From assembly GCA_032358255.1 (NCBI GenBank), contig JAULBX010027385.1, forward strand, positions 124,001-188,000: a DNA stretch of 64,000 nt, given 5' to 3'. The notes beneath the pieces are model-generated. The model saw nothing but the letters and a program-made list of their open reading frames with translations, did no database searches and was not told where the DNA came from. Below, in pieces: positions 1 through 64,000 of the stretch; within the stretch, counting starts at the first letter, position 1, and each line of letters opens with the position of its first letter. Origin of the DNA: Heterotrichella gracilis (taxonomy: Eukaryota > Sar > Xanthophyceae > Tribonematales > Xanthonemataceae). Both the position numbers and the translations under genes were made by a program.

Positions 1-15
1 CTAGGGTTGTTAGGG

Positions 16-2168
16 TCAGCGCGCACCACTGTGCACAGCCGCAGGCGCAGCCACCGACTGCTTTGGTGCATCCGCCACATGCCCGGGCTGCTGATGCTGC
101 TGCCCCGTCTGCGGCGCCGCGGGGGGGTCCTCCTTGCGCCTGTCGGCCGCGAGCGCCGCCTTGCGCTGCGCGCGCGTCAGGCGCGGCTCCGCCGACAAAC
201 CCTTAGGGTTTTGCTCCACTGAAAACCCTTCGGGGTTGAGCTCCGAGGCGCTGTCCAGCACCTGGGTGGTGTGCGAGGCGCGCTGGGCGCCCTTCGAGGC
301 GGCGGGGTCCTTCCCCCGTGGGGCCTGTTTGGAGGGCGAGCAGGCGACTGGGATGGGGATGGCGCGCACCGTGGGCTTAGCTGCACCCGCCGCCACCACA
401 GCGCCGCTCTTCTGGGCCCAGGCGCCTTGTACAGGTTTTTCTGATACGCCTCCCTTGAGGGGGCTCCCGGCGGGCTTGGCGGGCTGCGGCGGCGGGAAGT
501 CGGCCGCCGACGAGATGCGCGGCGGGGGCGGCTTGGGCGTCGCGGCGGGGCGGGCGCCCCACGCGTTGCTCCCCCCCTCCTTCCCCACTCCGTTACCCCC
601 CTTGCCCGCCTTTGCGGCTTCATGCTCGGCGAGGGTGCGGGGTTCCTTGCCCTGCTTGGATGCAGCTGGCGCTGCTGCCTTTTTAGGCGCGGGGGCTGCG
701 GGGGCCTCTAGCCCTAGCTCCCTTCGCGCTGCAGCTGCGGCTGCTGCCAGCTGGGTGTGTGTGGCGCGTGGCGAGGCTGCCTTGGCTGCTGCGCTGGCGG
801 CCGGCTTGGCGGGGGAGCGGGTGGTGGTGTCAGACCTGCAAGGGGGGTGCGGCACAAGAACGTTGAAAACAGGGGAGGAACAGTTGATGTTAAGCGCCCA
901 GCGTGCACCACAGCGCCACAATTTTTTGCAAGTGTAAACCCCACCCCACAGTCTAAGCAGTCCAGCAACCCCTGGGCAAGCCTAGCTGGGCCTCACCTGA
1001 GGTTGGCGCGGGAGTTGTCTTTCTCCTTGTCAGCCTTCCTCCCCTCTTCCTTCTTGTCTTTACTCTTCCTGGGCGCCTCCTCCTTGGCCTTGGGGGAGGT
1101 GCACTTGCGCGAGGCGGCAGGCAGCGTGGAGGGCTGCGGCAGCGGGATGGCCTGCGCAAAACAACAGATCAGATCAGTACCCCCTCACCAGTGCAACATG
1201 TGCAACATCCTCGCTCGTGCACTCTGCTAGCAGCTGTGCTCAGCCGCTGGCATGTCAGCATGTCAAGTGAGTTGGGCGATCTTGACCGCAAAGCGGCGTG
1301 AGTACGTATTAAGCAAGCGCAAGTACGGCGGGCACAGCTTGTACAATAGCACACGAACCCTCCAAGAGGGTAAATACCCCCGCCACCCACCTGCCGCTTG
1401 GCCTTGCTCTCCTCGTTGCGCACGTGGATGGGGTGGGACTTGTCCACCTGTATGACACAGATATGGCCGCTTACCACTCCAGCCACTGTGTGCTTCTTGC
1501 AGCAGGATGTGTGCACTGGTGTTCTGATAGGGCAGCGCATGTGGACTGTGTGAGTGGGTGGGTGTGATGGGTGGGTGGCTTGCGGGTAGGGGTGTGGGTG
1601 GGTGGGTGAACTGTGGGTGACTGTGCGTATTTGGATGGGTTGCGTAGGTGGGTTGTGGGTAAGGGGGTGGATGGATGTGGGTGGGAGAATTGTGGATGGG
1701 TGGGTGGATTGAGGGTGTGGCACCGTGTAGGTGGGTGTACAACCTACCCTTCCAGGGCACGCCTCTTGGAAGCGGGTGCCCTTGCCACACCCTCTAGGGC
1801 ACTTGAACCCTGTCTTGCGGTTCCTGCATACCACACAGGCAATCAACACAGCTGCACCTACTTTGTGTGCTCGTATTGAGTTGAGCAGCACAACCACTGG
1901 GGCACAGGGGCTTGCATTCTAAGCTGGAACCCCCTGGTGGGGTGTGTGGGTTGCTAGGGTGAGGGGTGTTGTCGTACTTTTCTAGCCTGATGCTCTTCAG
2001 GTACTTCTCTAGGCAGGTTTGGTGGTACACCGATGCCTCTGGGGGGCAGGTGGCGTAGGTGCAGTCAAGGGCGTTGAGCTCCTCGGTCATGGCATCGCAC
2101 CCACACCCACACAGGTCGCACACGCCAGACACCTTGTGCAGGCCGTCGATCCCCACGGCATCTGCCAT
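16..2168 (-). CDS. Cys-rich zinc-finger protein with long basic, Ala/Pro-rich tail (unknown family)
   Basis: Five exons fit on the minus strand: 2168-1978, 1823-1748, 1447-1391, 1151-997 and 835-16. Together they give 433 codons ending in TGA at 16-18. The N-terminal ~90 residues carry a CxxCxCxC cluster (CDLCGCGC), then a CTYATCP...YHQTC segment, then a CPRGCGKG segment across the first splice junction. This C/H spacing resembles a RING- or PHD-like metal-binding fold. The rest is low complexity: a Lys/Glu-rich stretch in exon 4 and an Ala/Pro/Lys-rich tail in exon 5, likely disordered. ATG 2168 starts the Cys-rich domain directly, and the adjoining upstream DNA is CpG-rich, so it is a good start. 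I cannot name the family. A ubiquitin ligase or chromatin/RNA-associated role would be a guess. The next gene upstream, SmE, is divergent. Confidence 0.7.
1530..1735. repeat. GT/GGGT-rich degenerate minisatellite in an intron
   Basis: The intron between exons 2 and 3 of the zinc-finger gene is filled with degenerate GTGGGTGGGTG units on the plus strand. In the pre-mRNA it reads as CA/CCCAC. Runs of three or four Gs recur, so the plus strand could form G-quadruplexes. Several ORFs across it are artefacts of the repeat. Confidence 0.75.
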
Positions 2169-3638
2169 CGCGGAGGCCTCTGCGGCACGGGAGCATGGGC
2201 GATGTGAGTGCAGGTCGAGACGGTGGTGCTGTGACGATGGTGTGGGGTCTGTGCATTGTCAGAAGTATGCGTCGTGTACATGCCCTTTGTTTACAGGCGG
2301 ACATACACAAGCCCAGGGTGGAACAGGAGCGGCGTGACTAGAACGCGGTGTGGCGTCAGGTGCTGTGACAGAGAAGGAACGCAGGTGCCCCTCGCTATTG
2401 TTCCCACGGTGTCGTGCTACATTGCCCCCGCTTGGTGTGGGTCAATTGCACAAGCCTAATCGCCCAAGTGCCAACCGACCCACGGGTACGGAGGGCACCA
2501 ACAAGTGGAAGCAAAGCGGCACTCGAACGCAGCAACGTATAGACGCTATTACAGTGCAATACTGTACCATGAAACAGAGGCACGCTCTCGCTGTTGCAGC
2601 ACTCGGGTTACCCAAGACCCATGCCGGGTGCCACGCGGATAACTCTCTTCATGATCTCTACTTCTATAGCAACACAGAGAGGGCCCGAAACGCTCTCCAC
2701 CCCACGGCACAGCCAACTGTACTAGCCAGAACGTGACCTGCTACGCTGACTACCCTCGAGCTGCACAACACGTGCAAAGTGTTGCTCTTCCAGAAGCATG
2801 CAGGGTAACCCAGGTGACGCAAGATATCGGGCATTGACACCACCCAGCAAGATGGGCTTGTCAACAACGAGAAAGGGAACGTGCTACCGTACAACACATC
2901 ACCACTTTACAGCTGTCGAACCACTTTCCGTACGAACGAAAGCAAAAGAAAGCTGAGTGGGTTGCTCTTGGGAAGTGGCCATGGCGTGTGCATGCCACCT
3001 TCGCTCACGATGAAAGTCACGACTCCTACCCAACACGGCCTCCTACCCCACACGACACCATCATCGCTTACAGATCACTGTTGGGCTGGTAGGTTCCAGC
3101 CTTGACAGCGTACCTGCGTTGAATCTTGCGTGGGCTTGTCACCAGGCTCGTTGTTGGGACATGGTCAGATGACCCGTCGCAGTTGCAATGTGCACAGGTA
3201 TACGGTGTCCGCCAGTCGTAGGAAGTTGTTTGAAGGCGTTCCTGAAAGCTGCTATCTGCCTATCGCTCCCTAAAGTAGTCTGCCGAAAGTTCACCTGGGC
3301 TTCCGACACCCTTTCTGACCGGCGGGCCGCTGCTTATGCCGCTTGCCGCCAAGGCGGGACTGCCTGAGAAGATGCATGCTTTTTCACGCCTATTAGCCTT
3401 TTAGCCACTCCGTTCCTTGATCACTCTCCCCTCGCCCTTTCGCAACGTTCCTGGTGTTCACTGTGTTGCTCCTCCTTGACCATTTTGCCTGCCCTACCTA
3501 TTATAGCCCACATCACCCTTGATTGCGGCTCAAACCAGTGTGCAAAACCTCCTTTGCTTTCGCGTTCTGTACTGTTCCTGCAGTGGCAGCTGTCAAACCT
3601 TTTGCCTAGTTGCGTGGTTTTACAAGCAGCTAGCCAAA
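2169..3638. promoter_or_regulatory. CpG-rich bidirectional upstream region (zinc finger / SmE)
   Basis: This 1.5 kb lies between two divergent start codons and contains no supportable gene; its ORFs are short and overlap in several frames. By hand I count 23 CpG in 2341-2640, far above the intergenic DNA elsewhere in the window. It probably holds both promoters and 5' UTRs. No TATA box or specific operator could be assigned. Confidence 0.5.
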
Positions 3639-4336
3639 ATGCCGCCCAAAGTCAAGCGGATTATGACCCAGCCCATCGTAAGTGCACCTCGACCCACGAT
3701 TCCTTGCCATGGACTGTGACCATGCGTCCCACCCTAACGCTTCCCTCTGCCTTGCAGAACCTTATCTTTCGGTTCCTACAGAGCCGACAGAAGGTGCAGC
3801 TATGGCTGTTTGAACAGTCAGACCTCAGAATAGAAGGGCGTATCATTGTGAGTACGAGCATGCATGCATATACAACATGGCGTTGTAGCTGGCGTGTTGG
3901 TGCACTAGGCCAAGTTGCAAGGTAGCACCTGCAGGTTTTGCTGCTTGATGCATATGCATGCATAAACATATGCATGATGATGACCCATAATCCTTGCAAT
4001 ACAGGGGTTCGATGAGTACATGAACTTGGTTCTGGATGAGGCTGAGGAGGTCTCGATAAAGAGGAAGACAAGGAAACCACTGGGTAAGCTGCACTGCCAG
4101 TTTGTTGTGCATCTGCGGAAACCACTTGTGCAGAAAAGGACTGTACCCAACAAACCATCTTGACGTCTTTGCAGGGAGAATTTTGATCAAGGGCGACAAC
4201 ATCACGCTAATGCAGGGAACGTAAGTTGCTACATAGTGGCGCATTTTTCAGTGGTTCCTTCCTTTCAGTGTAATGCTGTGAACCCCCGCACATGGTGTTG
4301 ACACCACCCTTGTGTGTCTGTTGCAGTGGAAAGTGA
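3639..4336 (+). CDS. SNRPE: Small nuclear ribonucleoprotein E (SmE)
   Basis: Core Sm protein of the heteroheptameric ring on U1, U2, U4 and U5 snRNAs, acting in nuclear pre-mRNA splicing. Five exons: 3639-3677, 3758-3847, 4005-4083, 4175-4220, 4327-4336, giving 87 residues and a TGA stop (human SmE is 92). Family signatures are clear: [20 protein letters not shown] at the N-terminal helix and beta1, then [20 protein letters not shown] (Sm1), then [15 protein letters not shown] (Sm2). All intron phases close, and the last exon adds only three codons and the stop. The start is a short basic leader, MPPKVKR. The gene is divergent from the zinc-finger gene and convergent with the fasciclin gene. 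Confidence 0.96.
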
Positions 4337-5109
4337 GAACACTTGTGGCATCCTTGCTGGGGATCATCCTTGCTGGGGATTTTCCACCCGGCTCAGATAT
4401 GGAGTCTGGTACCAGTAAGGTATATATACATCAAGCAGTGCTACTCTGCTGCAGCACCAAGACGTCCAAAAAAGGGGGACGCTTGCACAACCACTTGCGG
4501 ACTGGGCTCAGACATGCCGCTTGTTGGCCGCTTTTGGCACCGTTGCATCAATACAGCACACGCTATATTTATGCATACGTGCATGGATGCCGAATTGGTG
4601 GTTGTTTGTGCAGTTTGCAATTGTGAACAATGTAAGTGTTTGTCAAGGCCAGGGAGCGTGAATATATGCTGCTTCCGCAACACCACCCACATCATTGCCC
4701 ACCAGATGTTCTGTAAATTTATTCTGTTTTGACACACATGCAAGGCTGCAACCGGCTGCAACTGCTCGGTGCAGAAAACGCAATTCCTACAAGGTGCTCA
4801 ATGGGGGTGCTCACCAGGACAAGTGCCTGAAATGATTATGTTTTATAGTCACCAGCCCCGCGACCAGTGGCACACAGTTTCTTGCATTCAAATGCACTTC
4901 AGGCGCCCAAGAGATGCGCTGTGCTGCTCCAATTGCACGCTGATGCACTGCAATATGTGATTAAAGGGGAAAGTGCTGCAATTTTGGTTGGGCATCCGCT
5001 GTCATCCCTGGCCAATGGCATTGCCGCAATTAAACTGGGCCAGTTTAATGGCTGCAGCATTGGCAGTCTCGTGATATCAGCCAAGCCCATTCAAAACAGG
5101 GCAAACAGA
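4337..5109. other. Convergent intergenic / 3' UTR region
   Basis: Lies between the ends of SmE (+) and the fasciclin gene (-). It is CpG-poor, with scattered TGCAT words. I see no gene, tRNA or repeat element in it. Confidence 0.4.
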
Positions 5110-8100
5110 TCACTGCCTACCGGCTGGCGCTGCTCCCGGGCTGCCAGGCTGCACCCCACCCTGCTGAGGCCCTGTCACAGTTGCCCTGGGAAAGAGCACT
5201 GCATCAATGGTTTCAACAGCGCCCTGCACAGACAGCGGTAGCTCTGTGAGGTGTGCATAGCTGATACCAATAGACCCTCAGGGTAATACATATGCGGCGC
5301 AATATGATATGCCACATGCATGCCACAGTGTGGGCGTTCCAGCAGCTGCATCTGCACCCGACCCAGGGCTGCAGTGTCCCAGACCTCCAACATGACCCCT
5401 CAATTGATTGCTGTTGCTCAGACAGTGTCAATGTGCATGTGGCTGTCAACAACTGGCTTACCACCCGTCCATTGCCTATTCCATGGTTTGAAACCGCAAA
5501 CTGCCAACCTCTTATGCACCAGGGCGCCTTCCTTCTACAATGATCAATCGCGTGGGTGCAGCTAAATGCAGGCATGACACTTATTGATAAATGCGTGAAT
5601 CACTGACAACCATGCGCCATCCCCAGCCAGTAGACTAAGTCTGCAAGACATAAATCCCCGTTCAGCCATCATGCTGCGCATGTCGTTACCTGGCATGTGC
5701 GTGTGTCAATGTGTGTGACGTATGCCTGGTTCACAGGACCCGCCACCATGCGCACATCCCCGCTACCACCAGTGGGCTGCATCAGCTGCAGGGTTAGCCT
5801 GTTACCCTGCAACCACATACCATGTGGGTGCCACGTTGACTCGTGTATTACCCAGGACAATACATGTGGTACCAGGAGTTTCAGATGCATGCACAATGCC
5901 TAGCTTTGCAAAGCACCTTCTGTGGTGATCATCGTTATAGTATATGCTCACATTCTGTACTACACTGTCTCCTATTATGTTCACATTTTGTCACCTGCAC
6001 TACCCTTGCGCTGGTGACCAGCTGCGTCCCAGGCGCCACCGCAGACAGCGACGCCAGCGCCCCGCGCACGGAATGGAATGCCACCAGCGCAGCAAGCGCC
6101 TGGGCATCCCCATCTAGGGCTGCTAGGGTATCGGCAGAGAGGGAGGATCTGAAGGAGGCCATGGCGGCGTTGTCAGGGGCAAAAAGCGTGATGGGGAGGT
6201 CGGGGTTGCTGAAAGCTTCCTTCGGGGGGTGAGGGGGCTGGTGGGTAATGCGGATGGCTTTTGGAGCGGGTGTATTTTGCGCAGTGCAATAACCTGTCTC
6301 CCACATGTGTGATTTTTCAGTGCCTGCTGACCACATGTGGATGCGCATGCCCCTTTACATGTATACAATTGGTGCTATAATGATCTTTGGGCTGGCCGCA
6401 CCCCACATGATGCACGCATGGTCATCCACACCCTAACTAGGGTTTGTGCCCCCTACCGTGAGCCCCGCCGCCACCACCAGGCTGGTGAATGAAGCCAGGT
6501 CAGGACGACTGCGCAGTACCCGCATGACGCTGGTACAGTTGACAAAGCGAGCCTGCCGGGCGGCGGCAGCTCGCCAAGCAACTTCCAACAGGGAAGGGAT
6601 GTGTTCAACCACCAAGGGAGTCAGCATCACAGGTCCAGACTCGGCTTTTAAGCCTCCGCTGCCTTGGGGATGCATGGCTTGGTCGCCAGGGATTGCAAAT
6701 ATTGCGCTGGTAGGACTTTCACCAATGGCGATGTTTGCATTAAAGGAGGGGCGATTCTTGGGGGATGTTGCGCTGCTGGGCTGGGATTGCACGCCGAGGG
6801 TGGCTGTTGTGTTGATGCTGACGGGGGGCACCAGCACAGCGTTGATGATGTGCAGGATGGAGCCACATGTATGGATGGCAATGTCAGGGGTGGTGATGGT
6901 GGCATTGCCGCCGGTGCCCGTCAATGTGAGGGTACCCTGCACCCAAGCAGGGAACACGTAAGGTGTGCGCAAAGGGCTGAGATGCACAGACAACGCGTGT
7001 TCCATTGTCTGTGTGTGGGTCATGTTGCAGCACAGCAAATGCACACCCTGCCACCAGGTGCCGTGCCATGCAATCAATTGCCCTTGACCCCCTGTCAGTG
7101 GTTCAGCTACAGGTATGACCACATGCTCTGCGTTGTGCACACAGCACATGCGCCACTGGCCAGGTGAGCCATGGTGGGTGCGCACGCAAGTCCATGTGTA
7201 CTACATGCATGGCCCTGCCGCCACGTAGATGCCCTGCTTGGATTTTGAGGGCACCGTTCCATCATGCAAGATGCGCAAGTGCAAGTGTGGAGGTTCCATC
7301 ATGGAACGGTGCCCTCAAAATCCAAGCAGGGCGTCCACGTGGCGGCAGGGCCATGCATGCATGTTGCCAGGTGCACCCACCTGCGCATCTGTCACCACGC
7401 GAAGCACCTGGCCAGGCAACAGCACCCCGACCTCCCCTGTGTGCGCGATCTCCCTTGTATCATGCACCCCCTAGGCAATGTGGTACAGCAGCGCTGACAG
7501 CAAGAAATCATCAGCCAGGGTGGCATCGATTTGTGCCCCTCCATGGGAAATGTAGTCAGATAGGAGGGCTGTTAGGTCCTCCACCGCAGAATTGGGGGGC
7601 GCAAAGAGGGTGACATTTGGCGCTTTCCCCTGGGCCATTTGGCGCACTGTCAGTGGCATACCCAGCATGGTCCTCCCTGGGACCAGGCGCAGGCGCTGCT
7701 GCCTGCGCAAGGGCATCATAGGCAGCAAGGCTAGGAGCTGGGTGCAGATACTGTGACATGTCGCCTCTCATGGGAGTCAGAGAATAGAACGGGCATGTTG
7801 GGAGGCATGGCGGTCGCGGGTGGCTGTGCATGTGGCGGGGGTGCAGCCAAGTGGTCTGCTGGCTGGTGTGCCACGTATGACGTGTGATCGGTGGGCGCGA
7901 GAGAGGGTGGCATTGCAATCTGAGCTGGCGCTGCTGCCATGTGATCAGCAATGGCTGGAGGGAACGCTTGAGGCGGGGCCAAGGGCATGGCAGCAGAGAG
8001 CACTTGAGTGGGTTCCAACCCAGTAGGAGTTGGTGCCAAGTCAGCAGCAGGTGCCAGCGTGGTTGCCACATCAAGTGCATCTGATGCTACATCTGGTGCT

Positions 8101-9268
8101 GGATGTGGTGCCATGTCAGCAGCTGGCGATGGAATAAGTGGCACATCAGGTACGTTTGGCACTGGTGCTGCATCTGGTGCTAGAAATGGCGCCATGTCAG
8201 CAGCTGGCGCTGGAGTGGGCACCACAGCATCAGCCAACAGCGCAGAAGGTGTGGGGGCTGAGGTGAGCGTACCTGCCGATACCCAAATTACCCCGTCAGG
8301 CGCTGGGACAGGCGCACCCTCCTGTGCTAGGGATGGGGCCAGCGCGCGACCAGGCTGGGTTGGCAGGCTGCGTAGGCATGTGGCGCCTACTGGTGACGTG
8401 GCATCAGCTGGGCAGCTGGAGATGGCTGGGGCAGGGGCTGGTGGTGGGGTGGTGGTAGGCAAGGGGGGAGACTGCATGGAGGGGGCTGGGGATGATGTTG
8501 GCTGATGAGCGGATGGTGGATGGCGGGTGTCCGGATCAGTGGCTGTGTGGTATGCGGCTGCTGCTGCAGGGCCCGGTGCAGGACCCTGTGGTAGGCTCGA
8601 GACGGAAGGACCAAATCCAATCAAAGCATCGGTTGTCAACTGCTGAGACGCTGGTGTTGGCCCTGGTGCAGGCCCTGGTGCATGGTGGGCCATGTGGTCT
8701 GCGGGTGCTGATGCAGGGCCTGGTACAGGGCCCTGCGGTTGGCACAAGGCTGGATCTGTAAGACTCAATGTAGTCAAAGCATGTGCTGTCACTCTCTGAT
8801 ACGCTGGTGTTGGTGCTGGAGCAGGGCCTGGTGCGGGGCCCTGTACTTGGCTCAAGACTGGATCTGTGAGAGCAAATCCCATGTGGGCATCAGTTGTCAC
8901 CCGCTGAGGTGCTAGTGCCAGTGCTAGTGCTGGTGCTGGTGCCGGTGCTGGCGCTGGATCTGTTGCTGTGTCTGTTGCTGGCACCAATGGCGGCTCACTG
9001 AGGGGGGGCTCAAAGGGGTTGGTTGGAGGTAGCGACATTGGGGGTGGTGACGACAGTGGTGGTGATGACTGTGGGACAGGAGGTGTGTAAGGAGGCAATT
9101 GAAGCAGCAGTGCTGGCGGCTGTGGCGGTGGTGTCGATGAAGGAGATGGGGAGGGCGGTGGCGGTGGGGGTGGGGGAGGAGGTGGCGGTGGCGGTGGTGG
9201 TAGTGGAGATGGGGAGGGTGGTGGTGGAGGTGGCGGCGGTGGTGGAGGAGGTGGGGGTGGGGGCGGTC
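5110..9268 (-). CDS. Fasciclin (two FAS1 domains) proline-rich cell-wall/extracellular glycoprotein, with one in-frame stop
   Basis: Clear exons on the minus strand are 6936-6457, 6219-5995, 5806-5690 and 5223-5110 (TGA). Upstream are an exon ending at 7381 and a long Pro-rich open frame, about 9268-7731. The N-terminal part is polyproline/SPSP, then about 400 residues of PAPGPAPAP-type imperfect repeats, typical of hydroxyproline-rich or arabinogalactan proteins. FAS1 domain 1 shows NVTLFAPPNSAV, LLYHIA, GQVLRVVTDAQGTLTLTG and IINAVLVPP. Domain 2 shows LASFTSLVVAAGL, LPITLFAPDNAAM, LVAFHSV, GNRLTLQ and ETIDAVLFP. The family is secreted and acts in adhesion or wall assembly. In domain 1 a TAG (7473-7471) follows LLYHIA, while the same frame continues with 30 FAS1-like codons to a good donor. 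So the gene is a pseudogene, a nonsense allele, or carries a base error. The start, signal peptide and the Pro-rich-to-FAS1 junction are unresolved. Confidence 0.75.
7203..7361. repeat. Long near-perfect inverted repeat (hairpin) in a FAS1 intron
   Basis: Arms 7203-7262 and 7301-7361 are reverse complements over about 59 bp with two differences, separated by a loop of about 38 bases. In the FAS1 sense direction (minus strand) both differences become G-U pairs, so the pre-mRNA would fold into a continuous duplex. It lies in the intron 7380-6937. It could be a microRNA/siRNA precursor or a small foldback element. Confidence 0.85.
7990..8960 (-). repeat. Tandem coding repeats in the Pro-rich exon
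   Basis: Units of about 120-130 bp, seen best in 8560-8960, encode a recurring pattern QRVTTDAHxGFxLTDPxL followed by QGPAPGPAPAPT. A second set (7990-8240) encodes ADMAPxxAPDxA units. Copies differ by many substitutions, so this is an old expansion rather than an assembly artefact. Confidence 0.7.
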
Positions 9269-11221
9269 ACCAAAGGGGTGCAAGCCATATGGACATGCAT
9301 GTCTAGTGTTGTATATACTGCTTCTCCCGGGCCAACTTCGGAGGTGTCAAGGTTTCAGATGATGTAATAGCGTAAGAGCGTGAATAAGCAAGATGTATGG
9401 GTACTTCGTGGACATCGAACAGCCCAGCCGTGTTCGTTGTGCTGCCACGTCCTTCCCAGCCTCATCCAGAATGTTGCACTGCCCAGTGACCAGTGATGTG
9501 GTTCCCTACCAACAACACGGTTCGCAGCCCATCCCCGTCAACAACAAGGCAGTAGCACCCATTATTTTACCCAACAACCTTCACCTCTCTACGTATTGTG
9601 GGTCTGCTACTGTCGAAGCGTGGAAGCGCTTACACGCCAGTTGACAACCAGTCGTGGCACGCCGATGACTCATCACCGTACTCCCAACCATAACTCTTAT
9701 CTGTGAAATGTATAACTTTGCACTGATGGGTTTTTGCTTGGATGCGTTAGTACGAAGTGGGTTGCTCGATTATTGAGTGTGTGCACAACCCCTTCAATCC
9801 CGTGTCGCTTTTGGACGGCGTGGCATGTAGTGGCATGTTCTGACTAAACTGCTTGCGCGCCACACAAGTTGTGACACTCGCTACCATCAAGCGCTGCCAT
9901 GCCTATATACCTACCGTGGTATTGACCAAATTTGGTCTTCTTTCGTTAAAAGGTCTTGCTTGCATATGCATGCATGTTCTCGATGCATGCATATCGCCAC
10001 CCACCTGCATCTTGGTCATCTCAAGGCAAGCAGCTGCCAATTTTTCCCTGGACAGATACATGCAGAGGATAATATGTTGCTAACGAGAAGTCTGTGTTAA
10101 AGAAACCCTCCGCTAGATACCTAGGCCGGTGTTGGCCTTCGACATCAGCAGTCTTTCAAAGTGTCCTCCGTGCCTGGCGCCCATTTCAATGACCAAACAG
10201 CCCTCTAAGCAGCGAGCACCACCCTCTTCGAGCCTTGTCCACAGCACTGTGTGACGGTGGGGAACTCGGGGTTGGGGGTTGGTTGCAGTTCGCCCACTCG
10301 GGGAACCGTTGCAGCGGGCAGCAAAGTCACCTCGACCCAGAATGTGTCCCACCTGGGGCCCCGACATTTAGCCCCTGGGCTCAGCCAGTGGCTTTCCCGC
10401 TGAAGACAGGAACGCTGGACTAGGAGGGTCATCCAAAATCTCATAAATGTCTTGAATTGAACTGACCCCCAAACACCCGGGTGCGCCCTGCAACCAGCAG
10501 GCAAGGACTGGGCTAGTCGCTTGGCAAGACCTGACTTGCGAGACCCGACCTTCTTGCACTCGTATACAACTGCTCGGGCGTAGTTCAGCCGCAAACAGTT
10601 GCTGATCACCCGTCCAAACCTGAGGTACGCAGCTGCACAAATAAGCAACTTCTTGCACTAGAGCCTTCAGTACGGTGAGATAAGGTGGAAGCTTCGCATC
10701 CGAGCCACCTGGTGCACCTGGAGCAAGTCCGGAGTGGGCCTGATATCCGGAGAGTTTCCTTGCAAGTGCTAGCAGGTAAGGTGCCGTAACCATAATACTG
10801 CGCTATGCGCTGGTTGTTACCGCATCGCATACGCAAGCAATAGGGCATGTATGAGCCAGCCTTCTCTCGGCATGGGCACCTGATGCCGCAAGGCACTAGA
10901 CTTTGGTTGCAACAAATGCACCAGCGTCGAACCAGTTCCCTTAGTTGTGAACGTTTTCAAGTGCTATCCCACGCCCTGCAACGCCAGTGGCCGTTGCTGC
11001 ACGATTGCCACATCGCCGCTTGTCCTGTGGGAAAGCGCGTTGCAGCAAAGCGTGTTGAATAGAACTGGGTCTAAATATGCGCAAACATGCCACGTTAGCA
11101 CCTCTGGTACGCTTTGAACCTGCTCACCCAGTGCCTGACCCAGTACCTTTGTCACATGGGCTAACCCAACCCTCCTCACCCAATTGCATGCATGTGACGA
11201 TGCTGTGTTGGTGACCCAAAG
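9269..11221. promoter_or_regulatory. CpG-rich bidirectional upstream region (fasciclin / kinase)
   Basis: Nearly 2 kb between divergent genes with about 50% GC and frequent CpG. Minus-strand ORFs at 10205-10793 overlap in different frames, show no domain and no consistent splice signals, and are not called. The fasciclin 5' exon, with the expected signal peptide, may lie in the right-to-left proximal part, but I could not place it. Confidence 0.45.
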
Positions 11222-13991
11222 ATGGATTTTGAGGCTCCTCTTTCGCTGACTGGGCGCCAACCGTGCAGGCTGCACACTGGCACCGCCATGCAGAATCCCT
11301 TCGCTGGCCGGGGCCTGTTCAGCAAGTCCCAGGACAACCCCAAAGACCCTAAGCCCAAAGAGGCCAAGCCCAAGGGCAGCATCTTCAGCAGGCTCAAGAA
11401 GTCAGCCCTCGCCGCCAACCCCAACCTGCAAGACTGGTGGAAGCGCCTGGTGAACAGCCGCAAGGTGTACACAGGCACGTCGGACTACCGACCCGTGGTG
11501 TCCCCGGCTGAGCGCTATGTGATGGTGGGGGAGAGCCTTGGGGCGGGGGCCCACGGGGAGGTGTTTGCGGCCCTGGACAGCCTGGAGAACAACAGGCCGG
11601 TCTGCATGGAGCTGATCACGCTGGACAAGGTCAACAAATATGTCTACTCGGAGGTAATCAACCACAGGTAGGGTGGGCACTCAGCCTTGCACCGCTGCAC
11701 CTCTTCGCACCTATGGTCCTTGTGCAAAGAGGTGGTGATTATAAGCAATCACCGCCCCCATTGCGGCAATTGTCTCAAGGCACCACCAAGTGCCCAGTGG
11801 TTATTCCCCACCTCGCCCTGCTATTGCATTGCATCTGGCCGCGAGCGCTTTCAACCCCCCCTGCTCACCCTGTGCCACCGGCGCAGGCTGTGCTACAACC
11901 ACCCTCACATCGTTCAGTTCAAGGAGGTGTTCCAGCTGGGTGAGTACATGGTGCTGGTGATGGAGCTGGCAGGGGAGTGCACGCTGCAGCAGCACATGCA
12001 GCAGGTGAGCGGCAGGCCTTGTGAACCCTAAACCCTAAACTCTAAACCATGAACCCTAAACGGGTGTAACCCTTATGAGGCTCCATACAACCCCAGGGTT
12101 TGGCCTGCATGTATGGCCAGGGTGGGTGGGCCAAAGAGTGGGTGGGCCAAACCCCCAAAAACAAAAGTGAGCGCGCCAAGGGGTTGGTGGCTGTGGAGGC
12201 CTGCCTGCACTGGAGCAGGCCAGTGGCACACCACCAGGCACTGGCACGTTGCGGGCACTCTCGGCACAGGAGGAAATTCACATTGAGCAAGGATAGACTT
12301 CCACTCGCTGGCATGCTCCCTACTTCCACAGGCTCATCTTGCTATGTAATCCTGCTCATTTGCCCAATCTCTCTCTCTTCCCTCTAGCTAGCTTGCTGAC
12401 CTTGCCTTTCCACAGGCTGGCCGGCTGAGTGAGGCCGAGGCTCGCTGGCTGTTCCAGCAGCTTGTCCTGGCCGTGGACTACCTGCACCAGCGCAGGATCG
12501 TGTGCCGCGACATCAAGGCGGAGAACGTGGTCATCAGCACCAAGCAGCACAAGCGGCCCATGCTGCTGCTGCGCGAGTTTGGCGCCAGCAAGGCGGCCAG
12601 CGACGCGGAGGTGGGTGGCTTAGGGTTTAGGGTTTAGGGTTTAGGGTTTGGCGCCAGCAAGGCGGCCAGTGATGCTGAGGTGGGTGACGCCCGGCATGCG
12701 CCCAGATGAGCGCTGCTGAGCATGTGTTTGACAGGACACTAGAGAAATGGAGTTGAGGTTGCTGAGGATCAGCTGGTGCGGAGGAAAAGCTAACCGAGTA
12801 TCAGTCACGGTGGGGTGTCTTGATAAATTTTGGCGTGGGCTGATTTTGTCATGCATGCTGCCCGGGAATGACCTTGGCGTGGTGTTAGGCAGTGCGCAGT
12901 GTGTGACTGTGCTCTAAGCAACCAGTCCTGTTAACTGTACCAAAACATGCATGGACAAATAAACAGCGCACCACAGCGCACCCATGTGCTCAGCCTCACC
13001 TCCCTGTGCCCTCCCCCCACTCAGGCTGAGCTGATTGTGCAGTCCCTGGTGGGCACAAATTCTAAACACTAGACTATGAACCCTAAAACCCTTAAACCTC
13101 ACCCTCCCTGTTCCCTCACCGCCTGCAGGCTGAGCTGATGGTGCAGTCCCTGGTAGGCACCGGCCCCTACGTGTCCCCCGATGTGCTCATGGGGCAGCAG
13201 GGGTATGACGGCAAGGCGGCCGACATGTGGGCCTGCGGCATCCTGCTGTACCACATGCTCACAGGTGCGGGGCGGTAGCGGGGCACCTGTGTGTTGATGG
13301 AATACACAAGCGGATTAAGTTCAGTAGAATGCATGTTCCGTGGCCTGCTTTCATACCGTCGTTCCTGTCCATTCCTCCCCCTGACCCCCTACGCCTGTGC
13401 CCCGCAGGTGGCTTCCCCTTTGTCCAGCCCGAGGCGCGCATGCTGGACCGCCAGGTGTTGAAGCGCATGATGGTAGGGGAGTTCACCATGCCACGTGGCG
13501 TCTCGCCAGCCTGCGCCGACATGCTCAGGGGCCTGCTCACGCCGCATGGCGACCGGCGCTTGACTGCTGGCCAGGCCATGCGGCACGCCTGGACAGAGAT
13601 GCCTAACAGGTGAGGGAATGGTGGGATATATTCTTGTCTAAAAAGTCGAATCTCAAATCTATTTTAGCAAACCAGTGTGGAAAAAGTGTTGTGCACGTGT
13701 TATTGGCCAGCCTCTAAAGGTTGGCCTTCTCTCACTCTGTCTTTTCCTCGCCCAATCCCCCATACATAGGATGAGGAGTGTAGTTTATTCAACCTCATTG
13801 GTTTTCCTGGCAGGGCGCTGGACTACAACGGCCTGTTGATGAATGCGCCCATCAGGACCAAGCAGACCGACCAGGATATCAACCGCGTGTTCTGCAAGGC
13901 ACTGGGTCTGGGCAAGGGGACAGTGCCGTTTGAGGAGGGTGGTGTGGGGGCACATGGGGCTGTGCAGGCGCGCGCTGGCTTGGTGAGGTAG
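11222..13991 (+). CDS. SnRK2-like Ser/Thr kinase homologue with altered catalytic residues (probable pseudokinase)
   Basis: Six exons: 11222-11667, 11887-12004, 12416-12610, 13129-13264, 13408-13609, 13814-13991; 424 residues, TAG stop. The domain order matches SnRK2/CAMK kinases: LGAGAHGEVF (Gly loop), NHRLCYNHPHIVQFKEVF, RRIVCRDIKAENVV (catalytic loop), LVGTGPYVSPDVL (P+1), YDGKAADMWACGILLYHML. Key changes: the beta3 VAVK motif reads VCMEL (Lys to Glu), HRD reads CRD, DFG reads EFG, and APE reads SPD. The catalytic-loop Asp and Asn are kept. Loss of the ATP-positioning Lys and the Mg-binding Asp suggests weak or no phosphotransfer, hence a scaffold or regulator. The first ~80 residues are basic and Pro/Lys-rich; ATG 11288 is an alternative start. 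Degraded copies of exon 3's end and exon 4's start lie in the intervening intron. Confidence 0.85.
12024..12061. repeat. Telomere-type (CCCTAAA)n tract in kinase intron 2
   Basis: About five degenerate CCCTAAA units begin 19 bases after the donor of kinase exon 2. The tract is not at a chromosome end, since genes continue on both sides. Confidence 0.85.
12571..13160 (+). repeat. Exon-edge copies around kinase intron 3, with telomere-type tracts
   Basis: The last ~34 bases of exon 3 plus its donor (12577-12617) recur at 12646-12687 after a (TTTAGGG)n tract at 12619-12650. Within the copied codons S-D-A-E the three differences are all synonymous (AGC GAC GCG against AGT GAT GCT). The first ~32 bases of exon 4 (13129-) occur at 13025-13056 with an AG before them, followed by CCCTAAA-like sequence at 13080-13100. 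The real junction joins 12610 to 13129 in phase 0. Confidence 0.85.
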
Positions 13992-16339
13992 CCTGCTTGC
14001 GGCAGTTGCCCATGGCAGAGTAGGGTTTTAGGGTTTTCCGAGGGAGTGGCGTTTCCGCCGTGGGGTTAACGTTCGGTTTATGTGACGGAGTACTTTGCTG
14101 CCCAAGTGTGTATTTGTAGAATTTGCGATTTAATTTCATGTTGTGATGTGCGCCCCTGTTGCTATTTTCGAGATTTTCCATATTGATGCCAGAGTTTGTC
14201 CCACGTTTTGCTAGATATATGGACGAGCATTTAAGTCTCTCCATGTGACATCCCATCAAACACTATATACCGTATTAAAACACTGATACCATGGTCCCAA
14301 GCATGTGCTGTACAACATTCCCATATTTCCAAGCTGCATAACCGTTATCACAATAGTTATGCTGGTTACCCTTGATTTTGATATCCCCAAGTCGATGTTT
14401 TTGCTGGTTGGTGCGTTGAACTTCCTGTGGGGCACGATACATTTCATTGTGGTTGTGACGTGACTACTCACAATATTACTCCAACAGTTTATATGTGCCA
14501 GTGTCTACTGATGTGGCTACAGATACCGCGTGCTAACCGCCAGTGCATGCCAGTGAACTGAAAATCGTCAGAAACGTTTGTGATTTGCATGTCTACCTTT
14601 CTGAGGACGTTGAGTTATGGTAGCGATTATGATGTCAGACAGCCTACTGTATGTATATATGTCTATGTATATATGGCTCTGTGATCATCTATGATGACGT
14701 CAGCGAGCGCTGCCAGCACATTGAATTCATTAATGTGTTGACCTGTGTTCCTACAGTGACTGCTTTGACTCTATTGACATTGCCATGATGAGCTGACTCA
14801 GCTAGTGGCTTGGGTTGTTTAAAATGACCTTGTGTTGTAACACTGTTGGCACCTTGGACAGTCATCACGCAGGTACCGTAGCGGGTGAGTAGGCCGTGAT
14901 AGCTGTAAGCCGACTGTGCGTGCATTGCCACATTGTCACTGACGGTGTGTGCAGCTCTAGCGCCACTGCGTGCTCAATGCATGCGACATTGGCTTGAGAG
15001 CACCACACTGTCAGTGTGCATGCGCCACCAGCCTGATTCTACCGTGGCAATCATCCAATGAAAGGGCATTGAATTTCAGCGTGTTCGCTGTGCTTGGGGG
15101 CATAGGCGCACTGCAATTGAATCACTAGTGCTAGGGAACTGTGGAGATTATCGTTATGACACGCGCGGTAAGAAGGCAATTTCCCCATACAATGGGCAAC
15201 TTGCAAGGGCAGCAGGCTTGCTATACAGTGCTGCACTGCCCATGGGATTGACTTCGGAAGTCCGACTGGCAGGTACATTGAATACCCTAAGGTAGGGTAG
15301 TGCGTCTCCTGCTCGTCATTTTGGCTCAATTCCCTGTTCTGGGCCGCCACGATGCTAAAGCGACTTCAAGTTTCACTGGCTGGGCACCAATTCAGCATAT
15401 ACCTGCGTTATTCATTTGCGAGGCTCGTAAACTGCCTCTTAAGTCGATGATCTCCTCTTTCTGAGATATATTACAATACACAAGTGCACATCAATACGAC
15501 GTGGCTCGTAGGAAGATAGGACGACAGGAAGGAAGCACTCGCCCACAGGTAATACACACACAATAGCTGCTGCATCCTATTAGGAAGGCTTCTGATACAG
15601 CAGCGTAGCCGCCGGCCTCCTCACGGTGACGGCTTCAGCCGTTACGGTGTGGGTGTGAGTGGGACCTTCTTTCAATGGAACCAGTCCGGGTCTTGCAGTC
15701 ATACAAGCACTGGCTGCTAAGCTTGGTCTTAAGAACTAGACCAGAAAAACAACAGCTTGGACCCTGTCGGCGAAATGCATATGATCTGTTTTGAGTTTGG
15801 ACAGTTTCATGCATTGCATGCATATTTATGCACTGTGGCACACTGTGTAGAGTATGTTAATACACCTGTGTAAACCTAAGCACTGCTGTCACACTGTGGC
15901 ATGATGGCCTGGAAGCACCATAGTCATATGCATGCATGTGCAGCCGCAGCACTGCGTGACGCAGACTTGTACAGTACAGCACCTACACGGGGGTGCAGAT
16001 GCACAGTGCATGAGTCAGGACGTGAGCATGCGCATCAGAACTCACTCTGTATGCTGTTGCCACTGCACTGCGCCCACACCTGCAAGCCCACTTGAAATCA
16101 TCATGGAGTTTCAGCATTTTTGCTTCCTGAACCATCATGGATGATCAAGATGAAGTTGTGCTGCTGCTGGTACAGAACGGAGATGGCAACAGATGCAAGC
16201 ATCTCTAACCTCTTTCCCTGGCCCCATGCAGGGATCTGCACCCTTGGGACAAATTCACCGAGGCTTGGCGCTGTAGGTGCAGCCATTGGCGTCTGCCAAT
16301 ACACTGTGGTATCATCGCCGCCCAGGACAGCTTTCAGAG
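13992..16339. other. Intergenic region between kinase and nicotinamidase genes
   Basis: Same-strand spacer of 2.3 kb. The left part is AT-richer, with TATATG words around 14640-14680, and is likely the kinase 3' UTR and beyond. CpG is more frequent around 15350-15680, a possible promoter area for nicotinamidase. No supportable gene or RNA was found. Confidence 0.4.
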
Positions 16340-19091
16340 ATGGTTTCAGACCAGCGCCCGCGTGCCCTGCTGGTGGTTGATGTGCAGCAGGACTTCATGC
16401 CAGGTGGCAGCCTGCCGTGCGCCGAGGGGGATGCCATCGTGCCGCTCATCAACAGCCTCCTCACGACCCCTGGCTTCCACCTTAAGGTCGCAACAAGGGA
16501 TCAACACCCGCAGGTGAAGCATGATACCCTACCCTGGTTATGTTCAGTTAGAAATTCAGATGTCTTGCCCCTGCTGATGCACCGCATACCAGAAGGCTAG
16601 TGGTACAGCCAGCAGTTTATGAGTAATGGTGCCAAGATTTGAATCTAGTCAGCTATGGCACAATTGGTGCAAGCCTGGCTGCTCATTGGCTGTACTAGTA
16701 GGCTTCTGGTAGACGATGCATCATATATGCTGTAATTGCTGATTGGATGCACCAACAGGGGTGCATGCAATGACATGTGGGTCACTTCACCCTTACCACT
16801 GGGCTCATTCAGTGACTGTCCCCTGTCAGGTCAAGTGCACATGCATATCACCAGTACTGCTCAATGACATTACTGACCACTGTCCTGGCGGGGTGCATGT
16901 GTGTTTGTCCTGTTAAGTGCCAAATGAGCCAGGCGGTAAACACTTGTGTAAAGGCTAGAATCTCAAAGGACATAGGAAAAATTTTGTTTTCCCCGTAAAA
17001 ATACTGTCAATAATGAGTAATCTGCACCATTTTCTGGCTCTATCCGGGTTGCTGCAGTTGCAGACTATCCAAGTCCCACGCCTGTACCTGCAGCTTCTAC
17101 TTTGTTTTATCAGGCCTCACCAAGTGTCACATGCTCATTTACAAAAACTGCTAGCACCCTTTTGTGTGGCAAAATGGCTTCACAGCCCAGCATGTTAGTT
17201 GTTGAATCTACTATAACTACATGACAAACCCTACAAGAGGGTATCTTTGGTAGGCTTAAATCTAAAAGGATCAAAATGTATAGGTTCAAGGTTCAAGGTC
17301 TGAACCGACTAAGTCCCTAAAAATACCTTAGTAGGGTAAAAAGCTTGGCACCTGTCTCCGTCACTAAATGCCTGTGCCGCACATGCCGTATCTCCCAGGA
17401 CCATGTCAGCTTCACCACCAGCCACCCTGGAGCCAAGGTGGGCGATACAGTGGTGGTAGAGGGGGGGCACCAGAGGCTCTGGCCACCACATTGCGTGGCT
17501 GGTACAAAAGGTAGGGTGCGGTTGCTGGTGCTGTCGCCTGCCTCAGTGCTCATCACATGAAGGCCCATGCTGCAACGCCAAAGTATGTCCTGATCATGGT
17601 GCTTCGTACAAGAATAAATACAAAAGAGGGTTGGAACCACGCTCAGCAGCCTGCGCCATATCATTGCGTATACATGGTTAATAAACCAATCCAAATGACA
17701 GTGCAGATGTTCTGTGGCAACATCTAGCACGGCAGGCGTTGCCACCCCCTCTCCCTCTCTCCCTGCAGGCGCCGCTCCCCCTGACACCCTGCACCACCTC
17801 CTCATCGACGCGGTCATCCCCAAGGCCACCCACCGCCATGTGAACGGCTACAGCGCCTTCTTTGAAAACCTACAGGAGGGGCGGGGGAGGCGGGCAACAG
17901 GTGATATGGAACTGCACACTGCTGCAGCATGACAGCTTCCAGGCATGTCTTCCTGCTGATTGACTTGCGTCAGAGCTTGGTAAGGTTCAATCCTCATGTG
18001 TGCTGTAGGACTCCATTTCCTGTTGAAGGACCAGGGGGTGCAAGAGGTGTATGTGACGGGGATGGCAACGGAGTACTGCGTCAAAGCCACGGTCATGGAT
18101 GCACTGGTGCGGACCGTGTGGCGGTGACAATCTGGCTGAGTTTTTGCATGCACGTCCTGAACGCTATCATACTTGGTAGTTGATTTTAGTATTTTTATTG
18201 TATTACTCTCAGATCCATTGCCTGGGTCAGTGGCCACGGCACAGCTTTGTCATTGCCTTACTGTGAACATTACGAAATGTACAACACAATTTGGCCTATG
18301 AGCCAGACACATTTCACATCCTCCCTCCCTCCTCCCTGTGCCTGCAGGCCCCGGGCTTCAGGACCATAGTTGTGTGGGACGCATGTGCGGGGATGGAGAT
18401 GCACCCCGGGGATTGCGCAACTGCGCTGTGTGAAATGGCGCAGGCAGGTGTGGTTACCAGGTGGCACACCCTTGAGAGCTGTGTAGCGGTTGGAGTAAAT
18501 GCTCTGGCATGTGGTGGCATGTGATGGCATACATTGCACTGCATTCCCAGACTTGCACAAGACACATCATGCATGGGGTTTTTGAGTGCGGTGGAAGCTT
18601 CATGGCATCACCCGGGGGGGCTTATTGAGGGGTATTAGGTGGCGCCACCTGCTTTGTACAGTCAGCTCCTGGATTATTTCCATGCATTCCACTTGGACCG
18701 TTTATGTGTGCGCATATCCTGTGCAGCTGTCGGCAGCGCATTGCATAATATCGCTTGCACACCTGCATTCTTATCTGCCACATATATTCACACACGGTGT
18801 GGAACAATTTATCCTGCAGGTGCCGAGCTTCTGGCAGCATCATTGGTGCGTGAGCGGTTGGCGCGTCCCCAGGACATGACCTCCACTACCTCCACCCCGC
18901 AAACCCTCCCACCTCCAATGCAGCCTGTCCTAGCTGCATCAGTCACCGATGCTTCCCAGCGCACCTCAAGCATCTGCAATACCAAGGAGTGGAAGTGTAG
19001 CCATGCCTGGACAATCCTGATCAGATTTAAACAAGCATTTGGAGAACTAGCCAGTGTGCGTGCGTGGGACCACTTCCTGACTCGTGTATAG
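16340..19091 (+). CDS. Nicotinamidase (isochorismatase-like hydrolase)
   Basis: Converts nicotinamide to nicotinate and ammonia in the NAD salvage (Preiss-Handler) route. Six exons: 16340-16513, 17399-17510, 17769-17900, 18009-18106, 18348-18447, 18820-19091; 295 residues, TAG stop. The expected Asp-Lys-Cys triad is present: D in LLVVDVQQDFMPGG, K in DAVIPKATHRHV (before NGYSAFFEN), and C in GMATEYCVKATVMDAL. The metal-site region reads TRDQHPQDHVSF, with the Asp and His residues kept. PGFRTIVVWDACAG matches the strand after the catalytic Cys. All phases close. The final ~60 residues beyond the conserved core are Thr/Pro-rich and could hide another splice event. It is not linked to other NAD genes here. 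Confidence 0.9.
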
Positions 19092-19227
19092 CTTGGCATG
19101 GCGCGGCAAAATTTGTTGTCTTGGTCTCAGATACGCAGAGGGGATTAATACCCATCCTGATATATATGGGTTTATTGCCATCAGACGGTTGAACATCCAC
19201 AATGATGTCAAATGAGTATGGTTATTC

Positions 19228-19247
19228 ACCCTAAACCCTAAACCCTA
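19228..19247. repeat. Short telomere-type tract
   Basis: Two to three CCCTAAA units lie in the spacer between nicotinamidase and the exonuclease, at the left edge of a CpG-rich stretch (about 19250-19740) that is probably the exonuclease promoter. Confidence 0.7.
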
Positions 19248-19676
19248 CATTCACCTTACCCGTGTGCACACTGGCGTTTTGTACTGGTAATTAATTGTCC
19301 ATTGGCGGCCAACCCTCCGAAAGGAGTACTACCGTCTGTCGTCGAGGCTGCCCGGCAAGAGTCTTGTATTGTGCTTGGACTTCGTAAAATTGTTTGGTAC
19401 GCACCATTGACGGCACCGGTGAGCGCATGCATGTTGTCTGGTTTGATCAAACACGGTGGTTAGTGAAGCGGTAAGAGGCAAACATGGCCGTTTTAACGTT
19501 AGCAGTTTAGATTATATAGGCTTGAGTGCACAATTTGAGTCTCGCCCAGTGGCAGCGCGGCCTGTGTGGCGGGTGCGTTCATTAGTTCTCGACGTTGCAA
19601 CTGGAGAGTCCAGCTTGAACCGCCAGCAGCGTGGTCTCGCCAATAACGTGCATCTACCTCTAAACTTTCACCGAAG

Positions 19677-21931
19677 ATGTCTACTTCCGCAATCAGGTCC
19701 AGGGCTGTCTCATTGACACACCTGGAAAACTTGGCAGGTGTGGCCAATATGGGCATTCGAACTCAGGGCAACATATTTCAACTATGGTGTACCTAGAAGT
19801 ATTGTAGGCCAACTGGTGCAGATCAATGGGTTCTTCCAGTAGGTGCATCTGTTTGGGATAGGTAGGAGGAAGGAAGTTGTATTTGCGACGAGGTTTGTGT
19901 ACATATGTCCACTAGCCAGGTGACAAACCCTACGCTAGGGCTTTTAAGACTGTCTTTCCATACAACCCTGGACAGTGCGCATTCCAGGCCAGCCTGCTTG
20001 TAGGTAGTACCTAGGGTTTGGTGGTATTGGTGTTCAAACAGATTAGCAGTGTACTCTAATTTCCAACACATGTGTGCTTATGCCATCGCAGAGGGAAACA
20101 CCCCAGATGCCTGCATACGGTATTGCCTCTGCGACACACCCTCCAAGGTATCACTGATGATGGACCACCTAATGGCCCTTGAACCAAACTTCCAAAGGAT
20201 ATATCTGGACTTTGAGGGCATCGACTTGTGCCGCTCTGGCAAGATCTGCGTTGGCCAGCTGGCACTCCCTGCAAGAGCCACATCACCACATGGCGTTTGC
20301 GTGTACTTGTTGGACTAAGTGGCTATGCCGAACATCATGGATGTGGGTAAATTGCTATACTGTTTTATCTGCATGCCTGCGTCTTTTTGCCCTGTGGCAA
20401 GCGCCCCCTTGCGGCAGGTTGCCTGTTTACCCACCAAACACCCAATTGCCAATGAATGGCCTGCCTGCAGTGACATCCTGCAGAGAATCTAAACTTCATT
20501 GCATGCTGTTGGCACTCTTATTGCACCATGCATTAATTCCCTTGCCTATATATCCAGTTTGGCCACCCGTTATGTGCCTGTGCCCATCACTGTGGATGAT
20601 TTGCAGAAGGCGATCAATGATGGATTTTCTCATGCCTGCATACAGGTGGGAGGCTCACAGCCCTGGTCCTCCGGCACAACGCTGCGTGATATCATGGTCA
20701 ACCACGCCTGGACCAAATACTTCTTTGATCCCCGCTCTGACTGCGATGCGCTGTACCATCAGTACGGCGGGGTGCTCCCACAGAACGTGGTGTGCCTGCA
20801 GCTGGCGGATGTGGCACGAGACAGGTGTGTGACTTCATGGTGGACCCTGCACTGGGGTGTTGCAGCTGCTTGATGACTGTTTGACAGCCAGAAAGCACCT
20901 AGCTTCAAGACAGGCATCCTCAAATCTAGTCAGATGAAGCCTGCAGCAATCTGCCAGGATCAAATGCCAGAATCTGTGCCATTTCAAAAGTACCTTGAGA
21001 TTGACAGGTGTTTCCAAGTTCAAAAATACCTTAAACTTATAGGTATCTTGTCAACCTGTTTGCTTGCAACTCATCCCCTTGCACCACAGGCATCAGGGAT
21101 CCACCCGGGTGTACAACAACAAGTTGGCAGTGGTGCTCAAAGGGCAATTAAGCGCCCCCATCTCGCTGCACATAGACCAGATCAAGGAAAAGGGACTGGC
21201 CCTGTTTGATCCTAAACGAGGCGGTTCTTATGAGGTGTTTGAGGACCGCCCCCTGTCCTGGGACCTCATTCTGTACTGCTGCACGGGTGAGCATGTGAGA
21301 GTGGCTGGCCATGTCAAAAACCTGCCGCGCACCCTGCCAAGATTTGAGATATCATGGTGACATGCACACAGCATCAAAGTATCATCAGTTTGTGGTCAGA
21401 AACAACTTTGTCCATAACCCAAAGAAGGGAAAGGTAACCAGTGCAAAGCGATCAGGCAGGATCCACTGCAAATTGCATTATTCGGTACTTTAGTAATTAT
21501 GATACCATAATAATGACACTTGATTAATAGTATATTCTTATGATACAAGTATGTGGATTGAGTATGCCCTAATGTCGGCCACTGGATAAGCATTCCAATG
21601 CTGCTGTCCCATTTCCATACCACCCATCCTGTTGCCTGCCCCATTTTCACAACGCCCATCCCGTTTGCTCCCTGCAGATGTTCAGTACTTTGAGCTTCTG
21701 GAGCAACGCCTGTACAACCGCCTGCCTGAACATTGGCGGGAGCGGGTGCGGCAGGAGAGCACCCTGCGGGTAAACACAGCCCGAGACCCTGTGTCAATCA
21801 AGAGCAGGGGGGAAGCAAACGCAAGGGCGCCATCACCTGGCCACCTCGCCCCAGCCACCCGGGTGGCGCTGCAAATGCACCACCGCACATGCGCCAGAGG
21901 TCCTCAGGTGCCAGGGGCCACCACGGTGTAG
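19677..21931 (+). CDS. DEDD 3'-5' exonuclease domain protein (Exd1-like), with one in-frame TAA
   Basis: Predicted 3'-5' exonuclease of the DnaQ/RNase D fold, related to plant and animal Exd1-like proteins. Proposed exons: 19677-19737, 20092-20342, 20646-20824, 21090-21286, 21678-21931 (TAG). Motif Exo I reads YLDFEGIDLCRSGKICVGQL, where the usual D-x-E is D-F-E. Exo II/III territory reads YFFDPRSDCDALYHQYG followed by NVVCLQLADVA. C-terminally there is SWDLILYCC then a Leu/Arg-rich segment, DVQYFELLEQRLYNRLPEHW. Phases close at every junction. After VYLLD, exon 2 contains TAA (20316-20318), and the frame continues VAMPNIMD to a GTGGGT donor. Homologues have continuous sequence there, so this copy is a nonsense allele, a pseudogene or a base error. 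A different frame downstream (to 22155) ends in a hydrophobic segment; an alternative 3' exon is possible. Confidence 0.7.
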
Positions 21932-22155
21932 GGCAGATGCCAGAGGCTCCATCTCCATCCCTAGTATCTGCCACCCAACGCAGCAACGCAGCTGCAGCCA
22001 ACCGTGAGACAAAAGCCCCAAACGGCCCAGCCGCCATCATGCCCCAAGCAAATGGTCTGCAGAAGCTTCACATCACCTGGTGGTCCATTCCAAATGTAGT
22101 ATTAATATTTATGTTATGCTGCCTAGTTTCCTGCTTTCTTTTCTGGTACTGGTAA

Positions 22156-23099
22156 TAACTACTAATCATTTTGATGCTGTCACACTGACACTGGTCAAAT
22201 CAGATCCCCCCACCGCTAGACGAACATTCGTTGTCAGATACACTCGTGTTAATAGGCCTCAAAATGGCAAGTCTTTTGTTTCGGCAACCTAGAGTTGCAG
22301 AAAGCTTGTGTGGTTCCCGATGGCCCACAGCCAGGCTGCCAGTTGTGCCAGTGGTGCACCATGTACCACCGCCCCGTACCACCATGTCTCAATCCCGCTG
22401 AACAATGTGCCCTACTGCAACGTGGAGCAATGTATACACGTAACGGTTATCCAATTATCAGATGGTGGCATGCCATGATCATCAGGATGTCCTGATGATC
22501 TTGGCATAGAAACAAATAAAGGGAGCGCACAAGGCACGGTTTGACATACTTATTTGTTTAGAAGTATAATATGTATAGAATATTTTCATGAATTGACTGA
22601 GTCGTCGTTGTACCTGAAAAAATTGATGGAAGCACTGCTGTTTAATACACGTTTCCTATACGAGACCCTTGGTTAGGCCATGATAAACATTTGCCAGTGC
22701 GCTAGTAGTCCGGACATCCTCATGCCACAGCGACACAGGCTTGCTGCCCCAAGGTCGCCACCAGTGGCACTTTTTGCATGGCATCATGACAATGCATTGC
22801 AAGCCAATTGTACAGATTCGTGGTGCCCACAATCCTAGTCCCTGTCGCCCACCACCCTATTTGCCCTCCCACCAGACCCACGCTCCCCAACCTAAGAAGC
22901 ATCCACCCTCAAGTCACACGGATACTCAAAAGTTTCAACACCCACCATCCCCCTCCCCTCCCCATTTTAGGAACCCCAACCAAGGGGTAGAAGAGATATC
23001 CACCGTTCGATCATGTACCCCTTGCCTATACATCCCAACTGCTCCAGCGCGTATCCGTGGTCATGCGCCTCAATGGAACCCATTCCCCACCCCCAGTAC
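22156..23099. other. Convergent intergenic region
   Basis: Between the exonuclease (+) and gyrase B (-). It holds a short perfect palindrome around 22478-22501 (GATCATCAGGA and its complement) and a C-rich block near 22860-22990. No gene is supportable; the ORF 22741-23358 is a Pro/Ser-rich frame antisense to gyrase and spacer. Confidence 0.4.
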
Positions 23100-29801
<6,702 letters not shown>

Positions 29802-30343
29802 TAGCGTCGGTGGGCAGTTTAGTGTGGTGCGGTCTGTGTGAACAACAACGAGGTGGGTTACATGGTGGAGAACTCAGCCACCGGCTGCTGCTTTCCGCAC
29901 TTGCGAACAGCGAATAATAGCAAGTGGGCTGTTTTCAGAACAAAGTTGCGTCTTCGCTTGGTTGTAGTCGTATCTGTCAGCTTTGTTTTGGTTCTAAAGA
30001 ACACGATGTGAGCATGGTGCCTTGTAGGCGCGCCACCTGGCCGTTAAACAGAAACTTGTCCTGTTGTACACGGCAGAAACGTTATAAGAAAGTCTCCTCT
30101 TGGCTCCACACTCGCTTGTTGTATTGCCTGATACATATGCCTGCATGCCCGTTACGTGCAAGCTGTTCAATCGAGTTTCCAGTACGGAAGCTCAGTCGCT
30201 GCAGAGGTGGGTGCCACAGCCCTTCCGCTACAACACAGCTCACAGCCCCGGTCGGTCACTATTGCACACAGTACGGCGCCTCCTTTCGTGCCTATGCCAT
30301 AATCGTTTTGAGTTCATAGCCAGGTTGAATGAAACGGTCCCTG
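29802..30343. promoter_or_regulatory. CpG-rich bidirectional upstream region (gyrB / inhibitor 2)
   Basis: A spacer of 542 bases between two divergent start codons, CpG-rich throughout, with no ORF of interest. It must contain both promoters if the proposed starts are right. Confidence 0.55.
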
Positions 30344-32344
30344 ATGGCCGCCAGGAACGTGGTGTGGGATGAGCACAACCTGGCTGAGAACGAGCGAATA
30401 AAAGCTGAACTGAACCCAACCAAGATCAACGAGCCAAAGACACCTTACCACTCTCCTTTGGACACGGACGATGACCCAGATGCTGGTAAGGCTTGGGCGT
30501 AATGGTGTCTAGATTTGACAGTCAAGTAACCCTAATGCACATGCACATGCATGCCACATCGCCATGCATGTTTCAGAACCCAGAACGCAGCCCCCATGCA
30601 CGCAGCTCGCAGTCTATATCTTTCTGGACACCTATTTTGGTGTCTGCCTTGTCACCCACTTTGCATCAGCCTACTACCTAACACCACCTGACTAGCTAAG
30701 CGCCGCACCTACCCCCCCCCCCACACACACACTCTCCCTGCAACTGCAGAGTCAGCCCCCAGAACCACGCCATTTTCTGTAAGCTGGGACGCCACAGGCA
30801 GTGGGCCACACTCCCCAGCAGCAAGGTATGCACCCCACACTATCCTGTTCCAGGAAACGGTACAAGTACTCTAAGGGTCCCATAGGGTCTCCGTGGTGCA
30901 GTGGTGCAACGCTTGCTTTTCAACCTCCCGTGACATGTGCACCAACGAGTGTTTGCAAGCTGCCAGTGCGCCGTGTGGCTGCAACTGCGCCAACCTCCCT
31001 GTTAGCAGGTGTAACACCTAAAGTCCCGAACCCTAAACCGTTTACTCTAAACCCTATCCTCTAACCCTACACTACGACCCTGTCACAGTGTAGGAGTCCT
31101 CTCTAAAACCTACACCCTAAATCCTACATCATGCACCCTAAACCCTACACTCGCCCCTGCAGCAGCGGCCAGCATTCCGACAGGGATGGCGGCAGCGGTG
31201 CCAGCCAGGGCAGCAGCCCCAAGGGGAAGTACAGTACCTGGAGCAGTGAGGAGGACGAGGGGGTGCATGCGGAGAAGAGGAGGAGGTTCCAGCAGCAGCG
31301 CCAGCAGCACTACAACATGCGCCAGGCGATGAAAAAGTGCGCGCTGTGGACCTGCTAGGGGCTTAGGGTTTGGGGTTTGGACCCGCAACTGGCCAATGCC
31401 ATCATTTGGCACCTGCTGCACAGTGTATCACAGCAGGCTGCGTGTTTTATCAGTAGTATATTATTTGGTTGTGCAGCATGAGCTGGTGAATAAATGGGCT
31501 GCCTGCTGGTACACGCATGCAAGGCTGCAGGGCCCTCGCTCTCTACAGGCTGGTTGAACGCACTGCAAGCAGATGTATCAGGTGCCCTAGTTGGATGTCG
31601 GATTCATGCATGTGTCATCCATGAATGGTGGTGTGCGCGGCAAGCACGGGCTGGACACGGCTAATCAGTGAAGAGGTACCGTGTTCAGGCTCAGGGTGTA
31701 GGGTGCGCGGCACCCATGGGCTGAACAGGGCTATTGCGGTGCACGTGCACTTTGCGATACCCTAAACCCTAAACAACCTGTGTTGCTGTGTAGGGCACGG
31801 GAGATGCTGGAGGGTGGCGAGGACAATGCTGATGACGAGAGGAGCGACACCGAGCCCGGGAGCAGCCCAGCGGGAGCTAGCCATGATGCAGCAGATGCAA
31901 GTGCAGGTGAGCAACAAAGGCTTCACAGGATGTTGTTGTTTAAAGTCTAAGGTTTAGGGTTTAGCCCAGTGGGAGCGAGCCATGATGCAGCAGATGCGGG
32001 TGAGGGGTGTGGCCACCAGGCGTCCCAGTTAGCCGGTGTTGCCTTGCATTCACTTTGAAATGTTGATGCTGCGGATGGTCTGCATCCCCTGTACGTAACC
32101 CCATTGTATTGCCGTCAAAAGGGTTTATTACGCAAATCACGGCCGCGTATAATAACTATGTCTCCCTGCAGATGGGCCTGGGGAGTGCAGCTCTGACAGT
32201 CCTGAGAAGCGACAGCGCATGCTGGGGGCGGCCGCGGAGGGGGGGGTGGATGCGGCAGGAGGGGGACGAGGCTTGGGTGGGGCTGGATTGGGCGGGAGAC
32301 ATGGGGATTGGGCGGGGGCGGGGGCAAGTGGAGATGGTAGCTAG
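30344..32344 (+). CDS. Protein phosphatase inhibitor 2 (PP1 regulatory subunit 2)
   Basis: Regulator of type-1 protein phosphatase. Five exons: 30344-30485, 30750-30825, 31163-31336, 31794-31906, 32172-32344; 225 residues, TAG stop. Signatures are VVWDEHNLAENE near the N-terminus, then KINEPKTPYHSPLDTDDDPD, the conserved TPYH block of the family. A Ser/Asp/Glu-rich middle follows, then the RRRFQQQRQQHYNMRQAMKK segment that matches the family's (F)xxxRKxHYN motif bearing the HYN PP1-active-site-contact region. The tail is acidic, then Gly/Ala-rich. The protein is expected to be intrinsically disordered. The intron between exons 2 and 3 and the one before exon 4 are full of CCCTAAA-like sequence. 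A degraded copy of the end of exon 4 lies just downstream. Confidence 0.9.
31019..31155. repeat. Degenerate telomere-type tract before inhibitor-2 exon 3
   Basis: About fifteen imperfect CCCTAAA/CCCTACA units run up to the acceptor at 31162. The tract provides the pyrimidine-rich context of this 3' splice site. Confidence 0.85.
31862..32000 (+). repeat. Copy of the end of inhibitor-2 exon 4
   Basis: The exon end (31865-31906, AGCCCAGCGGGAGC... to the donor) is repeated at about 31963-32005 after GGTTTAGGGTTTAG (31945-31962). The copy keeps a GGTGAGG-like donor. Confidence 0.85.
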
Positions 32345-33585
32345 ATGCGGCTGGATGAGGGGGTGTGTGCTGCAGGTGCTGGCAGCAGATTGGTCGGCTG
32401 CCCTGGTCATCTACAGTTTGTGTTGCTTTGTCCTGGGCAAGTGGACGGCTTGACGCACCCCTTGCTCGCCAAGAGCTGTCAACTGCTGCAGTCCCTTTCA
32501 ATATTTCCCCCTACTAGGTAGTGCCGGCCTCAACATTTTTAAGCGGGGATCGTGTGAAAGCGGTGATCAATTGCAAGCACATTGCCCACAGACTGTGTGC
32601 TGTTCGTGGCGATGGTGGGCTATGCGTATTCAATGCAATGTGCGCAGCTGCAGCTGCCAGCACCCAGCTGCACATAATGTTAATGCGATTGCTCTGAATT
32701 GGTCATTGTCTGCAGAAAAAACGAACTTAATTGAATAAAGAATTAGCACGGTGCAAGAAACGTTTCTACTTTACATGATTGGCCATAGCCTAGGCTAGAC
32801 CCAGGGGCTAGACCATTGCCCAGGCATGTGGAGTGTTGCTGTGGCCGTGTACATGTTGGCCAAACATTAATGCTTGCGATTGCCTGTTTGGGCAGCCACA
32901 TTTGCACAGCGTGGCCCCTGGCAAATAATCAGTAAAATATGGGAGACGTACAGTCATGCTGAGAAACAGTGTCAATGCGTTTGTGGTGCACAAGATACAA
33001 TCGATAATGATTGAGTGCAGAGTATGGATGGCTTTGGAAACATTTTCCCAAGAATTAGCTGTTCGTGCAAGCATGCTTGTCCATGGCATGCAAATGCGCG
33101 ATACCAATCAAATCGGGACGTTCAACATGCCATCTGGAGGGTGGGCAACTCGCAACTCTGAGGGAGATAACATAACATGTGAGTGCACGCTGCAGCTGAC
33201 CAATATCTAAGAATGTGTGCCACAGGGATCCCATGTGTGTGCCTGCGGCATACGATGTATTAGATCATCAAGAATATATGTACTATCATTTAGATCTCTA
33301 GAAGAAATCAAGAAAGGAAAAGAGACGCCCCCCCACACAGCCGCAAAACACAAGCCAGCAATGTTAAATCAACATAGACAGGCCGGGCAGCAATCAGTGG
33401 GTAACATGAAATTGGGTGCTCATTCAATCCTTTTATTCTGCAGAAGGTTGGAATAAAAGCCTCCACAAAGCAAGATTCCGGACTGATTGTCGAGTTTTTG
33501 CAACGAAAAGGATTCCTTCCGGGCACCCCCCCTCCCTCCACACCTTCACAAACCCACCCTGCTCTCCCCACGCCACCACCACGGG
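32345..33585. other. Convergent intergenic region
   Basis: Between inhibitor 2 (+) and the membrane-protein gene (-). It is AT-richer and CpG-poor, and probably carries both 3' UTRs. No gene or RNA was recognised. Confidence 0.4.
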
Positions 33586-35782
33586 TCACAAGGCACGCAG
33601 CAGCATCCCCAGCCACAGCGCCGCCACCCCATACGCCACCACCACCCCCACTGCCCCCACCACCCCCACCACCGCAATGAGCTCCACCTCACACGTCTCC
33701 ACATCCATCCGGAGAAGGGTCTCCATGAACCGCCGCACATGCACCAACAATTTGTCCCCCAGCCTGCGCCACCCCACCCACGGGTCGTGCGCCTCGCACA
33801 ATGCTGGGTGGCACTCGGCCAGGAAGGTAGACCGGGAGCGCATTTCGAGAAAGTACACCAGCGCCAGGTTGGTGAATCGGGGCAGCAGGTAGAGGAAGGG
33901 ACGGAATGCGGTGCACTGCTGGAGGGGGTTGAAGGCCGAGGGGGGGACGGGGAGGACGCTGGTGAAGAAGGATGCGCCGGGGAGCTGCCCCACCGCCCAC
34001 TCCACCTTTTCAAACAGCTGCAGCAGGGGGGCGGTGGTGCTCAGGCAGCGGATTGAGAGTTCCTAGTCGAAAGGCGGAGCACGCCACATGCACACTTGTG
34101 CAGCAAGTTCGTTGGCAAAGCATCAATGCACAGGGACACCAACACAGCGGCACGTTGCAAGTGAGGCCGAAAATCGACTTGCTTGGCCCCCGGCTTTGCA
34201 CCACGTGCCACTCAAAACCCTTGGATGCACCCAACATGGGGTGGGGAGCCTCGCCTTGCCTTCTCCCCTGCCTTACACCCTTACTCCCAAGCCTGTACCC
34301 ACATCGCCAGTCTCCACATTACCTCACCCCAAGCCCTGAACCTAAACCCTACACTCACTCTGCCCGTCTCCTCCCCCCTGCACAGCATCGCCTGGAGCCG
34401 CTCCGCACAAACCTTCCCAGCCTCCCCTGCGCTAGACCCTCACCCCCCCCCTGCCAGCCTCCCCTGCGCAAAACCCTAGACCCTGCACGCACCCTGCCCG
34501 TCTCGTCCGTCCCGCAGGGCATCGCCTGCAGCCGCTCCGCACAGGCCCCGCTCCATCCAAAGTTCCAGTCCGCGTGCAGCTGCACCAGCAGCAGCGCCAG
34601 GTGTTGCAGCATCAGCGGCCCCACCGCGAGGCCCGACAGCTGGCGGAACATGAGCACAAAGAGCAGGGAGCAGTAGAACTTGCGCACGCAGCTCCCCGCC
34701 CCGCTCTTGACCACGTGCATGGTGTAGGTGGCCATGAAGGTGTGCAGGAGGGCCAGGTGGGCGGCAAACACCCAGTCCCGCCTGGCGGGCCAGGAGGCGG
34801 GGTGCACAGCCTGCGGGGGGGCAACGGGCGGTGTCAGACCCTGTTGTAGCCTTGTTAATTCCTTTCTTTTGTAGCCTTGTTGCACCAAATTAATGCTACT
34901 AGCTGGGGAACTGGGTGTGCGTGTGGTTGTCCTAGTTTAAATTATTTCTCGGCTGCAAAGGAGCCTGGGCATATGTGGATGGTATGCTAGGCACACGACC
35001 CACTGGACTGGTCCAAATCTTCTAGGGCATGCCTACTAGGGCAGGGAGTATTGGTAGCGTGGCGGGTATCACGGGAGGTGATGCCGTGAGTATGGGTGGT
35101 GGCGCAGGGCACAACGCAATTTTGGCAGGTGTGGTGGAAGGGGGTAGTGCGCACCTGTAGCCACAGCCCCCAAAGCAGCACACAAACCGCAGACAGGCAC
35201 TTGAGGACTGCACAGCAAACCAACACAACGTCGGCAACCAACTTTCAAGCTTGCAGGGTTTGCAATTTAAGCAATGGTCCGCGGGGTGTGCATGTAAACA
35301 AAGGTTGGCAAAGAGGGGGCAGGAGGTGTCGTAGCAGTCACCTGCAGTAACACTACAAAAATCTGTGGTTCTACTGGTGTGCCAACGTGCCAGTATGCAG
35401 TGAGGCCTACACCACACCTGCATGCATACTAGCGCAGATCTGTATATGCATGCCCCCCCCACATTGGTGGGCAACCCGTCTAACTTGAGGTGCGAACACC
35501 GACGGAGGTTGTCTATACGCGAAGATACTTTTGCAGTCTCTGCAGTATGGTTGCAACGGCTGGGCAGGCAGTGGACACCCTACCTCCCCAGATGGACTCC
35601 TCTCGAGTGAGGGTTGGGCTAGACAGCAGCCGCGTAACCACAAGTGGCGAAATCCCGATGGCAAACAGCGTGTACAAGTTTTCGGCAGCCCAAAGGACGG
35701 GTCTCCGGCTGCGCCACGACAGGAACTGCTGCTCTAAGAGTGGAGGGCTGAAGGCCATCGGCTGGAATGATACGCGGCCCAT
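33586..35782 (-). CDS. Multi-pass membrane protein, unknown family
   Basis: Proposed exons on the minus strand: 35782-35519, about 35241-35155, 34810-34493 and 34062-33586 (TGA), about 382 codons, all phase 0. Hydrophobic segments are ENLYTLFAIGISPLVVTRLL in exon 1; LKCLSAVCVLLWGLWLQ in exon 2; VFAAHLALLHTFMATYTMHV, LLFVLMFRQLSGLAVGPLML and LALLLVQL in exon 3; and a C-terminal VELIAVVGVVGAVGVVVAYG run in exon 4. Exon 4 also has an aromatic/Pro-rich stretch (FRPFLYLLPRFTNLALVYF). I do not recognise a named family, and no active-site motif is visible. The exon 2 acceptor is weak, so that boundary is uncertain. Divergent from the acyl-ACP synthetase gene across a CpG-rich spacer. Confidence 0.65.
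34383..34560 (-). repeat. Copy of the end of membrane-protein exon 3
   Basis: The end of exon 3 (GCATCGCCTGCAGCCGCTCCGCACA on the plus strand, about 34518-34543) is repeated at about 34384-34411 within the following intron. Several CCCTGCGC and CCCTAGACCC units lie between. Confidence 0.75.
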
Positions 35783-37133
35783 GGTACCCTCTTGACGTCC
35801 ACAAGCTGTCCAACCGTCTACTGGGGTCAGGATCAGAGCCTGGGCGTCACTATGCTGACTACTTACACTCGGAAGACGGCATGTCTAGGCGCGGCTTGCA
35901 AGCTTGCACCGTGCTGTGAGTAACGGTTGGTGTTCACCGTACCGTGCGCCACGCAGCTGTGCACGGTGGGTACCCCATTCGACAAACTTTTTAAACGGGC
36001 GACAGTTAGCAACGCTGACTTAACAATATGCATGTTGCAAGAAGCAAGGCCGTGCTTTCGGGACCCACCATTATGTTTGTGGGCTTTGCGCAGACTTTTC
36101 ACAATACCATGGCATAAAAAGTCCAACCGTCGGTTTCGAAATTTCTTGCGTAAGCCGGCTGCAGCGCGCTGCCTTAAACAAGCATTTGGGGCTCATGTGC
36201 ACGTTACGGCCAACTGAGACGGCTTGCTGCAGATATGATCACACCTGGATGTTTCGATTACTTGGCGTTCATGTGCTGTGCTTGCACGTCGCAAGGGCAA
36301 GGCAATGCATCGTCATGGCATCGCCTTCGTATGTGCATGCATCGCTTTGAGGCTTGAGGAAGATAATGCCCACTGCGACAGTGCACCTCAGGAACAACCT
36401 CCTTTGATATATGCGTCAAACAAACTGGACATCCTGATGTCTTGCATATATTAAAGCTGCTGACAAGATTTTCACGCTGACTATTAGGCAGCGCCAATGC
36501 TTTTGTCCTCTTGGCAATCCTCCAAACCCCATTTCCGTGCCACATTTCTTTTACCCCAAACCACATGCCAGTACTGCTCCTCACCGTCTCCACACCAAAG
36601 ATCCATGGATCGCCTTCCCACGGGGCTGCGAGATCAGCACTTTGCATGTGGTCTTCCATCCCCACCTTCTGGTCCCCAAATTTTCCCCTTCCTTCCAAGA
36701 AGAGTCTGTGAGGGCGACATAGGAGCCCTACGTGTCTACACTTTGGTTGTGGTCGATCGACAGAAACCCCAGCAGGGCCAGTGGGCAGGAACTGCCTCAG
36801 GCAGTGTACAGTCACTCAGGCAGTGTCACAGCTAGAATTAGGGTTAGGGTTTTGCAACAAAACCCCAGCTGGTGGGGGTGACCGCAGGCCGCCGATCGGT
36901 CGAGCCGCCGCTGGGCCCATCCTGCCTCCAATGCCTGCCACGTTCCTGTGTGCTGATTGGTTTGTGTTTCCCAAGATGCCACATGGCATGCACTGACTGT
37001 CGAAGCTCTTGAACACAGCTTTTTGAACGCCTGACCAGACGTAACAGGGGTTATATCTTGTGTTGGGTCACCTCGGTAGTAGATTTGTTGGGAAACGCCG
37101 CTTACTTGACAGTGGTGGGACAGGGGAAACGAG
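35783..37133. promoter_or_regulatory. CpG-rich bidirectional upstream region (membrane protein / acyl-ACP synthetase)
   Basis: 1.35 kb between divergent starts. CpG-rich at its left end (35783-36250), with mixed composition to the right and a GTTAGGGTTAGGG fragment at 36837-36850. No convincing gene. The minus ORFs at 36258-36815 and 36812-37282 lack domains. Confidence 0.45.
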
Positions 37134-40100
37134 ATGGCGACCGTGTTGGGCCCACAGGGGCTGCAGCTAAGGGGCACCCACAAGGCAACAACCATCCAGG
37201 GCGGCGTGCACGCCCTTCCAGCGACGCAAGCCACCCCATTTCGCTGCGTGACAACCAAGAAAACACGCAGCCTGAGGTTCAACCGGACCCAATGTGGCGT
37301 GAAGGCGCAGGTGGGTGGACTTTGTTGCTTTTGGGCGTGCGTCGAAGGACGTGTGTAGGGCTTGTGTCCACACGCTGTGCCCCTTGCCGCAGATTCTGAT
37401 GCCCGAAACCCCTTCTAAAACCAGCACAGAGAAGTGGGAAGACAGGAAGGAGCGTACGCCAGCTTCGTCCGCCCTGGTCCCACACATGTAAGTGGTATCT
37501 TGGTACTTGTGGTAGGCCAGCCGACACCTTTCGGAACAGCGCAACTAAAAAAGCCCCAAAACCACCACTGCCCAAATAGCCAGGGCTCTAAAAACTCCGG
37601 AACACCTTGAGTACGCTGTTGCGTTGGCCAGTGTGGTTGGGAGTTGCTGCACTTGGGAACCACACTTTTGATGGCGTGGTTTCGTGTGTTACTAATAAGT
37701 GACTGACTCCGAAACCTCCTCCAAGATGCCGGAACTCAGCCCAGCTGTTGCAGCAGCTGTTGTGGTTTATAAAAGCTACCTTTGACGACCATCAGCACGT
37801 TCAAACCATGATGTAACACTGCGTTAGACAGTAACCCAGTGGCCACCATCCAAATGCACTGTATGCGTCCCCTCATCTTGTACCCCCAATGCACACTTCC
37901 TGAGCTGGAGCACATTTTATGGCAGACAGCTTTGGATTGTGGTTATTTCCAGTGCACGAGCAACCATCGCGGCTGTCTCCTGTTGTACGCATTGGACCTC
38001 CAGATGTGTTGGGTCCCATGTGGCACCCACCCACCTACACAGACAGAAAGTTGCTGTTTTCCATGACATCGCGGCGCTAACCCTTCAACTCCCTGCTTCC
38101 TATTATAATTATATATCTTCACCTTGCAGGTGGTCCCAGCTGGCCAGCCACCACGGCCACTTGACAGCCCTGCAGGACCCACACCATGAGCCAGCCGAAA
38201 CCCTAACCTACAGGTAAGGGTAATTTTGTCGTCAAAAATGTGCTGCACACCCAGGGATAATCATGCACAGCCAGGTTTCTGGCAACCTGTGAGACTGTCT
38301 CGCAGTATTGTCTCGCAATAAAACTACGGTTCAGTGGTAACTGCATATTTGCGGGCGTGCCTTTTATTGGGCATTCTGTTCATCCCCTTGCAGGGAGCTG
38401 GCAGATTCCATCACCTGCTTCGCTGCCGGGCTGCAGTCCCTGGGGCTGCGCAAGGGGGAAAGGGTTTCGCTTTTTTCCGAGAACGGGGCGCGCTGGCTGG
38501 TGGCGGACCAGGCGATCATGACGCTGGGGGCAGCTGACGCGGTGCGGGCAAAATAAAACACATATATTTTACCTTTATTTTAGCTTAGTGGCTCGGCAAC
38601 TGCAGGTATCACATGTGAGACTAGATTCCTGGTTTATATATTAACACCCCTGGTGCGACAGACAGACTTGTGAGCGGCCAGAACACAAGGGCTGACACTG
38701 GTCCCTTGCATCGAACTCTGGGCATCTCCGTTTCCCACTCCCACGGTCACCCTCACTCCTTGCTATATTTCCTCCCCAGGTCCGAGGTACCACCAGCCCC
38801 CTTGACGAGCTGCAGTATATCATGACCCACTCGCGCAGCAGCGGACTGGTGGTGCAGGACCCTGCCACACTCGACCGCCTGCTGCCGCTGCTGGGGGGGG
38901 CACAAGGGGATGACGACAGGCCGAGGGTGAGGGGGTGGCAGGGGTGGGGCCAGGGTTAGTATTACCCCATAGATAGGAGGTCGTGTGGTCAGGAAAGGAT
39001 GTGGTGCATGGCACAGAGGTTACCGGATTGACTTCTACACATGGGTTATGGCGCAATACATGCATATGTGGGCATTGGCGCACTGCACGTTGGGCATCAC
39101 TAGCCGCCCACAAATCCTTCCCAGTTGCAAATGTCAATAATGTGATAATATATAATTGGACCTAATATATCTCATCACCCTTGCAGTTGCACGGCATTGA
39201 CATTCTATCGTGCCCCTTGCCACAGCCCCTGGCAGATGCGGTGAAATTCGTGGTGGTGCTGTGGGGCGAGCCCAGCGCAAAGGCCCTGGATCAGCTGCAG
39301 GGTGGGGTGCTGTCCTACGCCCAGGTGATGGCGCGGGGCACAGAGAACCTATTAGGGTTTCGGGGCGCCGACCTGGACCCTAGCGACCTGGCCACCCTGG
39401 TGTACACATCAGGCACCACCGGCCACCCCAAGGTGAGAATAATACAGAAAAAACATCGAAGTGGCGGCTCCATTCAGGGCAGGGTGAGTAATTTTGTTGA
39501 GGGCGTTTTTGCCCCTTTGCCTTTTTTTGCCTGTCAGAGGAGTAGCTTGATCCCGGTATTGTGAATTACATGGCTGTGAGGAACGTTGGTTGGGTCCTGG
39601 TGTCTTGTGGCTGAGCACTTGTGGTGGTGCTAGTGGTGGGCCTCATGTGCACCTTGCGTCACCACTAGAGCTCAGCCATGAGTAACCAGGACCCAACCAC
39701 CCGTTCCTCCCCTCCTAAACCCTGCAGGCATGCTCGCCCACTCCAGCCCTACACCCCACGCACTACACACGCCCGCTGGGCGTCATGCGCAGGCACCTTA
39801 ACCCTAAACCCTAATGGCTGAACCCTAATGCACCTGCAGGGTGTCACGCTCAGCCACTCCAACCTGAAACCCTAAGGGCGGAACCCTAATGCACCTGCAG
39901 GGCGTCAGGCTGAGCCACTCCAACCTTGCCTACCAGAAGGACAACATGGCATACTACTTGAGCGTGTCTCCCGGGGACACCCTGCTGTCCCTACTTCCCC
40001 CTTGGCACATTTACGAGCGCGCGGTCAGCTACCACGTGCTCAGCAGGGCAGCGAAAACGGTACGCAACATGTATGTAAATGTATCATGTACTTTCTGAAT

Positions 40101-43100
40101 GAATTGTTGCTGCATGAAACCCTGACCCTCCCCCCCACTCCCCCGCCAGACCTACACCTCCATCCGCAAGTTCCGCGACGACCTCACCACCTACCCACCC
40201 GACTTCTTCGTGTGCGTCCCCCTGGTGCTCGACACCCTGCACCACAAGGTCATGCAGCGGCTGCGCGATGCATCCAAACTGCGCACGGCCCTGGCTTTGG
40301 GGCTGCTGGCGGCGAGTGTGGCGTACGTGCGGGCGCGGCGGGTAGTGGCGGGGGTGGCGCTGGAGGTGGCGCAGAGGGGGCGGTCCCTGCCGGAGCTGGT
40401 GGCGGCGGGGGTGACTGCGGCGCTGCTGGCGCCGCTGCACAGGTGCGCATGTGTGTGTGCATGTGTGTCGAAAGTACATATTACGCTGAGTTCAAGAGCA
40501 CCGCCTGGTGAGCACTGTCTTAGGGTTTAGGGTTTATTGTTGGGTCCATGGGCACGACCAGAGCCATGAAGGTGGCCACAAAGGTGTCCAAGGGCAGGCT
40601 TAGGGCTTAGGGTTTAGGGTGGGCGGTGGTGAAGCCTACTTCTATCTGTGTGCGTTTGCGTAGCCAACACTGTTGAGCACTGGGCGCGCTGCGCCTGCCT
40701 CGATATTGCTGCGCTTGAATGTTTGGCCAGTCTTGTATACCAATGCTGTACACCAATGCTCAAGGTGGAGCTTGGTATACAAGACTGGCCATACATTCAA
40801 GCGCAGCGATATCGAGGCAAACGCAGCGCGCCCGGTGCCCGGTGCCAGTTGGCTACAGCTAGGGTCTGCGGTACCTGGGTGAGTGACTAGGTTGTCAACA
40901 GCACCTGGCAGCCTGGGAGGACGGTTGGGACGGGTATTTGGCATACGTATCGCGAATCTGCGCATGGGTATTTATTTACATTTGACTGAAATGGATGAGC
41001 TTTGGCTGGTGAATGCACCATCGGATTGGTTTTCCACTGGAAGGAACAGGCGTGGTTGCCGCCTAGAGTTGAACCCCGTGAGCTGTCAGATGTATATCAT
41101 GTAGCTAAAGTGTACCACCAGTTGGCTAGGTGTTTAACCCCTGTTCAAACCCTACGGTGTTGTGACTCTTGTCTAAACCAATGCTAAACCCTACCGCACA
41201 ATCTTTTTGCAGGCTGGCCAGACCCTGGTTCACCGGAAGATCCAAGCGGAAAACCTGTTCTACACCCCGCTTAAACCCTAAGCAACCCCTACGCAAACCC
41301 TTGCAGACTGGCCCAGATCCTGGTCCACAGCAAGATCCGAGCGCAAACCCTGTGATTAACCCTTGTTTAAACCCTTTGTTAAACCCTCTTGCAAAAAACC
41401 CTTGCAGGCTGGCCCAGATCCTGGTCCACAGCAAGATCCGCGCAGCCCTGGGGGTGCGGGGGGCGGTGGTGAGCGGCGGGGGGTCCCTGGCGCAGCACCT
41501 GGACGACTTCTACGAGGCGGTGGGGGTGCCGGTGGTGAACGGGTGGGGCCTGACCGAGACGTCGCCTGTGCTTGCGTGCCGGAGGCTGGCGGAGGGGGGG
41601 AACGTGCGCGGGAGCATAGGTGAGGGGGCGTGGGGTGGGTGTGGGGTGGGTGGAGGGGGGTTGGATATAGGGGAATAGGGTCCCCAACCACAAGCATGGT
41701 ACGAAGAGTAATAAGATATCAATAGGACTACCATTATCTAAATATCACTATTCTATTGGTATCTTATTACCCTTGTTGTTACTATCAATTGCAGTTCTGT
41801 TAATTAATCTCAAGGCAAGCTGTGTGAGTATCAGTGACCTGAAGTGTGCAAGGCTTGCAATGCCATTCATCGCGGGCCTAGGAGGATTTTCGTTAGAAAT
41901 ACCGACATGCATCCAAGCGCACAATTGCATATTCTCATGCATGTTCCCCTGTCCCACCGCCACAGGCCTGCCCATCCCCGGGACCCAGATTCGTGTGGTG
42001 GATCCCGACACCCGGCGCCCCATCCCCGACGGCCAGCAGGGCTTGCTGCTGGCGCGTGGCCCGGGTGTGATGCAGGGCTACCTGGATGATGAGGGGGCGA
42101 CCGCAAAGGCCTTCATTGCTGGTGGGTGCACATGCAGCGCCATTGCATTTTTGTTGCAGTTCTCATTGTTTGTTTGTCTAGCTTGTTTTTTATATCATTT
42201 CACATGGATAAAGATATGTGATGAGGTTATTGTCAAGGATTTTTTAGTTAAATAATTGCCGGCGCTCAAAATACTGGTTTTTGTGAATAGGATTTAACAT
42301 TTGGGTTCCTTGCTTGCAGGTGACGGCTGGTTTGACACCGGCGACCTTGGGTGGCGCGTGCCTGAGGGCATTCCGGGCTCCAACATGGCAGGACACCTGG
42401 TGCTCACAGGTAAGAGGAGCATATCACACATCCCATCCCATCCCAGGCGGCCTAGATTAGCAAAGGCTTGACCGTGCATCATTCCCCACGGCGCCGCAAA
42501 TTGGCTAACAGCGCTCTTGTCACTGTTGCCAAATTGCTAATATCCACATGAGAATACAGTGAGTATTTGCGTACTTTTCCCCTACTTTTGTTGTTTTGGA
42601 ATTTTTTTGAATTTGAAATTGTTTTCTCCCTCCAGGCCGCGCCAAGGACACCATTGTTCTGACCAGCGGCAAGAACGTCGAGCCCCAGCCCATTGAGGAC
42701 GCCATTTGCGTGTCCCGCTACATCAAGCACTGCGTGCTGGTGGGGCACGGCCACAGGGCGCTGGGGGCGCTGGTCACGCTTGAGGAGGAGGCGGTCAAGG
42801 AGCTGGCGGAGCAGCAGGGTAAGGGTTTTGGGGTCAACCCTAGTTAGGGTTTGGGGCTAGGGTTTGGAGGGTATGGGTGTGGGGGCGCTGGTCACGCTGG
42901 AGGAGGAGGCGGTCAAGGAGCTGGCGGAGCAGCAGGGTAAGGGTTTTGGCAGCATGGTAAGGGTATCTGGTTAGGGTTTGTAGGGTTATTGGGCGCGTGT
43001 CGCACTGGAAGAGGAGGTGGTCACCGGAGCGAGGAGCTGGCGGAGCAGCAGGGTAAGGGTTTTGGCGGCATGGGGAGAGTAGCTGATTAAGGTTTGTAGG

Positions 43101-43760
43101 CTTTTGGGCACTGGTCACGCTGGTGGAGGAGTGGCAGAGCAGTGGGGTATGGCGTGGGTAGGTTTGGAGAGTATTTACATCTGTACAAAATAAGTTGTCT
43201 ATACATATTACCATTTAACTTACATATTAAGGCAGCATAGGAAGTTGTATACTAGATCATTACCCGCTGCACCCCCTAGCTGGCCCCATCCACCCAGCCG
43301 CCATCCACACCCCCTGCAGGCAAGCAGGCGCTCTCCCCCGAGGAGGTCCGGTCGCTGGTACAGGAGCAGATCCGCGCGGCCATGCGCGAGCGATCCGCTC
43401 ATGAGTTCAAGGACCAGATTGCAGCGTTTGCGGTGCTCGACTGCCAGCTCAGCGTCGAGGACGGGACCCTGACCCGCACCATGAAGCCGAGGCGCCCGGC
43501 CATCATGGAGAAGTTTGCCAAGCAGGTAGGGGAAAGTATTTTTGTCGACAGCAGGTTGTCAATGCATTTCTCTTTGCTAAGCCCTTAGGGTACGCACATC
43601 ATGAGCACAGCAGGATGGGTAGGTGTTTGCAAGCCCTTGCTCGAAGAAGTGCTACTTTGTACCGTATTTGCAAGATATGGAATCTATCAATCTCTGTTAA
43701 TTATTGATTATTTTATTATTTGCCATGCAGGTGGCGGAGGTGGAGTCGCACCTGCGCTGA
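37134..43760 (+). CDS. Long-chain acyl-[acyl-carrier-protein] synthetase, AAE15/16-type, plastid-predicted
   Basis: ATP-dependent ligase that activates free fatty acids to acyl-ACP (or acyl-CoA). The plant AAE15/16 clade acts in plastids, recycling fatty acids. Fourteen exons (37134-37310, 37393-37487, 38130-38213, 38394-38541, 38780-38926, 39187-39432, 39901-40059, 40150-40442, 41408-41619, 41966-42121, 42320-42409, 42636-42818, 43320-43525, 43731-43760) sum to 742 codons with TGA. Exon 1 is rich in Arg/Thr/Gln and lacks acids, like a transit peptide. Signatures: LVYTSGTTGHPKG (AMP/P-loop), LLPPWHIYERAVSYHVLS, VVSGGGSLAQHLDDFYEAVG, VVNGWGLTETSPVLACRR, DGWFDTGDLGW, LTGRAKDTIVLTSGKNVEPQ, and near the end LTRTMKPRRPAI, matching the adenylate-forming C-terminal lysine region. 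Introns 6, 8 and 12 contain repeated exon edges. Confidence 0.95.
39790..39925 (+). repeat. Copy of the start of acyl-ACP synthetase exon 7 with telomere-type spacer
   Basis: The real exon 7 begins at 39901 after CACCTGCAG. The same AG plus GTGTCACGCTCAGCCACTCC-like sequence is present at 39840-39866, preceded by CCCTAAACCCTAATG (39797-39830). CCTAAGGGCGGAACCCTAATG lies between the two copies. Confidence 0.9.
40519..40622. repeat. Two TTTAGGG tracts in acyl-ACP synthetase intron 8
   Basis: GGGTTTAGGGTTTA at about 40521-40535 and TTAGGGCTTAGGGTTTAGGG at about 40601-40620, both downstream of the exon 8 donor. Confidence 0.8.
40682..40833. repeat. Long near-perfect inverted repeat (hairpin) in acyl-ACP synthetase intron 8
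   Basis: Arms 40682-40743 and 40772-40833 are each 62 bases and reverse-complementary apart from four positions, with a 28-base loop. Arm length is almost the same as in the FAS1 intron hairpin (7203-7361), but the sequence is unrelated. It could be a microRNA-type precursor or a foldback/MITE-like element. Confidence 0.88.
41208..41445 (+). repeat. Three successive copies of the exon 9 acceptor region
   Basis: TTGCAG followed by CTGGCC(C)AGATCCTGG-type sequence occurs at about 41210-41250, 41301-41346 and 41402-41440. Only the third runs on into exon 9 (start 41408). Degraded CTTAAACCCTAAGC and GTTTAAACCC units separate them. Confidence 0.92.
41708..41770. repeat. Short AT-rich inverted repeat
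   Basis: GTAATAAGATATCAATAG at 41708-41725 pairs with 41753-41770 with one mismatch. It lies in the intron after acyl-ACP synthetase exon 9. Possibly a tiny foldback element or a chance AT-rich stem. Confidence 0.6.
42765..43155 (+). repeat. Four tandem copies of the end of acyl-ACP synthetase exon 12
   Basis: The exon end encoding LGALVTLEEEAVKELAEQQ plus its donor GGTAAGGGTTTTGG (42765-42830) is repeated at about 42882-42951, 43003-43068 and 43104-43150, with a period of about 118 bases. The copies decay progressively: copy 2 is nearly identical, copies 3 and 4 carry indels. TTAGGGTTTGGGG and TTAGGGTTTGTAGGG units fill the gaps. The real exon ends at 42818. Confidence 0.93.
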
Positions 43761-46114
43761 GCCAGTGGTGCTTGCCCCTCTTGAATTCTCGTGCGTTGCT
43801 GCTTGGCCACTGGGGACCGCGCCGAGCTCCTGGAGGGCTTCAAGGGAGGCATTTGTGCTTACCTGGCCAGGCGCAGGCTACGGGGCTGCTTTGCGTACAT
43901 CCCTGATGGCGGTTGAAGGCTTTTTGCGGCAATGGGGGAGCGGGTACTGGTGTGTAGAGAATGGGCGGTGGTGGTTTTGAGGACGGCGCTGCGTCAGCAT
44001 GTTGAATGGCCTTTTTGAACGACAGTTTACGATGGTTTTATGTGTGGTTTGTGCACATTCCAGTGCCTGTGCCGCGTTCACAGGGGATTTTGTCACCTAC
44101 CCGACCGGCATTTTGTGGTGTCCTCCGCTTTTGTCGGCAGCATCCCTTCAAGCCTTCGTGTCCAACCTTTTCGTGATGCAAGGGATGCATGCTGGGTTTT
44201 CCAGAAAGCCGAGATAACAGGTGGTCGGGGGGGATTTTGGAGGATTACACAGAGATCATTTGAGGCAAACCCCATATACAGTCATGTCTTAGTACATTCA
44301 GTTGAATAAGTTGATTTTGACCTTGGTTCAGGCGCCTGGTACCTAGTACAGTTGGTTTTTTACCACTATTCTTTAGTTACGATTTTTCTGCATTTTAGTT
44401 GCCCGGTAAGTATTCTAGCTACCAGCGTATTGGGTCGACGTATGGTTCATGCACATTCATTGCTTATGATGTGATCACGGTTGGTGTACATGTGGGATTC
44501 GCATGTAGGCCCTTTGGGCAGTAAAATATAGTTAGCAAGGGCATTCCGCACGCGGCATAGTTAGCACTCGCATAAGCACAAACGGGTATGACCCAATCCC
44601 TCCCCTAGTTATTGCAATCCCAGCCTGTGCTGGTGGCTTGCAAACCCCGAGTTGTGGTCCCTTCCTTGCTGCTCTGTGTAAGGTTTACCAACTTGAAAGG
44701 TGCAAAGTGATAGAGATCTCAGGATCCCTAACGTAGGGTTTTGTGCGGATGGAGCAGCAGCCTGAGGGTACACTCCTCCCCCACCGTGCGCAATTTGCTT
44801 TGGATGCAACCCCTGTATATTGGGCAACTGTCCAGTTTCCAACCGTTACGCTCAGCAACTTCAGGCCGTGGGCGATGATTTGCCGTTGGGCAACAGTTGA
44901 ACTCAGATGTGGAACGCCATGCCATGTTGCATGCCATGCCATGCCTGTTTGTATGCCATACACGCTACTAACTCAGTGATGCGCTGGTTTATGCTCACGG
45001 GTGTGAACGCACCAAATTCTGGTAAGGGTTTTGAGCTGAGCTCTTGGATCAGCTGCCACGTCTTGCACTGTGTTTTCCCCTCATATCACACCACCCCTTT
45101 TCCTCTGCCATCTTTCAAAGATGGCATCACCATGCATTGTGAAGTCTGGATACAAAAGAGGGCGCCCCAAAGCGATAGCAAACAATGCACTGCACTCTGG
45201 TTGTCAAAGTGAGCCTCGCCCCGTTTATGACCTGAGCTGCAGCATATCGAGCGCTTACACGGATTCAGTGGAAGAAGGGGGCACAAGCGACAGTTGGTAA
45301 GCAAAGAGCAGGTTACGGTACCCACTAGGAAAGGTGGTTGTGGACAGTGTTTGCGTAAGCACTTGCCTTCGTTTCACAGCTGGTTTGTGGCGCTGCTTGG
45401 TCCGGTGCACTTCGTGGCAGATTCTCTGGAAACCCATAGAGCTCTGTGCATGGTATGATATGTGACGAGCATGCTGTGCACTGATTGTGCAGTTGAAACT
45501 CGTTAGAGGGTGTATCCAGTACTTTCGTATAAGATACCTTCTTAGGCTTGCTTTCCTGTCATGCAGTGGTGTAGCTCAGGGTCTTTTTCGGTTGAGCACC
45601 AGCGGTTGAGCACCACAGCGTCAGACGGTTACCCCATAGTTACCAACACGGCTACCTACACGTCGCTTGTAGCCAGCCTTGCTGACTTGGTGTTCGTACC
45701 AGAGTGTGTATCCAAGGTCTTTATCGTTGCCTTGATAGAGAGCAAACCACTAGAAAGTATGGTGTAAGATGACCCCGCCATTTTAACCCACTTCACACAC
45801 CTCCAAATGCACCAACTGACCGTGCATGCCTGACTACCCTAGGCAAAGGCAAACCCTTAGCAATACAGGACTATGCAACTCGAGTCGCTCTCCCTTTTTC
45901 TAGCAGCATGTTGGCGTGCACCCAGTTGCACATGCTCTTGGGCAGGGGATGCTAAGGTTAGAAGTGCAGGCAGGACACACGCAATAAAAAACAAAATCGA
46001 GGTTGGAGCTCTTGCCCATGTTGGGTTGTTCCACAGTTGGGCAGTGTAGACTCATGGACTTGGTTTTATGCTCACAGGCACAGGTGTGAATAACTGTTTG
46101 TTGGCGCAAGGACC
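43761..46114. other. Intergenic region between acyl-ACP synthetase and POLD4
   Basis: 2.35 kb between same-strand genes. The left part is 3' UTR-like; CpG becomes more frequent from about 44980 to 45760, a probable promoter region for the next gene. Contains scattered short ORFs with no domain and a GCCATGCCATG microrepeat near 44920-44945. Confidence 0.4.
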
Positions 46115-46648
46115 ATGGCGACACGCAAACTGCCAGAGGTGTACAGGCAAAAGAAGCCAAGCGATGCAGCTGAAAACCTCCAGAAAGCCAAAATCCAGCA
46201 GCAAAAACCAGTGCGGCAGCTTTCTGAGACGGCGCCCCAGCTAGCTTCAACCTCGTCCCAGAAAGAAGGTGAGGCTCCTGCCCGCTCACCCTGCCTGTCC
46301 TGCGATCTCTTATTTCTAACTGCAGCACTTATTGTAGTTTTTTCTGACACATTCCCTGTACTTTGTAGAAGAGGTCATCCAGACGACCCTGCGGGAATTT
46401 GACCTCAACTCCAAGTATGGCCCTTGTGTGGGCATGTCTCGGCTAGAAAGGTAAGCCATGTGGTGGCTGTCGCTAGCAGGTTGTACAAAGAGTGACCAGG
46501 CATGGAGTGAAGCAACTTTTCAATGTGTAGGTGGGAGAGGGCTGATAAGTTTGGACTGGCGCCCCCCGAGTCCATCAAGCACCTGATTGAGCAACATGGG
46601 GGGCCGGATAGCCCATTCAACGTGAACGTCTGGGCTGGCAGGATTTGA
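46115..46648 (+). CDS. POLD4: DNA polymerase delta subunit 4 (p12)
   Basis: Smallest accessory subunit of replicative DNA polymerase delta, in the nucleus. Three exons: 46115-46268, 46369-46450, 46531-46648; 117 residues, TGA stop (human p12 is 107). The diagnostic C-terminal half reads LREFDLNSKYGPCVGMSRLE, then RWERADKFGLAPPESIKHLI, and ends FNVNVWAGRI. This matches the p12 block (LRQFDLNxxYGPCxGIxRLxRW...GLxPP). The N-terminal half is Gln/Lys-rich and divergent; its VYRQKKPSD start could hold the short PCNA-binding or catalytic-subunit contact, but I see no clear PIP box. Both introns are short and phases close. Confidence 0.93.
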
Positions 46649-47743
46649 TGGATCCAGTTTACGTTTGTCGCAGTTTACGTTTTTTTTGGTTGTTTCAGAT
46701 AGTTGTCACTAGTGGCCACCATTGCATCCTGTGGGATAAGCAACCAGCAAGGTCCATTGTGTAGCAAACCGCGCGGCAGGATAGCAGGAGTTGGCGGCAG
46801 CAGCAGCGGGGGGGCACTGGTCATTGGGAATAATTGGCAGGCCTGGAGTTAGTTAAATCATGGCAAGTTGACCAGCCAGGGTACAGCAAGTTATCACAGT
46901 GTGTGCGTTGATCAGCTTTTTTGGGCATAATAGGATTCCTGGAGGTTGTTGGGGGTTTGGGTACTTGAATTGGATGTGGCGCCGCGCAAATTTGTCCCTT
47001 ATGGTTTTCCTTTGCGCTGTCCTCCGTATCATTTTGCACCTGTTTTACTGAAATGCACAGCAACCAGTCTGGCTGTTGCACAGCAGGTTTGTACCTGCAC
47101 AAATGCTGCCTAGTGAACCAGTGAAAATACTTTCCCCAATTTTATGGTGCATGAAACCTGGCCGGCTGAAGGGAAGCGAGGGATGGCCATGAGGGACAAG
47201 CATTGCCGTTGTGCTGAAAGGTTATCGCATTGGTGAACTCAACCAGGATCAATGGGTCAACATGACACTGCCGTCCTGCAACTTCACAGAGACTGCGCCA
47301 CTGACTGATGTGGTGCGCCAGCCATGCCAGACACCCCAACCGATGCCTGCAGGTCCCTGGTCACCTATTCACGGTTTAAACATCAAATCACCCTTCCATC
47401 TTCTAGGTTTCATCGGCCCAATAGATTTTTCCCGCAATAAATTGTTTTCGTTTTTACTAATACTTGGGCGACCTCCCCGTTTCGAGTCCACAACACCCCA
47501 CATTGCATGCACAACGAAACGCCCCTTGAAATATGTGCCCAAACGAGAGAGGTGTCAGCTGAGCAAGAAATAACCTTATCCACCCACCGTTAAAACACTC
47601 AACTTGCACAGCATCTAGTTCCCAAAGGTGAAAGGCAATTTTCACGTCAAGGCATGCATTGCCGAATGTAGGGCCACATGTGCCTCACAACCTCTCTCCA
47701 GGACACGCGCGCAGCGCCAATGTAGTGTGACACCCGTGCAAGA
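46649..47743. other. Intergenic region between POLD4 and WDR11
   Basis: 1.1 kb without a supportable gene. The last ~200 bases before WDR11 have more CpG (ACACGCGCGCAGCGCC at about 47702). A T-run lies at about 46680. Confidence 0.4.
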
Positions 47744-50700
47744 ATGTCTACCGGAGCACTCGATCTGCTTGGGTGCCTCCCAGGGCCCGCAAGCAAGAGC
47801 AACAATGGAGCTTGCGACCTGTTGTCAAGCGAGCTGTTTGCCTATGCTGCAAGCACTGCAGTGGTGGTGGTTGACGTGAGTACTCAACCCGCAAGTACCA
47901 CTCACCGCCGACGTTTGCTACAACTGAAAGGTAGCCCAAGGAACCGGGGCAGCGCACAGTGTTTGGCTCACCTTGCCACTGTGTGGGTTGCAGGTCAAGA
48001 CCATGCAGATCGCGTGCACTCTGCAAGACAGCCAGAGGAAGGGAGGCATAATAAAAGCTGTCAAGTGGTAATGACACTAGTTTGGTTATTGGCTCCATCC
48101 CTTTTAACCATAGGTTCCTCTGCCAGTAGTTCCTTGCTATGTGCACAAGCTGTCACAAATACAGCTACTTGTGTTGGTTCAGGTGTCCAGACTATTCCCT
48201 CAGAGATGTGAAGCACTCCGGTGTCCTACGGTGAGCGTTTGGTACCGGTTTTATCTTGACATCGACCCACTGCATGAACCACAAAAGACCCAATGGCATG
48301 CTCACACCTCCAGCCACAATTGGCGCAGGCTAGCAGCAGGGGACAGCGAGGGCCGGGTGCTGCTGTGGGATGTGCGCAGCGCGGTGTACTTTGCGATGCT
48401 GGAGGGGCCCTACAAGGGCAACAAGCAGGACGCGCCGCAGTCTGGGGCTGTGCAGGACCTTGCGTGGGTGATGGCGCCCCCCTCGCTGCTGGCGGTGGTG
48501 TTTGCCAATGGGCTGCTGGTCCTGTGGGACACAAAAGGTGGGTGGGTGAGTGGGTGGGTGCCGGTCTGCTTTCCATTCTTGCAGAGTGGGTGCACACGCT
48601 GTTCAGGTTTAGGGTTTAGGGTTTAGAGCTGTTGGTGCTGTGGGACACAAAAGGTGCGTGGGTGCCAGCCCTGCATCATTACATTCAAGAAGGGATGGGT
48701 GCACACACTGTACAGGTTAAGTGTTTAGGTCTTAAGGTGGTAGCCAGGGTAGAGTGCTGTGGGACATAAAGGTGGTGGGTGGGTGGGTGCCAGCTATACC
48801 ATGGCCCTCATTGTGGGGACTTGTTTTCCCCTGTCAGGATGGTCAGTTGGGACATACGAGAAATTCTCGTGCATGCTAAGCTAAAGTTGCAGCAGACAGT
48901 AATAAGCAAATCTGTTGTAAGAGGCGAAATGAGTTACAATTTTTAAATATGAGGAATTCCTAAAAATATTCTCTTTGGTTAATCTCGCGGTAAAATAATG
49001 TAACAGAACCTTTTTTTGTGGCGCAGAGGGCACTGTGGTGTGGCGCAAGGAGTACGCCCAGGAGAACGTGCCCCGCACCCTGCGTGTCAACCCCTGGGAC
49101 CGCCGCCTGCTGTGCATGTGCAGCAACAGGGGCAGCCTCACGGTGCTGCAGTTCATCAACCCGCAGCAGGACAAGGTGAAGCAGCAGACCTTCCAGGTGG
49201 ATGTGTCCAAGGAGGGGGACAAGGCGGTGCTGCGCGCCTACTTCCCAAAGACCAGCGACCTCATGTATGTGCTGCTGTCGCGAGAGGTGAGTGGGCGAAA
49301 CCCTAAACCCTAAATCATAAAACCATAGGAAGCGCTGGGTGAGTGGGTGCTTGTGACCCATTCATCTAGTGGTGCAGCATCCAAGAAGGAATATATTGTT
49401 CAATTGGCGTGGGGTCGATTCAACTCATAGTCAAATTGTGCATTATCTAGTAATGCTAATTTTACGCAATCTAACCGTGTTTTGACTGCTAATCATCCAA
49501 TGGTGATCTGCCCATGCAGGTGATAGTGTTTGACCTGGAGTTCATGCAGCCGGCCGCAGCCACCACGCTCCCAAACAGCAAGCCTGCCTTTGACGACATC
49601 CTGGGCGCATACGGCCCCCTGTCATCCTCCAACCCATCCTACGCAGCAGGCATCGAGCTGATGTGCTGCTCCCACAGGGACGGCCACATCAGCCTGTGGA
49701 GACGCCAGCCGCAGCAGATCTCATACACCCTGCTCAGCATGCACCGGTTGCTGGCCCCTCAGATGCAGTCGAATGTGGCGTCTGGGTGCACGCTGCTGGC
49801 CATGAAAGGGGTGTTGAACCAGCGGCTGCCGGTGCCACCTGCCCAAGCCCCTGCCGAGCCCGTGCGGTACGAGGCGCCACTGATCGACTTTGGCATGGAT
49901 GACGGTGCTGTGGATGAGGCAGAGGCCAATGGCAGTGACCCTGTGGGGCATGGGGTGGAGGCGCAGGAGGTACCGAGTGCAGAGCAGCAGTCGCTCATGG
50001 TCATGATTGTGACTGGGGAGGGGCAGACCTGGCAGTGGGAGGTGCCCCTGCCGTCGTTCGAGGCGGTTGCTGAGGCAGGCGCTGCGGTTGCAACGACAAC
50101 CCCTTCGCTACAAGGTGAGCATATGGGACCAGATTTGGATTATAGCAGCATGATTGTAAGGACTATTGATCTGCGTACTCGCCAATTCATGCGTGGGTCC
50201 TGGTGATCAGCCAACCCGGACAGCAAGTACCCATTGCTTATAAAATCGAACATCTTTTTCCAAACGGATTAAAATCGAATAAAAAAGAATGCACCTGATT
50301 AATTGTCAAACTGTGATAGTCTAACGCCTCTTGCCCGCGCGCCCAACCTGCATCGCTCCCCTGGCGCAGGTGTCCTCCACTCCCTGGCCAGCAACATCAT
50401 CTCCTTCTCAGTGTGCCCCTGGCCAATGTACGCGGGCCAGGACAAATCAGACCCCGACCTACTGTCCAGGGCCCACCGGGGAGGGGCAGGAGGGGTGGGT
50501 GCAGGAGGGGTGGGTGCGCAGGTGGACCAGGAGTTTAGCGCCTCTGCAGTGCTGCTGGCTGCGGTTACTGGCAATGGGCAGCTGCATGTGGTGACTGTGC
50601 AGCGGGGCACCTGGACGCCGCTGGCCGCCACGCTGACCATCACGCTAGGTGCGCTCGCGTTTGCGTCTGGGTTGACACCAGTGCTTCACTGGAACCCACA

Positions 50701-53700
50701 TGCGTCATCACATCACTGGAACCACTCTGCGCCATTCTTCAGGGCGCAAAAAACGGTGACGTCGGTGCTTCACTTGAACCACATGCATCATCACATCACT
50801 TGAAGCATTCTACATCATTCAATTCTTCCACCACTTTGCTCTTCCACCACCAGCACAGTATTGCACGCCACATTCTGCCACGTTTCAAGAACTTCCCAAA
50901 TGGTTCTTGGGGATAACCATTTTTCAGTGCGCAATCGGTGCAAATGCCCCATGTGAACCAGCCTCGGTGTTCATCACTTAGCTGGAACAGAAACAACCTG
51001 GTGCAGTTAGCGCAGTAACCTGAAAAGCCAAGCAAGCTCATATGCGCGCCACCACATGATAAACCCCCTTCAACCCTCCACCGCAGATGTGCACAAGGAC
51101 TCAGCGCGCGGCGTGCGGTGGCTGGGCAGCACCCCCCGCATCGTCACCTACAGCAGCCGCAAGGCCAGCTCGGGCACAGGCTACAACAACGCGGTGGCCA
51201 TCACCGACCTGCGTGACCGCAGCACTGTCAGCATACGCGATGTGGCGGTGGACCAGGCGCCCCTGGTGGCAGTGCGCGCCTCCCCCAGTGGGGCTTACCT
51301 GCTGCTGCTCATGCGGGGGCAGCCGGCGGAGGTGTGGCTGGTGAGTGGTGGGTGTGGGGTGTTGGGTGGAGTGGTGGGTGTGGGTGGTGGAGTCGGGGGT
51401 GTCGGGGGTGGAGGGGGTCCATGATGTGGGGGGGTAGACAACTCATAGGTGGAAAAGGGGAATGGTGGTTTCGTGGGATAGTGGAGGTGGGTTGAAAGAA
51501 GCAACTGCACAACCACCGCCAACAGCATACTCCATGCTCGAGCTACATGCGTTGCTGATCGCTCATGCTACACCTGTCATGCATGGCCCCGCATGTGGCG
51601 CCCAAGTGGCAAGGACGGTGAAATATTGGTTCTTGGGGATTTGCTGAAGAGCCCTGACTCTGTTTTGCAGGTGAGCGAGAACGTTGATCCCACTCGGCTG
51701 CGCACGCTTGACCTCCCCTTCACCGCGGTTGAGTGGATGACACCTGGCGACATGTGCATGCACACAATGGCAGCCATGGAGCCGCACAGGTGGCACGCGG
51801 CAGGGGGCCCAGGGGATCAACCCAAAACCACAGGGTGAGGAACTGCCTTTTTTCTCTATTGAATCGGACGTTGCCATGTCAAATCAATCGCACATTGCAG
51901 CGCCGCGTCAGTCAATATGGACATTGCAGGATTCTGTGCTGTATCAATTGCACATCAATGGTTGAATGGGGCATGTACGTTGCTAAAACAACGTCCCGCA
52001 ATGTTGAATCACTACCCACCTCCGCAGAGCCGCCCCCAGCCCGCCACCCGCGCCCAGCCCCAGACCGAGCAGCAGCGGCGACAATGGCGGCGGCAGCGGC
52101 AGCCTATCCCCACAGCCCAGCACCACCGACGGCCCCTCTCCCACCCCCAACCCCTCCCCACTCCCGGAGGAGAAGCTTGGCTTTGCGCTGGGGGATGGGC
52201 GCCTTGGGGTGATCAACATCCGGGGCCACAGGGCCTCCAACGCCAACGTGCGCAAGCCCATGTGGGGGCTGCTGGCGGGTGCCGAGGTGGGTACCAGGCT
52301 GCGGGACACCGTTCTTGCTTTACCCTAAACCCTAAACCACAGGCATCGGGGTGAAGGGCTCAGGTTTTAGGGGCTCGTTACAGGCGTCGAGGTGCGCAAA
52401 ACGGCTGTAGGCAGAGCGACATGCAGTATATGCAGCTGGTCATGTGGCGTTTAGCTGCAGCATTATATCAGAAGTGATATAAATCAGTGGACTGCCCTGC
52501 TTATTTTGCTTCTGCGTCGCTCTGAGGGACTTGGCCCTTGTGCTGGAATGCATGGAAAACCAATCCACCCTAACACCCCATATAATGACAGTTTTTTTAT
52601 TTGTAGGTACCTGGTGATATGTTTGTTCACTTTTATTGCTTGTCCCCCTTTCAGGTGGTTGCCACTGCTGTGACCGGGTGGGGCAACCTGGTGGTGCTGG
52701 GTGACGCTGAGGGCCACCTGATGAATTGGGACACCACCAGCGGCAAGATTGTGGCGCTTGCAACGGGGGGGCAGGGGCCCATCGTGCGCATCTACTGCTC
52801 ACCGCCGGGCTGCCCAAGGCTGTCCAACTCCATAGCAATTGGTGCGCAGGGTTCAGGATTAAGGGCTTGAGCCAGGGCTTGGGCGGTGAATGTGTTGTTT
52901 AGTATTTTGGCATTGACTTTGGAGTGCCTATTAGTCGTTATTGTACAGTATTCTGTTGTGCCCTCTCACATGCACAACCGACGTCCAGGTGCGCGTGGCG
53001 GTCCAGTGGCCCCCCTAGATCCTAGACTCTAAACCCTGAACTCATGTCTGTGGTGATTGTTCCAGGCGACGTCCAGGCGCGCGTGGCGGTACTGTTTGCC
53101 AACGGCGCCTTTGGAGTGTGGGAGCTTGATTCCCGCAACGAGCTGCAGCCCGGCCTAGCCAGCGTGTCTGCCTGCGCCCGCTACGGCCCCGTGACTGACC
53201 TGGAGTGGCTGCCGCTGCCGCACCCGGTGGGGGGTGGATCGGTGCTGGCTGCCACGCTGGCGGATGGCAACCTCATACTGCTGGACATGTGTCAGGTGGG
53301 GATGGCGCTTGGGATGGGAACATGATGGGGATTGGGGTTGGGGACACGTGTTTGGTGGGGAATGGTGCTGCCACGCTGGCGGATGGCAACCTCATACTGC
53401 TGGACACGTGCCAGGTGAGGGTGGGGAGTGGTGCTGGGGATGGGCCATGGTGGTGATTGAGGTTGTGGACACGTGTTGGGTGGGGAGAGGTGCTGCGGGC
53501 GGGCAGGTTTGGAGGCGCAACGCTATCCTGCCTGATTTGCACGCACAGGTGTGTTCTCCCCTCACAGCTCGGAGGGTGAAACGAGCCTACCTTCATGCCC
53601 GAACCATGATCCCAGACCCTTTCGCTCCAACCTAGGATGGCTCCCAAACCCTGATCCAAGGTGTTTTTCCCTCCTTTTTTCCTTCTTCTTTTGATTGCGG

Positions 53701-56700
53701 TGCCAAAGGTGTATGTTGCCCGCAGGTGGTGGAGGGCGGCCCCCGATGGAAGCGGCTACAGGCATACCAGGGGGTGCTTGGAGGGGCATGGCCATTTTCG
53801 CGGGGGTCGCTGGCTGCCCCCCCGCCCCTGGCCTCGCCACTCACCTTCCCACAGGCATGGCTGCAGTTCCTGAGGCTGGTGCTGCAAAGGGGGCTGCTGG
53901 TGGAGCGATTGCAGGTAAACCCTAGCCTGGCCCCAGCGGCAACTGGTTAACCATAGCATGGCCCCAGGTTACGCCCTAGGTGTTAAAATCCTAGCCAGTA
54001 CCCGTGCGGTTTGCATGAATGGCTGTGCCCTTTATGAAGGCCAGCTTTACGTCACAATTCATACCTATTTTATATTTATTTTTTATCCACATGTCCTGGT
54101 GGCTCTCATGCTGCTGCTGTGCCTGCATACACCAGCAAGCAGTTCTACGCTGACACCTGGTAATGTTCAGGCGCTCATCAGCGCCGACGACTCTAAACCC
54201 TAATCATTGAACCCTACACCCTGTGCAGGCCCTCATCAGCGCCGACGACCCCTCCGACCTGCTTGACGCAGACGCGCTGCTGTGGGAGCACTTCCCCCGG
54301 CAGGTGCCTCAGGCATGGGACAAGAGCCTGCGGCACAGGAGCACCTCGGAGATGCCTGACGGTGCGGCTGCTCCCGTACATGATTGGTGGCACGGTTTCA
54401 GCCCAGATTAGCAGTCATTCTTGCATGCGCAACCCCAGTTCTGGCTTACCAGCCCTCCTGGGTATTTGTTTAAAAATTCTGATTTCAGAAAGCCCAAGGA
54501 CTGTGCTGCACACTTGCTTTTTTCCAAAGAGACAACCCTGGAGACAACCCCAAACCTACCACCCACAAACGCCTGACCTACCACCTCTGTATTGTGCAGG
54601 CAAGTTTGCCGACATGCTTGGAGACTTTGCTGACATTGCCGAGGAGGACAGTGGGGGGGAGAGTGGGGTGCAGGAGGCAGCAACCACCACCCCCGCCGCC
54701 TCCACCGCCCACCCAACAATCCCCACCCAGCCCCTGGTGGCACCCGCCACCACCACCAGCACCACCAGCACCAGCGGCAGGGGTGGGGCAGCCAGTGGGG
54801 GCCGGGCAGGTCAACGGGTGGAGGGGTCCAGGTGGGCATCATATGGATGCAAGGGTTTGCCTGTGGTTTGTGGATGGCCCAAAGGCTTCATGCTGCCATG
54901 TGCACCAGCTGAAGGGTTGACTTGTGTGCGTTGCTTGTCATCCCATGTGTTACCTTCCTTGTTAGGTCAGGGTCAGGCGCCGCGTGTGCAAGACTGACTG
55001 TTGACTTTTATGTATTGCTATGCATTTAACTACCTCACTAGCTAACTAGGTCAGCGTCTACTGGCTCTCCACCAAGGGTTGAACTCCCTGTCAGGCAAGA
55101 GGTAACCTAACGTGCTGTGCTGTGATTTGCAGCAACTCCTTCTCCACCAAGGCCGTCAAGGCGCTAGGCTCCCAGCTGAGCCGCATGGTGCAGCTGGGGG
55201 GGCAGGGGCAGGGCCAGGGGCAGGGGGAGGCAAGGGGGCAGAGGGAGCCATTGGCGGCAGCCATGCAGCCCACAGACCACGGTGAGGGTTCGGAGGGTTC
55301 AGGATGGAGGGTTTAGTATTTAGTGGCCATGGCAGGCCATCAGTCCCCAGCACTTGATTGCCTTTCAGTCAATGTGGGCGGGCATTGAACATGCCATCAC
55401 TCATGTGCTGCGCTTTTCTGTTCTTGACAGGTTCCCTAAACCCTATTGTAACCCCCCAGAAACCTTTAAATCCCTGCGGGGGCAATTCTGATCCCTGTCA
55501 ACATGCGCAGGCATGCCTGACCCCCAGCAGCGGTCCCGCTTCACCACCCCAGTGGCGGTGCTGCGCATCATGGCGTGGAGGCGGGGTGGCGGCCAGCTGC
55601 TGACGCCTGACGAGTGGCGGGTGTACGAGGCGGCGGCGGGTGCAGGGGACATCACGTGCCTCATGGCGCTTGCGGCGGGGGTGACCAGGAGCCAGGTGGG
55701 TGGGGGTTCAAGGGGGGGGTGGTGTTCATGGAAAAAATGAGTAATTGGAGGGATGCAAGTACATTTGAAGAAAGGAGTGGGGAATTTACGACGCAAGGTG
55801 TACCAGTGGTTTGCGTGGGTGATGCAACATCAATTGGTTCTGAGTATTGCATGGTGGCAGGGGGCATATGAGGATGCATCTGAGCGTTCAAGCAAGGCCT
55901 GACCTGTGTGCCGGCACGACACAAGGTGCAGACAATTGACCATGGCATGATACTTGGGGGTGCAGGATGAGATGCAGTTCTGGCAGCGGCTCCCGCAGTC
56001 CCTGGCTGCCGTCAAGCGCATGCACACAGCCTGGGAGGCAAGCCGCGCACCGCAGCCCGATGCCCCGCCTGGCACCCCTCCCGCCCAACCCCCCCTGTCT
56101 GTGCGCAAGGGGTGCGAGCTATGGGATGATGCAGCGCTGGTGGCTGAGTCCAGCGAGCGCGTGCAGTGGCATGAACACATCTCGCGCCGCAACCTGGAGC
56201 ACTCGCAGGAGCTGCAGGTGGGGGTGAAAATGTTGTACATTGTATAAGAACATCCTGTAGTAATATAAAAGTATTGATAATTATATTGTTGTATCGACAC
56301 ATTGTAATATAGTTTGTGGGGGGAGCAACCTGGAGCACTCGCAGGAGCTGCAGGTGGGGTAAATGTGTATTCTTATGGGGGGCAACAACCAAGGGTAATA
56401 AGATACTTAAAAGTAGTCTCATATGGTCAATAAGAGAAGAAAAATCGATGTTAGGAAAAGTCATATACGGTAATACGGTAATGAAAACAGTTGTTAATGG
56501 ATGCTGCCACTGGATGGCACGCCTGTTACGTTTTCGCTGCCCCACACTTCTGCAGGAGAAGCGCATGATCGAGTACGTCATCCTGGGCGACTACCAGACT
56601 GCGGTAGGCTTCCTGCTAGCCTCCACCCCAGACGCAAGCGCGCGCTACTACCGAGACGCACTATGCACCCTGGCGCTGGCTGCAGCACACAGCACCGGGG

Positions 56701-58278
56701 ATGGGGTGGGTGTGGGAGATGGGGATGGCGCCGGTCCCAGCAAGGCACTGCATGTGCAGGCCGCCAAGGTCATCGCTGCCAATGCTGCGGGGGTTGGGGA
56801 CCACCTGCTGGGTGTGCCGCTGCTGTGCTCCTCAGGTGGGGGGGTGGGGGGGGGGTGGAGGGTGGGGGTGGGACCCAGTCCGATGGGTGCAGTTAGATGC
56901 GGGGATGGGTTCATAAAGTGAGTGGTGAGTGTGTCTTGCAACGGAGTGTACCTCTTATCGGTGGGCGGGACGTTCCTTCAATCCTAATACACAGATGCAT
57001 CGAGTGGCTGTAAAATCTACTTGAGCATGGTCTCCCAGTGCCTGAGATATACTGCTGTGTGCAGGCTTGGCCGCTGAGGCCGCTGCAGTGCTCCAGGACG
57101 CTGGCCTGTGGCGCTACGCCTCCACGCTTGCTGCCACATCGCTCTCGCTGCAGGAGCGGGCGCAGGCGCTGGAGCGATATGCGTCGCACGTGCTGCAGGT
57201 GAGGTGCAGTTCGGGGATAGTCGCAGGCGCCGGGGCTGGTGTTGGCCTATGGCTTTTGATTTGGCCGCTGGCTGTAAACTTCCTGCCTCGTCTGAATTAC
57301 GTGGCTAGTGCTGGTAACAGGCGCATGCCTTGGGCATTCATCTACTCCCGCTAACATGGGTGTGGATTTAATAAACCAGGAATCTCCTGGTCTACTATGC
57401 CAATATTCAACCTGGCCCCCATCACCCTGTGCCCCACCCATATTGGCCCCACATTGTTCCACCCCACCATTGGCTTATCCCCGCAGGCGGAGGGTCAGGT
57501 ATGGAAGGCCATGGCCATCCTGGTCTCCGCCGGCCGCCTGCGCACCGCGGTTGAGACGCTGGTGGACTGCGGCCTGCCCGACTGCGCCATCGCCCTGGTG
57601 TCTGCCTGTGGGGCTGCTGGGCTTCCCAGGGATGCCACGCAGCAGGAGTCGGGCGGGCTCAGTAACCTCTTCCAGGTGGGTGGGGTGGTGGGGGAGGGAG
57701 AGGGTGTCGCTGCGGTGGCATGTGGGTGATGGGTGGATACACGGAGTGGGTGCCGTCCCCATAGGAACATGCACGAGGGCATGTAGGCCCGGACTGGCGC
57801 TGCTTGATGGCAGGGCATGTGAGGCCGCAGAGATTGCCACTCTACAGTATTACTCTCGCCATCATGGCGCGCTGTTTAACCAACAAAGCCATGTTTTTAG
57901 CATTGATCTGTGTGTGTTGGATGACTTGGTGCATGTGATGTGTGGCATGGTGCATGTGCAGTGAATCTTCGCACATCTGGCATGTGGGCATGGTGACTGG
58001 AGCATGCGGGGTGTGTGGTGGCGCATGTGGCGTATGACATTGTGCATGCAATGCGTGACATGAGTGTGTGCATGTGACGTGTTGATGTGGCGGCTGTGAT
58101 GTGGTGACGTGGTGGCTGTTGCCTGCAGGTGGGTGGCCACACGCCCGTGCGCAGCCGCTCCAGCAGCCTGGTTGGCCCCGATTCGCGCGGCCCGCGCCGC
58201 ACCACCACCGCCGAGGGTCCCGACGCAGTTGCCACCCAGTTCAGGGACTACATCTGTGATGTGCTGCAGCAGCTGTAG
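47744..58278 (+). CDS. WDR11: WD repeat-containing protein 11 (WDR11)
   Basis: Beta-propeller protein that in animals forms a Golgi/endosome vesicle-tethering complex with FAM91 proteins; conserved in plants. Twenty-two exons (first 47744-47875, largest 49520-50114, last 58129-58278) sum to exactly 1528 codons, TAG stop. Family marks: LLGCLPGPASKSNNGACDLL then VVVVDV at the N-terminus; WD-type blades AAGDSEGRVLLWDVRSA, LLVLWDTK, VWRKEYAQE, GHISLWRRQPQQ; LRTLDLPFTAVEWM; KLGFALGDGRLGVINIRGHR; VVLGDAEGHLMNWDTTSGKI; VAVLFANGAFGVWELDS; then a helical C-terminal half (YVILGDYQTAVGFLLAS, GLWRYASTLAATSLS). It is longer than animal forms (about 1,220) owing to Ala/Gly/Pro/Gln-rich inserts in exons 10, 15 and 16. 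At least five of its introns hold copies of exon edges. The frame stays open for 50-odd codons after the TAG. Confidence 0.93.
48500..48790 (+). repeat. Copies of the end of WDR11 exon 4
   Basis: CTGCTGGTCCTGTGGGACACAAAAG plus donor (48513-48545) recurs at about 48627-48665 after GGTTTAGGGTTTAGGGTTTAG (48606-48626). A shorter copy lies at about 48750-48785. Only the first is the exon end, by phase with exon 5. Confidence 0.9.
49302..49317. repeat. CCCTAAA tract next to WDR11 exon 5 donor
   Basis: Two CCCTAAA units start 15 bases downstream of the donor at 49287. Confidence 0.8.
51335..51425. repeat. GGTGGGTG-rich simple sequence after WDR11 exon 8
   Basis: A G-rich run (GGGTGTGGGTGGTGGAGTCGG-like units) begins directly at the donor. 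Its G-runs could fold into a quadruplex in the RNA next to the 5' splice site. Confidence 0.7.
52321..52340. repeat. CCCTAAA tract in WDR11 intron 10
   Basis: Two to three CCCTAAA units (TACCCTAAACCCTAAACC) about 35 bases after the exon 10 donor. Confidence 0.8.
52975..53095 (+). repeat. Copy of the start of WDR11 exon 12
   Basis: ACGTCCAGGTGCGCGTGGCGGT at about 52980-53001 copies the start of exon 12 (53069-53090, ACGTCCAGGCGCGCGTGGCGG). A CTAGACTCTAAACCCTGAAC spacer (53019-53041) lies between. Confidence 0.88.
53243..53420 (+). repeat. Duplicated end of WDR11 exon 12 (two usable donors)
   Basis: GCTGCCACGCTGGCGGATGG... through the donor occurs at about 53248-53298 and again at about 53366-53418, with two changes in the coded part (ATG to ACG, TGT to TGC). 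Both ends are followed by a GTGGGG/GTGAGG donor. I chose the first for the model because the frame from exon 12 is continuous to it. Confidence 0.85.
54165..54260 (+). repeat. Copy of the start of WDR11 exon 14
   Basis: CAGGCGCTCATCAGCGCCGACGA at 54168-54191 duplicates the true start (CAG then GCCCTCATCAGC, from 54229). TCTAAACCCTAATC and ACCCTACACCC lie between. Confidence 0.9.
56185..56360 (+). repeat. Copy of the end of WDR11 exon 18
   Basis: AACCTGGAGCACTCGCAGGAGCTGCAG plus GTGGGG (56191-56222) is repeated exactly over about 27 bases at 56327-56358. No telomere-type spacer here; the gap is AT-rich. Confidence 0.92.
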
Positions 58279-59156
58279 GAACATGGGGAGCTGAAGTTAG
58301 CCTTGAGCGGACGCTGGCAGGCGGGCAGTGCTTGCCTTGTGGGGATGGACTATGGTGCCAGGATGCAGGTGTTAAGGCTGGGGACTGGGTATTATTATCG
58401 GCATGCCTGTTATGCATACACCAGTGCTGGATGCCACTAGTAGCCTTTGGGGTTTCCAATTTTGGTTGAGTTGAATTCTTGTGAGCACGATGTTTCAAAC
58501 GGTGACCGCATCTTGGGTGCACTGCACAGACGTTGAGAGCAGCGCACATATGCAGTGGTTTGAGGCGGCCAGTTGGAACAGTGAGACATGGCAGGCAATC
58601 GGCTGCACAAACCAGTAGACTGCTGGGCAAACTTTGTGAACAAATTCTTGTGTGTTTTTCTTTTCATTTTTCCAAGTATTTTTGCTGCTGAGAGCGCGGG
58701 TTGGCCCGGGGCGGCCCGGGCAGTCCCGGCGCACGTGCATACTTTGCGCGCTGCCGGAAGTAGCAAGATGAGTTGAATGTTCCAGGTGGTACTTGGGCTG
58801 AATCAAGTAAGCAGCTATTATGCTACCGTGCCAAACCAACCAACGCGTCGCGTGCCTCACACTTAGTGCACGAACAGGAGCGAGGCCGTTCTGTGGGCCC
58901 CTACGATTGGCCATATGCATGCATGTATATATACACGACCACCATCGGTTACACCGCTGCCTTTTGGTTCCTCCCCACTTCAGACCAGGCCGTTCAACTC
59001 AGCATTGATTTGAGTTCCACCTCTGTACGAGCACTGAAGTGAGTTGGCACGCGTACGGCGCTTGATTGGCCAGTAGTGGGGCGTCAGTGGTGATGGCAAC
59101 CCCAGTTACTGGCCCCGCCCCGCTCGATGCGGTGCTCTGGCTGAGCTGATCACACC
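58279..59156. promoter_or_regulatory. WDR11 3' region and GNAT upstream region
   Basis: The left part (to about 58700) is WDR11 3' UTR or flank. The right part (about 58820-59156) is CpG-rich (CAACGCGTCGCGTGCC at about 58840) and precedes the GNAT start, so it probably holds that promoter. A GC-rich GGCCCGGGGCGGCCCGGG stretch lies at about 58705. Confidence 0.4.
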
Positions 59157-60537
59157 ATGGAGAACAGCCAGCGGGCTCAGCGGCGGCGGGTGCTGCAGGA
59201 GGCCCGCAGGCCGCTCTATGACCTCCCCTGCCGGCAGCTCATCGAGCTGCCCGGGCGGCCCCATGTCATGTACGAAGTGCGGGACTACAGCGTCAACCGG
59301 AAGGAGAGCCGGCTGGCAGCCAGGGCGGAGGTCCCGTTCCTGTTCAAGGCCTTCGAGACGGGGCAGAAGCCGCCCCGGAGGAACAAGAACGGGACCATCA
59401 TCGAGGACCAGAGCAGGGTGGCGACTATACATGAGTACCTAGACTGGACGGTCACTTCCGAGGAGGCGCTGCAGGACGACCAGGTGGTGAGCTCACAGTC
59501 TGGGTAGACCACTGAACAGAGGGTCAAGTGCACTCTGCACCGCACATGCTTGTCTGCCCGCTGCCCACCTGAGGCCCAGGGCACGCAGCAGTGCAACACA
59601 CCCAACCAACACATACTCCTTTCAGTTGTCAGCAGTGTGAGCTCACAGTCTGGGTAGACCACTCATCGAAGTGTCAAGTGCAACTGCAGCACACATTGTT
59701 GTCTGCCCTCTGCCCATCTGAAGCACTCAGCAATGCATGCATCACACCCAACCAACACATACTCCTGTCACTTGTTCAGCAGCGTGAGCAATACCAAAAT
59801 GGTCTTTTCAAACCTCAGTTCCACACAGAAAGGTCCTCTTGCCCTCTCCCTGGTTGTTACTAAAGCCCTGTGCACTGCCCCCACAGGACTTTGCGGGGTT
59901 CAGAACCATCGTCCTGCTGCCCCGCCATATCCCCAGCTGGCCGGCGCCCCACATGTACCAAACAGAGGGCAAAAAGGCGTGTGCGCAGCTAGGGGGGACC
60001 AAAAACCCCCTCCCGGAGCTCCTCTTCCAGAGCCTGAAGCCCATCTCAGCAGCCACGGTGCGGCTGGGCCCGGGCTACATGGAGGTCCCTTTCTTCGCCA
60101 CTGCGGAGCACCGGAGGCACAAGGGCTTTGGGCGGGCCCTGCTGGAGGCGGTGGAGGCGGTTGCGCGGTGTCTAGGGCTGGAGCTCATCATGCTGTGCAG
60201 CACAGACGACCCCACCATCAAGAACACCTGGCGCAAGCTGGGGTTTGTGTTCACCACGGATGACGACCTGCGGGAGTTTGGGATCCAGCCGCATGACCTC
60301 CTGCACATGGACAACACCGTCCAGATGCACAAGCACCTGCCCCCCCCGCGCAAGCTCAAGCCTGTGCACATACGCCACGAGTGGTTCAACCTGCGCGCGT
60401 ACTACACCGAGCCCCAGCATACCCAGCAGCAGCAGCAGGGGGCCAACAGTGGCAGGGGGTCGTTGGCCAATGGCCACACCCACCACAGCCTCGGTGGCAG
60501 TGAGATGGAGGTAGATATCACCACAGTCAGCAGCTGA
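59157..60537 (+). CDS. GNAT-family N-acetyltransferase
   Basis: Transfers acetyl from acetyl-CoA to an amine; the acceptor is unknown. Two exons, 59157-59483 and 59887-60537, give 325 residues with TGA. The acetyl-CoA loop is visible as FATAEHRRHKGFGRALLEAV (R-x-x-G-x-G/A type, here RHKGFG). It is followed by LGLELIMLCSTDDPTIKNTW and KLGFVFTTDDDLREF, the usual beta5-alpha4 and C-terminal strands. The exon 1 part is charged (Arg/Glu-rich) and looks like a separate N-terminal region with IIEDQSRVATIHEYLDW. The tail is Gln/His/Ser-rich. The domain layout recalls the acetyltransferase part of plant nuclear PHD-GNAT proteins, but no PHD finger is present here. A nuclear role is only an inference. 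Confidence 0.85.
59484..59785 (+). repeat. Tandem duplication of about 150 bp in the GNAT intron
   Basis: GTGAGCTCACAGTCTGGGTAGACC... to CCCAACCAACACATACTCCT occurs twice, about 59487-59625 and 59637-59767. The two copies are diverged by substitutions and small indels. It starts at the exon 1 donor region but copies intron, not exon, sequence. Confidence 0.88.
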
Positions 60538-62265
60538 GACCCACCCACTAGTGAGGGGGCAGCAGGCCATTGTTAGAAGTACGTGATAGCAACCCATATG
60601 GCCTGGTGCCACCTATTCCAGGGGCCACTGCAACTCAGTGCTACAGGCAGGAAACCGAAATACCCTAGTTGGCCCACCGGTGTAGAGCACTTGCTTCCTT
60701 TACTGATCCCGCTATGGCAGCCTGGGCTGTGTGTGCTTCAAAGTGCACCGCAAGGCTTGCCTGCAAGTTGCACCACTTTTGAGGGGTGCAGTGACCCCCT
60801 AGCTCCACAGCCTTTATTCCAGGCCCCCGCCTGAACCACTCGTCCCAATTTTGGCACCCCTTCCTTTGGTATTACATTAGGTTGCGTTGTATTGTACAGT
60901 AGAAGAACCCTTTGCCTTTTTCCTCTGCAAAGCCACGCTTGATTGTTGAGGTAAAGATTGCCACACAGTTGCTGCAGCTGGCTCCTTCAGAGTTATTTGA
61001 CAATCCTTGTAACCATTTGGATTTCAGATATGAGCCATGGGCCACTTGCAAGTGGTGATGCCTGCGTGCTTGGGCATCAAGTGTTGAACCAGCGATCGAC
61101 CAACACGCCGTGGCCGATGCCCCAGCAGGCAACATGTTACCTGAAATCGGTTTTAAACCGGTCTGAATGTGGCTCAAACCTCCATTTCACTACAGACTGA
61201 GTCCTGCTGCACTCAAGATCTTCCAAAGTGGTGACCAGACATATCCCAGTGCTTTCCTTTTTTGTTTTTCTTTTTTTGCATCCCAGTGGCGTTCCACATG
61301 CCAAGCCACCCATTCAATGGGTGCGGCGGCAGAAAAAGCTACAGGGATCTCCACTTGCGTTTGCATCCCCCAGCAGTCGTTGTAACGAAACAGGTGCCAA
61401 CCCACCAGCTAGGACGGTAACTGCTTCTCAAAGGCCCTGCAGAGATCCCGCGCCGCGCTGGCGCTGGTCCATATGTACCCTTGAATGAGTAGCAGATATT
61501 GGTATAAATTACAGGAGCTGAACCAGTGGGTCTGGACTACAATGCCGTACAATATGCATACAGGTACAATGACACATCATTGGTATCAATAAAAGTCTTG
61601 CAATTAATTCCACTGTTTTGCGGGTTACCCCAAAAACAGATGCAGCATTGCCTGCTGCAACATGCAGCGGCAGGCCAGCAAATGGCAGCTGCACTAGTGC
61701 GCAATGTGCTACACATTCCTTGAAACTGTGAGAGTGTCTGAGTTCCACACAACACAGGGCACTTTAAGCCATCCCTTAGCAACGGGCTGATTCTACTCGA
61801 CCACTTTGACCTTGCAAGCTGCACTAACTTGCGGTATTCATGGCACATTTATCTGTCTGATAATCCGCACCGCACAACTTGTCCTCACAAAGCTAATGCA
61901 AGCAAATGGCACCACCATGGAGCAGCAATATCGACATCTAAAATCAGACACACTAGCGCCTCAAAACCGTGCATCCCCAGGATACGAGGCTGGTGGAACT
62001 TGGTTCATGAAAGCGCATCAAGCACGTCCACATCAACGCACCCAAAATGATAGACTAAAGCAAATACATGGTGCAGGGTCCCTGCATGCCTGCCCCAAAC
62101 TGCTACTGGTACAACAACCCTGATCCCACCCGCCCTCTGCAACCCATGCCCAGGGAAAAGTAACTCTATAACCACATTCCATACACTTTTCGCTTTCTAC
62201 ACGGCACTGACAGTCACTTAAGGCTCCTTAGCGACTTCGCCCAACGCACGTACATATATGCAGGC
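60538..62265. other. Convergent intergenic region
   Basis: 1.7 kb between the 3' ends of the GNAT gene (+) and the UBR gene (-). CpG-poor, TG/CA-rich. No gene, tRNA or repeat recognised. Confidence 0.4.
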
Positions 62266-64000
62266 CTAGTACATTGCCGCCGCGTGCATGCTGCCCCCCA
62301 CCGAGTTGTGCAGTATGCTGGAATCGAAATCCAGCGCCGCCAGCACCCACAGGCACTGGAGTTGATCGTAGCGCAGGCGGCTCAGGGTCAGGGGCCTGCA
62401 GAGCAGTGTGAATTGTGGTAAGGTAAAATTTCAACACCGAAATCATACCAACAGAATATTCATAAAAACTGGTGACCACTGATGTATACATGGCACAGGC
62501 ACGTCTGGGGATGTATGCGATCAATTGGAAACATACATGGCGATAAAACTTATCGCAAAAAGCAGTGAAGCAAATGTCAGGCCAAAATTATATTTGGATT
62601 ATTAGAATGACGAATCAGTTATGATCATTGTACAAGCCACATTATCTTTTCTCTGTCCCAGCGGAGATTATGCTTTCAAGGCAATCCACCCAAGCCCTCC
62701 TCCCTGGGCCCCACCACCACTGCCCGCGTGTCCCACCTCCCCCTCTTCATGTCAATATCCTCCTCCCCATGCGCGTCCAGGTAGGGCGAGGGGCGGAAGG
62801 ACACCCGCCCGCATGACAGCAGCACCAGCCGCGTGTCGCGCACTAGCAGGAAGGGGGCGGTGCCTGCAAGGGGGTGGAGATGGGGGTCGAGGTTAATGGG
62901 TTGGGGTGCGCAGGCGAAGGAGTGGGACATGCAGTGCCCTGGTGCTGATGCCACGTGCTGGAACCCACTTGCAGATGCACGGGGCAGGTGGCCAAGGCAA
63001 GGTATAGTGCTGCAGCGGCGGCAGGGAATGCAAAGCCCTCTCGTGGAGTGGGGTACCCAGTGCACTCAGTCACCAAGCATTTTTTTTTGAAGGTGTCCAT
63101 GTCACAAGCATCTCACATACAGGCCTGGTCTAGGCTCCCTCATCCGCAGCCTATCCTCTCCCTGCCACGCGCCAGAGCTCAGCGCATGCCCGTAGCACTG
63201 CCCAGTGCCTAAACCCTACACCCTACCTGCGCCGCATCTCAACGCGCGCCCGTAGCACTGCCCCGTGCCTAAACCCTGCTCAAAACCCTACATCCAACAC
63301 CCAAAACCCTACCTGCGCCGCATCTCATCGCGTGCCCATAGCACTGCCCCGTGCTGCCCTCGGCCTTGCAGCGCAAGTCCCCACAGCACAGCAGCGTGCC
63401 GCACAGCAGGCACAGCGCGGGGTTGACGGGGGAGCGCCCGCACGCCGCGCACCCCTGCTGCATCATGCTCAGGTAGAAGTCCTGCGGGTAGGGTTTAGGG
63501 TTTAAAGTCGAGGGTTTTCGGATTGCGGTATAGGGTAAGGGTTGAGGGGCGCACACCGCACAGCCCTGCTACATCATGCTCAGGTTGAAGTCCTGCGGGT
63601 AGGGTTTAGGGTTTAGGTCCAGGTGAATTTGTAGGATTCCGGGTGTTGGCGCACTGTTGCCCACGGCACACCCCTGCACCATCACGCTCAGGTAGAGAGG
63701 TTCTGGGGTGGGGTCAAGGTGGGAGGGTTGTGAGCTGGGAGTAAACTGGTGCAGAGGTTTATACACAAGTGGGTGTGTGTGCATGTATTTTCTCGGCTTG
63801 TGGTTGATACTATTGGCCCTTACCTGGTACTGATCAGGCAGGCGGAGCAGTGCCGGCACGCCCAACCGGAAGCCACTTCTGATCCCCGCTTCCCGAATCG
63901 ATGTACTCCCCCCTTGGGCCCCAATCTCTTGCACCCCCTGGCCGCTGCTGGAGCCCTGTGGCCGAGACCCTAGCAAGGGTATCGAGTGGCTGCTGCACAC
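62266..64000 (-). CDS. UBR-type (UBR1/PRT6-like) E3 ubiquitin ligase, C-terminal part
   Basis: 3' end of an N-degron pathway ubiquitin ligase; the gene runs off the right edge. Four exons are visible on the minus strand: (64000)-63824, 63481-63313, 62863-62737 and 62395-62266 (TAG), about 200 residues in phase. Family signatures of the UBR C-terminal autoinhibitory (UAIN) region: LLRLPDQYQDFYLSMMQQGC, CAACGRSPVNPALCLLCGTL, a Cys-rich GDLRCKAEG...GHAMRCGAGT segment, FLLVRDTRLVLLSCGR, SPYLDAHGEEDIDMKRGRPL and LSRLRYDQLQCLW. The N-recognin UBR box and RING are outside the window. Degraded copies of two exon edges lie in the introns. Confidence 0.88.
63160..63345 (-). repeat. Serial copies of a UBR exon end with telomere-type spacers
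   Basis: The exon end around 63313-63355 (GCGCCGCATCTCATCGCGTG then CCATAGCACTGCCCCGTGC on the plus strand) recurs at about 63230-63270 and 63165-63210. CCTAAACCCTACACCCTACC and CCCTGCTCAAAACCCTAC blocks lie between the copies. In transcription order the copies follow the donor. Confidence 0.9.
63440..63710 (-). repeat. Serial copies of a UBR exon start with telomere-type spacers
   Basis: The exon start with its acceptor (about 63440-63490, coding DFYLSMMQQGCAACG) is copied at about 63546-63605 and, shorter, at about 63657-63700. (TAGGGTTTAGGGTTTA) tracts at 63488-63505 and 63600-63617 separate them. Confidence 0.92.

Follow-up and report, generated by a model that had tools for sequence, protein, structure and literature searches.

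Why are the edges of exons repeated, splice site included, in the introns next to them, and why does telomere-like sequence so often lie between the two copies? This question is raised by a stretch of 64,000 nucleotides from Heterotrichella gracilis (GCA_032358255.1, contig JAULBX010027385.1, positions 124,001 to 188,000, forward strand; hereafter the window, to which all coordinates refer). The initial annotation reported such copies in at least seven genes (kinase, gyrB, inhibitor 2, membrane protein, acyl-ACP synthetase, WDR11 and UBR ligase) and proposed that one process acts at exon-intron borders, either break repair that captures telomeric sequence or staged intron growth. We analysed the window within a 264-kb sample of three contigs from the same genome, in which a gene finder that we had trained ourselves predicted 325 introns, and the gene models used are these ab initio predictions.

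Exon-edge copies in the window

Exon-edge copies, called at a score of at least 34, were found at 24 of the 182 predicted intron borders in the window, and the seven predicted genes that hold them are those named in the initial annotation. We judged five of these borders (donors at 13048, 24875 and 41351, acceptors at 41306 and 56344) to be false ones set inside copies by the gene finder, leaving about 19. The weakest is the donor at 26269 (score 35), and the other pairs are directly visible in the sequence. The events are as follows.

11222..13990, plus strand: predicted protein kinase gene (gene finder; Pfam Pkinase, E 4.5e-48), one donor-edge and one acceptor-edge event
12577..12617, plus: kinase, real exon end and donor, boundary 12610/12611
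12618..12645, plus: kinase, telomeric insert of about four TTTAGGG units; the 40 nt past the copy are telomere-free
12646..12686, plus: kinase, intronic copy of exon end and donor, 93% identical
12994..13056, plus: kinase, intronic copy of acceptor and exon start
13057..13096, plus: kinase, CCCTAAA-like spacer, 31/40 nt telomere-like
13097..13160, plus: kinase, real acceptor and exon start, boundary 13128/13129
22412..29515, minus strand: predicted GyrB gene (gene finder, homology), four events
23120..23169, minus: GyrB, real exon end and donor; intronic copy 23025-23075, non-telomeric spacer
23272..23342, minus: GyrB, real acceptor/exon start; intronic copy 23358-23428, telomeric spacer
24735..24801, minus: GyrB ladder, real acceptor/exon start (GSAKQ..ILNV segment) with two copies in the intron, 24861-24914 and 25083-25106
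26880..26908, minus: GyrB, real acceptor/exon start; intronic copy 26969-26997, intervening telomeric array 26916-26943
31864..31906, plus: inhibitor-2 (IPP-2, Pfam), real exon end and donor; copy 31963-31997, telomere tract 31948-31965
34475..34543, minus: membrane-protein gene, real exon end and donor; copy 34341-34409, G-oriented telomeric spacer
39833..39926, plus: acyl-ACP synthetase-like gene (AMP-binding, Pfam), copy 39833-39865, real acceptor and exon start with boundary 39900/39901, CCCTAA spacers
41200..41443, plus: acceptor ladder, real edge 41396-41443, middle copy 41295-41342 (96%) and an older one at 41200-41247, 65% identical to the middle copy and, across 38 nt, 87% identical to the real edge
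42762..43131, plus: donor ladder, real edge 42762-42831, further copies starting at 42880, 42991/42996 and 43106, with spacers that are TTTAGGG-like
48512..48791, plus: WDR11, real exon end and donor, boundary 48537/48538; two copies, starting at 48628 and 48754; array of telomere repeat 48601-48628
52979..53090, plus: WDR11, copy 52979-53002 of the exon start, lacking the acceptor; real exon start 53067-53090 on the other side of a telomeric spacer
53248..53431, plus: WDR11, real exon end and donor 53248-53312, copy 53367-53431, no telomere
54164..54249, plus: WDR11, copy 54164-54191 and real acceptor/exon start 54222-54249 with a telomeric spacer between them
56189..56359, plus: WDR11, real exon end and donor 56189-56223, identical copy 56325-56359, AT-rich telomere-free spacer
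63148..63354, minus: UBR/PRT6-type gene (Pfam), donor ladder, real edge 63294-63354, middle copy 63208-63268 (89%) and an older one at 63148-63208, 66% identical to the middle copy
63439..63723, minus: same gene (Pfam), acceptor ladder, real edge 63439-63504, copies 63550-63615 (92%) and 63658-63723 (65%), telomeric spacers

By homology, it is the exon-proximal copy that is probably coding in the GyrB, kinase, AMP-binding, IPP-2, PRT6_C and WDR11 genes; a Pfam search with the membrane-protein gene gave no hit.

Frequency and border specificity

The copies extend beyond the window, with an adjoining exon-edge copy found in the 264-kb sample at 44/324 donors and 29/322 acceptors (73/646 borders, or about 11%, when pooled). 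No mismatched edge and flank pair (0/1,938) and no reverse-complement match reached a score of 34. The enrichment of edges over exon interiors, whose absence genome-wide the initial annotation had named as a refutation, was evident in this sample: within the same exons, copies were found for 37/246 donor edges and 6/246 interior windows (P = 6e-7), and for 23/250 acceptor edges and 2/250 interior windows (P = 1e-5), giving 8/496 interior windows in total. Of 62 edge-copy hits, 17 in which the copy lay in a predicted neighbouring exon were left out, and the 45 clean cases have aligned lengths of 24–145 nt, with 43/45 copies differing from the real edge (78–99% identity). The splice border lies inside the duplicated stretch in 43/45, as had been claimed. 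Copies of exon ends follow the donor and copies of exon starts precede the acceptor, again as described, and it should be noted that this placement is largely inevitable for any local duplication that spans a border.

Among 88 local repeat pairs, 56 joined exon and intron against 24.6 ± 4.5 expected (48 against 27.4 under a neutral gene model), and none had both copies in intergenic sequence, where 24.5 were expected (0 against 11.4 under the neutral gene model). Intron–intron pairs showed no excess over random (20 against 21.2; 19 against 31.2 under the neutral gene model), and in 15/20 of them the outer end lay no more than 36 nt from a splice site.

Telomeric spacers and their polarity

The repeat in the spacers is that of the organism's own telomeres. 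CCCTAAA arrays of seven or more units occur at 11 contigs, six of them in C orientation no more than about 200 nt from where the contig begins and the remaining five on the minus strand, and a telomerase candidate is indicated at gene level by two adjoining Telomerase_RBD matches above the curated cut-off (C626). Perfect three-unit arrays number 834 genome-wide, a figure which includes overlapping hits and contig ends, whereas the reversed word gave none. The tracts are short arrays inside unique sequence (16–46 nt, 10th–90th percentile), and of 130 tracts 116 were intronic, 11 intergenic and three exonic, compared with 4, 3 and 0 for reversed words; their median distance from a splice site was 27.5 nt against 77.5 nt for random placement. 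Direct repeats (score of at least 22) flanked 58/154 tracts against a null of 0.65%, and in a preliminary count a repeat pair surrounded the array at only 7/27 three-unit loci. Most clean spacers (30/45) contain an exact telomeric 7-mer, in agreement with the initial annotation, and it is absent from 15/45. In some events the telomeric sequence is confined to the spacer, and in others it falls within the repeated unit; several have telomere between the copies and none in the 40 nt beyond. Telomere purity and copy identity were weakly correlated (rho 0.45, P = 0.036, n = 22).

When telomeric sequence was one-sided, the G-rich strand was directed away from the exon in 24/27 cases, with acceptor spacers being C-only in 11 cases and G in none, and donor spacers G-only in 13, C-only in three and both in three. 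Genome-wide, with overlapping hits counted, the ratio of G-rich strand away from the exon to the opposite was 432:62 at acceptors and 351:178, only about 2:1, at donors. Looser patterns weaken this (donors 429:301, acceptors 1134:722), and within 60 nt of predicted donors, some of which are false ones inside acceptor copies, we counted 21 G and 22 C tracts. Polarity is strong at acceptors and weaker at donors, and at acceptors it could reflect selection for a C-rich tract. Base composition at the borders is itself skewed, with G-runs reaching 45 per kb over the 20 nt that follow donors (about 20 deeper in and 11 in intergenic DNA) and C-runs peaking at 56 per kb at acceptors (about 20 further in and 12 in intergenic DNA).

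Junctions, ladders and intron length

At the 3' junction of the telomeric insert, the 11 scorable junctions show 2.27 nt of microhomology against 0.94 nt when permuted (P = 0.001), and in the kinase donor event the telomere end and the bases preceding the original share a 4-nt match. In-register bases were found at 0/7 primer-side junctions, a measure which is biased towards zero but offers the mechanism proposed below no backing. Where copies are stacked in ladders, the nearest copy outscores the second in 13/17 untied cases (13:4, P = 0.05); one ladder (C13) contains a 100-N gap. Introns longer than 150 nt that carry a donor copy measured 422 nt, compared with 288 nt for introns lacking one, or 308 nt when the same length filter is applied to the latter.

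A proposed mechanism

Border specificity, the lack of intergenic pairs, polarity, the true telomere repeat, ladders and longer introns together make one recurrent process acting at exon-intron borders well supported. The two routes suggested by the initial annotation, break repair with telomeric capture and staged intron growth, fit together here, with breaks and telomerase as the presumed agents. We consider recurrent break repair at splice borders with telomeric addition to be the best explanation, with a probability of roughly 45%. The strand leaving the exon 5' to 3' is G-rich at both edges, as GGTGGGT donors in the sense strand and as the complement of the C-rich acceptor tract in the antisense strand, and a staggered break might arise at such G-rich sites through two nicks tens of nucleotides apart on either side of the splice site. 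Telomerase may then add TTTAGGG units to the exon-side 3' end, or this end may receive a telomere fragment, and the telomeric 3' tail would anneal over a few nucleotides to the tip of the other end. Fill-in of both ends by a polymerase would leave border, telomere and border copy in that order, and a plain duplication if the telomeric addition were omitted.

Because the splice site falls within the duplicated stretch, the exon-proximal site would still be used and the extra copy spliced out, with the protein unaltered. A copy concealed in this manner would allow the intron to grow stepwise, and further rounds would build up ladders in which the copies become progressively older, and the introns would lengthen. 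Were the sample representative, affected borders would number in the order of ten thousand or more genome-wide. More tentatively, and with the odds against it, this may amount to a mutational engine, directed at splice sites and dependent on telomerase, which lengthens introns stepwise across the whole nuclear genome and seeds them with decoy splice sites and telomeric tracts.

Alternative explanations

Ordinary short tandem duplication might occur anywhere, with border cases made conspicuous by slow exon divergence and harmless splicing, telomere fragments captured in either direction, and splicing selection leaving the C-rich ones at acceptors. The 15/45 events lacking the exact telomere word are in keeping with this, as are both orientations at donors (178 C of 529, and the near-equal counts close to predicted donors) and the neutrality expected of border-spanning copies. 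Exon-edge pairs should also remain detectable about twice as long as intron–intron or intergenic pairs, which would account for part of the border enrichment. However, slower divergence predicts just this twofold bias, selection should be no stronger in intergenic DNA than in introns, yet none of the pairs is wholly intergenic, and intron–intron pairs also tend to end close to splice sites; we regard this explanation as rather unlikely. It is improbable that CCCTAAA and TTTAGGG are selected splicing elements (serving at acceptors as branch site and pyrimidine tract and at donors as G-triplets) that duplications merely copied. Their enrichment is confined to introns near splice sites with a preferred orientation, TTTAGGG words being densest up to 40 nt from donors and CCCTAAA words at 20–40 nt before acceptors, but telomeric sequence makes up only 4–5% of intron bases even at these peaks and most introns therefore lack such words. 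Neither the perfect three-unit arrays nor the events with telomere only between the copies would be expected of splicing elements.

An origin of introns in duplicated exonic AGGT segments, with the copies as remnants of intron birth, would suit the 17/62 hits with a copy in a predicted neighbouring exon and a short intron (53–142 nt) between, but several of these are explained by doubtful models in which the gene finder took a copy as an exon, and the copy lies inside a predicted intron in the 45 clean cases, making this very unlikely. Introners are known in algae, and these, or some other mobile element that ends in telomere-like sequence and makes long target-site duplications, would produce direct repeats around an insert. 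As the 325 introns, compared with telomere words masked, gave no match at E ≤ 1e-6 from one gene to another, and as no repeat pair was wholly intergenic, we find such elements highly improbable. The gap in the C13 ladder indicates that these arrays trouble assembly, but mis-assembly creates neither diverged copies nor copies with their own spacers, and an artefact is scarcely credible.

Significance and comparison with known systems

Little is understood of how introns acquire their length and internal structure, and the scars of telomeric repair are commonly regarded as scattered. Scars placed mainly at splice borders, duplicating the border and stacked in apparent age order, would make intron growth readable as a datable series. 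The phenomenon connects DNA fragility and telomere repair with the composition of splice sites, and duplicated splice sites provide a natural stock for alternative splicing.

In intron gain by tandem duplication or by introners, including those of algae, sequence is duplicated or inserted at AG|GT within genes, whereas here existing introns appear to grow and no intron family was found in the sample. Near intron splice sites, direct repeats at exon-intron borders have been interpreted as left behind by insertion and the repair of breaks (Rogers and Bendich 2025, PMC11782384). Those repeats are 4–30 bp (mean 11.4) with one at each intron end, and telomeres are not mentioned in the portion of that paper considered here; in contrast, both copies here lie at one border, align over 24–145 nt and have a spacer.

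The CST/Pol alpha-primase fill-in machinery also serves telomere ends. At breaks with 3' overhangs, CST-guided Pol alpha-primase fill-in gives rise to small tandem duplications (Schimmel et al. 2021, PMC8355091) whose length approximates that of the overhang, and overhangs down to 43 bp are compatible in size with our duplications. The telomeric insert and splice-site focus found here are, as far as that account goes, described for neither these duplications nor their breaks.

Mammalian short interstitial telomeric sequences have been attributed to telomerase insertion at double-strand breaks (Nergadze et al. 2007, PMC2246262), and share with ours short own-telomere arrays in unique sequence and short homology at one junction. 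In both, this combination is read as telomerase action in break repair. Duplications accompanied 6/130 rodent and 4/25 primate insertions (PMC2246262), compared with direct repeats at 58/154 tracts here, and the homology in mammals is on the primer side, while ours was seen at the other junction. No link to splice sites is reported for the mammalian insertions in the part of that study drawn on here, whereas our tracts lie near splice borders. Telomeric break repair is itself known, we found no description of its targeting to splice sites, and the splice-site-directed form proposed for H. gracilis is apparently new.

Sample and gene models

The assembly comprises 68.5 Mb in 903 contigs, with the window lying within contig C487 (124001-188000). 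Our sample of 264 kb consisted of the window plus a further 200 kb (C487:1-120000 and, from C2 and C13, 40 kb apiece). It was supplemented by 30 pieces of 3 kb, each surrounding a perfect (CCCTAAA)3 hit, 27 of which were left once duplicates were removed (loci L013, L024 and L030 were excluded, and also L006 for the flanking-repeat test of 154 tracts). The genome is eukaryotic: its telomere repeat is TTTAGGG, its genes are rich in introns, and introns interrupt the GyrB gene. We note that uninterrupted family-A DNA polymerase matches, in open reading frames 943 and 948 aa long, were found at C442:116638-117765 and C111:216815-217945, which are possibly bacterial contigs inside the assembly; three other matches to this polymerase family, on C13, C575 and C739, are split over several pieces.

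Gene models were predicted ab initio by a two-strand HMM gene finder self-trained on the sequence, which gave 47 genes and 325 introns (median 294 nt) in the 264 kb, with CAG|GTGGGT as the donor consensus and a C-rich tract followed by TGCAG|G at the acceptor. The window models have Pfam-type matches to Pkinase, IPP-2, PRT6_C, AMP-binding, WDR11 and HATPase_c, as well as PDB matches for the GyrB and kinase segments, and these protein matches identify which copy is the exon; in GyrB, the protein segment is encoded by the exon-proximal copy and both upstream copies are degraded. The gene finder sometimes uses a copy as an extra exon, which introduces error into the border assignments, and the following acceptor copies were mistaken for exons in the window:

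13025-13048 (+), acceptor copy in the kinase gene
41307-41351 (+), acceptor copy in the AMP-binding gene
24876-24916 (-), acceptor copy

Automatic annotation of this genome would probably contain such false exons. As a control for circularity, we used a neutral model having one composition for introns and intergenic DNA and no C-tract preference at acceptors, under which our results were upheld but weaker, with 38 kb called as intergenic DNA compared with 94 kb in the main model.

Copies are concentrated at exon–intron borders

Copies of border sequence within the adjacent intron were sought with queries joining 10–12 nt of intron to as much as 40 nt of exon, run against the next 500 nt, a match being a score of at least 34. 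In the 264 kb these were found at 44/324 donors and 29/322 acceptors, and in the same scan mismatched borders from other genes gave no matches (0/1,938) and reverse complements none. Control windows from the exon interior (41–90 nt from the edge) were matched at 6/246 donors and 2/250 acceptors. In the window alone, 24 of 182 borders were matched, spread over seven genes, or about 19 without the five judged to be false borders.

A comparison of direct repeat pairs with random placement was made with 88 of the 123 pairs found (35 were removed for low complexity or a length over 200). Under the main model, exon/intron pairs numbered 56 vs 24.6 expected, intron/intron pairs 20 vs 21.2, exon/exon pairs 11 vs 13.5, and pairs with one intergenic copy (class OE) 1 vs 1.5, and no pair had both copies intergenic (24.5 expected). 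The corresponding values under the neutral model were 48 vs 27.4 for exon/intron, 19 vs 31.2 for intron/intron and 0 vs 11.4 for intergenic pairs. For 15 of the 20 intron/intron pairs, the outer end was no more than 36 nt away from a splice site. Two regions of the window should be noted here:

7731-9266 (-), long repetitive open reading frame, rich in proline, whose internal repeats are ~108–153 bp apart; several of the repeat pairs counted for the window come from it
59487-59789, tandem duplication of 150 bp (82%) that begins at a predicted splice site, is classed as intron–intron and has no telomere

Anatomy of the copies

Seventeen of 62 border matches were set aside as ambiguous. In the 45 clean cases the aligned stretch spans the border in 43, with medians of 42 nt in the exon and 20 nt in the intron for donors, 33 and 24 nt for acceptors, and a median copy spacing of 118 and 110 nt, respectively. 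An exact telomere word lies inside the spacer in 30 of these cases, and in several (window 12610, 13128, 54228 and 53065) telomere sequence is present between the copies yet absent from the 40 nt beyond, which gives it the appearance of an insertion separate from the duplicated unit. The repeat extends into the spacer in 14/45, as for plain tandem duplication, and telomere purity is weakly related to copy identity. Introns with a donor copy have a median length of 422 nt (32 introns >150 nt) vs 288 nt for those without, or 308 nt under the same length filter.

Two or more successive copies in one intron (ladders) were found at 19 borders, where the best score belonged to the nearest copy in 13, the second copy in four and was tied in two (P = 0.05), as expected if new copies arise beside the exon and displace older ones outward. 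Individual arrays of interest are:

C13:188286-188594 (L050), three identical copies of an exon edge (41–48 bp) separated by CCCTAAA spacers, the array being interrupted by a scaffold gap of 100 Ns
C487:80671-80998 (L039) and C487:111415-111756 (L042), larger ladders whose repeated unit of ~79–87 bp comprises both the exon edge and the telomeric spacer
C487:108181-108275 (L041), identical 28-bp direct repeat on either side of a telomeric tract, with the closest predicted splice site ~107 nt away

L050 is a very recent or unresolved ladder, and its donor carries the C orientation (CCCTAAA), which is less common at donors. L041 is either a rare intron-internal event or an overlooked exon.

Telomere tracts and their polarity

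CCCTAAA arrays of at least seven units occur on just 11 contigs in the genome, six being in C orientation within ~200 nt of the contig start, as for true telomeres, and five on the minus strand, as would be expected of putative right ends. Shorter tracts were located in introns (116), intergenic DNA (11) and exons (3), where the reversed word gave 4, 3 and 0. Their median distance to a splice site was 27.5 nt vs 77.5 nt at random; the three-unit loci were intronic in 25/27 cases under the main model and 21/27 under the neutral model. Of 154 tracts, including 26 that derive from loci selected for a telomere array, 58 were flanked by direct repeats with a score of at least 22, vs 0.65% in shuffled flanks, and repeats scoring at least 30 flanked 35/114 intronic and 0/11 intergenic tracts. 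A telomerase-like gene is also predicted in the genome from sequence at the gene level.

Among the 27 one-sided spacers, 24 have the G-rich strand running 3' outward from the exon (P = 5e-5). Genome-wide, telomere sequence preceding C-rich acceptors was C-oriented in 432 and G-oriented in 62 cases, and after AAG|GTGNG donors G-oriented in 351 vs 178, with 0–3 matches for backward-read controls; these counts use stricter patterns which superseded looser ones, as the latter confuse donors with acceptor copies followed by GTG exons. Among all intronic telomere words, 120/143 in G orientation were closer to the donor, but only 106/188 in C orientation were closer to the acceptor. Splice-site composition has the same polarity, with G-runs peaking directly after donors (45 per kb vs 11 intergenic) and C-runs directly before acceptors (56 vs 12). 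G4 motifs, with telomere masked, cover 27 bp per kb in both exons and introns and 1 bp per kb between genes; the distance profile of these motifs seemed to be driven mainly by an outlier region, and run counts were used in its place.

Of 58 events, only those with a junction abutting an exact telomere word and no telomere beyond were used (11 and 7 for the two sides). At junctions where the 3' end of the telomere meets the copy, this end shares a mean of 2.27 nt with the bases just before the original stretch, vs 0.94 nt for permuted pairs (P = 0.001; n = 11). On the primer side 0/7 had in-register bases, a figure biased towards zero by the cutting of cores.

Origin of the copies

We suggest, with a probability of roughly 45%, that the copies originate from break repair at splice borders with telomeric addition and fill-in. 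In this model, breaks with 3' overhangs would arise at the G-rich strands of splice sites, telomerase would extend the exon-side 3' end, and the telomeric tail would pair with the tip of the other end; both sides would then be filled in, and the resulting border-spanning duplication would be made silent by splicing. The alternative combines ordinary tandem duplication occurring anywhere, capture of telomere fragments, and selection on splicing that leaves C-rich sequence at acceptors. We regard this combination as less probable but as a serious rival, since orientation is even (21 G and 22 C) among tracts lying at most 60 nt from predicted donors, compared with 29 C and 2 G near acceptors. An introner or transposon origin was rejected after an all-vs-all comparison of the 325 introns gave no matches between genes, and an assembly artefact was rejected because the copies have diverged and the spacers differ from one another.

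Comparison with known systems

Our searches of the open-licence literature gave no description of splice-border targeting, high rate and ladders, and none of the papers they listed, judged by titles and abstract openings, described telomeric inserts with duplicated splice borders. Splice-site direct repeats described in 2025 (PMC11782384) are shorter than the copies described here, sit at opposite intron ends and, in the part consulted, are without telomere. In mammals, the flanks of telomeric insertions at breaks are mostly deleted or unchanged (PMC2246262), and small duplications at 3' overhangs require CST and Pol alpha-primase (PMC8355091). Every ingredient already has precedent, and by analogy telomeric insertion at breaks combined with small duplication at 3' overhangs would give the structure we observe.
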